Positions 1 through 64,000 of a stretch of DNA of 64,000 bases are shown in pieces. Under the pieces are notes generated by a model, which had not been told where the DNA came from, did not search any database, and saw nothing but the letters and a program-made list of their open reading frames with translations. The translations under genes and the position numbers were made by a program. Positions within the stretch are counted from its first letter, which is position 1. Each line of letters opens with the position of its first letter. The stretch is from an uncultured Poribacteria bacterium (GTDB lineage Bacteria; Poribacteria; WGA-4E; WGA-3G), in assembly GCA_951828385.1 (NCBI GenBank), contig OX639973.1:62001-126000 (forward strand), written 5' to 3'.

Positions 1-1179
1 GCCTTGCGCCCCACCCAAGCACAAGAGCGAACATTGTTAGAGTGGTTTGACCACCTGTGTGAACTTCAAAATTCTGCCCGCGATAACCGCAAGTATGCGT
101 ATGAAGAAGAAGGTCGTTTCGTCACGCGCACTGAGCAAGAGAAACTTTTGAAGGTCGCGCGCGGAAAATATGACGATTTTCGGGAAGTGCCTCAAGATTT
201 CCAAGTTTCCATCCTCAAGCGCGTTGACAAAGCCTTTGATGCGTTCCGTAGGCGTTGTAAGGCAGGTGCGGAGAAAAAAGGGTATCCTCGCTACAAAACG
301 CGTGTCCGTTCTCTCACATGGTGCTTGCGAAAGCACACACTCAAAACAGGTGAACGTGTCCGTCAAAATCCGATAATAGAAACCGATTTTAGACACAATC
401 GCTTAAAAGTGCCAAAGTTAGGCGAAGTCAAAATCTATATGCACCGTCCGTTACAAGGCGATCCGAAAGAGGTAACACTCGTCAAGAAAGCCAGCGGTTG
501 GTATGCTCATATCAGTTGCGATATAGGAGATACGCCGAAAGTTGAACCGACGGATGCGATTGCCGTTGATATGGGAACGACTCATTATCTCACCACCTCT
601 GAAGGTAAAAAAGAGGACAACCCGCGTTGGTATCGTCAAGCAGAAGGCTTGCTGCATAAGCACAATCAGACGATGGCACGCCGTCAAAAAGGGAGCCGCC
701 GCTGGTCCAAAGCCGTTCATGCGTCTGCTCTGCATCAGGAACGGACGAGAAATAAACGTAAAGACTTTATTGGAAAACTCATTTACAAACTCTACCACCA
801 TTATGAAAACAATGTCTTAGTGACAGAGGATTTGAGCATATCCAATATGGTCAAGAACAGACACCTCAGCAAGAGCATTTCCGATGCATCTTGGGGAACA
901 TTCTTTGAGTGGTGTGGAAACATAGCCGAAAGAGACGGTTTCCATTTCCACAAAGTTGATCCTAAGAACACTTCGCAAATATGCTCTACTTGTGGTGAGA
1001 AATCGGAAAAGAAACTCTCGCTTGCGATACGCACCTTTGATTGTCAGTTTTGCGGCACTTCGTTAGACCGAGACCACAACGCTGCCTTAAACATACTTTT
1101 CAGGGCGGCTTGCGCCCATCGTGGAGAGCGTTGGGTTACCGACCTCTATGAAGCGAGAAACTTATCGGTAGACCGATAG
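1..1179 (+). CDS. tnpB: IS200/IS605-family TnpB (OrfB), 5' truncated by window edge
   Basis: RNA-guided nuclease of the IS200/IS605 group. The frame is open from base 1, and the usual N-terminal residues ahead of RPTQAQE are missing, so the gene starts outside the window. All three RuvC acidic positions are visible: D in IAVDMGTTHYL, E in VLVTEDLS and D in SLDRDHNAALNIL. A four-cysteine zinc finger (CSTC then CQFC) sits between the last two, as is usual for TnpB. No TnpA is visible; it could lie upstream or the copy may be non-autonomous. The hairpins immediately 3' fit the right end of such an element. Confidence 0.93.
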   Translation, partial: ALRPTQAQERTLLEWFDHLCELQNSARDNRKYAYEEEGRFVTRTEQEKLLKVARGKYDDFREVPQDFQVSILKRVDKAFDAFRRRCKAGAEKKGYPRYKTRVRSLTWCLRKHTLKTGERVRQNPIIETDFRHNRLKVPKLGEVKIYMHRPLQGDPKEVTLVKKASGWYAHISCDIGDTPKVEPTDAIAVDMGTTHYLTTSEGKKEDNPRWYRQAEGLLHKHNQTMARRQKGSRRWSKAVHASALHQERTRNKRKDFIGKLIYKLYHHYENNVLVTEDLSISNMVKNRHLSKSISDASWGTFFEWCGNIAERDGFHFHKVDPKNTSQICSTCGEKSEKKLSLAIRTFDCQFCGTSLDRDHNAALNILFRAACAHRGERWVTDLYEARNLSVDR

Positions 1180-1180
1180 G

Positions 1181-1230
1181 CTTGTTAACATTCTTAACAA
1201 GCACCTTACTTTAGTGAGGGGTACTTGACT
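1181..1230 (+). other. Right-end hairpins of the IS605-type element (possible reRNA/omegaRNA 3' part)
   Basis: Directly after the tnpB stop, CTTGTTAA (1181-1188) and TTAACAAG (1194-1201) form a perfect hairpin. A second, imperfect hairpin follows (CCTTAC 1204-1209, GTGAGG 1214-1219). In this family the right end carries subterminal hairpins recognised by TnpA, and the guide RNA for TnpB is transcribed across tnpB 3' and this end. The exact element boundary is not resolved here. Confidence 0.5.
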
Positions 1231-1382
1231 GCGTAGATAGCAAACTTAAACGCTTTTTCCAAGCATAGCATCTAACAGAAAATGTTACACTTTCCGATTT
1301 TTTTCCAACGGAAAACCATAACTGAAAAATCCCTTACAAGCAAGATAGGGCGTGGGTTCACAAACGAATACCCCGAACATGC

Positions 1383-1404
1383 AATGTTACACCCGTGTAA
1401 CATT
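1383..1404. promoter_or_regulatory. Perfect 10-bp inverted repeat ahead of the SMP-30 gene, candidate operator
   Basis: AATGTTACAC and GTGTAACATT are separated by CC, 13 nt before the start codon and overlapping the probable leader. A third copy of the half-site AATGTTACAC lies at 1281-1290. A dyad of this size just upstream of a start fits a transcription-factor operator. The regulator is unknown and no regulator gene is adjacent. Confidence 0.45.
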
Positions 1405-1416
1405 TGAGAGGAAAAT

Positions 1417-2301
1417 ATGGCACTTGACGTACGCAACGCACAACTATTGGAACTGGTTGACCCAGAGGCAGACATTGAACAAATAGCAACTCACTGCCAA
1501 TTCACCGAGGGACCGCTCTGGCACGCGACTGGACAGTTCCTACTTTTCAGCGATATCCCGGCTAACAAGATGCGGAAATGGGATGCCGACACCGGGATGA
1601 CGATTTTCCGAGATCCCTCCGGAAAATCGAACGGATTGACCTACGATAAAGGTGGACATCTCATCGCCTGTGAACACGCAAACCGCCGAGTATCACTCAC
1701 AACCGCTGATGGCGATGTTATCACAATTGCCTCGCACTATCAGGGCAAACGCTTGAACAGTCCCAACGATATTGTTGTCAAATCCGATGGAAGTCTCTAT
1801 TTCACAGATCCGCCTTACGGGTTAAGCGCAGCGTACGGGGTTGAATCCGAAAAAGAACTCGATTTTCAAGGTGTCTACCGCTTGTCACCCGATTATGAGA
1901 CGCTGACACTCCTCGTTGACGACTTTGACAGACCCAACGGTATCTGCTTTTCACCGGACGAGTCCATCCTCTATATTAACGATACGGAACGGATGCATGT
2001 CCGCGCGTTTGATGTCCAACCCGACGGCACAATCACCAATGATCGTGTCTTCGGTGAAGAAGAAGGCGACAACGGCAAACCGGACGGCATGAAAGTTGAT
2101 GTCCAAGGGAATGTCTATCTAACCGGCCCAAACGGGATTTGGGTCTTCGCACCCGACGGCACACACCTCGGCATTATTCTTGTCCCTGAGCGGGCGGCGA
2201 ACTTGGCATGGGGTGGTGATGACTGGAAAACCCTATTTATCACAGCAAGCACCTCGGTTTATCGTATAGCATGCAAAATAGCAGGAGTCGCCGTACCGTA
2301 A
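1417..2301 (+). CDS. SMP-30/gluconolactonase/LRE-like beta-propeller protein
   Basis: 294 aa, the family's usual length. Family enzymes hydrolyse sugar lactones or related esters with a divalent metal in a six-bladed propeller. Visible hallmarks are the FTEGPLWH start of the domain, the N-S-P-N-D motif of the metal site (KRLNSPNDIVV), the DPPYGL segment and the DRPNGICFSPDE blade. The start ATG follows GAGAGGAAAAT. There is no signal peptide, so it is probably cytoplasmic. Its TAA overlaps the ATG of the dUTPase (TAATG), which suggests translational coupling. Substrate cannot be told from sequence. Confidence 0.9.
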   Translation: MALDVRNAQLLELVDPEADIEQIATHCQFTEGPLWHATGQFLLFSDIPANKMRKWDADTGMTIFRDPSGKSNGLTYDKGGHLIACEHANRRVSLTTADGDVITIASHYQGKRLNSPNDIVVKSDGSLYFTDPPYGLSAAYGVESEKELDFQGVYRLSPDYETLTLLVDDFDRPNGICFSPDESILYINDTERMHVRAFDVQPDGTITNDRVFGEEEGDNGKPDGMKVDVQGNVYLTGPNGIWVFAPDGTHLGIILVPERAANLAWGGDDWKTLFITASTSVYRIACKIAGVAVP

Positions 2302-2738
2302 TGTCCATGAAAATTAATATCAAACGCATAGATAAGACGCTCCCGTTACCGAAATATGAAACATCAGGGTCTGTCGGCTTCGATTTTATCTGCCGAGAAT
2401 CAGCAGAGATTGCACCACAATCTATTGTCCTCATCCCCGCTAATGTTGTTGTCGAAACCCCGCCCGGTTATATGCTGATGGTCTGTCTGCGAAGCAGCAC
2501 ACCGCGCAAATTCGGGCTGATGATGCCACAAGGGGTCGGCATCGTTGATAACGACTATTGTGGCGAAGAAGATGAACTGAAAATCCAAGTCTATAATTTT
2601 ACCGACGAAGTTGTGAAGGTCGAAAGAGGCAGTCGGATTGCACAAGGGATTTTTGTCCGTGTAGATACCGCAGAATGGAATGAGGTTGAACAGATGACCG
2701 CCGCTTCAAGAGGCGGGTTTGGCAGCACAGATCGGTAG
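2301..2738 (+). CDS. dut: dUTP diphosphatase (dUTPase), trimeric family
   Basis: 145 aa from the ATG overlapping the previous stop; MKIN at 2307 is an alternative start. Hydrolyses dUTP to dUMP and PPi, which feeds thymidylate synthase, encoded next. All five trimeric dUTPase motifs are present in order: SGSVGFDF, RSS (CLRSSTPRKFGLM), GVGIVDNDYCGE with the catalytic Asp, RIAQGIF, and the C-terminal lid SRGGFGSTDR. A dCTP deaminase is less likely because of motifs 3 and 5. Confidence 0.92.
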   Translation: MSMKINIKRIDKTLPLPKYETSGSVGFDFICRESAEIAPQSIVLIPANVVVETPPGYMLMVCLRSSTPRKFGLMMPQGVGIVDNDYCGEEDELKIQVYNFTDEVVKVERGSRIAQGIFVRVDTAEWNEVEQMTAASRGGFGSTDR

Positions 2739-2802
2739 CCTTGGGCTGCCAACGTGTGTTCATAGGAGGGGTGCCAGCCATAAATGCTGGAAATTAGTAG
2801 GC

Positions 2803-3600
2803 ATGAAACAATACCTTGAAGGACTGCAACAAGTATTAGACACGGGCGTTGACCGAGAGGGCAGAAATGGGAAGACCCGAGCCATCTTCGGCATGCAAAT
2901 GCGATATAATCTCGAAGACGGATTTCCTGCCGTAACCACCAAGAAACTCGCATTCCGCTCCGTAAAAGCAGAACTCTTAGGATTCTTGCGCGGCTATGAT
3001 CACGCCGAGCAGTTTGAGAAACTCGGAACACAGATATGGAACGCAAACGCCGAGGCATGGGGGCGTGATGGGTACCTTGGACGGATATACGGTGTTCAGT
3101 GGCGAGAGTGGCAAACAGAGAACGGCACGATTGATCAGTTAGCCAAGGTCATCAAACAGATCCAGACAAACCCGCATAGCCGTAAACATATTGTCACGGC
3201 CTGGAACCCGGCGGAATTAGAGGAGATGGCATTGACACCCTGCCACATGTGCTTTCAATTCTTTATTGCAGACGGCAAGTTGTCGCTCCAGATGTATCAG
3301 CCGAGTTGCGATATGTTCTTAGGTGTCCCCTTTAATATCGCCTCCTATGCGCTGCTGCTGCACATGGTGGCTCAAGTAACAGATTTAACACCTTATGAAT
3401 TCGTCCACACTTTAGGGGATGCCCACATCTACCACGCACATTTTGAAGCCGTCGAAATGCAATTGAAACGGGAACCTTACCTGCTCCCGAAACTCGTCTT
3501 GAATCCGAAAATCAAGTCAATTGATGCTTTCAAGATGCAGCACATCCAGTTAGAGGATTACCAACACCACGACGCAATTCGCGCCCCTATGATTGTTTAA
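2803..3600 (+). CDS. thyA: Thymidylate synthase ThyA with an unusual Pro at the usual phosphate-binding Arg
   Basis: 265 aa. Converts dUMP to dTMP with methylene-THF, and works with the dUTPase before it and the DHFR further on. I start at MKQYLEG because upstream in-frame residues are not ThyA-like. The catalytic Cys is C147 in TPCHMCFQF, and the C-terminal DAIRAPMIV is typical. The normally invariant Arg that binds dUMP phosphate (E. coli R166 in YQRSCD) is Pro here (YQPSCD, P167, codon CCG), and the second Arg of SRR is Lys (SRKH). Everything else is well conserved, so the family call is firm but full activity is uncertain. Confidence 0.93.
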   Translation: MKQYLEGLQQVLDTGVDREGRNGKTRAIFGMQMRYNLEDGFPAVTTKKLAFRSVKAELLGFLRGYDHAEQFEKLGTQIWNANAEAWGRDGYLGRIYGVQWREWQTENGTIDQLAKVIKQIQTNPHSRKHIVTAWNPAELEEMALTPCHMCFQFFIADGKLSLQMYQPSCDMFLGVPFNIASYALLLHMVAQVTDLTPYEFVHTLGDAHIYHAHFEAVEMQLKREPYLLPKLVLNPKIKSIDAFKMQHIQLEDYQHHDAIRAPMIV

Positions 3601-3759
3601 TTTAATGGGAATATGCAAATGCCGAAAATCAGAGAACTGATACTTCTCAGTATATGCCTCACAATATGGATCACCAGTTGTGATAGACCTACACCTATGC
3701 CTGGATATGGTATTTTCAGAATAGGTGCCATAGCTACAGTTTTTGTAACTACGTAGTGT

Positions 3760-4559
3760 TTACATTTTTTTGGCAGTAATGAGTACAGCTGCGAAATAGA
3801 CGAAACCGAGGTAGCGACGGGCGTATTTATCATAACGTGTAGCCACCCGACGATACTGCTTCAACCGATGAAAAAAACGTTCGATAACATTACGAAGTTT
3901 ATACAAGTCTTTATCATAAGGGCGATCTTCAAGACGGTTCTTCCGGGGACGGATCACCGGAACACTTCCTTGATCAACGATCTCTGCTCTCAAAGCATCC
4001 GAGTCATAGGCAGCATCGGCAATGACAGCGTCGCAGGTGTAGCCAGCAATCAACGCAGGCGCTTGTGTCACATCGTGACGCGCACCTGCCGTCAAGATAA
4101 AGCGTAATGGCAGAAAGGTATCACTTACAGCCGCATGGAGTTTCGTGGTAAAGCCACCATGACTTCGCCCGAGGGCTTCACCGGCTTGTCCTTCATTTTT
4201 TTTTTAGGGGCACCGGCTGCAGAGGAATGCGCCCGAATGACCGTTGAATCCACGAGGAGCGCAGAGATCTCACCGGCATCATGGAAATGTTCATGGAGTT
4301 TTTCAAAGACCCCAGCATCACACCATCTGCCGAAACGTCTATAGATAGTATTCCAATAACCATAAACTTTCGGCAGCGCACGCCAAGTGGCTCCCTGTTT
4401 TGTTATCCAGACGATTGCCGAGAGAAAACGTCTACAGTCTTCGGGTTTACCGACATAAACGTTTCCTAACGTTTTCAGAAACGGGTGGATGCTCTGCCAA
4501 GCAGCATCACTAATCATCATAGGAAAATCTTGAGTGTTATCTATCTTTTGAGTTTTCAT
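3760..4559 (-). CDS. IS5-family DDE transposase made by -1 frameshift (orfA/orfB)
   Basis: Two overlapping minus-strand frames. OrfA runs from 4559 to a stop at 4125 (MISDAAWQSIHPFL, then LLVDSTVIRAH with the first Asp). OrfB continues from the shift to 3760 (AVIADAAYDSDAL with the second Asp, LRNVIERFFHRLKQYRR with the Glu). The frames meet at a run of ten A. After a -1 shift the joined product of about 266 aa reads N-E-G-Q-A-G-E-A-L-G-R-S, as in other family members. DDE residues are intact, so the element may be active. Confidence 0.88.
4196..4205 (-). promoter_or_regulatory. A10 slippery site for -1 frameshift in the IS5-family transposase
   Basis: Ten T on the + strand read as ten A in the minus-strand mRNA. 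OrfA reads AAA AAA AAA ATG; orfB requires AAT GAA GGA, a -1 shift within the run. Homopolymer A runs are the usual frameshift signal in IS5-group elements. Confidence 0.75.
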
Positions 4560-5869
4560 AGAAAATAGTCTACCAATCCATGCTCAAAATGTCAATAACT
4601 TCTAAATGTAAACACTACCTATGCAAGATGCCTCCGAAATTGCGGATGTCAAACTTGGTAGCAACACCCTGAACTTACATATTGATACCGGCGGACATAT
4701 TGAGAGACGCGTAATTCCGCTTCAAATTGACAATATTAATGTGGGTAAACAGCCAGAAGAACCGGAGCGACCGCTTCCAATTGCTGCACTTTATGAAACC
4801 CTTGAAATTCAAGGAACAAACAGAATAAACAAATATGGTGTAGTCCATCTGAAAATTACCGTGCCAGATCCGGAAATGAAACTAAGGATGCCACAGGGAC
4901 CGTTATTCTCAAGCGTATTCAAACCGAGCAGCGGTTGGAAAATAAGCAATACCTCCAAGAAATCGAATACTTTTGCAAATTTCGGTGCTTTCCGCCTCGG
5001 TGATAGGATTACGGCTTATTGCCTCTTTCAAGAAAAGGATGTAGATAAGCATAAAGTGCCACGAATTACATACCGAGAGGTTGAAATCAACGAGGACGAA
5101 AGTGGAAATCGTATATTAACGATAGAAATCTATGATGCAACAGATTCGCACAAGGTAAAGATGATTCGGCGATTAAAGTTTCTGCTCAAAAATTTGGAAC
5201 ATCATGAAACAGTCAAGATCAAGGAAATAACAGATTTAGGCGAGGAAATTTTTATCGCTGATTTAGAGGTGATACCTAAAAAAGAGCGGATCGATTAACT
5301 GTAAGATGGACACAGCCTCCTAAAGCTTTCTTTTCTAAAAGGATAAAAATTGAAGCCAGCGAACCTTTTCATAAATTACATACTGTTAGCATTTCATAGG
5401 ACAACGCCATCCACACTGTCCTATCTATACTCCATTGATTGTTTAGGAGGAAATCAAGATGCTCCGAATAAATTGGCTGACACTTCTCACTATGAGCCTT
5501 TTAATATGGCTATCGGGTTGTGGAGATTCCACCGGCGGATACGGTATTTTTAGAAGTCGTGACCTCGTTACTGTGTTTGTGCCTTTACCGGATACATCTG
5601 AAATTGCTGACGTTAAAGTCGATAACAAGGCACTGCATATAGACATTGACACAGGCGAAAAGATTGTGCCACGCGAAATCCAACTTCGAGGGCGTTTTTT
5701 CCCAGTCGTCGAACCTGAGGAAACTGTTGAAATCCATGGAAAAAATAGAATCAACGACTTCGCCGTCATCCATTTAAGAGCATTCGACACAAAACATAAA
5801 GGGTCAAGATTCATAAAACTTTATATATCCAACTGATATTTCTCAAAAGTTATTGTAAAGCAATGATTA

Positions 5870-7024
5870 TCAGGGTTCTTTTGGTATTATTGTATGAAAA
5901 TGCGTTATGAAGTCCGTAAGCGTCTGTCTTTCTCCAGTGAGTTGAAGTTGTATTTGATGAAAAGTGCGTCGTTCTGAGATGCTCATTTGTAGCAACATCA
6001 GATAACTCATCACTTTTATACCGAGGCTCACATACGCCCCTTGTCTGCTTTCGAGGCTCATGGCAGAGACGTGGAGGTTCGATTTGAAGTGCCGCCAAAA
6101 CTGTTCAATACCGTGGTGTTGAGACCAAATCCTGAGAGCCTCAGAGGTGCGTAGGGGTTTTCCAAAGACTAAAAGGGTTCGTATCTTGCCTCTATCTCGG
6201 AAAAATAGGACGACACATTCCCCGAAAGTTGGACTTTCTGCTTTGAGGCGACAGGCGGGTTTATCACAGCCCCATTGATCCGCAGCCAGCGCCACGCGTC
6301 TTTTATGAACCGAAAGTTTCGCCTTTGTATCAGCGATAGTCATGACGTAGTTATTTTTTCCGTGAATCAATATAGAGGTAAACCCCAACTCCGATAAAGC
6401 CTCAACAAGTTTACGGCTCCCATACCATGAATCGAAGGTGATTGGATATTTTCTGATGTCTATGCCGTGGGTATCAAAGAACGCTAAGACTTCTTGGATC
6501 ATGGTGATAACGAGAGTAGGTTTATCTGTGTTGCCGCGTCCTTGTTTACTGACGAGACGCATATCTAAGGGGATCACGCGATCTCCGCATTTCAGTGTGA
6601 TGCCTAAGAGGTTCTGACACCAGATAGGCGTATTGTGTTTTTTCGAGTAGTAGTTTGAACAGTAAGATAACGTCTCGCCTTCACGCGGGAGATTGCTATC
6701 ATCAATACTGACGGTGATACACCGCCGCGATTGTGTTGAAGCACTCTTACTTTCAGTGTCTTTGATGAAATCAACTGCCATCGCACATCCGAGCCGGAGA
6801 TTCAAACATTTCGAGTGATAAAGGCTCAGGTTTCCAAGACTGCGATAAAGACGTGCTTTGGGAAGTTTCAAAGCATCGGCGACTTGATTCGGATTGTAAA
6901 GTCCAAAAAGATGGCAAACACAGAGCAGAAGTAGCGTCTCAACGATTTGCTGCCGCATCCGCTGAAAGTAAGAAGAAAGAAGGTCTTGAAAAAAGATTGT
7001 AGATTTGATAAGGTGATCCTGCAT
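5870..7024 (-). CDS. IS4/IS701-like DDE transposase
   Basis: 384 aa, full length. Candidate catalytic residues are D in CITVSIDDSNLP, D in PITFDSWYGSRKL and E in HHGIEQFWRHFKSNL, in the spacing expected of an RNase-H-like DDE transposase with a beta-strand insertion. The basic N-terminal helix-rich region probably binds the ends. The start ATG (complement of 7022-7024) and its TAGGAGG ribosome site lie inside a strong hairpin described separately. Family assignment to IS4 rather than IS701 is uncertain. Confidence 0.85.
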   Translation of the reverse strand: MQDHLIKSTIFFQDLLSSYFQRMRQQIVETLLLLCVCHLFGLYNPNQVADALKLPKARLYRSLGNLSLYHSKCLNLRLGCAMAVDFIKDTESKSASTQSRRCITVSIDDSNLPREGETLSYCSNYYSKKHNTPIWCQNLLGITLKCGDRVIPLDMRLVSKQGRGNTDKPTLVITMIQEVLAFFDTHGIDIRKYPITFDSWYGSRKLVEALSELGFTSILIHGKNNYVMTIADTKAKLSVHKRRVALAADQWGCDKPACRLKAESPTFGECVVLFFRDRGKIRTLLVFGKPLRTSEALRIWSQHHGIEQFWRHFKSNLHVSAMSLESRQGAYVSLGIKVMSYLMLLQMSISERRTFHQIQLQLTGERQTLTDFITHFHTIIPKEP

Positions 7025-7074
7025 GAGATGGCCTCCTAAAGGTTGTAGTTATCTCTTAGGATGCCATCTCATGC
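7021..7074. promoter_or_regulatory. Long hairpin covering the transposase ribosome-binding site and start codon
   Basis: GCATGAGATGGC (7021-7032) plus CCTAA (7035-7039) pair with TTAGG (7056-7060) plus GCCATCTCATGC (7063-7074). The stem has 17 pairs with a 2-nt internal mismatch. On the minus-strand transcript it sequesters TAGGAGG and the ATG. Transcripts entering from outside would fold this, a known way for IS elements to prevent expression from flanking promoters. Confidence 0.7.
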
Positions 7075-7703
7075 GCTAAAAATCAAGAAACTTTTTCAAA
7101 ACCATCGCATTTTCACTTGGCTACACCTGCGATCTCTTGATTATTATTACCTCCTTGATAGATTTGAGAAATGCCAGTCCAAGTTCTATGATTTCAAAAT
7201 AACCAATTCCCGTGAAAAACCCGAACCTTTTGAAAATTCAGGGGCATTCCGAGTCGGGGACAAAATCATGGCTTACTGCCAACTCCAAGATAACATAGAT
7301 TCACCACCAAAGACGTTTCAAATCGACCTTGGCGGTGTTAAAATTAAGCGCACAAATGCGACTGTAAACACGTCCATGATCACCGAAGGTGAAATTGGAG
7401 AACGTCTCCTAATTTTAGAAAACTATAAAATAGACTCAGATGAGACAATTCGGGATGCCCATTTTCTGCTCAAAGATCTTGGACCTGATGAAACTGTCGA
7501 AATAGAGGAAGTAAAAAACTTAGGCGATAAGATTGCTATCGTTGAATTGGCAGTTGTATCAAAGTTTCCGCAACCGCCACAAGAGCCGCAACCACCCAAC
7601 GATGTGATTATTACAGACCGCTGAAACTACGACCATTTGAACCGGTTTTTAACTAAGACTCTAAGACTCTATCGTGAAACACGATGTCGGATAGGAGGCA
7701 AAC

Positions 7704-8369
7704 ATGAAAATACAGATAGTTCTGATCGTCTGCCTTGTCCTGATACTTATAGGTTGTGGAGATTCCAACGAGCATGCTATTTTTCGCTCCGGGGACATGA
7801 TTACGATTTATTGGATCTTGGAAGATAACGAAGAAATTAACAACTTTGAACTTAGTAACAATATCTTGGAATTGGACATTGAGACGGGTGAATTACACGA
7901 GAAACAGAGCCTCCCAATCAATTTTGTCGAAAGCCATGAAACCCTCGAAATCAAAGGAATGAGCAGACTTGATGACCTGGCAATCTTTCATATTGTGGTT
8001 AACCCCATGATGCAATCACATCCAGAACTTCCGATCGTCCAAAAGACCTACACGACACACCGAGGGCGCGAACACAATCTTGACAACGAACCGGGTGATT
8101 TTACCGATGCTAAAACCTTCCGATCTGGCGACAGGATCACAATGTTTTGGCATAGACCCGATAAACCTGAAAAGAAATGGCATAAGTGGACGCAAGGAAC
8201 TGCGAAAAGTGATATGTGGATGGAAGGACGGCCACTTCCTGATAATTGGACGGAAGGACTGTCTATTACAGGTGTTGAACCACACGAAAGTGTAAAGATA
8301 ATAGGCATCGCCAGCACGCCTGAACTTTTCATCGTATATTTCCGCGTGCTTCCCAATGCTACTGATTAA
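7704..8369 (+). CDS. Lipoprotein paralogue 3, intact
   Basis: 221 aa. ATG 7704 follows GGATAGGAGGCAAAC. The signal peptide has lipobox LIGC|G, then the conserved start GDSNEHAIFRSGDMITIYW and a second half with TFRSGDRITMFW, mirroring paralogues 1 and 2. It is shorter than their reconstructed 271 aa and is the only uninterrupted member of the trio. Blocks such as HETLEIKG and the repeat of F-R-S-G-D-x-I-T suggest two beta-rich domains. Function unknown; likely anchored to a membrane as a lipoprotein. Confidence 0.85.
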   Translation: MKIQIVLIVCLVLILIGCGDSNEHAIFRSGDMITIYWILEDNEEINNFELSNNILELDIETGELHEKQSLPINFVESHETLEIKGMSRLDDLAIFHIVVNPMMQSHPELPIVQKTYTTHRGREHNLDNEPGDFTDAKTFRSGDRITMFWHRPDKPEKKWHKWTQGTAKSDMWMEGRPLPDNWTEGLSITGVEPHESVKIIGIASTPELFIVYFRVLPNATD

Positions 8370-8373
8370 GTCC

Positions 8374-8607
8374 CGTAGGTTGGGTTGAACGGAGGCCTAC
8401 TAAAAATTACACACAGCACAGAGTTTTCAAGGGAACAGAGAAACCTGAAATCACCAAAAACCGAGTGAAACCCAACGCACTATGAGACCGACACCGTTTG
8501 GGATGTTGGGTTTCGCTACACCTATCTACCCGAACGATTCATTGAAGAACAGAACGCTGTGTATAGCGAAAATGAACTTGTGGCTTTACCGATCAACCCA
8601 ACCTACG
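8374..8607. repeat. Nested inverted-repeat element (MITE-like), 234 bp
   Basis: The outer arms CGTAGGTTGGGTTGA (8374-8388) and its exact complement (8593-8607) enclose a second pair, GAAACCCAAC and GTTGGGTTTC, near the centre. No open frame of note lies inside. This fills the gene-free stretch between the third lipoprotein and the next gene. Perfect 15-bp ends around 200 bp without coding content suggest a non-autonomous mobile element; no clear target duplication was found. Confidence 0.5.
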
Positions 8608-8678
8608 TCCATATTTGTATTTCATTCTTCAACGCATGTTTAATTATCAAACTCACGTGAATCCATAATAAGGAGACC

Positions 8679-9182
8679 ATGAAACAGGAAAAGCAAAATG
8701 GACATTTCTTCAGTGAACCTGAGCAAAATGGTAACCACTTAGACATCGAAGAATTGACACTATCAGAGGAAGCAGCGTTCCTCATTCAACTTATTTTTGA
8801 GGAATTTGAGGAACTCCTAAACGACTACCCACACCACGCCGCTTACTGTTTCGCATCAATCATTCATCTGTCAGACACAGCGGAGAATCTCTCACACTTC
8901 GCACGGCGACTCGGAATGTGGCTGTGGATTGAAGTACTCTCTTTTCAAACCGAGGAACCTTTAAGCCTCAGCGCACTTGCTGAACACTTTGATACCGATG
9001 TGGAAACCGTTCAAAAAGGGATTGACGAACTCGTGAAGACCGGGCAATTTAAGATGGAGTGGCAACAAGAAAATAAGATTAAACTCGCACCCCGTATGTT
9101 GAAAGAGACCGTCATCCATTTTGCTGAACATGTCTTGAACGGGATAAAAATGGGGGAACAAGAAGAAGGAGCAGAACTCTAA
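8679..9182 (+). CDS. Conserved-looking hypothetical protein with winged-helix-like region
   Basis: 167 aa; ATG follows ATAAGGAGACC. I do not recognise the family. It is acidic and mostly helical. Residues about 98-130 (EPLSLSALAEHFDTDVETVQKGIDELVKTG) read like a helix-turn-helix with a following wing. Its TAA immediately precedes the ATG of the DHFR gene, so the two are probably co-transcribed. A DNA-binding or replication-linked role is possible but not shown. Confidence 0.7.
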   Translation: MKQEKQNGHFFSEPEQNGNHLDIEELTLSEEAAFLIQLIFEEFEELLNDYPHHAAYCFASIIHLSDTAENLSHFARRLGMWLWIEVLSFQTEEPLSLSALAEHFDTDVETVQKGIDELVKTGQFKMEWQQENKIKLAPRMLKETVIHFAEHVLNGIKMGEQEEGAEL

Positions 9183-9671
9183 ATGCTAATTTCAATGATC
9201 GCCGCGATGGACAAAAATCGACTGATCGGCAACGGACCAGACATCCCATGGCAGATGCCTGCTGACCGACGACATTTTCGCGACATGACCATCGGCAAAC
9301 CTGTCGTTATGGGACGCAAAACTTTTGAAACCCTCAAACGCCCCTTAGGCAAGCGGCGCAATATTATTCTTACGCGGAACACGGTTTACGAGGCACCGAA
9401 AGGTTGTATCGTCGCACACTCCGTAGAAGATGTTATAAAACGCTCTCAGGAAGCGGAAGAACTCATGATATGCGGGGGCGCGCCTATCTACGAAGCCTTT
9501 TTACCGCACGCAGATAGGCTCTATATCACGCAGATTCATGCTACGTTTGAAGGCGATGTCTATTTCCCAGCGTTTGACATGGCAGACTGGCAGGAAGTGA
9601 AACGCATTGACGGCGAACCTGACGACAAGAATCCTTACCCCTACAGTTTTCTGTTTTTAGAAAGAAGATAG
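9183..9671 (+). CDS. folA: Dihydrofolate reductase
   Basis: 162 aa. Reduces dihydrofolate with NADPH and regenerates the folate used by ThyA. Typical features are ISMIAAMDKNRLIGNGPDIPW at the N-terminus, DRRHFRDMTIGKPVVMGRKTFE (acidic Asp of the active site, then the NADPH loop), ILTRN, and MICGGAPIYEAFLPHADRLYIT with the GG cofactor motif. It starts one base after the stop of the upstream gene. Confidence 0.96.
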   Translation: MLISMIAAMDKNRLIGNGPDIPWQMPADRRHFRDMTIGKPVVMGRKTFETLKRPLGKRRNIILTRNTVYEAPKGCIVAHSVEDVIKRSQEAEELMICGGAPIYEAFLPHADRLYITQIHATFEGDVYFPAFDMADWQEVKRIDGEPDDKNPYPYSFLFLERR

Positions 9672-9685
9672 AAAGGAGCAAACCT

Positions 9686-10318
9686 GTGCTTAACCTTTGT
9701 ATGCTCTCAGGTTCTTTTGAATACGACTCGGAAGCATCTTTGATCATTTTCCAGCAGTTTGTTGAAAAACACTACCCGATCAAAACAAATCTAATCGTCT
9801 ATAGTTCGGAAGATGATGATCCTTCTTTAGCAGCGTTAGATGACGCAGATGCGCTGTTAGTTTTCACGCGGCGTCTCAATACAGATGGCGCATCACTCAG
9901 CCAATTTCAAGGTTACTGCGAACAAGGGAGACCCATTGTTGGCGTTAGGACAGCCAGCCACGCGTATCAAAACTGGCTTGCGTTTGATAAAGATGTTCTC
10001 GGCGGCGACTATCAAGGGCATTACGGTCATGGACCCATTACCCGTGTTGAAATCGTTGAGGCGGAACATCCAATTTTGAAGGATATACCAGCGTTTGATA
10101 CCTATGGAAGTCTCTATAAGAACCCATCACTTGGTGACGATACATCTTTATTACTGATGGGACAGACCGATGAACATTCAGAACCCGTAGCATGGACACG
10201 CTTGCATAACGGCGGACGTATCTGTTATACTTCATTAGGGCACCAACAAGATTTTGAAGTAGAACCCTTTCTCCAATTCCTCGCACAAAGTATTTTGTGG
10301 GTATCCCGACAGATTTAA
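9686..10318 (+). CDS. ThuA-like domain protein (class I glutamine amidotransferase-like fold)
   Basis: 210 aa, GTG start after GAAAGGAG. Features of ThuA-like proteins are GRPIVGVRTASHAY where the nucleophile elbow would be, VEIVEAEHPILKDIP, and the C-terminal PVAWTRLHNGGRICYTSLGHQQDF. The elbow residue is Thr-Ala-Ser-His rather than Cys, so amidotransferase activity is not expected. ThuA proteins are linked to disaccharide use, and the NagA gene that follows 25 nt later supports a carbohydrate role. Confidence 0.88.
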   Translation: MLNLCMLSGSFEYDSEASLIIFQQFVEKHYPIKTNLIVYSSEDDDPSLAALDDADALLVFTRRLNTDGASLSQFQGYCEQGRPIVGVRTASHAYQNWLAFDKDVLGGDYQGHYGHGPITRVEIVEAEHPILKDIPAFDTYGSLYKNPSLGDDTSLLLMGQTDEHSEPVAWTRLHNGGRICYTSLGHQQDFEVEPFLQFLAQSILWVSRQI

Positions 10319-10343
10319 CGAAATTTGAGGCACTCTCAGAGAT

Positions 10344-11627
10344 ATGGAAACACTGACAATTACGAATGGCGATATCTATACCCCAACGCATTACGGACAA
10401 GGGAATATCGTCATTCAAGACGACACAATTTCAGAAATAACAACGGATACGTCTCAACCCACAGGTCAGGTCGTTGACGCGTCCGGGTGCCTCGTCATTC
10501 CGGGGTTGATTGATGGATTAATACATGGCGGTGGCGGTTATGACACGATGACTGGCGAGGTTGAAGACATAACGGCAATCGCGCGCGCACATGCACGCAG
10601 TGGCGTCACCTCCTTAGTGTTAGGCATCTCCTCCGGCAGCATGGAACAAATCAACAACGCCTTAACCGCTATTGCACGGGTCGTTGACGAACCCGTAGCG
10701 GACGGTTCTCAGATTTTGGGTGCCTATGTTGAAGGGAAATTCGGGAGCCTCGCCAAAAACGGCGCACAGAACGCGAAGTATATTACACCACCGAATTTTG
10801 AAGAATTTCATGCAATGTGGGCAGCCTCGGATGGCACCTTGAAAGTCATTTCGGTCGCACCGGAAAACGATGAAAATTTCCAATTTATCAAGCACATCGC
10901 AGCCCATAAGACAGACGCATACAACGACATCGTCATCGCAATGGGGCACACAAATGCTACATATCAACAAGCGATGGCAGCGATTGACGCTGGCATCACA
11001 CGCGCCACACATACCTACAACGGTATGAGCGGAATGCATCACCGAACACTCGGTGCTGTCGAAGCGGTACTCTCCCACCCAGATATCCACGCCGAACTTA
11101 TCATTGACGAACACCATGTCCACCCCTTTTGGGGGAACAACCTGATTCAGCAGAAAGGAATTCACGCAGTTGGATTGATTACAGACTGTACAGAACTCGC
11201 CGGGGTCCCTACTGAAGCATGGAGAGAGTCAGCAACATACATCCCTCAGCTGGATGCCTATCGTCTCAATGAAGATGCAATCTCTGAACACGATACCGCT
11301 TTTGAAGCTGGCACGACTGAGAAGTACGTACGCAATGGCGCGATGTGGCTTGATGTCGGCAAACCAACCGAACGCCTTGCAGGGGCAACAATCACTCTTA
11401 TGGAGGGTCTCCGCAATGTCATCAATTGGGGAAATTCTCTCGAAGATGCGTTAACAATGGCAACATCAACACCCGCACAAAATTTAGGTGTCGCGGCATC
11501 CGTGGGTTCAATTGCAACCGGCAAAAAAGCAGATATTGTTATTGTCAATAAAAATTTAAGCGTCCGGACGGTTATTTTACGTGGAAAGTTGCTAAAAAAC
11601 TACAGCGTATCTCATAAATCGTTTTAG
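10344..11627 (+). CDS. nagA: N-acetylglucosamine-6-phosphate deacetylase, C-terminus altered by island insertion
   Basis: 427 aa amidohydrolase. It removes acetate from GlcNAc-6-P. Metal and substrate motifs: LIDGLIHGGGGYDT (only one His of the usual pair, as in some one-metal enzymes), YVEGKFG with the Glu ligand, MGHTNATY, THTYNGMSGMHHR, IIDEHHVHP and ITDCTELAG with the catalytic Asp. Beyond the 47-bp repeat (11555-11601) the last eight residues, YSVSHKSF, are encoded by island DNA. At the other repeat copy the same frame ends at once (LLKN, stop), which was probably the original C-terminus. Confidence 0.93.
   Translation: METLTITNGDIYTPTHYGQGNIVIQDDTISEITTDTSQPTGQVVDASGCLVIPGLIDGLIHGGGGYDTMTGEVEDITAIARAHARSGVTSLVLGISSGSMEQINNALTAIARVVDEPVADGSQILGAYVEGKFGSLAKNGAQNAKYITPPNFEEFHAMWAASDGTLKVISVAPENDENFQFIKHIAAHKTDAYNDIVIAMGHTNATYQQAMAAIDAGITRATHTYNGMSGMHHRTLGAVEAVLSHPDIHAELIIDEHHVHPFWGNNLIQQKGIHAVGLITDCTELAGVPTEAWRESATYIPQLDAYRLNEDAISEHDTAFEAGTTEKYVRNGAMWLDVGKPTERLAGATITLMEGLRNVINWGNSLEDALTMATSTPAQNLGVAASVGSIATGKKADIVIVNKNLSVRTVILRGKLLKNYSVSHKSF
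11555..11601. repeat. 47-bp direct repeat, left border of the island (nagA 3' end)
   Basis: Identical over 47 bp to 42062-42108, starting TTTAAGCGTCCGG and ending GCTAAAAAACT. The copy here lies within nagA and carries its last conserved codons. The two copies bracket 30.5 kb of accessory genes. Confidence 0.9.
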
Positions 11628-11820
11628 AAGTCTTTGCCATATATTCTTAAAAGCAAATCCCTTTTTTCCCTGAAAATGCTATCGTCATCGTAACTTCTTC
11701 TGATATCACTATCAAACTTATTGAAGTATGTCTGAACGTTTGCCATAGACTTTTATGTCCTGCAACGTGTTTTCACGAGGTAGGCATTATGGCATTTCTG
11801 CCCTCAAACCTGATAAGTTC

Positions 11821-12240
11821 CTACAAACGGCGGATAGTTAGCATTGATCTCATTTTTGCTTCCGCTACAATTCCTGCACCTAAGAAAGCCGACAGATTAC
11901 TTGCAACTCCCAATGTTTGTCCAATTGCAGCGGAGCGATACGACTTCAGTTTTCTAAGTTCCTGTTGGTACGGTTCTTTTGTCGCACGGATAGCAGGTAG
12001 AACATCCATGTGGAATTGAACACCATCTGAATAATCCAGTGTCCAACAACGCCGTCCTTCTTCCTGAAGACTTACCTGATAGCTGCTATTACTAACATAA
12101 GTTTTAATTGCATCCCCGACTAAATTCTTTAACCCCCACGGGGTTATATCGTTTGCTGGCTGTTTCAGTACTGAATAACACCATAAAAACGTATCTAACC
12201 CTTGTGGCATGAGCGTTTTTATGGGTAAGGATCCAGTCGC
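11821..12240 (-). pseudogene. Degenerate CD-NTase (SMODS-like) fragment
   Basis: Minus-strand frame reading KATGSLPIKTLMPQ, then GLKNLVGDAIKTY, RRCWTLDYSDGVQFHMDVLPAI. GS-x-x-x-x-T followed by a late D-V-L-P-A resembles the nucleotidyltransferase core of CBASS cyclases. The D-x-D expected after the GS motif is not there (LDTFLWCYSVL), an in-frame TAG sits just upstream, and the helical C-terminal domain is missing. I treat it as a relic of a defence gene. The remaining 11628-11820 and 12241-12375 contain nothing else I can name except the promoter element. Confidence 0.4.
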
Positions 12241-12269
12241 TTTTCTCTATAAATAGGTGGAAAAAATAA

Positions 12270-12326
12270 ATTTTCATTTTTTTTTTTCATTTTGCACGTT
12301 TTCCGATTAAAAAAAGCCTCTTTAAG
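12270..12326 (+). promoter_or_regulatory. Island promoter element A (T-rich, CAT, TGCACG-N22-TTTAAG)
   Basis: A T-rich run, CAT, TGCACG at 12293-12298, exactly 22 nt, then TTTAAG from 12321. The same arrangement precedes the sigma-factor gene and the second redox fusion. The glycosyltransferase start is 55 nt after TTTAA. It is probably a promoter or activator site of the island regulon. Confidence 0.7.
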
Positions 12327-12375
12327 AATAGGAATCGGAAGTTTCATTAAAAAAACGGAAAGGTAAAAATAAAAG

Positions 12376-14091
12376 ATGCTTGGTTTTCCGAAAATATTGC
12401 ACCAACTTCATCTCTTTGAAAAAGATGGTGTCCCTTATGCTGCGGATCTTGAGAAAGCGCGTGTTGTTGAACTTTCTGCTGTAATGGTGGATATCCTGAA
12501 ACTCGCCGAGACACAAACGGATGCTGCGATTGTCAATAAGCTGGAAGCCTCTTATGAAGCGGACGAGATCTCTGAGGCGTTTGAACGGTTCTCGGAACTT
12601 GAGAAAGAAGGATTGCTGTTCAACCGCGGTGAGGACTTAAAGCGGAGTCTCGCGACGGAGAGTAAGTGGCGAAAGCTGCTGGTTGTGATCCCCGGTATCA
12701 ATATGGATTCGTTTTTCGATATTGAGACGTTATCTGCCGGTACGAACATGGCACTCGCTTATATGATTCGGCATCTCACCGAATACACGGACCTCCACTT
12801 TGCGGGTTCTCGGAACAGAAAGATCACAGATGGGGTGTACGAAGTCGATATCGGTATTGATGATTTGGTACGTCTTCGGTCAAAGATCGCTGAGACGTAT
12901 TACGGGATCTTGGCTTTACATCAGGATCGTGAACGGTGGCTACTTCCGCTTTACCGATACCCAGAGTTCCCACCGATTCTGGTTCAGAATCATGCGCCGC
13001 GGGGACACGGTGGACAGGCGATTAATTCGATGCTGCGACATTATGCAGCGATGCGGGAGTGTGATGGGTTTACGGCACCGTCGGATTATGTCCGCGACTT
13101 TTATGCCCATTATATCTGGGATCCGAGTTTCTTCAATACATTGCCGAATGGTGTGGATTCAAAGTTGTTCCGTCCGATGGATAAGATGGCGGCGAAGCGA
13201 CAAATCGCTGAGGAAGTCGGAGATGATCGTATTCCAGTTGCGCCGACCGTCGGGTATCTCTCGCGAGTGCAGTCGGAAAAAGGGGCATCTGTCTACTTGA
13301 AGTTGGCGGCACTGAATCCACATCTGATTTTTATGATTGCGGGACCGGATATGGGAAGGTATGCGTCTCGGCAGCTGCCGGACAATCTTGTGTATGTGGG
13401 TTTCCATCCGCGTGAGAAGTTGCCGCTTGTCTATAATGCGTTTGATGTCTACTGTTTCCCATCGATGTCGGGCGAGGAGACATTCGGGCTAACGGTGTTG
13501 GAAGCGATGGCGTGTGGCGTGCCACCTGTCGTTCCGAATTTCGATGGTGTCCCAGCGGTTGTCGGCGATGCAGGACTGGTGGCGGATGCTGATAATTTTC
13601 AGCAAGATGTCGCAACGCTTGTGAGTTATCCGTGTCCGATGAGTTTTACAGAGAAGATCAATACACTGCTAAACAATACAGAAATGTGGCAAGCACTTTC
13701 TGAGAAGGCAAGACAACGGGCACTCTTGTTCACTTGGTATAAGACGGCACGCCGGATTGTGCAGTTATTTGAGATGCTGCATCAAAAGAAAAAGTTAATC
13801 AATCGAAACAGGCTTCTGAATGTGTTCGCACCGGCACAACCGATAGAAGGTGAAGAACCAGATGGACAGAACTGTAGGTCGGTTGTGCTGAGTATGAATA
13901 CCCATTACGAGCGGTGTCTGATTCGAGATGCAGTCTATCCGTTGCCTGTTGAGGATGGACTCGTCCTGAGCATTTTGAAAGAGCATACCGCGAGGGAAGC
14001 GGAGTCAATTCTTGCTGCATTGATTGCCGATGAGACACAGGCAAGGGCGATTCTTAAAAGGGTTCGCGGTTTAATCAATGCGACTGCCTAA
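12376..14091 (+). CDS. RRE-GT4: GT4-family glycosyltransferase with N-terminal PqqD-like domain (cassette A, first)
   Basis: 571 aa. Residues about 1-90 (FEKDGVPYAADLEKARVVEL, ILKLAETQTDAAIVNKLEASY, LEKEGLLF) have the pattern of a PqqD-like RiPP recognition element. Residues about 240-470 form a GT-B GT4 domain: LPNGVDSKLFRP, VGYLSRVQSEKG, LVYVGFHPREKLP and GEETFGLTVLEAMACG, with an intact E-x7-E. About 95 C-terminal residues form a small helical module seen in the sister enzymes. No signal peptide. It probably binds the leader of the precursor peptide and transfers a sugar to the core. The GT4 fold is firm; RRE function and substrate are inferred. Confidence 0.88.
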   Translation: MLGFPKILHQLHLFEKDGVPYAADLEKARVVELSAVMVDILKLAETQTDAAIVNKLEASYEADEISEAFERFSELEKEGLLFNRGEDLKRSLATESKWRKLLVVIPGINMDSFFDIETLSAGTNMALAYMIRHLTEYTDLHFAGSRNRKITDGVYEVDIGIDDLVRLRSKIAETYYGILALHQDRERWLLPLYRYPEFPPILVQNHAPRGHGGQAINSMLRHYAAMRECDGFTAPSDYVRDFYAHYIWDPSFFNTLPNGVDSKLFRPMDKMAAKRQIAEEVGDDRIPVAPTVGYLSRVQSEKGASVYLKLAALNPHLIFMIAGPDMGRYASRQLPDNLVYVGFHPREKLPLVYNAFDVYCFPSMSGEETFGLTVLEAMACGVPPVVPNFDGVPAVVGDAGLVADADNFQQDVATLVSYPCPMSFTEKINTLLNNTEMWQALSEKARQRALLFTWYKTARRIVQLFEMLHQKKKLINRNRLLNVFAPAQPIEGEEPDGQNCRSVVLSMNTHYERCLIRDAVYPLPVEDGLVLSILKEHTAREAESILAALIADETQARAILKRVRGLINATA

Positions 14092-14179
14092 TCAATCTTC
14101 TTAATGTTCTGGGCAGAAAGAAAGTTTTCAAGAACTTAGCAACTTTAGGCACTTCACAACTTTAAGTAGGAATAAAATT

Positions 14180-15832
14180 ATGGTATCTCGACGGCGTTAT
14201 CAATTAAAACGTCATCATAAATTTGAACAGGATGAGCGCAAATATGTGGCGGACCTTGAAACGGGGGCCCTTGTTCAGGTAAACGACGTGGAGTGGGAGA
14301 TTCTGGCGCGTTATGAATCTCAGACCCCATATCAGATCGTGAAGCGGTTGAAAAGCAAATACAAACTAACCGCTATCTTTGAAGGGATTGAACGTTTGGA
14401 ACGGCTTGGTGAGCAAGGTATCCTTTTAAGACCAGTCGCTAAACCCGCAGCACCGATGACTGCAAACCGGAATCAGACAGATCGGATGCCGAAGTTGTTG
14501 GTCCCGTTCCATTTTACGCAGGAGAAGTCGGCGTTGGGCTATCTCACAGGACTCAACCGCTACCAGTTTTTGCGGCACCTCTCGGAATTCGCCGAGTTGG
14601 AAACATTGGCTTTTTCTGAGATAGGTGGCGAAAAACAGGAGATACCAGATTTCGACGAGGTTCGGGTTCGGAAGATAGATGTCCCGAAAAGCAACGCTTT
14701 GGCAGCACCGTGGTATGCTCTGGATGGGTATGATGGTATCTTGCTCCTTTCGCAATTCTTGACGGACGATTTGTTATATTACCAGGTGCCTGATGTCCCG
14801 ATTGTTCACTGCATAGATGGCGCCCAGCAGCTGCGGCATATTTTATTAAAAACACTCTTGACGCTCAGTGCGTTCCAGCGTTCAAAAGATACGTTGGTTG
14901 TCAAGGCATCGTGGATGAAGGAGTGGCTCGCTGAGTTGGGGGCACCGGTGGAAAATGTGCACGTGATTCCCGATCGGATAGATGTTGTTGCACCGATCGG
15001 CGATAAGACGTTGGCGAAACAACACACTGCGGCTATCTTTGAGAAGCCGATGTTCACAAAACAACCGGTTGTCGGGTTGATTTCTGGATTTGAACCGAGG
15101 CGCGGCGCGAAGTGGATATCTGCGTTTGCGCGTGCCAATCGGCATCTCGCTATTTTTGTCTACGATGCGATGTTGGCGCAGCACTATCAGCATCCGCCGG
15201 AGAATGTGGTCGTTTTCAATGCGGATGATGAGGAGACTCGGTCGGTTTTATCAATATTTTTCCAAGCGTTAGATCTGGTGTGTTTCCCTGCGATGCCAGG
15301 GACACCGCTCTCAATCGTCTTGGAGGCGATGGCGTTTGGTGCGCCGTGTGTCGCGATGTCGAAGTATGGGATGCCGCCGGAAGTCGCAGGTGCAGGCGTT
15401 ACCATAGAGGCGGACTGGGATCACTTTGGCAACTTCCGTGTGCCGATGCCGGAGTTATCAAGAACAATACACAAATGGTTGCAGCCGTCTAAGGTGAGTG
15501 GATTGTGTGACAATTTTACGGAACGGATCGTTCAGCGACATACGCGAAAGGACGCTGCACAGACGATTGTCCAACTGTTCGCGGAAGGTCTTCAGCGGGA
15601 AACAGACGATTTTGAGGAAATCGAGCGAACGGTGTTCCCACCGATTTTCTGTCGTCGGTATGAACCGGAGACAGGCATGCTCAAATCGAGTGTATATCGG
15701 TTAGGAATCAATAGAAGCGATGATGATTTTGAGACGGCTTTGGCGGAGGTATTGGAAACCGAAGGGCATACGGCTGCTGAAGTGGCATCGGTTTTCAATC
15801 ATTTCCAGCAAGAGCGTTCTGTATGTATGTGA
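14180..15832 (+). CDS. RRE-GT4 with degenerate E-x7-E (cassette A, second)
   Basis: 550 aa. N-terminal PqqD-like domain (FEQDERKYVADLETGALVQV, IVKRLKSKYKL, LGEQGILLRP), then a GT-B domain (VVGLISGFEPRRGAKW, VLEAMAFGAPCVAMSKYGMPPEVAG). The first Glu of E-x7-E is Gly (PGTPLSIVLEAM). It may be inactive, alter donor use, or serve as a non-catalytic partner of the preceding enzyme. It ends 95 nt before the first precursor peptide gene, which suits a joint role. Confidence 0.85.
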   Translation: MVSRRRYQLKRHHKFEQDERKYVADLETGALVQVNDVEWEILARYESQTPYQIVKRLKSKYKLTAIFEGIERLERLGEQGILLRPVAKPAAPMTANRNQTDRMPKLLVPFHFTQEKSALGYLTGLNRYQFLRHLSEFAELETLAFSEIGGEKQEIPDFDEVRVRKIDVPKSNALAAPWYALDGYDGILLLSQFLTDDLLYYQVPDVPIVHCIDGAQQLRHILLKTLLTLSAFQRSKDTLVVKASWMKEWLAELGAPVENVHVIPDRIDVVAPIGDKTLAKQHTAAIFEKPMFTKQPVVGLISGFEPRRGAKWISAFARANRHLAIFVYDAMLAQHYQHPPENVVVFNADDEETRSVLSIFFQALDLVCFPAMPGTPLSIVLEAMAFGAPCVAMSKYGMPPEVAGAGVTIEADWDHFGNFRVPMPELSRTIHKWLQPSKVSGLCDNFTERIVQRHTRKDAAQTIVQLFAEGLQRETDDFEEIERTVFPPIFCRRYEPETGMLKSSVYRLGINRSDDDFETALAEVLETEGHTAAEVASVFNHFQQERSVCM

Positions 15833-15859
15833 GTGTGTCTCGCTGGCAACCAGAGGTTT

Positions 15860-15875
15860 CCCAACTACGGTTGGG
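15860..15875 (+). other. Hairpin with UACG loop in the leader of precursor 1
   Basis: CCCAAC and GTTGGG enclose TACG, a stable UNCG-type tetraloop, 52 nt before the precursor start and upstream of its strong GGGAGGAGG ribosome site. It could stabilise or terminate part of the polycistronic message and let the small gene be expressed at its own level. Confidence 0.5.
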
Positions 15876-15927
15876 AGGCGTATCCCGCCGGGGTGAGATG
15901 CCCGGTAAAAGGGAGGAGGTGAATTTG

Positions 15928-16188
15928 ATGAAAAAGAATCTCCGCGGTAAAATCCGCGAATATATCCAGTCTGAAGAGGGGAAGGTGGGCGTGAAATCGC
16001 CACTGACGCTCGGTGTAGCGGCAGGGGGGCTTCTGTTGGCACATGTGATTGGGACATCTGAAGCAGAACCGGGGTGGTGCTATACTGAGGGAGCTACATG
16101 CGGAGTCTATGGCTCTGCCACTTATATCTGCGGTGGTCCTTGGATTTCGATTGACGGTACCTGGACCGGGACATGTATACCGCAATAA
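15928..16188 (+). CDS. Cys-rich secreted precursor peptide 1 (4 Cys)
   Basis: 86 aa. ATG after GGGAGGAGGTGAATTTG, a very strong ribosome site. Layout: charged N-terminus (about 1-17), conserved SEEG-KVG-VKSPLTLG (15-30), hydrophobic stretch to about 42 (VAAGGLLLAHVI), SEA|E resembling a signal-peptidase site, then a core with four Cys plus Gly, Trp and aromatic residues. The same N-terminal pattern recurs in three other small genes of the island. The G-then-hydrophobic arrangement resembles Flp-type prepilin leaders, and a prepilin-type peptidase gene is close by. I read it as a RiPP-like precursor; the mature product is unknown. Confidence 0.8.
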   Translation: MKKNLRGKIREYIQSEEGKVGVKSPLTLGVAAGGLLLAHVIGTSEAEPGWCYTEGATCGVYGSATYICGGPWISIDGTWTGTCIPQ

Positions 16189-16459
16189 CATCGTCAAGAG
16201 AGTAGGCAGTGTGAACTGCTGCTGTCTCATTGGCTTTTGAGCGTGTGGTGGTTTTTGCTGCCATACGCTCGGACAGGCGATCCATAATTAGGGTGTTTGA
16301 ATCATTCAGGACGAACACGACTTGGGCAGTAAAGGGGTACTGTCTTTAGGTCTTCTTGAGACAGGTTTGGTAGAACGGTTGGGAAACAGTTATGACTACT
16401 GAGATTGTCGGGGAAGTGGATAAACTCAAAAAACTGAGGCGTAAAGGAAAGATATTTGA

Positions 16460-17356
16460 ATGTTATATGAAGATTTTGAGCAGGCGTTTGAAGCGCGTTT
16501 GCAGACACGCGCAGACGCGTATGTGAACGCCGTGGAATACCATCGCGTGCAGTTTGGACAGACGATTGAGTATCTGTTGCGATCTATCTTGGAACAGACG
16601 GATCATCTGATAAAACAGTCTGATGCGGGTTGGGCGCGCACCGAAGACGTTGTGACTGATATTCTCTATTGTGCGAATATGGATGTCGAGCAACTCTTGG
16701 CACTTAAAACTCCGAACGAACTGATGGCGGATAGGGATTTTGAAGCGGTCAAAACGAAACTCTACGAAACGAAGTGTTATCCTGTTAGTGAACATTTGAA
16801 CTATATCTCATTCCCGCCGGCTCTGGAGCGGAAGGCGTTTATTGGCAAGCATTTTGATTGTTTTAAAGCGGATTCATATTTCTGTGATCTGGGTTTCGGT
16901 CCTGGGGTGCTCACTGCGTTTATTTTGGAGCAAAAGGCTTCGTGGCGCGCTGCGGGTGTTGATATTAGCAAGGATTGCCTTCATCACGCGCAGCGACTTT
17001 TAGAGAAAAAAGAGGTTTTGGAAAGGAGCGAATTGTCGGTTGCGGATGTTCGTAGCCTCCCGTATCCTGATGACACTTTTGATGTGGTTGTCGCGGTTGA
17101 GGTGCTTGAGCATATCCCGGACCCCGAAGCGGGTTTAGCGGAAGCGATGCGAGTGCTGAAACCGGGCGGATACGCGATGACTGCACTCCCAGTGCGACTG
17201 CCGCTGTGGATGCATCTCTATGATTTTGATACGCCTGACGAAGTCTTAGCACTCTACGAAAAAGTTGGGCTTGAAGTGGTTGATTTTGAGAAGAAGGAAT
17301 TTCGACTTCAAGGGGGCTCCTTCGTGGATACGTTCGCCTTGAGCGTGAATCCTTAA
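16460..17356 (+). CDS. Class I SAM-dependent methyltransferase
   Basis: 298 aa. Rossmann methyltransferase domain from about 120: motif I FCDLGFGPGVLTAF, acidic AAGVDISKDC, LSVADVRSLPYPDDTFDVVV, EVLEHIPDPEAGLAEAMRVLKPGGYAM. The N-terminal 120 residues are helical and not recognised. It sits directly after precursor 1 and 23 nt before the A24 peptidase gene, so it may methylate the peptide or its sugar. A fragment of a second copy survives at 41886-42032 in the decayed cassette, which shows the gene belongs to the cassette type. Confidence 0.88.
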   Translation: MLYEDFEQAFEARLQTRADAYVNAVEYHRVQFGQTIEYLLRSILEQTDHLIKQSDAGWARTEDVVTDILYCANMDVEQLLALKTPNELMADRDFEAVKTKLYETKCYPVSEHLNYISFPPALERKAFIGKHFDCFKADSYFCDLGFGPGVLTAFILEQKASWRAAGVDISKDCLHHAQRLLEKKEVLERSELSVADVRSLPYPDDTFDVVVAVEVLEHIPDPEAGLAEAMRVLKPGGYAMTALPVRLPLWMHLYDFDTPDEVLALYEKVGLEVVDFEKKEFRLQGGSFVDTFALSVNP

Positions 17357-17379
17357 GAATGAAAGGTTTTTGTGATACG

Positions 17380-18516
17380 ATGTCGGTTTATGAATACTTT
17401 CTTGTATTTTTAGCACTTATTTTTTGCGGTTATGCAAGTTGGACGGACCTGAAGACGCAGAAGATCCGCAACATTTGTTCGCTCGGTCTTCTTTATGGCG
17501 GAACGTTGAGCCAATTGATGGCGTGGTATCTCGGTACAACAACGCCGCTGTATATCTTAGGGCTTTTCTTCGGGAGCGGTATGATTGCGTTTGGATTCTA
17601 TTGGTTCGGTATCTTCTCACCGGGGGATTCCAAACTCTTTTGGGGACTGTGTCTGATTTTCCCGCTATCGCTTTTTAGGAACTTGAGCGGCAGCCTGAGT
17701 TTCCCGCCGTTGATTCTCGCGCTGAATATCGTTATTCCGTATTCGATGGGGCTGTTGGGGTATCTACTTTACAAATTTGCGTTGATGCCGAACAAGTTGG
17801 TGCTGCTTCGCGGTTTCGTGATGTCAAATTTTCAGAAAACAGCACTCTTTGAAAAACTTTTCAATCTGCTTTTCTTCATCGGTATCGCGACCGCGCTGAC
17901 ATCCGCGTTGGAGCTGTTCGGATGGCAACCTGACCGATTTGTGAGTCTACTTTTGGTCTTGGCGGTGTTTGCTTTAGTGCAGAAGTTATTATCGCTTATT
18001 CCGAAAACGCCGGTGTATTATGCGATTGTCGGGTTCGCGTGTGTTTGGCTTTCGGTTCGGTCGGCACCATCTGTGCCGGTATTTCTTTCCGGTTTAGCGT
18101 TTTTCTTGGGGTTGTATCTTGTTGTTTTTGTTGTTGCTAAGCAGTTGGTCCTCGGTTTAGCGAGCATAGCATTAGATAATGCCGTTGATGTGGAGGGTCT
18201 GCAAGTCGGTATGATTCCAGCGGAGCAGATTCTTCGGATAGCGGAGACGGACGGGAGTGTCCGCTATGAGAAAAAACAGGTTGCGTTTTCAAGTGGTCAG
18301 GACGACAACGTCATCGTTTCACCGGATCCCGCGGGGCTTGATGCCGAGGAGATCGCGCACTTGCAAGACCTCGCGGCAACAGGTGCACTTGTGGAATTTG
18401 AGAATCAGATAAAGATTCAACCCTCTATTCGCTTCGCACCAGTGATTTCTATCGGCGCACTTCTCACGGTTCTCTGCCAAGGCCCCTTTTATCTGAAGCT
18501 GATGCAGCTATTTTAA
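17380..18516 (+). CDS. A24 prepilin-peptidase-like membrane aspartic protease with C-terminal extension (cassette A)
   Basis: 378 aa, multi-pass membrane protein. I chose the ATG at 17380 rather than 17359 because it gives the same N-terminal length as the sister at 34507. The two catalytic Asp are D23 in ASWTDLKTQKI and D83 in FSPGDSKLFWG, the A24 x-D and GD motifs. After more membrane segments comes a soluble module (GLQVGMIPAEQIL ... ALLTVLCQGPF), reminiscent of C-terminal domains in some archaeal A24 peptidases. No pilin or secretion-ATPase genes are near. Its likely substrates are the precursor peptides, whose leaders look prepilin-like. Confidence 0.85.
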   Translation: MSVYEYFLVFLALIFCGYASWTDLKTQKIRNICSLGLLYGGTLSQLMAWYLGTTTPLYILGLFFGSGMIAFGFYWFGIFSPGDSKLFWGLCLIFPLSLFRNLSGSLSFPPLILALNIVIPYSMGLLGYLLYKFALMPNKLVLLRGFVMSNFQKTALFEKLFNLLFFIGIATALTSALELFGWQPDRFVSLLLVLAVFALVQKLLSLIPKTPVYYAIVGFACVWLSVRSAPSVPVFLSGLAFFLGLYLVVFVVAKQLVLGLASIALDNAVDVEGLQVGMIPAEQILRIAETDGSVRYEKKQVAFSSGQDDNVIVSPDPAGLDAEEIAHLQDLAATGALVEFENQIKIQPSIRFAPVISIGALLTVLCQGPFYLKLMQLF

Positions 18517-18539
18517 TTGAGTTTTCAGTTGTCAGAGGG

Positions 18540-18649
18540 AATAGTTTCCAGTTTCCAGTTACGAGTTGCCAGTTAAGAGGGCAATCTGGTTCATCTCTTT
18601 AACTGGCAACTGGCGACTGGCAACTGACAACTGGCAACTGACAACTATT
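18540..18649. repeat. Long-hairpin repeat (AATAGTT ... AACTATT family), copy in the island
   Basis: Imperfect inverted repeat built of CAGTTGTCAGTT/CAGTTGCCAGTT-like units. It runs from AATAGTT to its complement AACTATT, with the centre near GGGCAATCTGG. Related elements lie between ribosomal protein genes at 47.2, 49.0, 58.8 and 59.4 kb. No coding content. Confidence 0.75.
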
Positions 18650-18694
18650 ACACGAAAGGATTATGGATCAAGACGTTTTGATTTAATTTGATTT

Positions 18695-20557
18695 ATGAAA
18701 CGTGCAATTTTAGTGCTAATAATTTTGACGCTGGGGGTGACATTACCACCACTTTATTCACAATAGGCAGAATCTCAAAGGCTCAAACAGATAGAAATAG
18801 TAAAACAACAGGCACGCCCGGTTTCCGGGGATCGGTTAGAAAAGGTGCTGTCAGCACTTGAAAGCGGTGCGCCACCTTCTGTGGTGGTCTTGTATACAGG
18901 TGGCACGAAAAGCCATCTGGAGCCGTGCGGGTGTTATCAGGAACAGTCGGGTGGATTGCCGAGACGTGCTTATGTTGTAGAGCAATTTCGGAAGCATGGA
19001 TTCCCGACGCTTTTAGTAGATGCTGGGAACATCTTTGATGGAAAAGAGGAAATTGATGCGAAGCGGTGTGAAGTTAACCTGAAGGCAATGTCCAAAATGA
19101 AATACGACGCGGTCGCACTCAGTGAATCCGATCTCACCTATGATGATGCCTATCTGCGTCGGCAGCATGCTGTTGTGACTTTTCCGTTCTTGGCACCACG
19201 CGCGGGGCACGCCGATTTCACGGAGCCGTTTGTCATTGAACAGGTGGGACAGCACACTGTCGCACTTGTTACGGGTAAAACATCCGAAGCAGTGGTATCA
19301 CAGACAGATGTTGTTGTAGTTTTAGGGGAACCTGAGGACCCTGAACATATTGATGGTGTCATCTGTCCAGACGATATTCAGACAACAGTGTCTGAAGACG
19401 GACCGCTTTATGTCGGTTGTCCACCTGAAGGCAAGACGTTGGGTGTGTTGGCATTTTGGGTGGATGCAAGCGGAAAACTCGCACGCCACTACACAGCGGA
19501 ATTGGCGTTGACTGGGGATGTCGGTGAGTCTGAACCGATCCGTCAACTCCTGACAGATTTCTATCAAAGTGTTGCTGCGGAGAACAGCACGCAAAGTGCT
19601 GCTCTTTTCACTGAACAACTGTTAGAGCAACAACAGGAAAACGGGTACGCCTCAGCGGCAGCATGCCAACAATGCCATGAGCAGGAATATCTCCAATGGT
19701 CAGCAACGCGCCACGCCTTCGCCTACCAAACACTCCTGAAAAAGGAGCGATACTTTGACACAGGGTGTGTCTCCTGCCATACCACCGGGTTTGGGTATCC
19801 CACAGGTTTCCAGATAGGAGACCAAAACGCAACGCTCGAAGGGGTGCAGTGTGAGACGTGCCACGGTCCCGGCAAGCAACACGTTGGCAACCCGAAAAAG
19901 AGTAATATTCGCAATGGTGCCGATACCTCGCTCTGTTTGCAATGCCACGATACAAAACATTCGCCAGGGTTTGCGGAGGTGGTGGCACTCCATAGCAAGG
20001 ATGTTGATCATAGTCGCCAGCCGCTGAACTTGGAGGAACTCTTAGCGTCGCGCATCGCACGGATGGGCAAGCCGACGCTGGAACTCTTTGTGATGAGTTA
20101 TTGCCCGTTCGGTGTTCAGGCGGAAGAAAATATTATTCCAATCGTGAAAAAGTTTGGCGATAAGATTGATTTCAAACTCCAGTTTATTGCAGAAGAGAAG
20201 GAAGAGTCTTCAACACAAAACATAACGCCGTTTACGAGTCTCCACGGCTACCCTGAAGTGGCAGAAAACATCCGGCAGTTGCTGGTCGCACAAGAATATC
20301 CGGATCGGTATCTTGATTATATTTTGTGCCGCGGTAAGAAACTGGATAAAAGTTGGGAGGATTGCGCGCAGAAACTCGGTATCGATGTGGCGAAGATTCA
20401 AGCGTTGTTTGACGCTCCGGAGGCAGCGCAGCGGTTCCGGGAAAATATTGCGCGTGCCGAGGCGTTGGGGATTAAGGCATCTCCGACGATTTTGGTGGAT
20501 AACCACAAATTTGGAGCGAATCAACTGCTACGGGCGAGTGGAACGCCCTGCCAATAG
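18695..20557 (+). pseudogene. Metallophosphoesterase-like/tetraheme cytochrome/thioredoxin fusion (cassette A) with in-frame TAG
   Basis: ATG 18695 opens a membrane anchor (MKRAILVLIILTLGVTLPPL) like that of the intact sister at 26690, but TAG at 18764 replaces the Trp of the sister's YQRWSEA. The rest is open to 20557 (GTG 18845 is the first start, 570 aa). Domains: UshA/SoxB-like (LYTGGTKSHLEPCGC, SGGLPRRA), four heme sites (CQQCH, CVSCH, CETCH, CLQCH), and a C-terminal thioredoxin-like domain (FVMSYCPFGVQAEENI ... SPTILVD). Without the anchor, export for heme attachment is unlikely, so it is either inactive or needs readthrough. All downstream motifs are intact, so the change looks recent. 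Confidence 0.75.
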
Positions 20558-20623
20558 AAAAGGTTTATGAACTTAAACGCAACTCTGTGAGTTGGGTCAG
20601 TTTTAAACATTTTCGGCGGGGCA

Positions 20624-20707
20624 GCTCTACTCCTACTTGCGAGGCAACTCGTGCTGGAAATGGGTTTCCTGACAGCGATGCGGAAACTAATCCCGCTGGA
20701 ATAGAGC
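20624..20707 (+). other. Structured 5' leader of precursor 2
   Basis: A closing stem GCTCTACTCC (20624-20633) pairs with GGAATAGAGC (20698-20707), 9 of 10 pairs. Inside are a CGAG-GCAA-CTCG hairpin with a GNRA loop (20640-20651) and a GTTTCC/GGAAAC stem (20664-20669, 20682-20687). The ribosome site AAAGGAG follows 7 nt later. The multi-branched fold looks like a cis-regulatory RNA; I cannot match it to a known riboswitch. Confidence 0.5.
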
Positions 20708-20732
20708 ACCAGCAGAAAGGAGAAACCCATAG

Positions 20733-21008
20733 ATGAAGCATAACGTCCGTAGTAAGATCAGTGACTTCCTCAAATCTGAGGAGGGACATGTTGGTGCTAA
20801 ATCACCGTTGGCATTGGGCGTGGCAAGTGCCAGCTTGTTGTTGACTCAGATGATGGTTACGCCATCCATGCAGGCAGATTTGGAGTGTTATCCTTTAGCG
20901 GGTGACTGTGCAGAAGATGAGTATTGCTATGCTTGGTGCGACGGTACATGGGATTTAGGGCGCTGTTCCGGTACAGCACACAGTTACTGCAGACCGCTTG
21001 ATTCTTGA
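20733..21008 (+). CDS. Cys-rich secreted precursor peptide 2 (6 Cys)
   Basis: 91 aa. Same plan as precursor 1: MKHNVRSKISDFLKSEEG, HVGAKSPLALG, a hydrophobic stretch (ASASLLLTQMMV), MQA|D as a possible signal-peptidase site, and a core of about 42 residues with six Cys, several acidic and aromatic residues. The leader is close to precursor 1 while the core is quite different. This is the mark of modular RiPP precursors: conserved leader, variable core. It lies between the redox fusion and the sugar-nucleotide genes. Confidence 0.8.
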   Translation: MKHNVRSKISDFLKSEEGHVGAKSPLALGVASASLLLTQMMVTPSMQADLECYPLAGDCAEDEYCYAWCDGTWDLGRCSGTAHSYCRPLDS

Positions 21009-21111
21009 TTTTCTTATCTAAGGATTGATCAATTTGCTAACAATCCGTTACTGGCGGTTCGCTGTCTCTGATGGGGACCGCCATTTCAGCAGCCTTGAAA
21101 GGCAGTATTAG

Positions 21112-21795
21112 ATGCAAGCGATTATTCTGTGTGGCGGATTGGCGACGCGGCTGAGTGAAACGACAAAGACAGTTCCAAAGGTGTTGCTTGACGTTGCCGG
21201 TAGAACGGTCTTGGATTGGCAGCTTCAACTACTGAAAGATGCGAACGTTAGAGAGGTTATCCTCGCCTCTGGACATCTGCACGATGTCCTTTATGAATGC
21301 GTGGGTGACTGTCGCCGCGGTGTGCGTATTCGCTATGCGAAGGAGGAGCAGCGACTCGGTACCGGCGGCGCAATTCAGAATGCAATGAAACAGATTCGGA
21401 CATCGCCCTTTTTTGTGCTGAACGGTGATGTTCTGCTTACCGACTTTTCGCTTCAAAAGATGTTAGATCGTTTTCACGAAAACATGATGGGATTGCTGTT
21501 GAGTGTATATGTTGATGATGTACGTTCGTACGGACAAATCGTATCGGATGACAAGGGGAAGATCATAACTTTTCGTGAAAAACAGTCGGTTTATTCTGCA
21601 GGGTATATCAACAGTGGGGTTTCTCTCTTTAACGAAACAATCGCCGACGCGTTTCCTGAAAATAGGGAGCATTTCTCAATTGAACGAGATATTTTTCCGC
21701 ATGTATCCAACCTCTGGACGTTGCGGACTGACGCGAATTGGATTGATATTGGTGTCCCGGAACGGTTGGCGTACGCGAGGCAACATTTTAGATGA
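21112..21795 (+). CDS. hddC: Sugar-1-phosphate nucleotidyltransferase, HddC-like (GDP-heptose synthesis)
   Basis: 227 aa. N-terminal AIILCGGLATRLSETTKTVPKVLLDVAG is the nucleotide-binding signature. LGTGGAIQNAMKQI, FFVLNGDVLLTD and NSGVSLFNE are typical of the short D-glycero-D-manno-heptose-1-phosphate guanylyltransferase group, and length agrees. A mannose-1-phosphate or glucose-1-phosphate enzyme is possible. The HddA-like kinase at 36.0 kb in the same island favours heptose. It overlaps the mutase gene by ATGA, so the two are translationally coupled. Confidence 0.8.
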   Translation: MQAIILCGGLATRLSETTKTVPKVLLDVAGRTVLDWQLQLLKDANVREVILASGHLHDVLYECVGDCRRGVRIRYAKEEQRLGTGGAIQNAMKQIRTSPFFVLNGDVLLTDFSLQKMLDRFHENMMGLLLSVYVDDVRSYGQIVSDDKGKIITFREKQSVYSAGYINSGVSLFNETIADAFPENREHFSIERDIFPHVSNLWTLRTDANWIDIGVPERLAYARQHFR

Positions 21796-23234
21796 ATCTT
21801 GACATCTTCCGAGCATACGATATTCGCGGCGTTTTCGGCGTGGACTTTGAACCGAAGGATTTTTATCGGATCGCGTGTGCGTACACCGACTGCTTTCAAC
21901 CGCAAACTGTTGCAGTTGGGCATGATGTCCGCGAGCATTCACCGGAATTGTTGCGGCAGGTGGCATTGGGTTTTCAAGATTCGGGTGTTGATGTCTTGGA
22001 TCTTGGCCGGATTTCAACGGATATGTTGTATTTCGCTGTGGTGCGTTACCAAACGGATGGTGGGATTGTAATCACGGCATCTCATAACCCGGCTGCGTCC
22101 AACGGTATGAAGTTAGTTGGGCAGCACGCCGCGCCGATTTCCGCTGATACTGGACTCTTTGCGGTGCGTGATGCTGTTCGGAGGGGAACCTCGTTTGCGA
22201 GACAGAATGGACACTGCCGAGGAAACCTTTGGGCAATACCGTTTCTGGATGCCTACTTATCGCACCTTCGTTCGTTTATAGGTTTGCGAGGGTTGTCCGA
22301 AAAGCGAATTGTTCTCAACGCCAATGGTGGACTTGCGGGGCAGGTTGCTGATCGGTTATTGGTAGATACACCGATTCAGGTGTGTCAACGGTTGTTTACG
22401 GAGCCAGATGGAAGTTTCGCAGAGATTCCTGGGGGTAGACCGGATCCACTGAGACCAGAGAACCGTGAATTGACGACTGCATCCGTTCGACAAACAGGGG
22501 CGGACTTAGCAGTGGCGTGGGATGCGGATGCCGATCGATGCTTTTTCTTTGATGAGACAGGAGCGTTTGTTGAAGGGTGTTATATCACGGCGTTACTTGC
22601 GGAGAAACTTCTTCGGCAGCGGAGAGGGGGTGTCATTTATGATCCGAGAGCGGTGTGGGCGGTAGAGCATGCTGTCGTTTCTAATGAGGGCAGACCGATT
22701 TTGAGTCGATGTGGGCACGCGTTTATCAAAGCGGGTATGCGAGAAAGCCAGGCACTTTTCGGTGGAGAGGCGAGTGGGCACTACTATTTCCGAGACAATT
22801 TCTATGCGGACAACGGGATGATCCCGTTTCTGCTTGTGCTTGAGTCTCTGAGTGTCCAAGGAATATCGCTCGCTGAAGTCGTGAATCATTTGCGAGCAGC
22901 GTATCCGGTCTCCGGTGAGATCAACTACTCATTTGAAACTAACTGTCAAATGCGAGATGCGCTGGACGCGGTCAATGCCTCGATCGGCTGTTGGGGGGAT
23001 CCGTGTATTGAAGCACCGATTGATGGTTTGTCTGTGAGGTTTCTGCCGGGTTCTGGCAATTGGCGGTTTAATCTCCGGAAATCGAACACAGAGGCACTGC
23101 TACGACTCAATGTTGAAGCGATTGCGGATGAGGCTCTTCTCATTGAAAAGATGATGAGAATTACTGAGAAACTTGAAAGCATCGGCGGCAGACGGGAAAC
23201 GAAATTCCGATGGGAAACTGAAAAATTTGCTTAA
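21792..23234 (+). CDS. Phosphomannomutase/phosphoglucomutase-family enzyme
   Basis: 480 aa, all four domains. Catalytic Ser97 in VITASHNPAASNG; metal loop VAWDADADRCFFFDE; sugar-specificity loop LFGGEASGHYYF (G-E-A-S-G); phosphate-binding RFLPGSGNWRFNLRKSNTEALLRL. The family moves phosphate between C6 and C1 of hexoses. Coupled to the nucleotidyltransferase, it should supply a sugar-1-phosphate, for example mannose-1-phosphate. Whether it acts on a hexose or heptose is open. The leading FRAYDIRGVFG is typical. Confidence 0.88.
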   Translation: MNLDIFRAYDIRGVFGVDFEPKDFYRIACAYTDCFQPQTVAVGHDVREHSPELLRQVALGFQDSGVDVLDLGRISTDMLYFAVVRYQTDGGIVITASHNPAASNGMKLVGQHAAPISADTGLFAVRDAVRRGTSFARQNGHCRGNLWAIPFLDAYLSHLRSFIGLRGLSEKRIVLNANGGLAGQVADRLLVDTPIQVCQRLFTEPDGSFAEIPGGRPDPLRPENRELTTASVRQTGADLAVAWDADADRCFFFDETGAFVEGCYITALLAEKLLRQRRGGVIYDPRAVWAVEHAVVSNEGRPILSRCGHAFIKAGMRESQALFGGEASGHYYFRDNFYADNGMIPFLLVLESLSVQGISLAEVVNHLRAAYPVSGEINYSFETNCQMRDALDAVNASIGCWGDPCIEAPIDGLSVRFLPGSGNWRFNLRKSNTEALLRLNVEAIADEALLIEKMMRITEKLESIGGRRETKFRWETEKFA

Positions 23235-23306
23235 AAAACATGAATTTATAGTGAATCCTAAAAATAAATAGACACATTCGTAGCACAAACTTTTAGTTTG
23301 GGTTTC

Positions 23307-23339
23307 CAGTCTGAATGCCTGTTATAGGTATTCAGACTG
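23307..23339 (+). terminator. Strong hairpin after cassette A
   Basis: CAGTCTGAATGCCT and AGGTATTCAGACTG pair over 14 bp with one G-T, loop GTTAT. It lies 73 nt after the mutase stop and before the promoter of cassette B, but lacks a clear U tract (TTTGAG follows). It may end or protect the cassette A transcript. The rest of 23235-23398 is AT-rich with no gene seen. Confidence 0.45.
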
Positions 23340-23394
23340 TTTGAGAGTGCCCAATTAATTCTAAACTTTACTATAAACTAATTTCTTAAGATTT

Positions 23395-23449
23395 CTCTAT
23401 TTTTTGCCATATTATGCACGTTTTTTGCCGAAAATTATGGTCTTTAAAA
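23395..23449 (+). promoter_or_regulatory. Island promoter element B (TGCACG-N22-TTTAAA) before the sigma-factor gene
   Basis: TTTTTTGCCATATTATGCACG, with TGCACG at 23415-23420, 22 nt, then TTTAAA from 23443, preceded by GGTC as in element C. It lies 190 nt before the sigma gene. An ECF sigma gene commonly carries the promoter its own product reads, so this may be autoregulation. Confidence 0.7.
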
Positions 23450-23632
23450 AGGGAAACAATCAGATGATTTGAACTTTAAGGATTTTAGTTTGCTATTGTG
23501 TATGGTATACTCTTAACGAGATAACAAGCAAAGAAAAATCTGTTTTATACCGATACAGGGCAAGTTACTTCAAGGAATAGCATCTTATTTTAAATCATTT
23601 AGATCTGTTCGTTGATGATGGAGAATCTGATC

Positions 23633-26563
23633 ATGGAAAATGATGCACAATTGATCTACAAGGTTTTAGCAGGCGACGACGAAGCATTCACTGCTTTAGT
23701 CCGAAAGCATCAGCAAAGCGTTCACGCACTTGCTTGGCGGAGGATCAATGACTTTCAATTTGCCGAAGAAATTATGCAGGATACCTTCCTTCAAGCATAC
23801 AAGAAACTCTCAACGCTCAAGAACCCCAGTCAGTTTTCTGGGTGGCTTTATGTCATTACGAATCGACTTTGTAATAAGTGGCTCCTAAAGAACAAATCCG
23901 CAGTAAAATCGCTGGAGGATGTCTCCATGGTAGAAATAGAGAACATATCTTATGAACGTTATGTATCGGAGCAAAACGAAGAGGAAGCTCGCACGCATCG
24001 CCACAAACTCGTTAGAAAACTTCTGGACAAACTGCCAGAAAGCGAACGCACCGTCATGACGCTCTACTATCTCGGCGAAATGACCACAAAGGAGATTAGT
24101 AAATTTTTAGGTGTATCGGTCAACACGATTACGAGTCGGCTCCAGCGGGCTCGAAAGCGTTTACAACAGGAGGAGGAGCTCTTGGTTCAAGAGACACTTG
24201 GAGGTGTCCAGCTATCTAATAGTCTCACAGAGAACATCGCCCGAAAAGTTTCTGATGTCAAGTTGACACCTTCTCCCACAGGGAAACCCTTACTACCGTG
24301 GCTGGCTTTTGGTGCAGCCGCGGTTCTGGTGACAGTCCTACTGTTGGGTTTGAGCAATCAATACCTCGTCCGCTTCCAGCAGCCGTACAGTTTTGAGGCA
24401 GAATCTGAACAGACGATTGAAATTATTGACGCACCTGTCGTTCTTAATAGTGAAGCGAAACCCGCTGTCCAAAATCAGGCGGGGCGGGCTGCCGCGAGCA
24501 ATAAAAATAGCGGTGATGGTGTGCAGGTTTCTAAGTCCGTTTTAGATTCTAATGCACAGGATACGTCGGTCAGATTTTCGGAGTCTCGGTGGATGCCGAC
24601 ATCTGGACCGGGAGGTGGTTCCGTTTTTGATGTATTTGCTACGTCTGAAGGGACAGTTTACGCTTTTTCACAGGTAGGAGTCTACAAGTTAGCTGCGAAT
24701 ACAACGGTATGGGTGCCAGTTGCCGTTAATGTTCCGACCGGAACGTTGTGGGTCCCTATGACGGAGCATGCGGGGGTGCTTTACCTTGTCTCTAACGATG
24801 CAGTGTTAGCCTCACCCGATGATGGCGAGACATGGCGCGTATTTTGTGCTCGCCCGGAGGGAAGTGCTATTGGATTTGTTATCGCGGGTGAGGCGCAGAA
24901 AGCCGGTGTTACGATGTATCTTGCCCTTAAAAATAAAGGTGTGTTCCGTTCTACGAGTGCCGGCGAGCAGTGGGTGCTTCTTAACGATGGATTGGTAGGT
25001 AGAACGATTTCCAGGATGGCTACAATTGGAGACACAGTGTTTGTTGGCACAGACAGCGGTCTCTACCGCCTTAATGCGGGTGTTTGGGAACGGTTGCTTA
25101 TGGATGTGTCTGGATCTATTTACGCCTTAGTGGTTTCTGGGGATAGCCTCTATGTCAGCACAGGTCCTGGTTTTCGGACGTTGCAACAGATTGAGTCAAA
25201 ACCTGGGAGAATGGTGCGGGCAATATATAATAACAATTCGAGTTTGAGCAGGATTTTCCACTCCGCTGACTTCGGAGCATCTTGGACTGAGATAACGCCT
25301 ACGGATGGTTCTCGCTTGATAATAGCACCGTTTGGTATGAGTTTGTTGGTCTCTGGTAAGACGATTTTAGCACAAGCCGCCACCCAGTTCCGCTCAAGGG
25401 ATGGCGGACAAACTTGGGTTGACCTTGGATCTGAGATGAATTCGTCTATATTAGGTGCTTTTCCGTCTGTAGCAGTGAACGAGAATACATTTTACAAAGC
25501 CAGTCCGTCTGGTGTTCATCAGACAATGGATGGTGGCGAATCGTGGCATCTGTTTATGGACGGGATGGTGGGAACGGGGACGCTGGATTTGGTTTCGGTC
25601 AATAGCAGACTTTATGCGCATACCGAGGGAGGCATCGTCCAGTCGACAGATGGTGGGGAATCGTGGAGTACCGTTTCGGTTAAGATTAGTGAAGTGAATC
25701 CCAAACCGATCGAAAGGAACCGATCTCACGCTAATCTCACTCATCGTTCAGGCTTAACGACTGCTGGTAATATTCTTTATGTAATTTCACCGGAAAAGGA
25801 CGATTTGCGCTTTTTTCGTTTGTCAACTGACAGTAATGCCCTTATTCCGGTTCCAAGGGTTCCTGCTTTTGAAGTGGATGTTCTGTTTACAAATAACGAG
25901 AAAGCAGAACAGACTCACTTATCTGAGAGACTTGTGCATACCTTACACCGTGAAGAACATGAAAGGATTGGGGCGTTTGCTGTCAGTGGTGAGACGTTTT
26001 ACACGGAGTATCAGCGGAAATTGTTCAAATGGCAACCCGGCGATGCAGCGTGGAAAGATACAGGGTTGATTGATACCGGTGAGCAGCCTGATAGTGATTT
26101 GAAATGTGGGTTCCGATTAGCGGTTTCAGGAGAGACTGTCTACGTCGGGAAACGGGATGGTAGGTTGTTCCAATCGCTGGATGGCGGTAACAGTTGGAAA
26201 GATATTACGCCGAACCTTCCACTTCGGTTTACCTGTTTTAAGGAGATTGCCTTTGCGGGTTCGACGGTTTATATTGCGACAGACGCGGGTGTCTTAGCCT
26301 CGCGAACCGGGGGACACTGGCGCGTGATCGCTGATGATATCGTTATAGACAGGTTTGCTGTGGACGGTTCGACGGTTTATGGTGTGGGTGATAAAGGTGT
26401 CTATCGCTTGGATGTTGATGACAAGTGGAAACAGATTTCGCCGGTGGTTCCGGGTAAAGTGCTATCGCTCGTCGTTGATCGCGATAGACTTTATGTTGCG
26501 ACTGAGCGACGTGGGATATTTCATATCTCGCTTGAGGAAAATAAATACTTGGTAACTCATTAA
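23633..26563 (+). CDS. Membrane-anchored ECF sigma factor fused to extracytoplasmic Asp-box propeller
   Basis: 976 aa from the ATG at 23633 (MENDAQLIYKVLAGDDEAF), preceded by GGAG; ATGs 15-18 nt upstream are possible. Sigma region 2 spans about 10-80 (AEEIMQDTFLQAYKKL). Region 4 spans about 133-178 (LPESERTVMTLYYLGEMTTKEISKFLGVSVNTITSRLQRAR). A membrane helix at about 220-241 follows, then some 700 residues with at least seven Asp-box/BNR motifs of S-x-D-x-G-x-T/S-W type (DDGETW, DGGQTW, DGGESW, DGGNSW). The expected topology is sigma inside, propeller outside, so it may sense an external ligand directly without an anti-sigma factor. How the sigma domain reaches DNA, by release or in place, is unknown. 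Confidence 0.88.
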   Translation: MENDAQLIYKVLAGDDEAFTALVRKHQQSVHALAWRRINDFQFAEEIMQDTFLQAYKKLSTLKNPSQFSGWLYVITNRLCNKWLLKNKSAVKSLEDVSMVEIENISYERYVSEQNEEEARTHRHKLVRKLLDKLPESERTVMTLYYLGEMTTKEISKFLGVSVNTITSRLQRARKRLQQEEELLVQETLGGVQLSNSLTENIARKVSDVKLTPSPTGKPLLPWLAFGAAAVLVTVLLLGLSNQYLVRFQQPYSFEAESEQTIEIIDAPVVLNSEAKPAVQNQAGRAAASNKNSGDGVQVSKSVLDSNAQDTSVRFSESRWMPTSGPGGGSVFDVFATSEGTVYAFSQVGVYKLAANTTVWVPVAVNVPTGTLWVPMTEHAGVLYLVSNDAVLASPDDGETWRVFCARPEGSAIGFVIAGEAQKAGVTMYLALKNKGVFRSTSAGEQWVLLNDGLVGRTISRMATIGDTVFVGTDSGLYRLNAGVWERLLMDVSGSIYALVVSGDSLYVSTGPGFRTLQQIESKPGRMVRAIYNNNSSLSRIFHSADFGASWTEITPTDGSRLIIAPFGMSLLVSGKTILAQAATQFRSRDGGQTWVDLGSEMNSSILGAFPSVAVNENTFYKASPSGVHQTMDGGESWHLFMDGMVGTGTLDLVSVNSRLYAHTEGGIVQSTDGGESWSTVSVKISEVNPKPIERNRSHANLTHRSGLTTAGNILYVISPEKDDLRFFRLSTDSNALIPVPRVPAFEVDVLFTNNEKAEQTHLSERLVHTLHREEHERIGAFAVSGETFYTEYQRKLFKWQPGDAAWKDTGLIDTGEQPDSDLKCGFRLAVSGETVYVGKRDGRLFQSLDGGNSWKDITPNLPLRFTCFKEIAFAGSTVYIATDAGVLASRTGGHWRVIADDIVIDRFAVDGSTVYGVGDKGVYRLDVDDKWKQISPVVPGKVLSLVVDRDRLYVATERRGIFHISLEENKYLVTH

Positions 26564-26604
26564 TCTTGACAATTTTGCTACAATTTTTAGAAAAAACACA
26601 GATT

Positions 26605-26659
26605 TTTTCATTTTTTGTCATATTTTGCACGCAAACTACCCAAAAATTTGGTCTTTAAG
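26605..26659 (+). promoter_or_regulatory. Island promoter element C (TGCACG-N22-TTTAAG) before the redox fusion
   Basis: TTTTTTGTCATATTTTGCACG, with TGCACG at 26626-26631, 22 nt, GGTC directly before TTTAAG from 26654. The GTG start of the next gene is 36 nt downstream of TTTAA. Spacing is identical to elements A and B. Confidence 0.7.
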
Positions 26660-26689
26660 TGTTATACATTACAAAAGAAGGAGACTTGT

Positions 26690-28699
26690 GTGAAAAAATA
26701 CATATTGCTGCTGCTTTTCTTAACCGCTATCGTTGTTGGTCCGTTTGCGTATCAGCGGTGGAGTGAAGCAAAAAGGTTACGGCACATCAGAGAAACGAAA
26801 CAATATGCTGCACAGATTCGTGCTACACCTTTGAAGGATTTTCTGCAACAACTGGATCAGACTTCGCCAGACCAAACAGTGCTGGTACTTTTCACCGGCA
26901 ACACACAGGCACATCTTGAACCGTGCGGTTGCTTCATCGGTCAGTCGGGCGGTTTACCAAGACGCGCGACTGCGATTTCGGGTATCAGGGACAAAGGCTT
27001 CTCGCCGCTGTTGGTTGATCTCGGTGGGGTGCTTCCAGTTGAACTGAAACAGATGAAGTCAGATGTGCTTGAGCCGATTGCCTTTAAGACAGACGATGAG
27101 ATTCACGCATTAGACCAGCTGCGCGTCCAAACGACTTTTACGGCGATAGAGATGATGGGGTATGATGTGCTTGTTTCTTCTCAACCAGGGGCGAATCTCG
27201 GTGAGAATTCCGTTGAGCAGGTCTTGACAAACTACCGTTTTCAGTTGTTGGCTGCGCCTTCAAAAGCATCTCCTCCAGCACAGCGTCCCTACTTGATAAA
27301 AACGGTTGGTAATAAGCGAGTTGCTCTGATTGAACTTTCTTTGCTTGAAACTGATCAAACAACATCTATTCCGAAAAAACTTGATTCGCTCCTGTCTGAA
27401 GTTCAGGCGCACGCGGATATTGTTATAATATCAAGTCATCTTCAGCCAGAGGTGAATAAGAGTCTTGCCAAGAAATATCCCAACATCTCAGCAATTATGA
27501 GTCGTGACACTGGCGAAACTGAACGGGTCGGCAACGTTCTATTGACGTATTGCCATCCGCATGGGAAAACACTCGGCGCATTGACGATAACCGATGCAGC
27601 TGGAGGGAATTCAGCCGCGGTTGAGCACATTGCGCTGACTGAAGAAGTTGGCGACGATCCGAATGTAAGGCAGTTATTGAACGATTTTTATGGGCAGGTC
27701 GCCAGCGATCCACAATTGCAAGTTGCAAGTCATCGGCTATTTTCCTCAGAAGCACTTGAGCAGGATAGCAATAATAGTTATATCGGTTCTCAGGCATGCC
27801 AAGAGTGCCATCGAAAGGAATTTGACCAGTGGTCGCACTCTTCCCATGCTACTGCTTTTAATACGTTGCAGATCATCGGACGAGAATATTATTCAAAATG
27901 CGTTTCTTGTCACGTTACTGGATTTGGCTATTCAAGCGGATACGAGATTGGTAACCGAGACAGAGCACATCTCGCAGAAGTAGGGTGCGAAACGTGTCAC
28001 GGACCCGGTAAACAGCATACTTACACGCCGCTTGCTACAAATATTCGTGGGAAAGTGGAAACGTCAATGTGTATGGAATGCCACCAGCCGGAACATTCGC
28101 CCGGATTTCAGGAGATTGTTGCGCAGTTGATGCCTGAAGTTGACCACAGTCGCACGGATCCGAGTCTGAAGCAGATTTTGGAACAACGGGGGCGCGGTCC
28201 GGTCAAACCGCAGGTTGAGTTGTTCGTCATGTCTTACTGCTCTTATGGTGTTGATGCGGAGAAGGAGTTGCTGCCGTTCTTTTCCAAGTATATTGATGAA
28301 ATTGATTTTAAGTTGCGGTTTATTGTCAGTAAGAAAGATCCATCAGCAGATGAAACCGATGCAGAACCTGAGTTTACCAGTTTGCACGGAGAGACGGAGT
28401 TGATTGAGAATCTGCGTCAGATGGTGGTTGCTGAACTTTATCCAGATCAGTTCTTTGATTATCTACTTTGTCGTGCTGATCATCTGAAGGAAGCGTGGAC
28501 GTTGTGTGCCCAGAAGGTAGGGCTGGATGTAACGAAGATCGCATCAGCAGTAGATACCCCACAAGCCAGGCGCAGATTCTTGCAGGAAGTCGAACGGACA
28601 AAAGAATTGGAAATACGGGGTTCTCCGACTTTGGTAATTGATGGTCGAGTTATTGGCGGTCAACTTTGGCGTGGAAGGGTGAGGGAAACCTGTCAATAG
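26690..28699 (+). CDS. Metallophosphoesterase-like/tetraheme cytochrome c/thioredoxin fusion (cassette B)
   Basis: 669 aa. The GTG at 26690 follows AGAAGGAGACTTGT; the longer frame upstream runs through the promoter and is not used. N-terminal anchor KKYILLLLFLTAIVVGPFAY places the rest outside the membrane. About 65-350 resembles UshA/SoxB-type phosphoesterases (LFTGNTQAHLEPCGC, SGGLPRRA), though most metal ligands look degenerate. About 395-510 has four heme motifs (CQECH, CVSCH, CETCH, CMECH). About 525-669 is thioredoxin-like (FVMSYCSYGVDAEKELL, RGSPTLVIDG), with a single Cys at the active-site position. It sits beside glycosyltransferases and Cys-rich peptides, so a role in oxidising or reducing peptide thiols is plausible. 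Confidence 0.88.
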   Translation: MKKYILLLLFLTAIVVGPFAYQRWSEAKRLRHIRETKQYAAQIRATPLKDFLQQLDQTSPDQTVLVLFTGNTQAHLEPCGCFIGQSGGLPRRATAISGIRDKGFSPLLVDLGGVLPVELKQMKSDVLEPIAFKTDDEIHALDQLRVQTTFTAIEMMGYDVLVSSQPGANLGENSVEQVLTNYRFQLLAAPSKASPPAQRPYLIKTVGNKRVALIELSLLETDQTTSIPKKLDSLLSEVQAHADIVIISSHLQPEVNKSLAKKYPNISAIMSRDTGETERVGNVLLTYCHPHGKTLGALTITDAAGGNSAAVEHIALTEEVGDDPNVRQLLNDFYGQVASDPQLQVASHRLFSSEALEQDSNNSYIGSQACQECHRKEFDQWSHSSHATAFNTLQIIGREYYSKCVSCHVTGFGYSSGYEIGNRDRAHLAEVGCETCHGPGKQHTYTPLATNIRGKVETSMCMECHQPEHSPGFQEIVAQLMPEVDHSRTDPSLKQILEQRGRGPVKPQVELFVMSYCSYGVDAEKELLPFFSKYIDEIDFKLRFIVSKKDPSADETDAEPEFTSLHGETELIENLRQMVVAELYPDQFFDYLLCRADHLKEAWTLCAQKVGLDVTKIASAVDTPQARRRFLQEVERTKELEIRGSPTLVIDGRVIGGQLWRGRVRETCQ

Positions 28700-28742
28700 G
28701 TTTGCTTCTTCATCTTGAAGCATATTCTACGGTGAAATTAGT

Positions 28743-30437
28743 ATGTTACAATTGCCCAAAACGCTGCAGAACATCCATAAATTCCGACACGGTGATCGGA
28801 TGTACGTCACGGATGTCGTGCAGTGTAAAGTATTAGAAATTGATGCGATAACTTGGGATATTCTTGAGTTATGTGCATCTTCTACGAGTGATGAAATCAT
28901 TGATCGGCTTGGTGAGAAATACAGCCAAGACGAAGTTACTGAGGCACTGGAATCTCTGGCTGAGGTTGAACAGAGTGGACTTCTTTTTGCCAACCTCGAT
29001 GGGCACATCTCCACGACAACAGTGGAGGACTGTAGACTGAGGATTTTGGTTGCCCAAGGAAATCCATACGTTGATGACCTCACACTTGTCGCTGGAGGCG
29101 TAAGAGTTGCACACACGCATCTGATTAAAGCGTTGTTGCCTTATGCGGATGTGGAGGTCATGAATGATTCGGATAAACTGTTCGATGATGGTGTACAAGG
29201 CATCGCTTTTCGCTTTGAAGATAGAGCCTCTCTGCTGAAGTTGATTCGGCGAAAATATGATGGTGTGTTATTGCAAAAACACACAGACACTTCATTTCTT
29301 TCGCTGCTCAGATATATTGATGCCCCGTTTGTTGTTCCAATCTATTCAATTCGGGGTCACAATGGGGACTCTATCAATGCGGTTTTGCGCTGGTATTCTG
29401 GGATGCGGGCGTTTGATGCTTTTCTGACACCGACAGAATCTGTAAAAGATTTCTATCTGTCCTTCGCAGCTGATGCCAGTACGTTTGAGACGATCTTGTT
29501 GGGCGTTGACCTTGATCACTTCAAGCCGATGGAGAAACACGCTGCGAAGCACGAAGTCGCGAAGATGCTGGATAAACCTGAACTTGTTGATTCATTGACT
29601 GTAGGATTTCTGTCGCGTTTTCAACCCGAAAAAGGGGCTGGCATTTACATAAAAATAGCGGAACTTCTCCCTGATGTCTGTTTTCTGGTGACGGCTCCGA
29701 CCCTTAATTTCTATGAGCATCAACGATTCCCACCAAACCTGATCTATCTTTCTCAGCAACCGCGAGATCGATTGCCCTATATCTTCAATGCTTTTGATGT
29801 CTATTGTTTACCCTCAATGGTGGGTGAAGAAACGTTTGGACTCGCTGTCTTGGAAGCAATGGCTTGCGGCATCCCGCCTGTTGTGCCGCGATTGGATGGT
29901 CTTCCTGAAGTGGTTGGGGACGCTGGCGTTATCGTGCCTGCTTCAGAATATCGCGATGAGATCGGCAGCTTCGCTGGCACTGTTTGTCCCTTTGCGATGT
30001 CAGATGCAATCGATGCACTCTTGAAGGATAAAGATAGGCGGTTAAAACTCGGTGAGAAAGCAGCACAAAGAGCACGCAATTTTACATGGGATGCAACGGC
30101 AAGGCATCTGTTAACGCTGCTTGAAAAACAGGCGAAAATTCAGAGGTTAGCAACTCGGCACCGACGGGAATTTCCAGTATCGTTCGCTTCCTATCTTGAC
30201 AGAAGTCGGGGGGGGATTGGATATAAGGCGATTCTGAGCAACGTCACAAATTTGAAAGAACGACCGCTCATGTTCGATGGATATGTGCAAACGGTTGAGG
30301 AAGGGCTTGCGCTAAGCCTGCTCAATAAGGGGCATGGTGCACATGAAGTGGAAGCGGTGCTTCAACATTTCTGTGGCGAGACGAAAGCGGAAAGCGTCCT
30401 TGAAAAAGTTTTGGGTTTTCAGGAGGCGACCTCCTAA
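28743..30437 (+). CDS. RRE-GT4 glycosyltransferase (cassette B, first)
   Basis: 564 aa. PqqD-like N-terminus (FRHGDRMYVTDVVQCKVLEI, IIDRLGEKYSQDEV, EQSGLLFANL). GT-B domain with LLGVDLDHFKPM, VGFLSRFQPEKGAGIY, LIYLSQQPRDRLPYIFNAFDVYCLPS and an intact E-x7-E in GEETFGLAVLEAMACG. Close to the cassette A first enzyme in length and order. It lies 43 nt after the redox fusion and is followed by a degenerate partner, the same pairing as in cassette A. Confidence 0.87.
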   Translation: MLQLPKTLQNIHKFRHGDRMYVTDVVQCKVLEIDAITWDILELCASSTSDEIIDRLGEKYSQDEVTEALESLAEVEQSGLLFANLDGHISTTTVEDCRLRILVAQGNPYVDDLTLVAGGVRVAHTHLIKALLPYADVEVMNDSDKLFDDGVQGIAFRFEDRASLLKLIRRKYDGVLLQKHTDTSFLSLLRYIDAPFVVPIYSIRGHNGDSINAVLRWYSGMRAFDAFLTPTESVKDFYLSFAADASTFETILLGVDLDHFKPMEKHAAKHEVAKMLDKPELVDSLTVGFLSRFQPEKGAGIYIKIAELLPDVCFLVTAPTLNFYEHQRFPPNLIYLSQQPRDRLPYIFNAFDVYCLPSMVGEETFGLAVLEAMACGIPPVVPRLDGLPEVVGDAGVIVPASEYRDEIGSFAGTVCPFAMSDAIDALLKDKDRRLKLGEKAAQRARNFTWDATARHLLTLLEKQAKIQRLATRHRREFPVSFASYLDRSRGGIGYKAILSNVTNLKERPLMFDGYVQTVEEGLALSLLNKGHGAHEVEAVLQHFCGETKAESVLEKVLGFQEATS

Positions 30438-30455
30438 CGGTTTGGAAACTACAAT

Positions 30456-32108
30456 ATGATTCAATTTCCTCAGCAACTTCACGCAATTCATAAGTTTCGC
30501 CGCAACGACGAGATTTATGCCGCCGATTTAGAAACGGGACACACGTTTCCTATTAACGAAATTATTGAAGAAATTTTGGCGCGCTGCCTCCATCTAAGCA
30601 CCGACCAGATTGTTGAAGAACTGGCGGCAAGGTACAATCGGTTTGAGATTCTTGAAAATCTGAGTTTTCTATCTAAACTTGCGGATATGGGACTTTTGTT
30701 TTCTCCGGTTCCATATCAGGAAGATACGGCTTCGACTGCCGATAGACTCAAAATTTTCGTGACATCAAGTTTTTTGGAGCAGAGAAACACAACGAGTTTC
30801 TTGCTAAATGCGGCGAACTATCGTTTATTGACGACATTGGTCAATCATGCTGAAGTCTATCTCGGATTTCCAGAGGTAAATGAGAATCAAGAGGAGATTG
30901 AGAAAGGGTTTGATGTTGATGGGATTAAACCGGTCTTTTTTCCAAACCGGAATCGAACGGATTCCGTCATCAAATTTATCCCAGAAGATTGTGACGGTAT
31001 TCTGTCGTTATCCCCGATTCCCTTGGGTGAACAAATCTTTTTCAAGTCTCTCTCTATTCCGTTTTTCATCCGAGTATGTAACGAAACACTGACAACCGAC
31101 CAAGGCATTAACAGAACGCTTGAGAAATATATTGCCCTAAGAGGATATGATGCGCTTATTTGTGATGCCTCTTGGACTGCCTCGTTCTTTTCGCAGTTGA
31201 TTTCTGATACTCAGATGAACGGCTTTCATTGTATCCCTTATGGGGTTGATGTATCTGCCTTTCGACCGATGAACAAAGCGAACGCCAAGCAACAGTTGGC
31301 ACAAGCCGTTGGCAATCCGAAGATTGTAGACAAGTTATTGGTGGGTGTGGTTCCAGGGGTGAACGTTAGAAATGCAACTGCGTTGTTGCGGCAGCTTTCT
31401 GCTGCGAACCCTGATGTGCATTGGCTTGTGATTCATCCATCTTTAGAACAGCATTTCAGTAGGAGCGAAACTATCAGTTCCTTTAGCATCCGTGACTTTC
31501 AAGACATGGAAGCCAGTCCTTTCGTATTTAACGCCCTTGATATGGCGGTATTCCCAGCCGTTTTGGGAGCGTCAAGTCCCTATCTGCTCGAATTGGCGGC
31601 ATGCGGGATTCCGCTCATTGTCTGGGGATATAATGAACCGAGCGAAGTGGCGGGGGCGTGTCGATTTTTTCATGTTGAACCTTCTCCCTTTGATTCACTT
31701 CATCCGCCGATTGCGTCTATCTCGGAAGCGATTCAGGAGTTGGCGGAGAACCCCGGTGAAAGAAAGAAACTCGGTATGAAAGCAAGGGAGATAGCAGTAT
31801 CTTACACGTGGGATGCGACTGTCAGACAACTTCTCAATTGCATTAGCGACTGTCAGAAAAAACGGGTGGTCAATCACACACCGACGAATCCATTATTGTT
31901 TACGAAACATTACAATCGTGCGCAAGGGGGGCTTAAGTTCCAAGCACTTGACTTACTTGATGGTTCCCTGATATATGAGATCGAAAAGGCGATTGCGATG
32001 ACGCTTTCGGACAGGCATACGCATAAGGAGATGGAAGCACTACTCTTACATCTTTGCCAAGACGCAGAGCGAGTCAAACGAATTTTGGCAGGATTAGATG
32101 AAACGTAA
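30456..32108 (+). CDS. RRE-GT4 with degenerate E-x7-E (cassette B, second)
   Basis: 550 aa, exactly the length of the cassette A second enzyme. PqqD-like N-terminus (FRRNDEIYAADLETGHTFPI, IVEELAARYNRFEI, LADMGLLFSP). GT-B region VGVVPGVNVRNAT, LGASSPYLLELAACGIPLIVWGYNEPSEVAG. The first Glu of E-x7-E is Gly here too (LGASSPYLLEL). The recurrence of the same change in both cassettes suggests the partner has a distinct conserved role and is not just decaying. Confidence 0.85.
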   Translation: MIQFPQQLHAIHKFRRNDEIYAADLETGHTFPINEIIEEILARCLHLSTDQIVEELAARYNRFEILENLSFLSKLADMGLLFSPVPYQEDTASTADRLKIFVTSSFLEQRNTTSFLLNAANYRLLTTLVNHAEVYLGFPEVNENQEEIEKGFDVDGIKPVFFPNRNRTDSVIKFIPEDCDGILSLSPIPLGEQIFFKSLSIPFFIRVCNETLTTDQGINRTLEKYIALRGYDALICDASWTASFFSQLISDTQMNGFHCIPYGVDVSAFRPMNKANAKQQLAQAVGNPKIVDKLLVGVVPGVNVRNATALLRQLSAANPDVHWLVIHPSLEQHFSRSETISSFSIRDFQDMEASPFVFNALDMAVFPAVLGASSPYLLELAACGIPLIVWGYNEPSEVAGACRFFHVEPSPFDSLHPPIASISEAIQELAENPGERKKLGMKAREIAVSYTWDATVRQLLNCISDCQKKRVVNHTPTNPLLFTKHYNRAQGGLKFQALDLLDGSLIYEIEKAIAMTLSDRHTHKEMEALLLHLCQDAERVKRILAGLDET

Positions 32109-32152
32109 TTGTGAACGTGCAAAAAACGTATAACCGTAGAAGGAGAGTTCTC

Positions 32153-33076
32153 ATGTTCATTAACTTTAAATTGCTACTCAATGTGATATTATTGTTCAGT
32201 TTAGGTCTACCAGTATTTTCTTTCGAGCCTTCGGGTGGTGTTTTGATGCTCGATGGTGAGGATGACTATGCGATCCTGCCGTTTGCGGAACATGGCTATA
32301 TTTTCTCCAAAAATACCAATGAATTTACGGCTGAGATATGGTTCTATCCGAAATCTGGGCCGGAGCCAACGGAGGCACATATTATTCTGAGTCAGCAAAT
32401 TGTTTTCGGATTGACGGGAAATGAGGATAGGTGTCGGGGTAGGCTCGGTAAGAAGGATCAAGTTTGTTCATACGGCTTGGCATATCTTGAAGGTGCAGAA
32501 GTGTTCGGTGTCACAGGCATTAATGCTGTCATCAAGACGGATCAATGGAACTATCTGGCAGTTATTTTCAAGCACGGCACGTTTCATTTGGTGTACAACG
32601 ATCAAATTGTTCGCGGGGGGAAAAAGGACTTTATGAACGTCGTGGCTTCGGATCTGCGTGTCCCTAACAGGTTCAAAGATTTCTTTGTAGGCGGCTATGC
32701 TGAAGATCGGTTGGCAATGGTGAGGGGACAAGTGTTCCGAAAGACTTACTTTCATGGTGCGATTGATGCGATAAGGTTTTCAAGTATCGCTCGGTATGAT
32801 TTACCTGCCGAGCGGGGGACCTCGCCGTTTGATCCGCCACATCGCTTTTTCCCCGATGCACACACGTTAGCATTCTGGGATTTTAATGACGAGGAAGGTG
32901 TAGATCATTTTCAAGATGAATCGGGGAATGGAAAAACGTTAATCGGCATGAATGGTGCCATTACGATTGGTGGAACGGGTGTTAATCTTGAGCGTGAGCC
33001 TGAAGATGGATTTGAAATTCGCCCCGACACTTCTTTAACAACGACATGGGGTCAAATGAAGTCAGAAGCGTTTTGA
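32153..33076 (+). CDS. Secreted LamG/concanavalin-like domain protein
   Basis: 307 aa from ATG 32153 after GAAGGAGAG. Signal peptide INFKLLLNVILLFSLGLPVFSF. Then a jelly-roll domain of the LamG type (GGVLMLDGEDDYAILP, FTAEIWFYPKSG, DQWNYLAVIFKHGTFHLVYND, YFHGAIDAIRFSSIARY, LAFWDFNDEEG). Such domains bind carbohydrate or protein. Between the glycosyltransferases and the precursors, it might bind the glycosylated product outside the cell, but nothing in the sequence proves this. Confidence 0.82.
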   Translation: MFINFKLLLNVILLFSLGLPVFSFEPSGGVLMLDGEDDYAILPFAEHGYIFSKNTNEFTAEIWFYPKSGPEPTEAHIILSQQIVFGLTGNEDRCRGRLGKKDQVCSYGLAYLEGAEVFGVTGINAVIKTDQWNYLAVIFKHGTFHLVYNDQIVRGGKKDFMNVVASDLRVPNRFKDFFVGGYAEDRLAMVRGQVFRKTYFHGAIDAIRFSSIARYDLPAERGTSPFDPPHRFFPDAHTLAFWDFNDEEGVDHFQDESGNGKTLIGMNGAITIGGTGVNLEREPEDGFEIRPDTSLTTTWGQMKSEAF

Positions 33077-33168
33077 ACTGGGTAAGTGAAATCTTAAAGC
33101 CGGACTTGAGATCCCTTGAGAGATTTTGGAACGTAAGCCTTTGGCTTGCCGGGTGTCGCGACGATATA

Positions 33169-33264
33169 AGCCGGTCATTAGCATCGATAGATTTGGTATG
33201 AAATGGAGCAGAGACGCGAGCGATATGACCCTACGCTTCGTTTTTCGGTGCTAACGATGCGGCT
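33169..33264 (+). other. Structured leader of precursor 3
   Basis: AGCC (33169-33172) plus GCATCG (33181-33186) can pair with CGATGC (33255-33260) plus GGCT (33261-33264). An additional AAGCC-TTT-GGCTT hairpin lies just upstream. This lies in the 258-nt gap before precursor 3, in which no other gene is seen. Confidence 0.4.
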
Positions 33265-33882
33265 TGGTTGGTAGAACGTGAATTTGTACTGCCGGCGGTT
33301 GTCGTGAACTTCAAAAAGGGAGGAGGTGATATTCATGCAAAGACACATTTCGCCGATTGCCAAACAACGCATCAGCGACTTCTTCACGCAAGAAGATGGC
33401 AATGTCGGGCGGAAAAATGCGCTGACGGCAGGCACCATTCTTAGCGGTGTGATGCTCGCTGCGACACTGTTCGGTCCAGAAACCGCCCACGCTGATAGAC
33501 AAGAGTGTGAAGAAGAATTGTGGGGGAGATGGTGCGGCAGTGAAGATGGCGCGTGCTGTAGTCTTGATCTGAGTCATCGCTGCTGCTCAAAGTGGGACAA
33601 CGTGGACATGGAATGGGACTATTTCTGCACTTATGGCGACTGTAAATGATAGAGGATTCTACCATGTTTTCAAACGCGACTCAACTTTTATCTTCGACGC
33701 TGCATTAGGGAGGAGAGCGTTTCTTTTTCTTTCCTAATGGAAGAAACCGGGTAAAGGTATAAAGCGATGTATTTGCATTTATTAGATTGCTTGAGTCTAT
33801 AGGGTTTACGCAAAACGCCCTATATTTCTTAATTGGGTTGCGAAAAACCGGGTGCAAGGTTGTATCGTTCGCGTCTCTGCTC
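33206..33882. repeat. Inverted repeat (19/20) bracketing precursor 3
   Basis: GAGCAGAGACGCGAGCGATA at 33206-33225 matches the complement of 33863-33882 with one mismatch. The arms lie in the leaders of precursors 3 and 4 and enclose the complete precursor 3 gene. Confidence 0.6.
33335..33649 (+). CDS. Cys-rich secreted precursor peptide 3 (8 Cys)
   Basis: 104 aa. ATG after GGGAGGAGGTGATATTC. Leader MQRHISPIAKQRISDFFTQE then DGNVGRKNALTAG, hydrophobic ILSGVMLAATLF, ETAHA|D as a signal-peptidase-like site. The core has eight Cys including two CC pairs, acidic and Trp-rich. The leader is nearly identical to precursor 4 in DNA and protein, but the cores differ, so the pair arose by tandem duplication with fast core divergence. 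Confidence 0.8.
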   Translation: MQRHISPIAKQRISDFFTQEDGNVGRKNALTAGTILSGVMLAATLFGPETAHADRQECEEELWGRWCGSEDGACCSLDLSHRCCSKWDNVDMEWDYFCTYGDCK

Positions 33883-33937
33883 AACTTCACTCAGTAAACG
33901 GATCATTTGTCTGTTCCAAATGAAGGAGGTGATATTC

Positions 33938-34225
33938 ATGCAAAGACACATTTCGCCGATTGCCAAGCAACGCATCAGCGGCTTTTTCACGCAAAAAGAT
34001 GGCAACGTCGGGCGGAAAAACGCTCTGACAGCAGGCACCATTCTCAGTGGTATGATGCTCGCTGCTGTGCTGTTCACTCCAGAGACTGCTAACGCTGGTC
34101 CTGGTGACTGTGGTCATAGTTACTTCTGGTGTCGTGATCAATGGAGCGGGCAATGTTGTACGGAGGGGTGGAATTGCTGCTCAGATGGTCATGGCAATTA
34201 TGACTGTGTTCCGGGAGCTTGCTGA
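33938..34225 (+). CDS. Cys-rich secreted precursor peptide 4 (8 Cys)
   Basis: 95 aa. ATG after GAAGGAGGTGATATTC, the same ribosome site as precursor 3. Leader QRHISPIAKQRISGFFTQKD, GNVGRKNALTAG, hydrophobic ILSGMMLAAVLF, ETANA|G. The core has eight Cys (two CC pairs again) with Gly, Trp and polar residues. Cys spacing differs from precursor 3 outside the CC pairs. The gap 33650-33937 contains hairpins (CATTAGG/CCTAATG; TATAGGG/CCCTATA followed by TTTCTT) that may limit read-through. Confidence 0.8.
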   Translation: MQRHISPIAKQRISGFFTQKDGNVGRKNALTAGTILSGMMLAAVLFTPETANAGPGDCGHSYFWCRDQWSGQCCTEGWNCCSDGHGNYDCVPGAC

Positions 34226-34373
34226 TAATAGAGGATTTTATTATGTTTTTTCCATAAGTGTAATCCTCATATCCAATACTGTTTACCGTTTCAAATGCGA
34301 CTCAAATCTCGGTTTTCTTCTCGCGAGGATATAGGGAGACGTATTCCGATTCGGTATCGGTACTATAATATCT

Positions 34374-34460
34374 GAATATATGGAGTTTTTGTATAAATCC
34401 CATATATTCCTCAATCACTCATGTTCAACTACCTATACATTTAGGCGTAGGTAGTTGAAC
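34374..34460 (+). other. Two adjacent perfect hairpins before the cassette B peptidase
   Basis: GAATATATGG (34374-34383) pairs with CCATATATTC (34400-34409). GTTCAACTACCTA (34423-34435) pairs with TAGGTAGTTGAAC (34448-34460), loop 12 nt. They fill the space after the precursor genes. They could uncouple the highly translated precursors from the peptidase gene. No U tract follows. Confidence 0.55.
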
Positions 34461-34506
34461 TTCAAGCAACTTGTTAGACGATTGTACAATCATTACGGAA
34501 GGGAAG

Positions 34507-35640
34507 ATGTTAAATTATCAAAACTTACTACTTGGTACTTTGGGGATTTTCTGTCTCTACGCTACATATACAGATATTCGGGAAAGAAAAATAACCAACC
34601 TCTGTGCGTATGGACTGATCTACGCGGGTATCCTGAGCCAGATTATATTTATCCTCTCAGGTAACACAACAGTGTTGAAAAGCCTGATAACGGTGACCGG
34701 TGGTTTCGGGATTGTTTTTGCCCTCTACTGGTTCGGGATATTCGCTGCTGGGGACGCAAAACTATTTTGGGGGATATGTCTTCTCGTTCCGCCGGATCTA
34801 TTTTCTCAAGGGAATGCCTTGGCTCAGTTTGTGCCAGCGTCTCTGGCGATAAACACCTTTGTTCCATATTTTTTGATTTTTACAATTTATCTGCTTACGA
34901 CTTCAACAGGCGGTCAGAAGTTAAGAGCGTTGACACAGATCTATCAGATGGACGATTTCTTTAAAAAAGTTCTGGATATGCTTTTCCGTCTCATTTTACT
35001 CTTAGGTTTGGGACAAGTTGTTAATATTTTATTTAATTGGCAAGAGATCCGAGTTGATTCGTTGTATTTTTCGATACTCGTTTTATCTCTTTTCTTCGCG
35101 ATTAATTATCTTGTGAACAAGTTTAGCTTGGAAAAATGGCGGAATTATATAATCTGCCCAGTGCTATTTGAAATTATGATCTTGAGTACACCTTTTACCT
35201 TGAGAGCGTGGTCTCAGACATATCTAATGTTTTTGAAACTGTATCTTATCTACATCGCGGTTTTCCTTTTTTTAAGGCTCTATATTGATAATCTGGATAG
35301 TATGGTCCTGGATAAAGAGATAGATATCGCGGACTTAGAGGAGGGTATGGTTTCCGCAGAACAGATTGTTAAGGAAGACAGAGATGGCGAAGTTGCTTAT
35401 CAGAAGACGGGATTTTCTCTACCGAATGTCCTGAACGAAAATGTAGTCCTGACCACCCTCTCTCATGCGCTATCGAAAGAGAAGATCGCTGAACTAAAGC
35501 AGTTCGCACAAGATGGATGCTTTCAGGAATTTGAAAACAAGATTAAGATTCAGCAATCGCTCTGTTTTGCACCGATTATCTTGCTGGGTGTTGTTTTAAC
35601 GGTTTTGTGTCAGGGACCCTTTTTTCTGGTGTTTCAGTAA
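34507..35640 (+). CDS. A24 prepilin-peptidase-like membrane aspartic protease with C-terminal extension (cassette B)
   Basis: 377 aa from the ATG at 34507 (MLNYQNLLLGTLGIFCLYATYTD). Catalytic Asp at D23 (ATYTDIRERKITN) and D83 (FAAGDAKLFWG), the same positions as in the cassette A sister. C-terminal module IADLEEGMVSAEQIV ... VVLTVLCQGPFF matches the sister's. No pilus assembly genes are near; it follows precursors 3 and 4 directly. It probably cleaves their leaders at the inner membrane. Confidence 0.85.
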   Translation: MLNYQNLLLGTLGIFCLYATYTDIRERKITNLCAYGLIYAGILSQIIFILSGNTTVLKSLITVTGGFGIVFALYWFGIFAAGDAKLFWGICLLVPPDLFSQGNALAQFVPASLAINTFVPYFLIFTIYLLTTSTGGQKLRALTQIYQMDDFFKKVLDMLFRLILLLGLGQVVNILFNWQEIRVDSLYFSILVLSLFFAINYLVNKFSLEKWRNYIICPVLFEIMILSTPFTLRAWSQTYLMFLKLYLIYIAVFLFLRLYIDNLDSMVLDKEIDIADLEEGMVSAEQIVKEDRDGEVAYQKTGFSLPNVLNENVVLTTLSHALSKEKIAELKQFAQDGCFQEFENKIKIQQSLCFAPIILLGVVLTVLCQGPFFLVFQ

Positions 35641-35683
35641 CCCGTTTGGCTGTCCCTTCTAAGAATCTACGTAAGGAGTTGCA

Positions 35684-35992
35684 ATGGCAAAGTCAAGAAT
35701 ATTTTATGTGGTTACACTGAGGTCAAATGTAAAAAAGAAAGATGTGAAGAAATTTATGGAAAGAGAGTGGCTACCCAAAATACGGGGTGTTCCAGGCTGT
35801 TTAGCGGTTGAACTGTTGGAGACTTACCAAGATCGAGCCGGCTATTGTGTTTCAGAACTCTGGGAAAGTCAGGAGATTCACCTAAAAAGGACGGATGAAT
35901 TTTGGGGTGGGGCAGGCGAAGCACTTATGAAAAAGATGTTAAATTATGCCGTCCTTGAAACTATATGGAATTGCACTGTTTTAGATGTTTAG
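35684..35992 (+). CDS. Small dimeric alpha/beta-barrel (ABM-like) protein
   Basis: 102 aa; ATG after TAAGGAGTTGCA. SRIFYVVTLRSNVKKKDVKKFMEREW, PGCLAVELLETYQDRAGYCVSELWESQEIHLKR resembles the antibiotic-biosynthesis-monooxygenase/NIPSNAP-type fold of one strand-helix-strand unit. It has no cofactor site that I can point to. It lies between peptidase and kinase genes in the cassette. Could be an oxygenase or a structural/regulatory protein. Confidence 0.65.
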   Translation: MAKSRIFYVVTLRSNVKKKDVKKFMEREWLPKIRGVPGCLAVELLETYQDRAGYCVSELWESQEIHLKRTDEFWGGAGEALMKKMLNYAVLETIWNCTVLDV

Positions 35993-36027
35993 TTGATACA
36001 ACTTCGAGTATTGAGGGGTGAATCTCT

Positions 36028-37119
36028 GTGGCTGATGAACTCAATCAATCTGGTAGTCTGATTCAAGGTGGATTTGCAAGTGGAACAGTTGATATGAATA
36101 CGCGGTTCTATGCTCAGGCTCCGACACGCATTGATCTTGCAGGCGGCTGGACGGATCTGATCCCTTTCACGATGGAAACGGACGGATTTGTGCTAAACGC
36201 GGCGATTGATCTCTATGCGTCAGCGACACTAACACCTCAAGCCGGAAAGGTTGTTACCCTCCAGAGTGCTCATGCTCAGCAGCGGTTTTGTTTGCAGTCG
36301 GTTCTGTCGGAAACCATAAACGGACTCAGTTTACCGGAAGCGATCATCTTAAGGGTGCGTCCCGGAAGTGGATATCGACTTGCTCTTGAGAGTCAGGCTC
36401 CAAAGGGCGGCGGCTTGGGTGGTTCGGGTGCGATAGGTGTTGTCTTAGTGGGTCTACTGCATACCTTCGCGGGTAAGCATTTAAAATCGTACCAAATCGT
36501 TGACATCGCGAATCAGATTGAGCGAGAGACTGGAATCCCCTGTGGAAAGCAAGACCATTATGCGAGCGTCTTGGGTGGATTTAATTTTTTGCGATGTCAC
36601 GGGGAGTCGGTTGTGGTCACACAGCTGAATCTGAGCAACGAGGTAGTGCAGCGGTTGCAGCAGTCGTTGCTTTTGGTCTACACCGGCGATTCCCATTTTT
36701 CAGGGGAGATTCTGCAGAATGTGGTTGATGCCTACAGATCTCGGAATCGGCAAACCCGCGAGGCACTCTCTGCTCTGCGTCGAATTGCGCAAGAGATGAA
36801 AGTGGTTCTATGTCAAGGCGACCTGTCCAGCATTGGATATCTGCTGGCTGAAAATTGGCGTTATCAGAAACATCTGCATCCATCAGTGACATCTAATCGG
36901 GTTGAACATCTCTTTGAGATCGCTGAACGAAATGGCAGTATCGGCGGGAAAGCGTGTGGTGCAGGCGGTGGTGGGTGTTTGGTATTCTATTGTCCTCAAG
37001 AGAAAAAGAAGACTGTTGCAGAAGCACTTATGGCGGTTGGGGCACCTTCCATCCGTTTTAGTTTCGACTTTAAGGGACTTTTGATTCGATCTTATGATAG
37101 GGGTGCGCCATCCTTTTAG
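36028..37119 (+). CDS. hddA: GHMP-family sugar kinase, HddA-like (heptose-7-phosphate kinase)
   Basis: 363 aa, GTG start after GAGGGGTGAATCTCT. Motif 1 APTRIDLAGGWTDLIPF, ATP loop PKGGGLGGSGAIGVVLVG, motif 3 GGKACGAGGGGCLVFYCP. The T-R-I-D-L-A-G-G-W-T-D signature is typical of D-glycero-D-manno-heptose-7-phosphate 1-kinases and related fucokinase-like enzymes. With the HddC-like gene at 21.1 kb it gives two of the four GDP-D-glycero-alpha-D-manno-heptose steps; GmhA and GmhB are not in the window. L-fucose kinase-type activity is an alternative. Confidence 0.82.
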   Translation: MADELNQSGSLIQGGFASGTVDMNTRFYAQAPTRIDLAGGWTDLIPFTMETDGFVLNAAIDLYASATLTPQAGKVVTLQSAHAQQRFCLQSVLSETINGLSLPEAIILRVRPGSGYRLALESQAPKGGGLGGSGAIGVVLVGLLHTFAGKHLKSYQIVDIANQIERETGIPCGKQDHYASVLGGFNFLRCHGESVVVTQLNLSNEVVQRLQQSLLLVYTGDSHFSGEILQNVVDAYRSRNRQTREALSALRRIAQEMKVVLCQGDLSSIGYLLAENWRYQKHLHPSVTSNRVEHLFEIAERNGSIGGKACGAGGGGCLVFYCPQEKKKTVAEALMAVGAPSIRFSFDFKGLLIRSYDRGAPSF

Positions 37120-37141
37120 ACGCTGTATTGCGACCAAGTGA

Positions 37142-37192
37142 CGCGGCATGTTTCATATCTTGCTTGAGGAAGAGAATTATATGGTAAGGTGA
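37142..37192 (+). pseudogene. 3' remnant of a second sigma-factor/propeller gene
   Basis: The frame reads R-G-M-F-H-I-L-L-E-E-E-N-Y-M-V-R-stop, close to the last residues of the gene ending at 26563 (RRGIFHISLEENKYLVTH) at both DNA and protein level. Everything upstream of this tail is missing. It shows that a third cassette once began here. Confidence 0.7.
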
Positions 37193-37213
37193 GTTTGAAA
37201 ATAGGAGAACCCC

Positions 37214-38038
37214 ATAGACCTAACTATTGTAGCACTTTATACGATTTCTGACGATCTTTTAATCTCAATTGGGCATCAAGAACACCCACAAGCAAAGATG
37301 TCGGATGCTGAAGTCATGACCGCTGCCCTTGTCACTGTGAGATATTTCGGAGGCAATCAATAGGCTGCATGCGCTGTCTTGAAGACGCTCGGATATATCC
37401 CGAATATGTTCGGACACTCGCGTTTCAATCGTCAGCTGCATCGGATGCCTCAACTTTTTGAAGTGCTTTTTGAATACCTCACAGAAGGTGCTAAACCCAA
37501 GAACCCTAATGGCATCTATATCATTGATGCCTTTCCAATACCTGTCTGCGACAATATTCAGATTTCACGTTCACGCCTGTATCAAGGCGGAGTGTGGCGT
37601 GGGAAAACCGCCAGCAAGCATCGCTATTTTTAGGGGCTCAAGGCATATCTGATGATTACCGAAACCGGAGAAATCGTTGAAGTTTTCTTCACGCCGAGCA
37701 GGTTTAGCGATATGCGCGGATTGCGTTGTTATCGTTTCGATCTGCCTGAAGGTTCAACAATCTATGCCGATAAGGTTTCCTATTGCGATTATGGTGTTGA
37801 AGATGCCTTACAGGCAGCAGGGATCACCTTAAAACCTGTGCGGAAAAAGAACTCTAGGTGTCAATATCCACCTTGGGAAGTTTATCTTCAACAGGCAACT
37901 CGCAAACGAGTTGAGGTGTCAATCAGTCTTATTGAACAACTTCTACCGAAGTCGATTCATGCCCTGTCAGCACGGGATTTTGAGTTAAAAGTACTTTTGT
38001 TTGTCATCGCAACAAGCATTAAACAACTCTTTGAATAA
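37214..38038 (+). pseudogene. IS982-family transposase, inactivated by two TAG codons
   Basis: A continuous frame of about 274 codons reads ISDDLL, KMSDAEVMTAALVTVRYFGGN, IPNMFGHSRFNRQLHRM, IIDAFPIPVCDNI, SKHRYF, TPSRFSDMRGL, LPEGSTIYADKV, SIEQLLPKSIHAL-like blocks typical of IS982. TAG at 37361 (after GGNQ) and at 37631 (after HRYF) break it, and the start appears as ATA at 37214. Terminal repeats were not identified. Its insertion may have triggered the loss of the third cassette's left part. Confidence 0.8.
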
Positions 38039-38080
38039 AAGTAGCAACTTGGGTTATATTAGGAAGGAGAATGACCAAAA

Positions 38081-39508
38081 ATGGTGCACCGATATAAACG
38101 TATAGAATTTCAAGAAAAATCTTATTTAGCAGATTTAGATTACCATCGGCTTTTACCTGTTGATGGATTGGTTCAGGATGTATTTGAGCGAATTGAATCG
38201 GGTGTTGAGGAGATAGTTACTGATTTAGCAGACAAGTACACCGAATCTGAGATCCGCAATTGTCTCAATTACCTTCATTGGCCCCAGGTACAAAGTTTCT
38301 CAAGAACTTTGGAGGTGCCTCCCTTAAAAATCCTCGCGCCCAGAATGCATTCAACGCATGGACAATTGAGATGGAACACCTTGGGTGCCTCTGTCGCTCA
38401 CACTGAATTGCTAAAAGCATTGTCCAAGTATGCCACAATCCATGTAACTCAGGAATTTGAGGAGATGGATAATATGGTTCTGACACCTTTCAATATTCGT
38501 GAGAAATCGTCTGTTTCAAGGATTATCAAGGAGAATTATGATGGTGTTTTGTTGTGGTATGTTGATGAATATGAGATGATGTCCTTGTTAAATTATCTAC
38601 ACGTTCCAGTTGTATTACCTATTTACACGGCGCGAGGTGCGAATGGACGAATCGCCAATGGCATGATGCGCTGGTATGCGTCAATGCGAAATTTCGATGG
38701 CTTCATGACGCTTAGCCAGCCTACCATTGATTTGTATTCGACATTCATTCATGAAACCTCATTGTTTCATATTGTTCCTTGTGGTGTGGACACCGATTTT
38801 TTCCAACCCGAAGATAAGGGACAAGCAAAACAGAAGGTCGCGAAATTATTGGATAAACCTGAAATTACCGAGAAGCCGCTTGTTGGATATATATCAAGGT
38901 TTCAGGTTGAAAAGGGCGCGGGGGTTTTTGTGGATGCTGCTCGATTGATGCCGAAGGTTCTTTTTTTGGCAGCGGGTTCGATAGAAGAGAGCTATCGCTA
39001 CGATTTTCCAGAGAATTTCCTTCACATTGGGAGACGGCCGCGAGAAGAATTACCTGTTTTATATAACGCCTTTGACGTGTTCTGTTTCCGGAGTATTGCT
39101 TGTTCTGAGGAGTTTGGATTGGTAGCTCTTGAGGCCATGGCGTGTGGGACTGTGCCTGTTGTATCAAGTTATGATGGACCGAAATATGTCGTCAAAGACG
39201 CGGGGGTTGTTGTGCCTGCAATGCTTTATGATCGTGATATGACGAGTATCGGTGGCGGAATTTTGGCTGAGGATTTTGCCGAAGCGATTGCGGACCTATT
39301 GCAGGACGATGTCAATAGACACAAACTTGCCGAGAAAGCGAGACAGCGGGCACTTGAACTCACATGGGATAATAGTGCCAAATGTCTCCTACAGGTTTTT
39401 CAAAATCTTAATGTGAAAAAGCGTCTCGTTGGGCAGCAGGTTCACATGCCGATAGGTTTCGGCCTCAACGAAAATATACATGATATTACCATCCTCTGTT
39501 TGGGGTAG
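38081..39508 (+). CDS. RRE-GT4 glycosyltransferase, C-terminally shortened (cassette C)
   Basis: 475 aa; ATG after AGGAAGGAGAATGACCAAAA. PqqD-like N-terminus (FQEKSYLADLDYHRLLPVDG, IVTDLADKYTESEI). GT-B domain: VPCGVDTDFFQPEDKG, VGYISRFQVEKGAG, FLHIGRRPREELPVLYNAFDVFCF and intact E-x7-E (SEEFGLVALEAMACG). It lacks the C-terminal 80-100 residue module of the other four and ends shortly after LVGQQVHMP, next to a peptidase remnant. A deletion probably fused the two. The catalytic part is complete, so activity is possible. Confidence 0.85.
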   Translation: MVHRYKRIEFQEKSYLADLDYHRLLPVDGLVQDVFERIESGVEEIVTDLADKYTESEIRNCLNYLHWPQVQSFSRTLEVPPLKILAPRMHSTHGQLRWNTLGASVAHTELLKALSKYATIHVTQEFEEMDNMVLTPFNIREKSSVSRIIKENYDGVLLWYVDEYEMMSLLNYLHVPVVLPIYTARGANGRIANGMMRWYASMRNFDGFMTLSQPTIDLYSTFIHETSLFHIVPCGVDTDFFQPEDKGQAKQKVAKLLDKPEITEKPLVGYISRFQVEKGAGVFVDAARLMPKVLFLAAGSIEESYRYDFPENFLHIGRRPREELPVLYNAFDVFCFRSIACSEEFGLVALEAMACGTVPVVSSYDGPKYVVKDAGVVVPAMLYDRDMTSIGGGILAEDFAEAIADLLQDDVNRHKLAEKARQRALELTWDNSAKCLLQVFQNLNVKKRLVGQQVHMPIGFGLNENIHDITILCLG

Positions 39509-39512
39509 AAAT

Positions 39513-40329
39513 TTTTCCGTTATTCCGAACCCTGCCTTGATTATCTTAGTGAATATGTTCATTGTCTATTTGGTTTATAGTATCATCCATACAGCGGTTA
39601 GGTATTTCATGTTACATAAGACGTTCGCACTTCCCCAGGGCGTTTCCTGTTAAAGAATTCGTCCAACAACTTCCGGGAAATTTATTGTCCTTACTCCGTT
39701 TTTTGGCGATCTTACTCTGTGTTGAGTTCTTCGCGTATCAATCGCAAAGTCGATTCACCTTTTTTCATTTGGTGCTGGCAGTTATTTTATCTTATACCCT
39801 TGACCGGATCACGAAGAAATTCGAGATCAAAGCTTATATTACCTATCCGGTATATTTCATTCCTGTCGCTGCCATTTTAATATTTAATCCAATCCTCCTA
39901 TTAGCGTATTGGAAAAAGTTTCTGTTTTTTGCAGTGGTCTATCGTTTGATTTTACCCATCATCAGCACCTACATGCTTAATTTGGACATGTCGTGCCTCA
40001 GCACGCTGGTGCCGATTGCGCAGCTCCAACCGGGTATGATTCCGGCAGAGAAAATCATAGGCACTCAGACAGATGAAGGGGTTTCCTATAGGAAAGAGTC
40101 TGCGGTTGTTTCAGATTCTTTTGATAAAAATGTGCTTGTTTCACCTGTCCCGGAAGGGTTGTCTGATGAAAACGTTCAAGAACTCAAAGAATTAGCGAAG
40201 TCAGGGAGTTTTGAAGCATTCGGGGGCACCTTGGCGATTCAACATTCTGTACATTTCGCACCGATAATTCTAACGGGGACACTTGTGACAATTCTGTGTG
40301 GCGGTATATTTTATGCCCCGATAATTTAA
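39513..40329 (+). pseudogene. Truncated, frameshifted A24 peptidase (cassette C)
   Basis: Frame 1 from 39513 (SVIPNPALIILVNMFIVYLV) matches the mid-membrane region of the sisters. It ends at a TAA near 39648, and the next frame continues FPVKEFVQQLPGNLLSLLRFL through the C-terminal module (LQPGMIPAEKII ... LVTILCGGIFYAP). The N-terminal third with both catalytic Asp is absent. The separate 255-codon frame from 39562 is therefore not a functional protease, though its C-terminal domain is well preserved. Confidence 0.75.
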
Positions 40330-40687
40330 GGAGGATAGACACCTCACCAGTACTATCGCTGTGTTAATTCTGCCCTATTTTGTGCAATCCGGAACTCAGG
40401 TATGCCCAATTTCGTGCAGAACTTTATGGCTATTCTGTAGAGAGTCCTATCCACGCGGTATTAGCGAAATCGGCACGAAACTTGCTACCACAGTTATTGG
40501 CAATCGGAGCCTTTTCTCCCGTAATTCCGATTTTCGCGTGAAATTCTTCGCTATAGGCGCGACTTCGGGAAACCTCATTGGCGCGGTTTGAAACCTCATC
40601 TACCGATGACTGACTGCTGACGGAGAACCGAGAACTGAATGCCTCTGAAACTGGAAAATCTGAATGGCATACATGGAGGATATAAAA
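40330..40687. other. Gene-free stretch between the peptidase remnant and the TolB-like gene
   Basis: About 360 bp. Short frames without recognisable features; a stretch near 40600-40650 contains GATGACTGACTGCTGACGG-like units related to the hairpin repeat family. A ribosome site TGGAGGATATAAAA ends the region. I see no promoter with good hexamers. Confidence 0.5.
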
Positions 40688-41638
40688 ATGAAAGGAAAAC
40701 TTGCCCATATTGTATTGGGAACGACAATACTATTCGTGTATTTCTTGCTGGCGGCGAACCGATATGTCTACGCATCCGATGCTCCGTTCATTGCCTTTAG
40801 TTCTACCAGAGGTGGAAAAGCTGACATCTACATTATGGATATCAACGGCAATAATCTCCAGCAGCTGACAGACTATCCAGGGCATGAGTATCATCCTACG
40901 TTTTCGCCGGACGGACGGCGGATGGCTTATGTGTCCTCCCGGGATGGCAATATGGAAATTTATGTGATGAACCTTCGGACGAAAGCATCCCACAGATTAA
41001 CAAACCATGCCGGACGAGATTATAATCCGGTCTGGTCCCCAGAGGGACGATGGATCGCGTTTGAATCCCATAGAACCGGGATTCGCCACATCTATAAAAT
41101 CGAACCGGACGGCTCAAATCTCCAACAGTTGACGCACGAGCGGAATAGCAACCACCACCCGGCTTGGTCTCCGGATGGTCAATCCATTGTTTTCTCTTCC
41201 GAAGGTGCTCTCTGGACGATAAATGTAAACGGACAAAAACTGAAACGACTCACACATCAACAGGTATTTGGAGGCAAGCCCACTTGGTCGCCGGATGGAA
41301 AAAAGATTGCTTTTACGACGACGCTTTTGAGAAATACGGACATCTATATCATGGATGCGGATGGTGAAATTGTCCGCCGATTGACACGCCATCCAGCAGA
41401 GGATGCGTCTCCGGTCTGGGGACCTAATGGACACTGGATCGTTTTCATCTCCGGGTGGGTGGAAAATTATGACATCTATCGCATAGATGTGGACGGCACC
41501 AATCGCCGCCGATTGACACACCATCTGGCATGGGATATAGAACCGACGTGGGTGCCAGCAGTTTTTTTTCCCGTCTCTCCGACGATCAACACACAAGCAA
41601 CCTTGTGGGGTAGACTCAAGCAGTCTGTCGGTGACTAA
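40688..41638 (+). CDS. Exported TolB-like (PD40 repeat) beta-propeller protein
   Basis: 316 aa from ATG 40688. Signal peptide KLAHIVLGTTILFVYFLLAA. About six PD40 repeats: SSTRGGKADIYIMDINGNN, FSPDGRRMAYVSSRDG, WSPEGRWIAFES, WSPDGQSIVFSS, WSPDGKKIAFTT, WGPNGHWIVFIS. Periplasmic propeller likely for protein or polysaccharide binding. It is not next to Pal or TolA, so not the canonical TolB. In cassette C it may replace the LamG protein of cassette B as an extracytoplasmic binding protein. Confidence 0.85.
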   Translation: MKGKLAHIVLGTTILFVYFLLAANRYVYASDAPFIAFSSTRGGKADIYIMDINGNNLQQLTDYPGHEYHPTFSPDGRRMAYVSSRDGNMEIYVMNLRTKASHRLTNHAGRDYNPVWSPEGRWIAFESHRTGIRHIYKIEPDGSNLQQLTHERNSNHHPAWSPDGQSIVFSSEGALWTINVNGQKLKRLTHQQVFGGKPTWSPDGKKIAFTTTLLRNTDIYIMDADGEIVRRLTRHPAEDASPVWGPNGHWIVFISGWVENYDIYRIDVDGTNRRRLTHHLAWDIEPTWVPAVFFPVSPTINTQATLWGRLKQSVGD

Positions 41639-41740
41639 ATGAAGTTCATGGGAGAGGGGAAGATTTAATCTATACTCTGATTAGGACAGCAACGCTACAG
41701 AAGCGATGCCCTAAAAATTTGGATCATATAAGAGGAATTA

Positions 41741-42032
41741 ATGAAGAAAAAACATATTCTGTGGGTATTTCTGCTAACCGCCATTGTGGCAACACCGCCT
41801 ATCTATCAGCGGTTGAGCGAGGCACATCGATTAAGACAGATTAAGACAGTAAAACACGAGGCATCTCAAATCAATGCCATTTCCGATGCATTTGTATGTC
41901 CCTCAAAACCCGCGCGAGGTGTTAGACTTATATGAACGCACGAATTTGGAGGTTCTTGATTTTTCAGCAAAAGAATTCAAGATAGACACAGGTTCGTTTG
42001 TAGCGACTTTTGCATTAAGCGTAAAAGTCTGA
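41741..42032 (+). pseudogene. Deletion scar: 5' end of a redox fusion joined to 3' end of a methyltransferase
   Basis: The first part (41741-41880) encodes KKKHILWVFLLTAIVATPPI...RLSEAHRLRQIK, the anchor of the redox fusion at 26690. From 41886, in another frame, MHLYVPQNPREVLDLYE, LEVLDFSAKEF, GSFVATFALSV to TGA 42030 equals the C-terminus of the methyltransferase at 16460. The middle of both genes is lost. The order redox gene then methyltransferase differs from cassette A. Confidence 0.8.
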
Positions 42033-42061
42033 AAGAGGATTCCTTATCAAAATCAAAAATT

Positions 42062-42108
42062 TTTAAGCGTCCGGACGGTTATTTTACGTGGAAAGTTGCT
42101 AAAAAACT
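42062..42108. repeat. 47-bp direct repeat, right border of the island (original nagA 3' end)
   Basis: Identical to 11555-11601. Read in the nagA frame it ends ...L-L-K-N followed at once by TGA (42108-42110). This looks like the original stop of nagA, 47 nt before the -35 box of the rpsL promoter. Confidence 0.9.
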
Positions 42109-42156
42109 GAGAAATTGGTGGAATTTCGGTGTTTTTTACTTTTTTTTCAAAAAAAT

Positions 42157-42185
42157 TTGACAAACGATTTTTCAGAGTGTATAAT
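42157..42185 (+). promoter_or_regulatory. Consensus sigma-70 promoter of the str operon
   Basis: TTGACA (42157-42162), 17-bp spacer, TATAAT (42180-42185): both hexamers perfect. An AT-rich stretch with A and T tracts precedes it, like an UP element. It drives rpsL, 170 nt downstream. The leader carries little else besides a short GC hairpin. Confidence 0.9.
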
Positions 42186-42298
42186 ATTTACTTTGGAAAC
42201 CCTAATAAATCTTTTTTTGGGAGAGAGGGGCAATTATCCGGAAACATACTAACGTCGTACCCAAATTCCACGTTAATTTGTTCTGCTGAAGTTGTGAT

Positions 42299-42318
42299 GC
42301 CCCGCGCGGGCTTTTTTT
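42299..42318 (+). terminator. Terminator-like hairpin in the rpsL leader (possible attenuator)
   Basis: GCCC-CGCGC-GGGC followed by seven T, between the promoter and rpsL. The stem is only 4 GC pairs, so strength is doubtful. Position inside the leader suggests attenuation of ribosomal protein expression. Confidence 0.4.
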
Positions 42319-42358
42319 AATGCCAAAAGCCCTTATAGATTTTGTTCTGGAGGATGAA

Positions 42359-42730
42359 ATGCCAACGATTAACCAGTTAATTAAAAAACCACGTAAGAGG
42401 TTCCGGAAGAAGACGAAATCGCCGGTACTTGAGGAATGTCCACAGCGACGTGGTATTTGCTTACAGGTGAAAACGATAACGCCGAGAAAACCAAATTCGG
42501 CACTGCGTAAAGTAGCGCGGGTGCGTTTCACCAGTGGCTATGAAGCTACTTGTTACATTCCGGGGATTGATCACAATTTGCAAGAACACTCGGTCGTTTT
42601 GGTTCGGGGTGGGAAAGTGAGGGATCTCGCTAACGTGCGTTACCATATCGTCCGTGGACAGTTGGATACCGCTGGGGTCGAAAATCGCCGCCAGGGACGT
42701 TCAAAATACGGTGCGCGGAAACCCGACTAA
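42359..42730 (+). CDS. rpsL: 30S ribosomal protein S12
   Basis: 123 aa from MPTINQLI after CTGGAGGATGAA. Decoding-centre protein. Universal features: [67 protein letters not shown]. The two lysines whose change gives streptomycin resistance elsewhere (E. coli K43 and K88, counting Met) are both Arg (PRKP and KVRDL), and the PG after DL is AN. Heads the str operon. Confidence 0.97.
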
Positions 42731-42748
42731 ACAACGGAGGAATATTAG

Positions 42749-43219
42749 ATGCCGAGACGTGGAAATATCAGCAAACGCGATGTCAACCCTGACGCAACTT
42801 ATAACAGTAAACTCGTATCAAAGTTTATTAATAGTCTCATGTTGGATGGCAAGAAAAGCACTGCCCAATCCATCTTATATGAGAGTTTTAAACTCATAGA
42901 AGAACGAACAAACGAAGATGGATTCGCCGTGTTCCGTCAAGCCATCAATAACGTCAAACCGGTACTCGAAATTCGACCCAGACGGGTCGGCAGCCAAACT
43001 TACCAAGTCCCGGTTGATGTAAAAGCGGAACGCAAACAACGGTTGGCATTCAGTTGGATTATCCAATCTGCGCGTGCCCGCGGTGAAAGACGGATGGCAG
43101 AACGCCTCGCAGGTGAAATACTTGAAGCCTCGCAGAACGAAGGCGGCGCAATCCGTAGGAAACAGGATCAGCATCGAATGGCAGAAGCTAACCGAGCTTT
43201 CGCACATTACCGATGGTAA
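42749..43219 (+). CDS. rpsG: 30S ribosomal protein S7
   Basis: 156 aa, standard length. Primary 16S-binding protein of the small subunit head. MPRRGNISKRDVNPDATYNS, LVSKFINSLMLDGKKSTAQ, PRRVGSQTYQVPVDV, ARGERRMAERLAGE, ANRAFAHYRW. Start after GGAGGAATATTAG, 18 nt behind rpsL. Confidence 0.97.
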   Translation: MPRRGNISKRDVNPDATYNSKLVSKFINSLMLDGKKSTAQSILYESFKLIEERTNEDGFAVFRQAINNVKPVLEIRPRRVGSQTYQVPVDVKAERKQRLAFSWIIQSARARGERRMAERLAGEILEASQNEGGAIRRKQDQHRMAEANRAFAHYRW

Positions 43220-43274
43220 AGATATTAGTTCGGCTTAGCACCGAAATGTAAAGTATAAAAGGAGTCACTCAACC

Positions 43275-45392
43275 GTGGCCGATACAAAAAACAGCGCCCC
43301 ACAACGTTTAGAACTGCCACACATGCGGAATATCGGCATCATGGCACACATTGATGCCGGCAAAACTACCGTAACCGAACGGATTCTGTATTATACCGGT
43401 AGAGTCTATCGCATCGGTGACGTAGACGACGGCACCACCGCTATGGATTGGATGGTGCAAGAGCAGGAACGCGGTATCACCATTACTGCTGCTGCAACAA
43501 CCTGTCACTGGAAAAAACACCATATTAATATTATTGATACACCGGGGCATATTGATTTTACCGTTGAAGTTGAACGTTCACTTCGCGTACTTGACGGCGC
43601 AGTCGCAGTTTTCTGTGCAGTCGGCGGCGTTGAACCTCAATCCGAAACTGTTTGGAGACAAGCAGACAAATACGACATACCTCGAATCGCATTCGTCAAC
43701 AAAATGGATCGAACCGGTGCTGATTTCTTCCGCACCGTTGAGATGATGGAAGAACGCCTCGGCGCACCAGCAATCCCAGTACAACTGCCTATCGGCTCAG
43801 CAGAGCAATTCACAGGCATTGTTGACCTCATCTCCATGAAAGGTCAGATTTGGAATGCCGGGACGGATGCTGGCAGCGACGGCACTGTTATTCAAGAGAC
43901 GGACATCCCCAAAGAAATGGAGGAGATGGCAAACGCATATCGCGATCGGATGTTAGAGGCTATTGCTGATTGTGATGAAGAACTCCTTCTCAAATACTTA
44001 GATGGCGTTGAAATTTCACCTGAAGAAATTAAAATAGGGCTACGGAACGCTGTAACCGCTGGAAAAGTTGTCCCTGTCCTCTGCGGAACGGCTCTCAAAA
44101 ATAAAGGGATACAACCGCTCTTAGACGCAATCGTCTCCTACTTGCCCGCACCCACAGACGTGCCAGCTATCGTCGGCTTTGATCCTAAAACTGAGGAAAA
44201 TAAAACGCGTAGCCCGAGTGAGAACGAGCCTTTCTGTGCATTGGCATTCAAAATCATGACGGATCCCCACGTCGGTAAACTTACCTATCTACGAGTTTAC
44301 TCTGGTATCCTCAAGAAAGGGGATACGGTCTATAACAGCAAAACTCGCAAACACGAACGCGTTGGACGTTTGATGCAGATGCATGCCAACAAACGCGAAG
44401 AACTGCAATCCGTTTATGCAGGCGACATCGCCGCAGCAATCGGCTTAAAGGATCTCTCAACAGGCGATACACTTTGTGATCCCAAGGCGCATATCACCTT
44501 AGAAACTATGGTGTTCCCGCTCCCAGTAATGGCCATCGCAATTGAACCTCGCACACAATCTGATATTGACAAACTCAACCTCGCCCTCTCTAAACTCGCT
44601 GAAGAAGACCCAACCTTTAAAGTCCATCAAGATCAAGAAACCGGACAGACCCTGCTGTCAGGTATGGGTGAACTTCACCTCGAAATCATTGTTGATAGGC
44701 TCGTTCGTGAGTTTAACGTCTCGGCGAATGTCGGGAACCCGGAAGTCGCCTATCGCGAAACAATTCGCAAAGCAGTCAAGTCTGAGGGCAGATTTGTACG
44801 TCAATCCGGTGGTAGAGGACAATTCGGTCATGTCGTCATTGAAGTTGAACCCCTTGAAAAAGGTACCGGTTTTGAATTCATTGACGGAACTAAAGGTGGT
44901 GTTATTCCACAGGAATACATCCCCGCCGTCCAGAAAGGCATTGAAAATGCCATGAATACCGGTGTCCTCGCTGGCTATCCAGTTGTGGATGTCTCCGTAA
45001 AACTCATTGATGGTTCACACCATGCAGTGGATTCATCAGAAATGGCGTTCTCTATTGCAGGTTCAATGGCGTTTAAAGATGCATTGAAGCGTGCGACACC
45101 AACACTTCTGGAACCAATTATGGACGTTGAGGTTATCGCTCCAGACGAATACCTCGGCAAAGTCATCGGCGATTTAAATGCACGGCGTGCACAGATACGC
45201 GAGACGGAACTGCAATCGAAATCCCGTATCCAAGTTATCAAGGTTGATGTCCCGCTCTCAGAAATGTTCGGGTACGTCAAAACCCTCAGATCTCTCACAC
45301 AAGGTAGAGCTAACTACTCTATGGAATTTGCACACTACAACGAAGTTCCCACAAGTGTGATGGAGGACTTAGTTTCATCAACGAAATCGTAA
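43275..45392 (+). CDS. fusA: Elongation factor G
   Basis: 705 aa, GTG start after AAAGGAGTCACTCAACC. Translocation GTPase. G1 AHIDAGKTT, switch [20 protein letters not shown]; domain IV with the [10 protein letters not shown] region and C-terminal [20 protein letters not shown]. No sign of the mitochondrial-type or spdEFG2 paralogue changes. Usual place between S7 and EF-Tu. Confidence 0.97.
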
Positions 45393-45418
45393 TTCGTAAT
45401 TGTTAAATAGGTGTGAAG

Positions 45419-45555
45419 TGTCCGAACTGTGGGAGTGTTCTCACTTCCCATAAGCGGACATAAGATTTAATAAACGGTGGTCCCGCGCGAAAAAGCGTTT
45501 GGACACCCCATAGAAACGGGAATGCGCAGTTTTGTAGAACTGCGCTGACAACACC
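45419..45555 (+). other. Two stem-loops in the fusA-tuf spacer
   Basis: TGTCCG ... CGGACA (45419-45460) closes a stem that also pairs TGGGA/TCCCA and GTG/CAC. GCGCAGTT and AACTGCGC (45534-45555) form a second hairpin. They occupy most of the 198-nt spacer before tuf and could tune or stabilise the tuf message, which needs higher output than fusA. Confidence 0.55.
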
Positions 45556-45590
45556 CGCAACAATAAACTTTTAGTGGAGCTCGGATAAAA

Positions 45591-46790
45591 ATGGCTAAGC
45601 AAACGTTTGAAAGGACTAAGCCACACGTTAATATTGGGACAATCGGGCACGTTGACCACGGTAAAACCACGCTGACCGCAGCGATTACCATGGTACTCTC
45701 TAAACTTGCCGATACAGATTACGTCCAGACGTACGAGGATATTGACAAGGCACCTGAAGAAAAAGAGCGTGGCATTACGATTAACACAGCACACGTTGAA
45801 TACGAAACCGAAAATCGGCACTACGCACACGTTGATTGCCCAGGACACGCCGACTATATCAAGAATATGATTACCGGTGCGGCACAGATGGACGGTGCGG
45901 TTCTTGTTGTATCTGCCGCCGATGGGCCCATGCCCCAGACGCGCGAGCACGTACTCCTCGCACGGCAGGTCAACGTTCCTTCTCTCGTCGTCTTCCTCAA
46001 CAAAGCTGACATGGTCGATGACGATGAACTGCTTGAACTCGTTGAACTTGAAGTCCGTGAATTGCTCAGCGATTACGACTTCCCGGGTGACGATATTCCG
46101 ATCGTCATAGGGTCCGCTCTCGAAGCGATGGAAGCCGATGGAGACCCAACGAATGACGCGTGTAAGCCAATTCTGGAACTCATGGAAGCGGTGGATAGTT
46201 ACATCCCGGAACCCGTTCGGGACACTGACAGACCGTTCCTGATGTCGATTGAAGACACTTTCACCATCAGCGGGCGCGGTACCGTTGTTACGGGACGCGT
46301 TGAACGCGGCGTTATTGAAATCGGAAACACAGTCGAAATCGTTGGACTCCGAGAAACACAAGACACCGTTATCACAGGTGTCGAGATGTTTAACAAAAGT
46401 CTCGACGAAGGGCGTGCTGGCGACAACCTCGGTGCTTTGCTACGCGGTGTTGAGCGCGATGACGTTGAACGCGGTCAAGTTTTGGCTGTCCCTGGCACTG
46501 TTACGCCACATACCAAATTTGAAGCTGAAGCCTACATCCTCACAAAAGATGAAGGCGGACGCTGGAACCCATTCTTTAGCGGATACAGACCGCAGTTCTA
46601 TTTCAGAACGACTGACGTAACCGGAAAAATGGATCTGCCTGAAGGCATCGAGATGATTATGCCGGGCGATAATGCACAGATTACCGTCGAATTGTCCAAG
46701 CCGATCGCGATGGAAGAACAACTTCGATTCGCAATTCGTGAAGGTGGACAAACTATCGGTGCTGGTGTTGTCTCTAAAATTCTTGAATAA
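45591..46790 (+). CDS. tuf: Elongation factor Tu
   Basis: 399 aa. Carries aminoacyl-tRNA to the ribosome. [35 protein letters not shown] (P-loop), [35 protein letters not shown]. Start after TGGAGCTCGGATAAAA. Single copy in this window. Confidence 0.98.
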
Positions 46791-46800
46791 GAAGAGATTT

Positions 46801-46825
46801 GGCGGAGCTTAGACTCCGCCTTTTT
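46801..46825 (+). terminator. Intrinsic terminator after tuf
   Basis: GGCGGAG-CTTAGA-CTCCGCC followed by TTTTT, 10 nt after the tuf stop. It separates the str operon from the S10 operon. Confidence 0.9.
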
Positions 46826-46913
46826 AACGACATCAATACAGAGGACCGCAGACATCAACTCCAAGATGTGAATCGACGACACTCCTCTCGTTTGGTGAAG
46901 GTGATACGAAAAG

Positions 46914-47225
46914 ATGGACAATCAAAAAATTCGCATCCGGCTTAAGGCATTTGACTATCGGTTGTTAGACCTGTCGTCAAAGCAGATAGCAGATACTGCA
47001 AAACGCACAGGTGCAGCTGTCTCCGGTCCGATTCCATTGCCGACGAAAAAGCATATCTATACTGTCCAACGTTCAACGTTTACAGACAAAAAGTCACGTG
47101 AACAATTTGAGATGCGGATTCATAAACGTCTGCTGGATATCTTGGAGACTACACCTAAAACTGTTGATGCTTTGATGCGGTTGGACCTGCCTGCAGGTGT
47201 CGATGTCAAAATTACGCTGTTATAG
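46914..47225 (+). CDS. rpsJ: 30S ribosomal protein S10
   Basis: 103 aa, first gene of the S10 operon. [67 protein letters not shown]. Start preceded by GGTGATACGAAAAG. Confidence 0.97.
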
Positions 47226-47350
47226 TTTTCAATTATCAGCGGTTAGAGGAATAGTTTTCAGCTATCAGCTGTCAGGTGTCAGTTACAAGAGGTTTTTGGA
47301 ACTATCATACCCCTCTTTAACTGATGACTGATAACTGACAACTGACGACT
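47224..47350. repeat. Long-hairpin repeat between rpsJ and rplC
   Basis: Left half carries ATCAGC, GTCAGGTGTCAGTTACAAGAGG; right half CCTCTTTAACTGATGACTG, ATAACTGACAACTGAC. The halves pair imperfectly. Same family as the element at 18540-18649. It lies immediately before the rplC start with only CTAAAAAA between, so it probably shapes translation initiation of rplC. Confidence 0.7.
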
Positions 47351-47358
47351 CTAAAAAA

Positions 47359-48000
47359 ATGGTTAATGGAATTATCGGCCGCAAAGTCGGCATGACACAA
47401 ATCTTTGAAGATTCGGGAACAGCGGTACCTGTTACTGTTATCCAAGCAGGACCTTGTCCAATTGTCCAACTCAAAACGCAAGAGAAGGACGGCTATCAAG
47501 CAGTTCAGTTGGGGTTTGGGGAACAGAAAGAGAACCGCATAAATAGCCCGAAACGTGGACATTTAGCAAAAGCCGGTGTTGAGTCGGCACGCGTGCTTCG
47601 CGAATTTCGGGTACAGAGTCTTGAGGATGTATCCGTAGGAAACATTGTTGATGCCAGCGTCTTTTCAGAAGGTGAACTTGTTGACGTGACAGGCACCTCA
47701 AAAGGACACGGTTTTACCGGGGTGGTGAAACGTTGGAAATTCGCCGGTGGTAAAAAAAGCCACGGCGGTGAGCAAGACCTCCGTCGGCCCGGTTCCATCG
47801 GGGCAAGCGCGACACCCTCGCGAGTTTTTAAAGGAAAAAAGATGGCCGGACGCCACGGTGCCAAACGGCATACCGTCCAAAATCTTCCCGTGATCCAAGC
47901 CGATCCTGAGCGTAACTTGCTGGTGGTAAAAGGCGCAGTCCCTGGACCACCTAACGGGTTGCTCCTGATTAGAAAAGCATCTAAAGCACTGAGTGCATAG
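47359..48000 (+). CDS. rplC: 50S ribosomal protein L3
   Basis: 213 aa. Starts [39 protein letters not shown] and the Gln-methylation region [20 protein letters not shown] are typical. No Shine-Dalgarno is obvious; the repeat element directly precedes it. Confidence 0.97.
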
Positions 48001-48049
48001 GTAGGCAATCGTAACCCAACGAGCGCCAAAAGAAAACGAGCATACAAAT

Positions 48050-48703
48050 ATGTCAACTTTAGACGTACACAACAGGTCCGGGGATGTCCTGCACGAAAAG
48101 GTATTAGCCGACGTATTCACTGATGCTGAGGTGAATGGCCCTGTCATCCACCAGTGCGTCGTTGCCTACCTTGCCAATCAGCGGCAAGGCGATGCATCAA
48201 CGAAGACCCGGAGTGAAGTGAAAGGTAGTGGGAAAAAACTCTACCGTCAAAAAGGAACCGGCAGAGCACGCGTCGGAGACGCTAAGGCACCGCATCGAGT
48301 CCACGGCGGGGTAGCGTTCGGACCGAAACCCCGGAGTTATCGGCAGCACACCCCGAAACGCTTACGACGGCTCGGCTTACATAGCGCTCTCGCAGACCGG
48401 TTCCAGAATCAGCAGTGCATTCTTGTTGAAGATTTTGCGCTTGAACAACCGCGTACCAAAGACATCGTTAACATGTTAAAAGCCCTGAACGCTGACGGAA
48501 AGGTACTGTTCATTCTTGATGAGCATAGCCCGAATATCCACCTCTCCGTGAGGAACATTCCGAAAGTTCACAGCTGCACATGGAATACGCTCAACGTCTA
48601 TCAAGTCATGTGGCACGATACGTTGATAATCACCGAGAAAGCCGCTGAGAAACTTGAAGCCAAGTTCGCAAACACCGCTTCAGATACCGAAGGACAAGAC
48701 TGA
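48050..48703 (+). CDS. rplD: 50S ribosomal protein L4
   Basis: 217 aa. KTRSEVKGSGKKLYRQKGTG, RVGDAKAPHRVHGGVAFGPK (exit-tunnel loop), KRLRRLGLHSAL. TGA overlaps the rplW ATG by one base. A role in autogenous control of the operon is known in enterobacteria, not shown here. Confidence 0.96.
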   Translation: MSTLDVHNRSGDVLHEKVLADVFTDAEVNGPVIHQCVVAYLANQRQGDASTKTRSEVKGSGKKLYRQKGTGRARVGDAKAPHRVHGGVAFGPKPRSYRQHTPKRLRRLGLHSALADRFQNQQCILVEDFALEQPRTKDIVNMLKALNADGKVLFILDEHSPNIHLSVRNIPKVHSCTWNTLNVYQVMWHDTLIITEKAAEKLEAKFANTASDTEGQD

Positions 48704-49002
48704 TGAAGGATGGATATCAGATTATACTGCAACCGCTGATTACAGAGAAAAGCACTATTCTCCGCGAAGATAATAAGTACGCCTTTATTGTTGACCGAAA
48801 GGCGACAAAACCACAGATTCGACGTGCTGCTGAAGAGTTGTTCGACATCCAAGGGGACATCCTTAAAGTCCGAACAATGCACGTTCGGGGTAAGCCGAAA
48901 GGGAAAATGTTGCGTTATCAACGCGGACGGAAACCGCATTGGAAAAAAGCAATTATTACCCTAAGAGAAGGTGTGACTATCCAAGCGTTTGAAACTATAT
49001 AG
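48703..49002 (+). CDS. rplW: 50S ribosomal protein L23
   Basis: 99 aa at the tunnel exit, docking site for trigger factor and SRP. QIILQPLITEKSTILREDNK, YAFIVDRKATKPQIRRAAEE, VRTMHVRGKPK. Coupled to rplD by TGATG-type overlap. Confidence 0.96.
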   Translation: MKDGYQIILQPLITEKSTILREDNKYAFIVDRKATKPQIRRAAEELFDIQGDILKVRTMHVRGKPKGKMLRYQRGRKPHWKKAIITLREGVTIQAFETI

Positions 49003-49150
49003 TCATCAGTTGTCAGTTGTCAGTTAAGCATTTGATTCACTAACATCTTTTTCTCACGGTTGTTGCTAAAATCGGCAACGGCGTGGACAAAGAGATGATC
49101 GACACTCAAGCACCAGACTAAAAACTTATAACTTATAACTTAACAACTAT
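49003..49150. repeat. Long-hairpin repeat between rplW and rplB
   Basis: Begins AGTCATCAGTTGTCAGTTGTCAG and ends AACTTATAACTTAACAACTATT. Degenerate member of the CAGTTGTCAGTT family; the arms pair only in part. No gene inside. Confidence 0.6.
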
Positions 49151-49167
49151 TAAAAAAGGAAATCAGA

Positions 49168-49983
49168 GTGCCTAAAACGTATTCACCTATCACCCCCAGT
49201 CGTCGGTTTATGACAGGGTACACCTTTGAAGAGATTACCCGGAGCAAACCGGAAAAATCGCTCGTCAAAGGGAGCAAGCAGAATGCCGGTCGGAATTCCA
49301 ACGGACGCTTGACAGTCAGGCGCCGCGGCGGTGGACACAAACGCCGATACCGCGTCATTGACTTCAAACGTGATAAGTTTGGCATCCCTGCTAAAGTTGC
49401 CGCAATTGAATATGATCCGAATCGTTCCGCGCATATCGCACTCCTCAACTATGTTGACGGCGAAAAACGCTATATTCTTGCACCCGTTGGTGTTCAAGTA
49501 GGCGACGTGCTCACTTCAGGCGAAGACGCAGAAATTCGGGTTGGAAACGCTTTGCCACTTGAAAGAATCCCGCTTGGCTCCTCCATTCATAATATAGAGA
49601 TGAAACCGGGCAAAGGCGGACAACTCGTGCGGAGTGCCGGTGCCGCTGCCCAATTGGTTGATAGAGAGGGAAAATACGCACGTGTCCGGCTTCCGTCCGG
49701 TGAGATTCGGCTCATCCTAGTGCAAGCGATGGCTACGCTCGGTCAAGTTGGCAATGTCAGCAAGATCGTTATCGGTAAAGCGGGACGTTCACGATGGCTC
49801 GGAAAACGTCCCAAAGTCAGAGGCGTTGCGATGAACCCGATTGACCATCCACACGGCGGTGGGGAAGGAAAAAGTTCCGGCGGTCGGCATCCAGTCACGC
49901 CTTGGGGCGTTCCAACCAAAGGGTATAAGACCCGAAACCCGAAGAAGAAATCGAGCCGCTATATTGTCGGAAGACGCAAATAG
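49168..49983 (+). CDS. rplB: 50S ribosomal protein L2
   Basis: 271 aa, GTG start after AAAGGAAATCAGA. Peptidyl-transferase-region protein. [77 protein letters not shown] with the conserved His near the active centre. Confidence 0.97.
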
Positions 49984-50049
49984 CCCTTTTCATGAAGGCA
50001 TCGTTCGCATAGCGAGCGAATAATGTTTAAAAGGTAAAGGAGATACATT

Positions 50050-50322
50050 ATGGCGCGTTCTATTAAAAAGGGACCCTATATAGACCCTAAACTCGCCAAG
50101 AAGGTAGCCGCTATGGAACGCTCTGGCACCAAACGCGTAATCCGCACCTGGTCCCGACGTTCAACCATTACACCTGAGTTAGTAGGACACACCTTGGCAA
50201 TTTACAACGGGAAAAAGTTTTTTCCCGTCTATATCACAGAGAACATGGTCGGACATAAACTTGGGGAATTCTCACCAACCCGCACTTTCCGCTCTCACGC
50301 TGGTGGTGGGGCAAGAAGATAA
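50050..50322 (+). CDS. rpsS: 30S ribosomal protein S19
   Basis: 90 aa. [56 protein letters not shown]. Start after AAAGGAGATACATT. Confidence 0.97.
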
Positions 50323-50411
50323 TTTTTGCGATAAGCTTCATCGCAAATTGACAGGAACTGCTGCGTCAATGATGGCGATGAAACAGAAACTTGCTTTTAT
50401 TGGAGACACTG

Positions 50412-50765
50412 ATGGAAGCCAGATCTAAAATTAGGAATGCATCGGTCGCACCGCGGAAAGCCCGTTTGGTCGCCGATCTCGTCCGTAATCAATATGTTGA
50501 AGATGCGTTAAGTCAACTACGCTTTACGCATAAAGCCGCGTCTCCTATCATCTATAAACTGATTCAGTCAGCAGCCGCGAATGCGCAATATCAAGATCCG
50601 AGTATTGATATTGCAGGCTTATATGTCAAAGAAATTCGCGTCGATGAAGGGATTACGCGGAAATGGATACGTCCCCGGGCACGGGGTATGGCAAACAGGA
50701 TTCTAAAACGTAGTAGCCATATCACTGTTGTCGTTGACGAGGAGAGTACCGAAGATGCTGAATAA
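50412..50765 (+). CDS. rplV: 50S ribosomal protein L22
   Basis: 117 aa from MEARSKIRNASVAPRKARLV; an in-frame upstream start would add seven untypical residues. Tunnel-lining loop IRVDEGITRKWIRPRARGMA and the end ILKRSSHITVVVDE are standard. Ribosome site TTGGAGACACTG. Confidence 0.95.
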   Translation: MEARSKIRNASVAPRKARLVADLVRNQYVEDALSQLRFTHKAASPIIYKLIQSAAANAQYQDPSIDIAGLYVKEIRVDEGITRKWIRPRARGMANRILKRSSHITVVVDEESTEDAE

Positions 50766-50843
50766 CGGCGTACACGCTTATAAAGCACTACCAAACGCCT
50801 CGGACTCCACGACACAAGCGGGAAAATCCAATAGGAGGTTTGC

Positions 50844-51695
50844 GTGGGACAAAAGACTCACCCGCGTGGATTACGCTTAGGAATCATTGAGACATGGGAT
50901 TCAAAGTGGTACAGCGAACGGGATTACGCCAAGTGGCTCCATGAGGATTTTAAAATTCAGAAGTTCGTCAAAGAGCAACTGGCGCGTGCCGGAATTTCGC
51001 GCATTGAAGTAGAACGCGTCGCTGACCGGTGTAGCATCAACATCCATACAGCACGCCCAGGGATTGTCATTGGGCGGCGCGGTGCTGAAGCTGAGAAACT
51101 ACAAGCATTAATCGAGAAAGAGATCGGCTGCCCTGTCCGGATTAATGTCTCGGAAATTAGAGTCGCTGAACTTGATGCACAACTTGTATCGGAAGCTGTG
51201 GCAACGCAAATAGAACGCCGAGCCGGTTTTAAACACGCAATGCGGCGCAGCATCTCCAGTTCAATGCAAGCAGGGGCTTTAGGTGCCAAAATTATGGTCA
51301 GCGGTAGATTAGACGGAAAAGAAATCGCCCGCGCCGAATCCAGTATTGAGGGACGCGTCCCCCTTCACACCCTCAGAGCCGATGTTGACTACGGGTTTAC
51401 TGAAGCAAATACAACCTACGGTAAAATTGGAGTCAAAACTTGGATTTTCAAGGGCGAAATTATCGGTGTCCCAGACAAATTAAAGGGCGAAGCTACCGTC
51501 CGCCGTCAACCTGGACGGCGCGAAGATACAGGGTCGCAGCGCTCCGAGCGTCGACGGGGCGACAGACGTTCTGGCTCTCAAGATGGACGATCCCGACAAT
51601 CTGGAAGACAGGACAGACAATCTGGAAGACAAGACAGAGGAAGAAACCGACGCAGGCAGCGTCAGGGCAATCAGGGATCCAGGAGCGAGTCATAA
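50844..51695 (+). CDS. rpsC: 30S ribosomal protein S3 with extended Arg/Gln-rich tail
   Basis: 283 aa, about 50 longer than E. coli S3. GTG start after TAGGAGGTTTGC. MGQKTHPRGLRLGIIETWDS, the KH domain GIVIGRRGAEAEKLQALI, and ARAESSIEGRVPLHTLRADVDYG with IGVKTWIFKGE are conserved. From about 225 the tail is low complexity (RRGDRRSGSQDGRSRQSGRQDRQS...), coded partly by a tandem 21-bp repeat (51595-51636). Basic tails may contact RNA. Confidence 0.95.
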   Translation: MGQKTHPRGLRLGIIETWDSKWYSERDYAKWLHEDFKIQKFVKEQLARAGISRIEVERVADRCSINIHTARPGIVIGRRGAEAEKLQALIEKEIGCPVRINVSEIRVAELDAQLVSEAVATQIERRAGFKHAMRRSISSSMQAGALGAKIMVSGRLDGKEIARAESSIEGRVPLHTLRADVDYGFTEANTTYGKIGVKTWIFKGEIIGVPDKLKGEATVRRQPGRREDTGSQRSERRRGDRRSGSQDGRSRQSGRQDRQSGRQDRGRNRRRQRQGNQGSRSES

Positions 51696-51731
51696 CTCGA
51701 CTCACTCATTTATTTTAAGGAGGCACCTAAG

Positions 51732-52145
51732 GTGTTAATGCCGAAACGCGTGATGCGCCGCTATGTGCATCGTGGAAAGCGCCGTGGAAAACCGCTCCGG
51801 GGCTCCCAAATCAACTTCGGTGAATACGGGTTGCAAGCTATGGAAGCCGGCTGGATTACAAACAACCAGATTGAATCCGCACGTATCGCTATCACGCGGT
51901 ATGTACGCCGCGGTGGAAAACTTTGGATCAAGGTCTTTCCGCACAAACCACTGAGTAAACAACCTGCTGAAACTCGCATGGGCAAGGGCAAGAAAGGCCC
52001 CCCCGAATATTGGGTCGCTGTGGCTAAACCCGGCAGAATCCTTTTTGAATTAAGCGGCGTTTCGCTTGAAGATGCAAAAGGGGCGATGGCACGAGCCGCC
52101 CATAAACTACCAATCAAAACTAAGTTCGTTGCACGGAATGTGTAA
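51732..52145 (+). CDS. rplP: 50S ribosomal protein L16
   Basis: 137 aa, GTG start ([20 protein letters not shown]) after [69 protein letters not shown]-like loop. Near the A-site tRNA in the large subunit. Confidence 0.96.
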
Positions 52146-52233
52146 TTTCGGCTACGACTCCGGCGTTGGAAAAAATTATGCACGCGCAAACGCAGCAGCA
52201 TGTTTTTGACAATACCTAAGGAGGCGCAGAAAT

Positions 52234-52422
52234 ATGAAAGCGGATGAACTCCGACTGAAAACAACTGAAGAGTTGGAAGGTGAACTGCAGACGCTAAAAG
52301 AGAGTTTGTTTAACCAAAGATTTAGAAGTATCTTAGGACAACAAGAAGATACTACACGTATCGGTAAGATCCGCAAGGACATCGCACGTGTGCAAACTCT
52401 TCTCCAGGAGCGTTCACAGTAA
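52234..52422 (+). CDS. rpmC: 50S ribosomal protein L29
   Basis: 62 aa helical hairpin: [44 protein letters not shown]. Start after TAAGGAGGCGCAGAAAT. About 190 nt with no recognised feature follow before rpsQ. Confidence 0.93.
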
Positions 52423-52612
52423 ACAGATTTTTTATTTATGAGCATCTCTACTCCGCTTGCCTCCATTCGCGCAAGTGGGCACACGCTTCACACAAACCCG
52501 ATTTTGACGAAGGAAAAATCGGAGCAGAGGCCCCTAAGAAAAAAATCAATTTCAGGAATGTACGTTTCAAAGTGCACACGCTAACAGGTTTTGACGGGTT
52601 TGGAGGATAAAG

Positions 52613-52888
52613 TTGAACGAGGAAAGAAGAAGACATCGTAAATTTCGGACAGGTCTTGTTACTGGGAACAGTATGGATAAAACTGTCGTGGTATCAATTG
52701 TGCGTCGCTATCAACACCCTCTTTACAAGAAGGTCGTCCGGAAAACGAAGAAGATTCTCGCTCATGATGAACAGAATAGTTGTAACGTCGGTGACGTGGT
52801 GCAGGTTGTTGAAACCCGGCCGCTGAGTCGTCAGAAACGGTGGCGGGTCCAAGCGGTCATAAACGCAATACAACCCGCAAACGATTAA
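52613..52888 (+). CDS. rpsQ: 30S ribosomal protein S17
   Basis: 91 aa, TTG start after TTGGAGGATAAAG. RTGLVTGNSMDKTVVVSIVR, YQHPLYKKVVRKTKKILAHD, NVGDVVQVVETRPLSRQKRW. OB-fold rRNA-binding protein. Confidence 0.95.
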   Translation: MNEERRRHRKFRTGLVTGNSMDKTVVVSIVRRYQHPLYKKVVRKTKKILAHDEQNSCNVGDVVQVVETRPLSRQKRWRVQAVINAIQPAND

Positions 52889-53042
52889 GAAATGCCATCA
52901 CCAGAACACTTGCCGCTTGCCTATGCATCAGGCGAAGGACATAGCAAACGGTGGACGCATGGCACTTGAGAAGAAAGGGTTTTCATCCACACTCTGACGT
53001 TTCCAAAACACCGTTTTGAAAACGGTAGAGGAGGATACAAAA

Positions 53043-53426
53043 ATGGTTCAATCATACTCTCGATTAAGCTGTGCTGATAATACTGGCGCAAGGAAATTAA
53101 TGTGCATTAGTGTATTAGGAGGCACGCGGCGGCGTTATGCACGCGTAGGCGACGTGATTGTCGCAAGTATTAAAGAAGCAACACCTAATACACAGGTTAA
53201 AGCCGGCGAAGTCGTTCGCGCAGTTGTCGTACGGACAACTAAAGAATATCGACGCCCAGACGGATCTTATATCAAATTTGACCAGAATGCTGCGGTTCTC
53301 GTCCATCCGCCGGATCGAGAAGGGAACCAACTGCCACGAGGTACCCGAATTTTCGGACCCGTCGCGCGAGAACTCAGAGAAAAGGGGTTTACCCGAATTA
53401 TCTCGCTCGCCCCAGAGGTTATTTAG
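53043..53426 (+). CDS. rplN: 50S ribosomal protein L14
   Basis: 127 aa from [20 protein letters not shown] after AGGAGGATACAAAA; an upstream in-frame ATG (53016) lacks such a site. [60 protein letters not shown]. Slightly longer than the usual 122 aa owing to inserts. Confidence 0.95.
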
Positions 53427-53436
53427 GAGGATAATT

Positions 53437-53670
53437 GTGGCACGACAAAAACTGCATATTAAAAAGGATGATATGGTCGTAGTCCTTAGCGGACAGGACC
53501 GCGGGAAGGAAGGTGTGGTTTTGGAGGTGTTTCCAAAGAAACAACGCGCAATCGTTGAAGGCGTTCATATCGTTAAACGCCACCTCCGACCAAACCAAAT
53601 GGGACAAGGCGGTGTTGTCGAACGCGAAGGCACCATTCACGTTTCCAACCTCAAAAAGGTTGATGCCTAA
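53437..53670 (+). CDS. rplX: 50S ribosomal protein L24
   Basis: 77 aa. GTG start at 53437 after TTTAGGAGGATAATT. KOW motif KKDDMVVVLSGQDRGKEGVV, then IVEGVHIVKRHLRPNQ and EGTIHVSNLKKVD. The longer frame reaching back into rplN is not used. Short relative to the common 100-105 aa form. Confidence 0.94.
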   Translation: MARQKLHIKKDDMVVVLSGQDRGKEGVVLEVFPKKQRAIVEGVHIVKRHLRPNQMGQGGVVEREGTIHVSNLKKVDA

Positions 53671-53754
53671 GAAAAAATACAATCTCGACACCGCAGACAG
53701 AAAGGGTTGCCGAGACAATTTCACTACATAAGCGATTTATAGGATACAAGGCTC

Positions 53755-54294
53755 ATGAGCCCATTCAAAGAATTTTATCAAACCGAAGTCATGCCCGCAT
53801 TACAGACCCATTTTAACTATGGAAATGTGATGCAGATCCCGAAACTTGACAAGATCACACTCAATATCGGGGTCGGCGAAGCACTTCAGAACCCGAAAGC
53901 ATTAGAAGATGCCGTCGAAGAACTCACGCTTATCGCAGGACAACGCGCTATCATTACGCATGCCAAAAAATCCGTTTCTGCTTTTAAAGTCAGGGAAGGG
54001 ATGGCTATTGGATGTAAAGTTACCCTCAGACAGCAGCGGATGTATGAGTTCTTCAACCGATTGGTGAACGTCGTCTTACCCCAAATCCGGGACTTTCGCG
54101 GTGTATCGCCGGATGCGTTTGATGGCCGTGGCAATTATTCCCTCGGTCTCACCGAACAGCTAATCTTCCCGGAAATTGATTACGACAACGTTAACGATAT
54201 CCGTGGGCTAAACGTAACTGTTGTTACCACTGCCCCGACAGATGAAGAAGGCCGCGAATTGCTAAGACTGCTGGGAATGCCGTTCCAAAAATAG
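53755..54294 (+). CDS. rplE: 50S ribosomal protein L5
   Basis: 179 aa, binds 5S r[102 protein letters not shown]. Confidence 0.97.
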
Positions 54295-54427
54295 ATCGGT
54301 TCGGTAGCACAAGGTTTCGCCGCAAAACGGCTACACAAAACCCCTCGCAGCTTCGGACGCAGCTAACTTTCAACATCCGGACCCACTGAAAAACACGGAC
54401 CGGATAAAAAAGAAAAGGAGCTCAAAC

Positions 54428-54613
54428 TTGGCAAGTAAAGCATGGATTGCCAAACAGAAAAGGACCCCGCGGTTCCAAACTCGGAAATACAGCCGTTGCA
54501 AAAGTTGCGGGAGGGCGCGCGGGTATCTGCGCAAGTTTGAATTGTGTCGTATCTGTTTTCGTCTCTTCGCCCGCGCCGGTAAAATCCCCGGTGTCCGAAA
54601 GGCGAGTTGGTAG
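54428..54613 (+). CDS. rpsN: 30S ribosomal protein S14, zinc-binding type
   Basis: 61 aa, TTG start after AAAAGGAGCTCAAAC. Short C+ form with CKSC and CRIC zinc ligands ([25 protein letters not shown]) and the end [11 protein letters not shown]. Confidence 0.95.
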
Positions 54614-54700
54614 AAAACTGAAACCCGTCTGTCTTAACGACAATCGCACGATGCGGACAACGGCTTTTCAAAAACGAGAAAGAAATAAGGAGAATCTTTC

Positions 54701-55102
54701 ATGTCGATGACCGATCCGATTGCTGATATGCTCACACGTATCCGCAATGCCAATATGGCAGGACATGAACGCGTTGAAATCCCCTCTTCAAAGGTCAAAG
54801 CGGAAATCGCACGCATTTTGGCTGAAGAAGGTTTTGTCCGAAACTACCGCTTACTTGAAGACGGAAAACAGGGGATTTTAAGAATCTATTTGAAATACGG
54901 AAATACCAAAAAAGAGAAGGTCATCACAAACCTTAGACGCATCAGCAAACCCGGAAGACGGATTTACGCCAAAGCTGATAGTCTACCACGGGTTTACGGA
55001 GGACTTGGCGTCGCCATTTTATCTACTTCCAGTGGGCTGAAAACCACACCACAGTGCCGTAAGGATAAAGTCGGCGGTGAAGTCTTATGTTACGTCTGGT
55101 AA
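54701..55102 (+). CDS. rpsH: 30S ribosomal protein S8
   Basis: 133 aa. [73 protein letters not shown]. The end, [15 protein letters not shown], matches the family's G-G-E-x-L-C-x-V-W. Confidence 0.96.
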
Positions 55103-55141
55103 AATTTTGAAGATGACTCTCAACAAGTTGGGAGAAATAGA

Positions 55142-55714
55142 ATGTCACGTATTGGACTACAACCGATTCCACTACCCGACAAAGTACAGGTAGCCTTAAA
55201 TCAAAGCGATGTACACGTCGAGGGACCCAAAGGAAACCTCAATTGGGTACTCCCTGACGGAATCGATGTGACGCTTCAGGAAAACGTCCTAACCGTCCAA
55301 AGAAAGAGTGAACTTAAACAGCACAAAGCCTTGCACGGATTGGCGCGCAGCCTCATCGCCAATATGGTTACCGGTGTTTCAGAAGGCTTTGAGAAAAAAC
55401 TACGAGTCGTGGGCACCGGCTACCGGGCTGAAGTTAACCGTGATAAAGATTTGGTGCTTGATGTCGGCTACTCACACTCCGTCACTTACACCCCACCTGA
55501 CGGGATCACGCTGAGTGTTGAAGCCTCTGAAAATATAGATGGGCAGGCACACACGCCTATTGTTGTCAGTGGTATTGATAAACAACTCGTTGGACAGGTA
55601 GCAGCGACGATTCGTCAGATCCGGAAACCCGATACCTATAAACCTTGTAAAGGGATCCGCTACGAGGGCGAGCGCGTCCGAGATAAAGAAGGCAAAGCTG
55701 CCGCCGTCGCCTAA
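55142..55714 (+). CDS. rplF: 50S ribosomal protein L6
   Basis: 190 aa, two tandem L6 folds. MSRIGLQPIPLPDKVQV, VEGPKGNL, GVSEGFEKKLRVVGTGYRAE, SGIDKQLVGQVAATIRQIRK, KPCKGIRYEGERVRDKEGKA. Start after GGGAGAAATAGA. Confidence 0.96.
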   Translation: MSRIGLQPIPLPDKVQVALNQSDVHVEGPKGNLNWVLPDGIDVTLQENVLTVQRKSELKQHKALHGLARSLIANMVTGVSEGFEKKLRVVGTGYRAEVNRDKDLVLDVGYSHSVTYTPPDGITLSVEASENIDGQAHTPIVVSGIDKQLVGQVAATIRQIRKPDTYKPCKGIRYEGERVRDKEGKAAAVA

Positions 55715-55797
55715 GGCTGTTATCTATCGCGCGCAATGCGACGAAATTTAAACGCCCGATCACATAGACGGCGCGCCTATGGTAATAAGGAGACATT

Positions 55798-56166
55798 TTG
55801 ACACTTATAAAAAAGAAACGGATGGGCCATCTACGACGTCGGAAACGTGTCCGCCAAAAAATTAGCGGAACCGGTAACAGACCGCGGTTGGCTGTTTTCA
55901 GAAGTTTGAAACATATCTATGTGCAGCTCATTAACGATGAACTTGGTGAAACGGTCGCCGAAGCCTCTACTTTGTCACCGGAACTCAAAGACAACCTCTC
56001 AAACGGTGGAAACATAGCGGCAGCGGAAAGTGTTGGCGCACTTATCGCCCAAAAAGCCAAGCATCGCGAAATTGAGGGAGTCGTCTTTGATCGGGGCGGG
56101 CATCTCTACCATGGGCGCATAAAAGCCCTCGCAGAAGCAGCGAGGGCAGAAGGACTGAAGTTCTAA
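55798..56166 (+). CDS. rplR: 50S ribosomal protein L18
   Basis: 122 aa, TTG start after [72 protein letters not shown]. Binds 5S rRNA. Confidence 0.96.
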
Positions 56167-56237
56167 ATACCCCGCACACCGGTTCCTGGACCGATACAGA
56201 CACGGTAAACAGGATTCATACCGGATAGGAGACTTTT

Positions 56238-56750
56238 TTGCTGAAAGATAGAATTAACCCTGATGATTTTGAATTTGAGGAGCGCATGATTACAATTAAC
56301 CGTGTGATGCGAGTCGGTAAAGGGCGGCGCACGCCGAGTTTTAACTCCCTCACGGTTGTTGGAAATCGTGATGGCATTGTCGGGATCGGCTTTGGGAGCG
56401 CAAGCGAAGTGGCTGGCGCGCTCCGCAAAAGTTTCGCCGATGCTCGCAAAAACCTAATTCGCGTACCTATCATCAACGGCACGCTTCCGCATGAAATTAC
56501 CTGCGAATTCAAATCCGCAAAAGTGTTGTTGAAACCCGCAAGTCCCGGAACCGGGATTATCGCAGGGCACGCAACGCGCGCGATTCTCGAATTCGCGGGT
56601 GTCCGAGACGCACTGACAAAGTGCCTATCCTCTCGGAACGTGAAAAATATCGCTGAAGCTACGATATTGGGGTTAAAGAGCCTCAAGGATGTCAACGAAG
56701 TCGCACGGCTACGAGAACTATCTGTTGAAGAACTACTCAAAAGACGCTAA
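56238..56750 (+). CDS. rpsE: 30S ribosomal protein S5
   Basis: 170 aa, TTG start after ATAGGAGACTTTT. MITINRVMRVGKGRRTPSFN, VVGNRDGIVGIGFGSASEVA, VLLKPASPGTGIIAGHATRA. Fidelity protein of the small subunit. The next gene is rplO; no rpmD lies between. Confidence 0.96.
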   Translation: MLKDRINPDDFEFEERMITINRVMRVGKGRRTPSFNSLTVVGNRDGIVGIGFGSASEVAGALRKSFADARKNLIRVPIINGTLPHEITCEFKSAKVLLKPASPGTGIIAGHATRAILEFAGVRDALTKCLSSRNVKNIAEATILGLKSLKDVNEVARLRELSVEELLKRR

Positions 56751-56842
56751 AGATTGGCAAGCAGCGATCAAAAGTTTTTCAAAAAAAGGAGCGGGCATTC
56801 CTCCCACATGCTAAAGCATTGGGGCTCCTGCCCGAAGATTTG

Positions 56843-57319
56843 ATGAAATTGAATGAACTTAAACCTGCCCCTGGCTCAAAACGCTCAAGAAAACGAGTCG
56901 GCAGAGGGAACGCTTCTGGGTGGGGGAAAACCTGTGGGCGCGGCCACAAGGGACAAAAATCTCGATCCGGTGGTTCAATACCTGCATGGTTTGAAGGTGG
57001 ACAGATGCCGCTCGTGCGACGCTTACCGAAGCGCGGACCACGACGAACCGGACACAAACGATTTGAGTATGATATTATCAATGTGGAAACGCTCAACCTT
57101 TTTGATGACGCAGCGGTCGTCAGTCCCGAATCCCTTCGCGAAGCCGGCTTAATCAAACGAAAGAACGCACTGATAAAGATACTCGGCGATGGCGAACTCG
57201 AAAAACAGTTGAAAGTCCAAGCGCACCGTTTCTCAAAATCAGCGATCCAAAAAATTGAATCTAAAGGCGGCACAGCCGAGGTACTCGGACTGCATGCTAA
57301 TCCGGACAACGCTGCTTGA
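56843..57319 (+). CDS. rplO: 50S ribosomal protein L15
   Basis: 158 aa from MKLNELKPAPGSKRSRKRVG; eight extra in-frame residues upstream are not family-like. GRGNASGWGKTCGRGHKGQK, IPAWFEGGQMPLVRRLPKRG are diagnostic. Follows rpsE after 92 nt with no L30 frame. Confidence 0.95.
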   Translation: MKLNELKPAPGSKRSRKRVGRGNASGWGKTCGRGHKGQKSRSGGSIPAWFEGGQMPLVRRLPKRGPRRTGHKRFEYDIINVETLNLFDDAAVVSPESLREAGLIKRKNALIKILGDGELEKQLKVQAHRFSKSAIQKIESKGGTAEVLGLHANPDNAA

Positions 57320-57349
57320 GAGTCCGCAGGCGAGGAGGAAAAAAAATAA

Positions 57350-58684
57350 GTGATTAAGGCATTCCAAAACGCTTTTAAAATCCCCGAATTGCGGAAACGC
57401 CTCATTTTTACAGGGCTGCTCTTGATTGTTTACCGCTTGGGTGCCCACATTACACTCCCCGGTATCGACGATGTCGCACTTGAGGCCTTTTTTAAACAAC
57501 TCATGGAGCGTGGGGGTAATGTCATTGGGTTCATTGATCTGTTTTCCGGGGGCGCATTTAGTCAAATGACAATTTTCGCACTCGGTATACAACCCTATAT
57601 TAGTGCCTCCATCATTATGCAGCTCCTCGGGGTCATCGTGCCTTCTTTGGAGAAACTCTCTAAAGAACCTGATGGCAGAAAGAAAATGACACAGTATACG
57701 CGATACGGAACTGTTCTACTCAGTATCATCCAAGGTATAACCATCAGTATCGTCTTGCGGAATCCTGAGAACATTACCGGACAAGCCGGCGAGATCGTCA
57801 GAGATCCGAACTTATGGTGGCATTTTCTCGTAGTCTTGACACTCACAGCAGGCACCTCTTTCGTTATGTGGCTGGGTGAGCAGATCACGGAACGCGGCAT
57901 TGGGCAAGGCATCTCGTTAATCATTACAGTTGGGATTATTGCTGGCTTACCCGGGGGTGTCACTACCGTTTTAAACAGTTTAGTGACAAGACGAGAATTC
58001 GGAATCCTATCACTCGTGGCACTCATCGCACTCATTGTTGTAGCCGTCGCGGGGACCGTTTTCATCACTCTCTCTGTCCGTAAGATTCCAGTACAATACG
58101 GTAGACAGATTCGCGGACGTAGAGTGATCGGCGGGCAATCAACCCATCTGCCACTCAGAGTTAACGCCGCTGGCATGATTCCTATCATCTTTGCTATTAC
58201 GCTTATTCAGTTCCCACCGACGGCTCTCGGGTTCCTGCCACGAGACTGGGGATGGGTAACAGGCGCACAAGCACTGGTTGATACCGGGACACCCTTGTGG
58301 CTTACCTTTTACGCGTTGTTAATCATCGGCTTCACCTATTTTTACACAGCCGTACAAATCAACCCGATCCAAATGGCAGAGGACTTACAGAAATATGGCG
58401 GGTTTATCCCGGGGATCCGTGCCGGAAAACAGACAGCCGATTATATCAATACGACGCTCACACGCATCACGCTGCCCGGCGCAGTTTTTCTCGCCGCTAT
58501 CGCCGTCATCCCGATAATTATCACTGAGCGGCTCAACATCGGAGCAACCATGGTAGACGGTGCTTCTATTTTGATTGTGGTCGGTGTGGTATTAGATACA
58601 ATGTCACAAATTGAATCCTATTTGACCGTCCGACACTATGAAGGATTCCTAAAAGATCGGAAACTCAAAGGCAGACGACGGTAA
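57350..58684 (+). CDS. secY: Protein translocase subunit SecY
   Basis: 444 aa, ten membrane segments. GTG start after [37 protein letters not shown], plug-region [84 protein letters not shown]. The preprotein channel would export the precursor peptides and the lipoproteins of this window. Confidence 0.97.
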
Positions 58685-58709
58685 GTGCTTTCGCCTGAAA
58701 GAGGATATT

Positions 58710-58826
58710 ATGAAAGTCAAACCTTCTGTTAAAAAAATGTGTAACCAGTGTAAAATTATTAAGCGAAAGGGAGTTGTCCGAGTCATTTGTCCTTCAAACC
58801 CGAAGCACAAACAGCGACAGGGCTAA
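58710..58826 (+). CDS. rpmJ: 50S ribosomal protein L36
   Basis: 38 aa: [20 protein letters not shown], then [18 protein letters not shown]. Zinc-ribbon ligands Cys, Cys, Cys, His are present. Start after AAAGAGGATATT, 25 nt behind secY. No infA, map or adk in between. Confidence 0.95.
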
Positions 58827-58832
58827 CCCTTT

Positions 58833-58980
58833 AATAGTTGTCGGTCATCAGTTAACTTCGGAGAGTTCCAAGTTTTCTGGTAACGATCTTTACCCAAACC
58901 GGTTATAACAGTTACCAAAGAACGTTATCATTTCCTAAACCTCTTAACTGACAACTGACAACTGATAACTGATAACTATT
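58833..58980. repeat. Long-hairpin repeat between rpmJ and rpsM
   Basis: Starts AATAGTTGTCGGTCATCAGTTAA and ends AACTGACAACTGATAACTGATAACTATT-like units (written in part). Arms are complementary at both ends. Only AAAAAGGAGTATACGC separates it from rpsM. Confidence 0.75.
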
Positions 58981-58996
58981 AAAAAGGAGTATACGC

Positions 58997-59389
58997 ATGG
59001 CAAGGATTGCTGGGGTTGATTTACCCCGAGACAAACGCATAGACATCGCGCTGACAGCAATTTACGGCATCGGGCGCTACACCGCATCCCAAATTGTCAC
59101 CGACCTTGATATTGATCCCGGAAAAAAAGTTGACACCCTCGCTGAAAATGAGATTAGTCAACTCCGAGACAAAATTCAAGACTATAAAATTGAGGGAGAC
59201 TTGCGGCGTGAAATCGATCAGAACATTAAGCGACTGATGGATATCAACAGCTATCGCGGCTTACGCCATCGCCGACAATTGCCGGTCCGTGGGCAGCGCA
59301 CGAATACAAACGCGCGCACCCGTAAGGGAAAAGCAAGAACTATCTCTGTCGGCAGAAAAGCCAAAGAGGCAGCACGCAAGAGCGGATAG
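58997..59389 (+). CDS. rpsM: 30S ribosomal protein S13
   Basis: 130 aa. [68 protein letters not shown]. Contacts P-site tRNA. Confidence 0.97.
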
Positions 59390-59398
59390 CGAAATAGC

Positions 59399-59546
59399 CT
59401 TCAGTTATCGGTTTTAATAGTTATTAGTTGTCAGTTGTCAGTTGTTAGTTACAAGAGGGTTCGGATTGTTCGGAAGGTTTTCGTAGAAAACCGAACCAAT
59501 AACTGATAACCATTCCTCTGATAACCGATAACTGACAACCACTCAT
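59399..59546. repeat. Long-hairpin repeat between rpsM and rpsK
   Basis: Left part TTAGTTGTCAGTTGTCAG, TTACAAGAGGGTTCGG; right part CCGAACCAATAACTGATAAC, ATAACTGACAACCACT. GGTTCGG/CCGAACC pair near the loop and the outer units pair imperfectly. Ends just before the rpsK ribosome site. Confidence 0.75.
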
Positions 59547-59563
59547 AAAAAAGGAGAACCGTT

Positions 59564-59935
59564 TTGCGTGGAAGAAGAAGAGAACGCAAGAATGTCCCTG
59601 AGGGTATCGCACATATCCAAGCGACCTTCAATAACACAATTATTACGATCACAGACCTAAACGGCAACACCGTTGCTTGGGCGAACGCTGGAATGACTTT
59701 CACCGGTTCACGGAAGTCAACGCCTTTTGCCGCACAGCAAACAGCTGAAGCGTGTGCACGTCGAGCAATGGATCACGGCATGAAACGCGTGGAGGTTAGA
59801 GTCAAAGGCCCCGGATCCGGACGAGAATCTTCTATACGGGCACTCGCCGCAGCCGGACTCGAAATCAGTTTGATGAAAGACGTGACTCCTATCCCACACA
59901 ATGGATGTCGTCCCCCTAAGAGACGACGGGTTTGA
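59564..59935 (+). CDS. rpsK: 30S ribosomal protein S11
   Basis: 123 aa, TTG start after [94 protein letters not shown]. Confidence 0.96.
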
Positions 59936-59953
59936 GGTATTTGAGGAAAACGA

Positions 59954-60586
59954 ATGAGTAGATATTTAGACGCAGTCTGTAAATTATGCCGGCGGGAAGG
60001 CGAAAAACTCTTTCTCAAAGGACGGCGGTGCAACGGCCCGAAATGTGCTTTTGAACGCCGAAGCTATCCACCCGGAGAACACGGACAAACACCCCCACGC
60101 CGAGGCCGAGACAACTTCCGGCGCCAGTTACGCGCCAAACAGAAAGTCAAACGGACCTACGGCGTTTTTGAAAAACAATTTCGGAACTATTATTTCAAAG
60201 CCGCCCGTCAGTCAGGTATCGCGGGTGAGAACTTGATTAGTTTCCTTGAACGCCGATTAGACAACGTCGTTTACCGACTTGGGTTCGCGACTTCTCGAAA
60301 TCAGGCACGTCAACTCGTGAAACATAATCATTTTACCGTCAACGGCAAGCGTGTTAACATCCCGTCCTATATCGTGCAGATCGGCGATGTCATCACACCA
60401 CGTGAACGCAGCCGAAACCTCGCTACCATTCAGGAAGCACTTGAGTATTCGCAGCAACGCGGCGCACCTGAATGGCTCGAAATCGATACCGATAAAGCGG
60501 AAGGGCGTGTTCAGGGAGCACCCGTCGTAGAACAGATCGCCGTGGACCTTGAAACGCAACTCATCATTGAACTTTACTCCCGATAG
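59954..60586 (+). CDS. rpsD: 30S ribosomal protein S4
   Basis: 210 aa. MSRYLDAVCKLCRREGEKLF has the zinc-type CxxC, continued by CNGPKC. S4 domain: FLERRLDNVVYRLGFATSRN, QARQLVKHNHFTVNGKRVNI. Followed by 219 nt with no recognised gene, then rpoA. Confidence 0.97.
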   Translation: MSRYLDAVCKLCRREGEKLFLKGRRCNGPKCAFERRSYPPGEHGQTPPRRGRDNFRRQLRAKQKVKRTYGVFEKQFRNYYFKAARQSGIAGENLISFLERRLDNVVYRLGFATSRNQARQLVKHNHFTVNGKRVNIPSYIVQIGDVITPRERSRNLATIQEALEYSQQRGAPEWLEIDTDKAEGRVQGAPVVEQIAVDLETQLIIELYSR

Positions 60587-60805
60587 GCACATCTCTATAT
60601 TTCGTGCATTATCGAATAGCGAGCGTTCCATAAATATGTAGGCGCGGCAATAGCACGCCTGCACTAAAATGCTCGGCGAAATCAGGGGATGTCCAATAAT
60701 GCGACTCCGACACAGAATTAAGTGGAAAATGTACAACTTCAAAAAGCATTGCCCCTCAGTTCGTGTGCGTTTTAACATCCAGTTTAATCCTATAGGAGGA
60801 AATTG

Positions 60806-61819
60806 ATGATAAGGTCCGAGCTAGAAATGCCCGAGCGGCTCAGAACTGACACAGAATCTTTACGGCCCGATTACGCAAAATATACCGCTGAACCTTTCGA
60901 GCGCGGATTTGGAACAACCCTCGGCAACTCACTCCGCCGAGTCCTCCTTTCCTCAATTAAAGGCGCAGCGATCACCGCTGTTCAAATTGAACAGGTAAAA
61001 CACGAATACGCCACGATTCCCGGCGTATTGGAAGATGTCGTACAAATTATTCTTAACCTCAAAGAGGTGCGGCTAAACATCGCAACAGATACCCCGCTGC
61101 AGCTGACATTGAACGCTGAAGGTTCCGGTGAAGTCACCGCTGCGGACATCCGACCCAACGCGGACGTTGAGATTATAAATCCTGACCAGCATATTGCAAC
61201 ACTTGACGAATGTGAGGGATTAGATATAGAAATCCACGCGCAAACGGGGAGAGGATATTCTCTTGCAGAAGAACACAGAACCTCAGGACAGAACATTGGG
61301 TTAATTCCCGTTGACGCAAAATTTTCACCTGTCGAGAAAGTCAACTTCTGGGTAGAGGAAACGCGCGTCGGCGATATGACAAACTTTGATAAACTTAACC
61401 TCGAAGTCTGGACAGATGCAACCATCACAGCAAAGGAAGCTGTTACACGCGCAGCAACTATTTTGCTACAACAACTCGAACTGTTTACAGAATTCGATGA
61501 AAACTACGTCGAACCGGAACCGGAGATTGACGAGGCAAAACTCAGGCGAAACCGATACCTCGCAAAACCTGTCTCCGAACTTGAACTCTCGGTCCGAGCC
61601 AGCAACTGCCTCGAAACCGCAAACATTAAAACCATACGCGAACTCGTCACAAAAGAGGAAAAGGATATGTTGGAATACAAGAATTTCGGGCGAACTTCGC
61701 TAAACGAAATTAAAGAGCAACTTGCCAACATGGGACTTGCCCTCGGAATGGACCCGGACGATATGGACGACGTAGACATCGGTGAAGATGATATGGACCA
61801 AGTTGCCTTACAGTCATAA
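60806..61819 (+). CDS. rpoA: RNA polymerase alpha subunit
   Basis: 337 aa from ATG 60806 (MIRSELEMPERLRTDTES) after TAGGAGGAAATTG. N-terminal dimerisation domain: FERGFGTTLGNSLRRVLLSS, IPGVLEDVVQIILNLKEV. C-terminal helix-hairpin domain: LELSVRASNCLETANIKTI, KNFGRTSLNEIKEQLANMGL. Acidic tail DDMDDVDIGEDDMDQ. Confidence 0.97.
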   Translation: MIRSELEMPERLRTDTESLRPDYAKYTAEPFERGFGTTLGNSLRRVLLSSIKGAAITAVQIEQVKHEYATIPGVLEDVVQIILNLKEVRLNIATDTPLQLTLNAEGSGEVTAADIRPNADVEIINPDQHIATLDECEGLDIEIHAQTGRGYSLAEEHRTSGQNIGLIPVDAKFSPVEKVNFWVEETRVGDMTNFDKLNLEVWTDATITAKEAVTRAATILLQQLELFTEFDENYVEPEPEIDEAKLRRNRYLAKPVSELELSVRASNCLETANIKTIRELVTKEEKDMLEYKNFGRTSLNEIKEQLANMGLALGMDPDDMDDVDIGEDDMDQVALQS

Positions 61820-61852
61820 CGCTTCACGACAACGTATATATGGAGGAAGAAA

Positions 61853-62257
61853 ATGCGTCATAGGAAACGCGGACGAAAATTGGGACGAACGACAAGCCAC
61901 CGAAAGGCGCTTTTTCGCAACCAAGCCACCGCGCTATTTGAACATGAACAAATACGGACAACGCTCCCTAAGTGCAAAGAACTCCGCCGAGTCGCTGAAA
62001 AATTAATCACACTCGCGAAACAGGGCGACCTGCCCGCACGGCGACAAGCCGCAAAAATGCTCTACGGGACAAACTTGCACTATAAACTCGCAAGAGGCGA
62101 GAACCCTACAGCTCTTGACAAGCACGCTGTCCTACGCAAACTCTTCGATGACATCGCACCCCGCTACCAAGACCGGAACGGTGGATACACGCGTATCATC
62201 AGAGGCGAACTCCGAAAAGGCGATGGCACACAGATGGGCTACATCCAACTTGTTTGA
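61853..62257 (+). CDS. rplQ: 50S ribosomal protein L17
   Basis: 134 aa. MRHRKRGRKLGRTTSHRKAL, FEHEQIRTTLPKCKELRRVA, LFDDIAPRYQDRNGGYTRII. Start after ATGGAGGAAGAAA. Last gene of the alpha operon. Confidence 0.96.
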   Translation: MRHRKRGRKLGRTTSHRKALFRNQATALFEHEQIRTTLPKCKELRRVAEKLITLAKQGDLPARRQAAKMLYGTNLHYKLARGENPTALDKHAVLRKLFDDIAPRYQDRNGGYTRIIRGELRKGDGTQMGYIQLV

Positions 62258-62282
62258 CCATGTTCATTAGCACATCCAATAA

Positions 62283-62325
62283 AATACACGGGCAGAGTGA
62301 ATAACTCCGCCCGTGTATATTTTTT
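62283..62325. terminator. Strong terminator between convergent rplQ and the outer-membrane protein gene
   Basis: AATACACGGGC and GCCCGTGTATA(T)T enclose GAG/CTC pairs and a short loop, followed by TTTTTT on the + strand and preceded by A-rich sequence that serves the minus strand. Likely works in both directions. Confidence 0.9.
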
Positions 62326-62374
62326 CTCTCCTAACTGCTACGCGACCTACCGACAGCTGACAACTGACAGCCAC

Positions 62375-63655
62375 CTAAAACCGATATGCAGCAGAAACAA
62401 ACACGCGATGTGTAAGCCGTTCCGTTGTCAATTCATACCCACTCCGCTGCCAGGTACCGAGCATATATCCAACATCAAGCTTCAGCGAATCCTCAAAGAT
62501 TTTACCTACACCCATCGTCAAAAAATCGCGGGCGTTTTCAATTTCAGTACCCGTGAACGGAATCGTATCCCGGAAATAACCGACACGGACGTGGGTATCA
62601 ATTACAGGTATCCTATACTCCATACCGAGCCGTGCCTGAAGCGTTACCGCATAGTATTTCTCAAAATTATCTTTCGATATATCGTCTGCAGGTGCTGGAT
62701 CGTAACGCGTCTGTGTCCAATCTGTGAGTTGAACATCACCTGCCAAAATCAGCCGCTTGTTTAACAATTTCACAGCGACCCCGGCACCAACTTCAAACGG
62801 ACGTTCAATGTGGTATGTTTGTTCACCATCTACGGAATCCGACAATTTTTCCCCATCATCAAATTCATCTACCGTAGATTGATACCAGACCTCGTCAACG
62901 CCTAACTCGACAGGCGCGACCAGTGTCACACCGAGATTGATAGTGTCTGTCAGATGCGCAAGAAGTCCTATCCTACCCCCCGTACCTGAATACACTCGGT
63001 CAATCTCGTCGTTGTCTCTGAAACGCGACCACTCATTATCCACGTTTAGGATGTCCGTGGCTTCCGTATCCAACTCATGCAGGCTATTACCGTTCCAGAA
63101 ATCCAACGAACCACCGACCAGCACCCGTTTTGTGACATACACACTCGCGCCAAAACTCCAAATCCCAATGCCACCTCTGTTTATATTCGTTTCATCAACA
63201 GCGAAGCCACTGAAATAGGTATCAGAACTCGGGTCAATGCCCTGAATCGCAGTCTGATAATCGAAATTTTGTGGACGATTGTAACCAAAGCCGACCGCCA
63301 TGCCACCCTGTTTTGTCTCCAATGGATAGACAAACCCGATAGAATTCGGACGCATCTGTGATCGGCTCGTTCCTGTTGTCGCATCACCGGTAAAATAGGT
63401 ATTCGTCCTTGCCCTGTTATGTGAGAAACTACTAAAAAACTCGAACTTCTGAATCTGTGCCATACCCGCGGGATTCCAGTAGAGCGCGGTGAAATCATCA
63501 GCGAGTCCGAGTGACGCGCCACCCATCCCCATCGTCCGCGCACCAACGCCGAATGTATTCCCGATCGCCATCTCTTCTACCTGCGCCATACTCACACTTG
63601 TAAAGAACACTATGGCGAATAAACAGATAAGACTTGCATACACTGCTCGTTTCAT
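62375..63655 (-). CDS. Outer-membrane beta-barrel protein, FadL/PorV-like
   Basis: 426 aa. Signal peptide MKRAVYASLICLFAIVFFTS ending SMA|Q. The FadL/PorV-type N-terminal block GARTMGMGGASLGLADDFTA, YWNPAGMAQIQ is clear. The rest alternates polar and hydrophobic residues (for example SIGFVYPLETKQGGMAVGFG) and ends AAYRF with a terminal Phe, as BAM substrates do. Such proteins transport hydrophobic compounds or help type IX-like secretion; the exact role is unknown. The partial gene upstream on the same strand ends 19 nt before its ATG. Confidence 0.85.
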   Translation of the reverse strand: MKRAVYASLICLFAIVFFTSVSMAQVEEMAIGNTFGVGARTMGMGGASLGLADDFTALYWNPAGMAQIQKFEFFSSFSHNRARTNTYFTGDATTGTSRSQMRPNSIGFVYPLETKQGGMAVGFGYNRPQNFDYQTAIQGIDPSSDTYFSGFAVDETNINRGGIGIWSFGASVYVTKRVLVGGSLDFWNGNSLHELDTEATDILNVDNEWSRFRDNDEIDRVYSGTGGRIGLLAHLTDTINLGVTLVAPVELGVDEVWYQSTVDEFDDGEKLSDSVDGEQTYHIERPFEVGAGVAVKLLNKRLILAGDVQLTDWTQTRYDPAPADDISKDNFEKYYAVTLQARLGMEYRIPVIDTHVRVGYFRDTIPFTGTEIENARDFLTMGVGKIFEDSLKLDVGYMLGTWQRSGYELTTERLTHRVFVSAAYRF

Positions 63656-63674
63656 CGTTCCGATTCCTCCATTA

Positions 63675-64000
63675 TTATTTTTTATTCCGATCTCTCGTCC
63701 GCAGTCGTTCGGATCTCGACCTCGGTGAAGTCACACTGCGTGAACTTTGCGACCGCCGATTTCCAAGCCGTAAATCGCCTTTTTTGTAAGTCCGCCGTGA
63801 AAGCGGTGTATATCGACTTCCTCCACCGTGATACCGACGATAGACGTTTCTATACGGGTAATAGCCTCTATAGTAACGGGAATACGGCGCATGGTAACCA
63901 TAATAATAGCCGTATCCATAAAAAGGACGATACGGATAATACCCAACCGGTGGATATGCGTAATACGGATACGCGACATAAGGCGACCAATAGGTATCGT
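63675..64000 (-). CDS. Tyr/Gly/Arg-rich protein, C-terminal part, 5' end outside window
   Basis: Open minus-strand frame from the window edge to TAA at 63675, 107 residues with no Met. The first half is extremely Tyr- and Pro/Gly-rich (YWSPYVAYPYYAYPPVGYYP, FYGYGYYYGYHAPYSRYY); the second half is basic (LSRRTYKKGDLRLGNRRSQS, RSRSERLRTRDRNKK). Low-complexity regions of this kind occur at the ends of bacterial envelope proteins and lipoproteins. Function unknown. Probably co-transcribed with the outer-membrane protein gene. The frame with a Met in this stretch is a shadow. Confidence 0.65.
   Translation of the reverse strand, partial: DTYWSPYVAYPYYAYPPVGYYPYRPFYGYGYYYGYHAPYSRYYRGYYPYRNVYRRYHGGGSRYTPLSRRTYKKGDLRLGNRRSQSSRSVTSPRSRSERLRTRDRNKK

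What the first reader, a model, noticed from the sequence alone, without database searches (positions are those of the whole stretch)
12376..40329. Candidate new glycopeptide (RiPP-like) system: PqqD-fused GT4 glycosyltransferases with Cys-rich precursor peptides
Five GT4 enzymes each begin with about 85 residues of PqqD/RRE pattern. They alternate with four small genes having strong ribosome sites, a conserved leader and variable Cys-rich cores. A methyltransferase, two intact A24 peptidases, redox fusions and sugar-nucleotide enzymes complete the set. Known glycocin enzymes (SunS type) lack an RRE, and I know of no described family with this combination.
Basis: partly seen in the sequence, partly recalled or inferred. 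Interest (0 to 1): 0.95.

Follow-up and report, generated by a model that had tools for sequence, protein, structure and literature searches.

The report
Sugar-modified peptide factories in Poribacteria
A group of uncultured bacteria carries many copies of a gene set that appears to attach sugars to small, cysteine-rich secreted peptides, using paired enzymes (one working, one seemingly dead) that probably grab the peptide by its front end; we found no description of such a system in the papers we could search, and the chemistry is still unproven.

Summary
The window comes from a Poribacteria genome. Four of its five GT4 proteins have a profile-supported PqqD-like N-terminus; that of 28743-30437 is predicted to fold as an RRE, closest to 5wgg/CteB (phmmer E 2.6e-8; Foldseek E 2.7e-5 to 5why). 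The genes form two complete cassettes and one decayed one. Each complete cassette has a tandem GT pair: type A keeps the GT4 catalytic residues (45 of 45 homologues); type B has lost the first Glu of EX7E and a donor-site Arg (0 of 42 keep either). RRE-GTs occur in 33 of 84 Poribacteria genomes; the precursor leader occurs in all 33 and in 7 of the other 51. 111 distinct precursors share a prepilin-like leader; their Cys-rich cores are hypervariable. An A24 (prepilin-type) peptidase lies near 43 of 54 type-A genes. Type-1 precursors share a structured 5' RNA. Best reading: a RiPP-like system in which a catalytic/pseudoenzyme RRE-GT4 pair glycosylates Cys-rich peptides before export and A24 removes the cytosolic leader. 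Glycosylation, cleavage, sugar and bioactivity are inferred, not shown. RRE-GT fusions as such were reported in 2020 and 2025: new variant of a known kind.

The parts
12376..14091 (+). RRE-GT4 type A (catalytic), cassette 1
   Evidence: glycosyltransferase Pfam models; EX7E, Arg292 and Lys297 equivalents kept
14180..15832 (+). RRE-GT4 type B (putative pseudoenzyme partner), cassette 1
   Evidence: first Glu of EX7E and Arg292 equivalent lost, 2-residue deletion; N-terminus matches not_ScfB, E 7.7e-5
15830..15930 (+). structured 5' UTR RNA (model R1) of precursor 1
   Evidence: 52.5 bits, E 5.8e-8; this site is one of the 43 from which the model was built
15928..16188 (+). precursor peptide 1, leader type 1, Cys-rich core
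   Evidence: leader model
16460..17356 (+). SAM methyltransferase
   Evidence: Methyltransf_11 E 3.2e-22
17359..18516 (+). A24 (prepilin-type) peptidase with Arc_PepC C-terminal domain, cassette 1
   Evidence: weak Pfam A24 and Arc_PepC, both below cutoff; TD..K.N-type and GDSKL motifs
18845..20557 (+). UshA-like / cytochrome c554 / DsbA-like fusion, cassette 1
   Evidence: Pfam C554 and DSBA; NF041198 E 4.2e-61, below its cutoff
20641..20735 (+). structured 5' UTR RNA (model R1) of precursor 2
   Evidence: 90.8 bits, a founder site of the model; covariation in the set of 43
20733..21008 (+). precursor peptide 2, leader type 1, Cys-rich core
   Evidence: leader model
21112..21795 (+). sugar-1-phosphate nucleotidyltransferase (mannose-1-P guanylyltransferase / HddC-like)
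   Evidence: E 4.1e-40 and 2.6e-36, below the models' cutoffs
21792..23234 (+). phosphomannomutase/phosphoglucomutase
26615..28699 (+). UshA-like / cytochrome c554 / DsbA-like fusion, cassette 2
28743..30437 (+). RRE-GT4 type A (catalytic), cassette 2
   Evidence: RRE fold and 5wgg match; GT fold nearest MshA
30456..32108 (+). RRE-GT4 type B (putative pseudoenzyme partner), cassette 2
33335..33649 (+). precursor peptide 3, leader type 2, Cys-rich core
33938..34225 (+). precursor peptide 4, leader type 2, Cys-rich core
34471..35640 (+). A24 (prepilin-type) peptidase with Arc_PepC domain, cassette 2
   Evidence: A24 E 1e-7, Arc_PepC E 7.5e-7, both over cutoff
35684..35992 (+). small conserved cassette-2 protein of unknown role (looks like an ABM-type domain, recalled)
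   Evidence: recurs in type-2 cassettes; no NCBIfam match at E<=0.001
36028..37119 (+). GHMP sugar kinase, HddA-like
   Evidence: NF049969 E 2.6e-45, below its cutoff
38081..39508 (+). RRE-GT4 type A, truncated, decayed cassette 3
   Evidence: no B partner downstream
39562..40329 (+). A24 peptidase remnant without its catalytic half, decayed cassette 3
   Evidence: only Arc_PepC matched; alignment A3

Best explanation
Each cassette makes secreted, Cys-rich glycopeptides by a RiPP-like route. (1) Inferred: the RREs of a paired RRE-GT4 A+B enzyme bind the N-terminal leader segment (F..SEEG) of the precursor in the cytosol. (2) Inferred: the A subunit, a GT4 (retaining, by family), transfers a sugar from a nucleotide sugar to the core, most likely to Ser/Thr; the donor is probably GDP-mannose in type-1 cassettes (phosphomannomutase plus a mannose-1-P/heptose-1-P guanylyltransferase homologue) and a GDP-heptose-like sugar in type-2 cassettes (HddA-like kinase); the B subunit has lost catalytic residues and acts as adaptor or activator. 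(3) Inferred: the membrane A24 peptidase cuts the prepilin-like leader after SEEG on the cytosolic face, freeing the modified peptide from the enzyme; the remaining hydrophobic stretch with an AXA motif directs Sec export and signal-peptidase cleavage. (4) Inferred: the UshA-like/cytochrome c554/DsbA-like fusion, presumably periplasmic, forms or checks the disulfides. Conserved leader and 5' RNA with hypervariable core would let one enzyme set serve many peptides. Shown by computation: RRE fold of one enzyme, A/B split, leader/core pattern, linkage, 5' RNA. Not shown: binding, complex formation, glycosylation, cleavage, bioactivity.
For: RRE fold with 5wgg/5why (CteB) as top hit. Residues Arg292, Lys297, Glu363 and Glu371 kept in 45 of 45 type-A; Arg292 and Glu363 in 0 of 42 type-B (their roles in GT4 enzymes are recalled). 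A and B are the two sides of one branch (SH-aLRT 100; quick tree, no outgroup, long branches flagged). B lies directly downstream of A in 46 of 54 cases. A precursor lies on the same strand within 6.1 kb of 49 of 54 type-A genes. The leader is present in 33 of 33 RRE-GT genomes against 7 of 51 others (Fisher p 8e-17, genomes not independent). GT clade and leader type agree: GT-A1 with leader 1 in 22 of 22, GT-A2 with leader 2 in 12 of 12; 13 of the 47 pairs fall outside these two clades. Even Cys numbers in 88 of 103 Cys-bearing cores. An A24 peptidase lies within 8 kb of 43 of 54 type-A genes; in G000 the three matches to the cluster's A24 model all lie in the cluster.
Against: No experiment. 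Seven of 40 leader-bearing genomes have no RRE-GT at E<=1e-20; in four of them a precursor sits beside A24 and the UshA-like fusion with no GT in the fetched stretch, so glycosylation may be optional, or the leader may serve A24 rather than the RRE. RRE and leader co-vary (Mantel r 0.80), but not beyond the rest of the enzyme (partial r 0.09, whereas catalytic domain and leader given the RRE keep 0.43), so specific RRE-leader coevolution is not shown. No acceptor residue is demonstrated: G[ST]C occurs in 39 of 111 cores. The +5 position is Lys/Arg in 93 of 111, never the Glu of pilins, so prepilin-type cleavage is not assured. UshA-like genes lie within 8 kb in 30 of 54, sugar-nucleotide genes in 26 of 54, MT in 17 of 54 (many contigs are short). 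Eight of 111 cores have no Cys. G000 also has an ordinary A24 gene elsewhere, so A24 as such is not unique to the cluster. The full-length AF2 model is only moderately confident (pLDDT 68.5).
Confidence: 0.68

Rival explanations
1. The peptides are degenerate Flp-type pilins: A24 processes them and they assemble into a glycosylated surface filament; the RRE-GTs are pilin glycosyltransferases.
For: Leader resembles a prepilin leader (by eye, recalled pattern) and an A24 peptidase is near 43 of 54 type-A genes.
Against: No Flp match among the families listed for the 27 precursors scanned; the +5 residue is Lys/Arg in 93 of 111 and Glu in none (the rule for Glu+5 is recalled); no assembly ATPase or platform protein among the 20 window proteins scanned; an AXA-like motif before the core in 109 of 111 (a loose pattern) favours release; RREs are not known to me from pilin glycosylation (recalled).
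Confidence: 0.12
2. The reaction is not glycosylation of the peptide: the GT4 fold has been recruited for another step, or the sugar goes to a co-substrate, and the RRE only tethers the complex.
For: Fold and motifs cannot reveal the acceptor; Foldseek's GT hits include enzymes with small-molecule acceptors, MshA, BshA and LmbT.
Against: Type A keeps all four catalytic residues tested in 45 of 45; sugar-nucleotide enzymes lie within 8 kb of 26 of 54 type-A genes.
Confidence: 0.1
3. The system makes a peptide-derived redox cofactor or electron carrier rather than a secreted natural product; the c554/DsbA-like fusion is the user of the peptide.
For: Redox fusions recur in the cassettes (within 8 kb of 30 of 54 type-A genes); Cys-rich cores; mycofactocin is a precedent for a glycosylated RiPP cofactor (recalled).
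Against: Cores are hypervariable with many paralogues per genome, up to 21 leader matches, unlike a cofactor; no radical SAM enzyme among the 20 proteins scanned.
Confidence: 0.06

Closest known systems
Glycocins (sublancin, glycocin F, thermoglycocin)
   Same: small Cys-rich peptides, disulfides, a glycosyltransferase in the gene cluster
   Different: here GT4 with an RRE and a pseudoenzyme partner; [quoted passage not shown] leader prepilin-like with A24 and AXA
RRE-fused maturases such as CteB / ScfB-type
   Same: the same kind of N-terminal RRE (5wgg E 2.6e-8; not_ScfB N-terminus), fused to the modifying enzyme
   Different: the catalytic part is a GT4, not a radical SAM enzyme
RRE-glycosyltransferase fusions listed by RRE-Finder (PMC7470986; PMC12710340)
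   Same: RRE joined to a glycosyltransferase
   Different: the passages seen describe no precursor family, pair or peptidase; the 2025 paper names PF00535. Their supplements were not read, so one of their examples could be a relative
Gtf1-Gtf2 (GtfA-GtfB) of serine-rich repeat adhesins
   Same: two-protein complex that starts O-glycosylation of an exported protein (PMC5207161, passages)
   Different: no RRE (recalled), large repeat substrates, Gram-positive accessory Sec
Flp/prepilin leaders and A24 peptidases; HxsA3 leaders
   Same: SEEG-type leader; HxsA3 model matched by 14 of 27 precursors at E<=0.1, best 2.1e-5
   Different: +5 Lys/Arg, Cys-rich hypervariable core, no radical SAM enzyme among the 20 proteins scanned

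Membership tests
RiPP | ribosomal precursor with conserved leader and variable core next to the modifying enzyme | tested here: met
RiPP | RiPP recognition element | tested here: met
   for 28743; profile support for three more, none for 38081
RiPP | post-translational modification and leader removal occur | not testable with these tools
   needs expression and mass spectrometry
Glycocin | SunS-type (GT2) glycosyltransferase | tested here: not met
   matches are to GT group 1/4 Pfam models and MshA-like folds; that SunS is GT2 is recalled
Glycocin | C39 peptidase-ABC transporter | tested here: not met
   none among the 20 cluster proteins scanned with Pfam; rest of the genome not searched for one
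Glycocin | sugar on Ser, Thr or Cys of the core | not testable with these tools
   needs mass spectrometry
Flp pilin | Pfam Flp family match | tested here: not met
   not among the 16 families listed for 27 precursors at E<=1 (filters lose most matches above 0.1)
Flp pilin | Glu at +5 of the mature chain | tested here: not met
   Lys 78, Arg 15, Gln 8, Ser 3, Ala 1, Gly 1, motif not found 5, Glu 0 of 111; assumes cleavage after SEEG
A24 prepilin-type peptidase (17359, 34471) | two catalytic Asp (TD..K.N region and GD.K) | tested here: met
   GD.K[LFV] in 47 of 47 full-length homologues; a pattern for the first Asp fits 41, and the 6 others, printed, carry TD[LM]R..K[IV]KN or TDLKEKKIKN (looser pattern)
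GT4 glycosyltransferase, type A | EX7E and donor-site Arg/Lys | tested here: met
   45 of 45
GT4 glycosyltransferase, type B | EX7E and donor-site Arg | tested here: not met
   first Glu and Arg kept in 0 of 42; second Glu in 40 of 42
HxsA3 (His-Xaa-Ser) peptides | full-length match over NCBIfam cutoff | tested here: not met
   for the three window precursors matched, best 24.2 bits against 65, leader part only

The most novel reading that the evidence does not exclude
A new class of RiPP-like glycopeptides: obligate RRE-GT4 pairs of one catalytic and one pseudoenzyme subunit decorate venom-like, hypervariable Cys-rich peptides; a prepilin-type A24 peptidase, which I did not find tied to RiPP pathways in the papers searched, removes the leader; precursor expression is set by a new structured 5' RNA. 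Up to about 20 peptides per genome form a combinatorial arsenal of Poribacteria.
Probability: 0.5. Interest if true: 0.88.

Novelty: new variant of a known kind. Interest (0 to 1): 0.8.

Why it matters
If true, it adds a glycosylation logic to RiPPs (leader-guided GT4 with a dead partner), links prepilin-type peptidases to peptide natural products, and gives over a hundred natural precursor sequences with one shared leader: a ready test bed for leader-guided peptide glycosylation and for the unexplained chemistry of uncultured Poribacteria (often sponge-associated; recalled).

Tried and rejected
RRE duplication: the C-terminal ~95 residues of the GTs (two predicted strands and three helices) were compared with the N-terminal RRE by hhalign; probability 3%, so no support. 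Specific RRE-leader coevolution: the Mantel r of 0.80 falls to 0.09 once the catalytic domain is taken into account. ECF sigma-propeller 23612-26563 as dedicated regulator: rejected, 111 matches in the genome. A known riboswitch: no Rfam family at gathering threshold in the window and only chance-level matches for 20600-20760. 3' flanks of paralogous precursors are not generally conserved (0.55 against 0.48 shuffled), so cassette swapping at both ends is not shown; the core (0.61 against 0.53 shuffled) is far less conserved than leader (0.79) or 5' UTR (0.73) in the 45 of 80 within-locus pairs that I chose for leader identity >=0.70 and core <0.97. Plasmids: no place covers 80% of the GT (10 of 36 records listed; those listed match in the glycosyltransferase part). 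Outside the phylum: no leader match at E<=1e-8 and no GT match at E<=1e-50 (only the three best candidates of each genome scored) in a 386-genome sample of which, judged by handles, 302 lie outside the 84 of the phylum; 43 genomes of another phylum gave no GT match. This is a small sample and does not show that the system is confined to Poribacteria. The single genome-contig scan, with one protein as query (close relatives only), found one relative, 85% identical, in a Poribacteria MAG.

What was dropped before counts: GT ORFs under 500 aa for the alignment (91, then 87 after removing duplicates; the truncated 38081 is thus not among the 45); type-A ORFs under 400 aa for the 54 and under 480 aa for the 47 pairs. 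Of 115 precursor ORFs, 111 are distinct and 104 got a mapped Met start; the other 11 were left out of the 5' UTR and flank comparisons. One search printed 61 distinct ones and left out 16 for lack of motif or Met. Loci were chosen because they hold a GT or a leader without GT or further hits. Of 54 type-A genes 45 have a precursor within 5 kb, 4 more at 5.2-6.0 kb; the other five are L050 (nearest 14.7 kb) and L054, L056, L079 twice (none in the stretch); all five lie at or within about 2 kb of a stretch end. Leader-type regexes were written after seeing the sequences. A/B labels come from the best phmmer hit to window proteins. The outputs give every matching genome but not every match.

Literature: search listings (25 of 149 papers listed; 15 of 828; 15 of 1,346; 8 of 12; 12 of 62; 12 of 16; 10 of 550; 3 of 3); only the listed titles and abstract starts were seen. 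Passages were read in PMC12710340, PMC7470986, PMC12457901, PMC5207161, PMC9062424, PMC10885120. 'prepilin', 'A24', 'aspartic', 'aspartyl' and 'signal peptidase' do not occur in the main text of the review of RiPP leader proteases PMC10885120. Supplements and subscription papers were not seen.

Full report
What was checked. The window is bases 62001-126000 of the single contig of a 6.66 Mb genome. The GT at 28743 is 85% identical to one in a Candidatus Poribacteria MAG, so I take the window and the 84-genome phylum set around it as Poribacteria.

The RRE. Pfam's PqqD model finds three of the five N-termini, all under its cutoff; the N-terminal part of the NCBIfam not_ScfB model finds four, at E 2.7e-3 to 3.1e-8; 38081 is found by neither. 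Residues 1-95 of 28743 were predicted from six aligned sequences (pLDDT 78.8; strands 11-16, 19-24, 29-33, helices 35-43, 49-56, 62-77), the order that the 2025 RRE paper requires (PMC12710340, passage). Foldseek's first nine PDB hits are RRE-bearing chains: 5why/5wgg (CteB, name recalled; E 2.7e-5, 39% identity), TbiB1 with its leader, a lasso B1 protein with its leader. The second look gives 5wgg and 5why Z 12.4 and 11.9, lasso B1 proteins 8.5-9.2, PqqD 8.1. phmmer finds 5wgg by sequence at E 2.6e-8 over residues 9-84.

Catalytic and dead partners. The genome's five best matches all lie in the window; the four others cover only the glycosyltransferase part. 87 non-redundant homologues of at least 500 aa from the fetched stretches fall into two groups by best hit. 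In type A (45) Arg292, Lys297, Glu363 and Glu371 (28743 numbering) are kept in 45 of 45. In type B (42) Arg292 and Glu363 are kept in none, two residues just after the lost Glu are deleted in 42 of 42, and Glu371 is kept in 40. In the tree the two groups are the two sides of one branch with SH-aLRT 100, and the sub-clades of A are roughly mirrored in B (quick method, no outgroup, long branches flagged, no clade test). B follows A directly in 46 of 54 cases. The simplest reading is one old duplication followed by loss of catalysis in B, kept as partner, as in the two-protein Gtf1-Gtf2 complex that starts O-glycosylation of a streptococcal adhesin (PMC5207161, passages); that a complex forms here is inference. 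The full-length model of 28743 (pLDDT 68.5) shows the RRE, a glycosyltransferase part and a C-terminal domain; Foldseek's best match is MshA (E 2.9e-18).

The precursors. A profile of the four leaders finds the same leader in ORFs of the other cassettes; cores differ strongly. Of 111 distinct precursor ORFs, 103 have Cys in the core, 88 of them an even number; 8 have none. Among 45 of 80 within-locus pairs, chosen for leaders at least 70% identical, mean DNA identity is 0.73 for the 5' UTR, 0.79 for the leader, 0.61 for the core, with 0.53 for shuffled cores. The commonest leader reads roughly [KR]..F..SEEGxVGxK, a hydrophobic stretch, then an AXA-like motif (109 of 111 by a loose pattern). 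It resembles prepilin leaders, yet position +5 after SEEG is Lys or Arg in 93 of 111 and Glu in none, and no Flp family match was listed for 27 scanned. Fourteen of 27 match HxsA3 at E<=0.1 (best 2.1e-5); for the three window precursors matched, this is the leader part. Single cores give weak matches to EB, WAP and other disulfide-rich modules; I take this as a like arrangement of cysteines, not kinship.

Linkage. RRE-GT genes at E<=1e-20 occur in 33 of 84 Poribacteria genomes, the leader at E<=0.01 in 40 of 84: in all 33 with a GT and in 7 of 51 without (Fisher p 8e-17; genomes are related, so the p-value overstates). The seven are G033, G038, G042, G044, G045, G050, G059. In G033, G042, G044 and G045 the precursor stands beside A24 and the UshA-like fusion without a GT in the fetched 14-20 kb. 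In G038, G050 and G059 the fetched stretches (6-15 kb) show precursors without GT or A24. So A24 and the redox fusion may be tied to the leader as closely as the GT is. Among 54 type-A genes, 49 have a precursor on the same strand within 6.1 kb, 43 an A24 within 8 kb, 30 a UshA-like, 26 a sugar-nucleotide gene, 17 the methyltransferase; many contigs end nearby. GT clade and leader type agree in 22 of 22 (A1) and 12 of 12 (A2), with 13 of 47 pairs outside both. In G000 the three matches to the cluster's own A24 model all lie in the cluster; an A24 gene with a stronger Pfam match lies elsewhere. Full-length A24 homologues keep GD.K[LFV] in 47 of 47.

The 5' RNA. Type-1 precursor genes share about 90 bases before the start. 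In 43 aligned sites two hairpins form standard pairs in 98.1% of cells, with covariation 0.322 against 0.186 in shuffles (0 of 500 as high) and at most 0.118 when partners are slid. A model finds 58 sites, at most 57 distinct places (one lies in two overlapping stretches), in 61 sources; 51 end exactly at a mapped precursor start codon. The other seven: four rows (three places) end at the GTG of precursors with leader VKKETRD, which my start-finder had left out; one ends at the ATG of a precursor whose start I had mapped 33 bases upstream; one stands before a damaged precursor (L057); one has no precursor (L064). Forty-three of the sites built the model, so recovery of those is by construction. 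Across the phylum 29 of 84 genomes have a site at E<=0.001, 28 of them leader-bearing; G071, E 2e-4, is the exception. No Rfam family reaches its threshold in the window. A regulatory RNA is likely; its ligand or mode is unknown.

Mechanism. I propose leader binding by the RRE pair, sugar transfer by A with help from B, cytosolic-side cleavage by A24, Sec export with signal-peptidase cleavage, and disulfide formation by the redox fusion. The donor is inferred from neighbours: GDP-mannose in type-1 cassettes (phosphomannomutase and a guanylyltransferase homologue), a heptose-like GDP-sugar in type-2 (HddA-like kinase); the NCBIfam matches lie under the curated cutoffs, so the exact sugar is open. 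Acceptors are unknown; G[ST]C in 39 of 111 cores is only a lead.

Novelty. RRE-glycosyltransferase fusions were listed before (PMC7470986, passages; PMC12710340, passage). I found no description of a system with RRE-GT4 pairs, prepilin-like leaders and A24 among the papers listed by searches, within open-access papers only. Hence: new variant of a known kind, with a fair chance of being a new RiPP class.

Noticed in passing
window 15830-15930 and 20641-20735; 58 sites in the fetched loci: Structured two-hairpin 5' UTR RNA before type-1 precursor genes, covarying, no Rfam family: candidate new cis-regulatory RNA.
   Followed up: yes
window 23612-26563: ECF sigma factor joined through a likely membrane stretch (by eye) to a beta-propeller-like part; 111 matches in this genome, full-length or partial: a striking expansion in one genome.
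   Followed up: partly
L108-L111 (G033, G042, G044, G045): Precursor with A24 and UshA-like fusion but without RRE-GT; in L109 a TolB-like protein (by eye, not tested) lies between precursor and A24: perhaps a GT-free form of the system.
   Followed up: partly
L061, L062, L063, L073, L075: Leader type 3 peptides with few or no Cys and short cores ending in -AI/-AT, next to a third GT pair clade.
   Followed up: partly
window 37379-38038: Small ORFs that look like pieces of a broken transposase, just before the decayed cassette 3; read by eye, not tested.
   Followed up: no
L115 (G082:C1:2400000-2419999): Three precursor genes of two leader types with no GT or A24 found in the stretch (a partial methyltransferase match is there): orphan precursors in a single-contig genome.
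   Followed up: no
G081 C2 4964-20231 and 240312-258577: Cassette genes appear twice in one contig with identical scores for GT, precursors and 5' RNA: recent duplication or assembly effect.
   Followed up: no

Follow-up and report, generated by a model that had tools for sequence, protein, structure and literature searches.

What task would bring together, in one anchored polypeptide, a nucleotidase-like domain, a tetraheme cytochrome and a thioredoxin-fold domain, and place the gene for it beside genes for small Cys-rich peptides? The locus belongs to an uncultured member of the Poribacteria (WGA-4E; WGA-3G), a phylum best known for its sponge symbionts, and was analysed within a window of 64,000 nt (assembly GCA_951828385.1, contig OX639973.1, positions 62,001-126,000, forward strand). 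The answer that we favour, and rate as somewhat better than an even prospect, is that the protein is a thiol-disulfide oxidoreductase, anchored in the membrane and acting outside the cytoplasm, that specifically serves secreted Cys-rich peptides and is wired to respiration through hemes. The protein and its parts, in window positions, are as follows:

26690..28699, + strand: UshA-like/tetraheme cytochrome/GILT-DsbA-like protein (type A), GTG start (translation, profile scans, fold comparison)
26693..26752, + strand: predicted N-terminal hydrophobic signal anchor, residues 27-46 in numbering from 26615 (sequence, alignment conservation, helix in the model)
26870..27742, + strand: UshA/5'-nucleotidase/SoxB-like domain, metal ligands not conserved (profile, fold comparison, alignment)
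26921..26932, + strand: PCGC motif (Cys104, Cys106), the Cys counterpart of the CxU of NF041198 (NCBIfam match, literature motif, alignment)
27779..28114, + strand: tetraheme cytochrome C554 domain, CxxCH at 27797-27811, 27899-27913, 27986-28000 and 28070-28084 (Pfam, alignment)
28193..28699, + strand: GILT/DsbA-like thioredoxin-fold domain (profile scan, model, structure comparison)
28238..28249, + strand: CSYG (CxxG), presumed active-site motif with Cys542 (homologue alignment)
28469, 28505 and 28691, + strand: further near-invariant Cys619, Cys631 and Cys693, respectively (homologue alignment)

The GTG at 26690 opens an N-terminus, (V/M)KKYILL..., that is conserved in the homologue alignment, and the stop ends at 28699. 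An exact-pattern scan of public genomes, which finds close relatives, returned six related loci, all from Candidatus Poribacteria, and the two closest relatives of the protein share 86 and 81% identity with it. Conservation of cysteines and metal ligands was read from an alignment of 61 homologues.

A profile match (E=1.5e-10) shows the UshA-like domain to be a homologue of 5'-nucleotidase/YfkN, and its fold is that of SoxB and the 5'-nucleotidases, which match it at Z 16-17 in structure comparison. Phosphoesterase activity is unlikely, judging from the alignment, because the metal-ligand columns vary among the 61 homologues, and a working phosphoesterase was rejected as a candidate on the loss of these ligands. 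Cys104 and Cys106 of the PCGC motif are invariant (61/61), and the domain that carries them is probably redox-active. NF041198 (UshA_like_PCGU) is the top NCBIfam match of this protein and of its paralogue in the window, at 210.1 and 207.1 bits, both below the equivalog cut-off of 275 bits; the shorter Poribacteria homologues, which lack the thiol domain, exceed that cut-off. The marks of NF041198 are present here, namely an UshA-like domain followed by a C554 heme domain with its four CxxCH sites, and a PCG(U/C) redox motif, which reads PCGC where the family has CxU. In the accessible parts of two sources, UshA-like selenoproteins with a CxU motif appear in an earlier survey (PMC2398784) and the same motif is given for the UshA-like (seleno)protein family in a review (PMC13188914). 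Our protein differs from that family in its added GILT/DsbA-like domain, in its position next to Cys-rich peptides and in its lower score.

Outside the window, the same genome encodes two further UshA-like proteins (L100:8455-10593 and L123:7093-9264) that have no CxxCH; the hemes are replaced by a C-terminal region bearing a CxxC motif. A glutaredoxin match (PF00462, 1.8e-7) was obtained for the one member of this pair that was tested, and the hydrophobic C-terminal part of both, assessed by eye, is probably CcdA-like. These fusions suggest a part for UshA-like domains in thiol redox relays.

The central domain matches Cytochrome_C554 (PF13435) at 50.4 bits, against a gathering cut-off of 20.8, and its eight heme cysteines are invariant in 61/61 homologues; from the motifs, all four CxxCH sites are predicted to be heme-loaded. 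The structure model of the full protein has low confidence across the heme region, and the structural comparisons bear on the UshA-like and C-terminal domains, not on the heme part or on the RRE part of the glycosyltransferases described below. Confidence is good over most of the C-terminal thiol domain, which aligns with mouse GILT at Z 17.5 (rmsd 2.5, 155 residues) and with Staphylococcus aureus DsbA at Z 14.2. With both it shares the thioredoxin fold and an SPT motif, invariant in the alignment, at the presumed cis-Pro position; unlike them it has joined hemes and lacks the CxxC motif, nearly all homologues having CxxG and a few CxxA. Cys542 is invariant (61/61), and Cys619, Cys631 and Cys693 are kept in 60, 59 and 58 of the 61 homologues. 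Two longer variants of 967-995 aa (L081:8083-11067 and L084:7968-10868) have a CPFA motif and an extra C-terminal region, and leader-type peptides are absent near both.

The initial annotation, which had placed the gene exactly at 26690-28699, proposed metallophosphoesterase-like, tetraheme and thioredoxin-like domains in one anchored protein, and the profile scans, fold comparisons and alignment bear out this order, the anchoring, the four CxxCH sites and the thioredoxin-like fold. 'Metallophosphoesterase-like' holds for the 5'-nucleotidase/SoxB fold and not for a hydrolase activity, and the 'single Cys' ascribed to the thiol domain is true of the CxxG motif and untrue of the domain, given its three other near-invariant cysteines.

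The genes that surround the protein fall into cassettes, of which the first two contain:

12376..14091, + strand: first-cassette glycosyltransferase, of the family of 28743-30437 (profile scan, sequence comparison)
14180..15832, + strand: first-cassette second glycosyltransferase (profile scan)
15928..16188, + strand: first-cassette Cys-rich peptide precursor (translation, neighbourhood survey)
16460..17356, + strand: SAM methyltransferase (profile scan)
17359..18516, + strand: A24-type peptidase (Peptidase_A24 19.1 bits, below the 26.5 cut-off; Arc_PepC 20.0, below 23.4; neighbourhood survey)
18695..20557, + strand: type B paralogue of the 26690-28699 protein (TAG at 18764-18766 in the signal anchor)
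20733..21008, + strand: first-cassette Cys-rich peptide precursor (translation, neighbourhood survey)
23612..26563, + strand: ECF sigma factor joined to a BNR/Ycf48-like propeller (profile scan, neighbourhood survey)
28743..30437, + strand: GT4-type glycosyltransferase with a probable RRE/PqqD-like N-terminal domain (profile scans, model)
30456..32108, + strand: second PqqD-like/glycosyltransferase-like protein (profile scan)
32111..33076, + strand: LamG/concanavalin-like secreted protein (profile scan)
33335..33649, + strand: Cys-rich peptide precursor, conserved leader and Cys-rich core (translation, neighbourhood survey)
33938..34225, + strand: Cys-rich peptide precursor (translation, neighbourhood survey)
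34471..35640, + strand: A24 (prepilin/preflagellin-type) membrane peptidase (profile scan; catalytic motifs in the family)

A third cassette (38081-42032) is in decay, with a glycosyltransferase, an A24 fragment, a methyltransferase remnant and the following:

41741..41935, + strand: N-terminal remnant of a third copy of the 26690-28699 protein (translation, sequence comparison)

The type B paralogue is 42% identical to the 26690-28699 protein, and its amber TAG, which stands where relatives have Trp, is either a mutation or an assembly error. The earlier statement that the protein recurs 'in each cassette' is only partly correct, one copy being interrupted and another a remnant. The N-terminal part of the glycosyltransferases matches PqqD below cut-off in profile scans, its NCBIfam matches are ScfB-related and SCIFF maturases, and the order of strands and helices in its model fits the probable RRE. 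Homologues of the ECF-propeller protein, possibly a sensor and regulator in a single chain, occur within 10 kb of 38 of the 58 full-length loci.

Is the association with the peptides more than a local accident? Profile models were used to survey some 80 stretches of Poribacteria genomes. At least one peptide with a leader and a Cys-rich core was found within 10 kb of 52 of the 58 full-length homologues (104 peptides in all), and within the same distance an A24 peptidase was present at 51 and glycosyltransferases at 41-42. For five of the six full-length homologues without peptides, the contig ends on one side after no more than about 2.2 kb; the sixth, that of L081, is not so placed. Every peptide has the strand of its nearest homologue (116/116), and leader type follows protein subtype, long leaders occurring 39 times beside type A and never beside type B, short leaders 73 times beside B and four times beside A. 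Across 60 genomes, 23 have both protein and peptides, one the protein only, seven the peptides only and 29 neither (p=3e-9, uncorrected for relatedness; the loci are non-independent and p-values are indicative). The adjacency to Cys-rich peptides first noticed in the window is therefore a clustering far beyond chance. Homologues situated mainly in respiratory operons without Cys-rich peptides, which would have spoken against it, were looked for in the neighbourhoods and not found in Poribacteria, and an incidental respiratory operon was rejected as an explanation, since the gene neighbourhoods do not fit one. The protein is not strictly required, because one genome that is 96% complete (G023) has four peptide genes (loci L101 and L105), of which two, in L101, neighbour a pair of glycosyltransferases, and no homologue was found in it.

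None of the eight homologues that lack the thiol domain has leader-type peptides, one of these loci (L092) being cut by a contig end. To treat these shorter homologues as a pure negative control proved too simple, as three of the eight, the UshA-cytochrome proteins of L093, L094 and L095, have a different Cys-rich secreted protein nearby, together with STT3 and a C39-DUF1573 protein.

The Poribacteria loci yielded 122 distinct peptide cores with a median length of 39 residues, 14% Cys, a high Asp/Glu content and an even number of Cys in 105 of the 122. ExG is present in 120 of the 122 leaders, so that a conserved leader is followed by a variable core, as in RiPP precursors. By a simple rule, 83 leaders end in AxA, which is compatible with predicted cleavage by the A24 enzyme or by signal peptidase; the secreted peptides are probably glycosylated. 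The leaders at 33335 and 33938 bear a weak likeness to HxsA3 His-Xaa-Ser leaders (NF038309, 2e-5 at best). Sponge knottins were considered as the product and set aside, stryphnines being reported as of sponge origin and barrettides as sponge products in the accessible parts of the sources.

The redox equipment of the host bears directly on what such a protein could do. Profile searches found DsbB in none of 16 genomes and VKOR in one of the 16, outside the host genus, so that neither was found in the genus itself; all DsbA-family matches in ten genomes of the genus are this three-domain protein or its fragments. Control genomes were positive for DsbA, DsbB and VKOR alike, and gave no match in a search for Erv/ALR, which is accordingly uninformative. 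A DsbD_TM protein is present in the same genome.

From these observations we infer the heme loading, substrate, order of carriers and electron direction of a mechanism in which Cys542 would exchange disulfides with peptide cysteines, electrons would be exchanged with the covalently joined tetraheme domain, the PCGC cysteines and Cys693 being their likeliest route, and the hemes would hand them on to the respiratory chain. An electron-passing role between the respiratory chain and peptide disulfides had already been proposed in the initial annotation and is still the likeliest. We consider net oxidation, that is, disulfide formation, likelier than reduction or isomerization, since searches of the host genus turned up neither DsbB nor VKOR, nor any further DsbA-family protein. 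Two facts weigh against parts of this proposal: the CxxG motif is unable to close an intramotif disulfide of the usual kind, and the UshA-like proteins joined to glutaredoxin and a CcdA-like region would point to electrons flowing in the reductive direction. Disulfides could also arise uncatalysed, by O2 or small-molecule oxidants.

The same facts lend some credit to a flow in the opposite direction, which we regard as unlikely without dismissing it. Electrons from the quinol pool would then travel through the hemes to the UshA-like domain and the thiol domain, and these would serve to undo or rearrange incorrect disulfides, or to hold cysteines in the reduced state for some other modification, such as S-glycosylation or thioether formation. 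A monothiol CxxG site, a nearest fold that is a thiol reductase (GILT) and the glutaredoxin-linked UshA-like domains of the same genome agree with it, as do data suggesting, in the accessible part of the report, that a thiol protein, CcmG, receives electrons from the periplasmic cytochrome c NapB and is reduced by it (PMC8782879). The NapB case serves the favoured reading too, as a precedent for electron transfer from cytochrome c to a thiol. However, with no disulfide-forming oxidase found in the genus, the oxidizing power would have to come from something, and the even Cys counts fit oxidized products.

A further alternative, which we judge improbable, is that of a terminal reductase found among the peptide genes by coincidence; the peptides would then be, for example, subunits of a scaffold, or products not modified by the cytochrome. 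Tetraheme C554 relatives function in respiratory nitrogen metabolism, and UshA-like and C554 proteins do exist without a thiol domain and without leader-type peptides, but the matching of subtypes, the same-strand clustering and the added thiol domain all point to the peptides. That the protein is a partner in heme or metal trafficking, keeping the cysteines of metal-binding peptides reduced or loading them, has very little probability, for despite the Cys and Asp/Glu content of the cores these are variable, share no noticed metal-site signature and have the even Cys counts that suit disulfides.

The favoured reading, a heme-wired oxidoreductase for secreted peptides, has a partial counterpart in the glycocin clusters (sublancin, glycocin F, thermoglycocin), which, in the accessible part of the source, combine disulfide-bonded Cys-rich peptides with a glycosyltransferase and BdbAB-type oxidoreductases (PMC12457901). 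On domains and neighbourhood only, both have Cys-rich peptides, a glycosyltransferase and a candidate dedicated thiol-disulfide oxidoreductase beside the precursor; the Poribacteria cassettes differ in their GT4-type enzymes with a probable RRE, their A24 peptidase and their heme-wired oxidoreductase, and no C39-peptidase/ABC transporter (PCAT) was among the ORFs scanned between 12376 and 48703. RRE-glycosyltransferase fusions were reported by RRE-Finder (PMC7470986) and are alike in joining a probable RRE to the enzyme, but are named there, as far as the accessible text goes, without a heme-thiol oxidoreductase or Poribacteria. As with DsbA-DsbB/VKOR, extracytoplasmic disulfide chemistry would be coupled to respiration, with c-type hemes replacing the quinone-reducing membrane enzyme.

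No description of the three-domain protein or its cluster was found in the open literature searched, nor was one of the large Poribacteria peptide set. The initial remark that no other maturation system has a multiheme cytochrome fused to a thiol protein stands to that extent, with the correction that the UshA-tetraheme part is already catalogued as NF041198; what is new is the added thiol domain and the setting, in which precursors lie beside probable RRE-glycosyltransferases, an A24 peptidase and a methyltransferase. We suggest only tentatively that bacteria without DsbB or VKOR may here have a disulfide route of their own, built of a thiol domain and a multiheme cytochrome with the UshA-like domain as redox carrier. 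If the favoured reading is true, respiration would be tied to peptide disulfide chemistry by a route that is neither DsbB nor VKOR, a large set of Poribacteria peptides (122 distinct cores here) would be opened up, and a testable role would be gained for the UshA-like selenoprotein family, for which a redox function has so far only been presumed.
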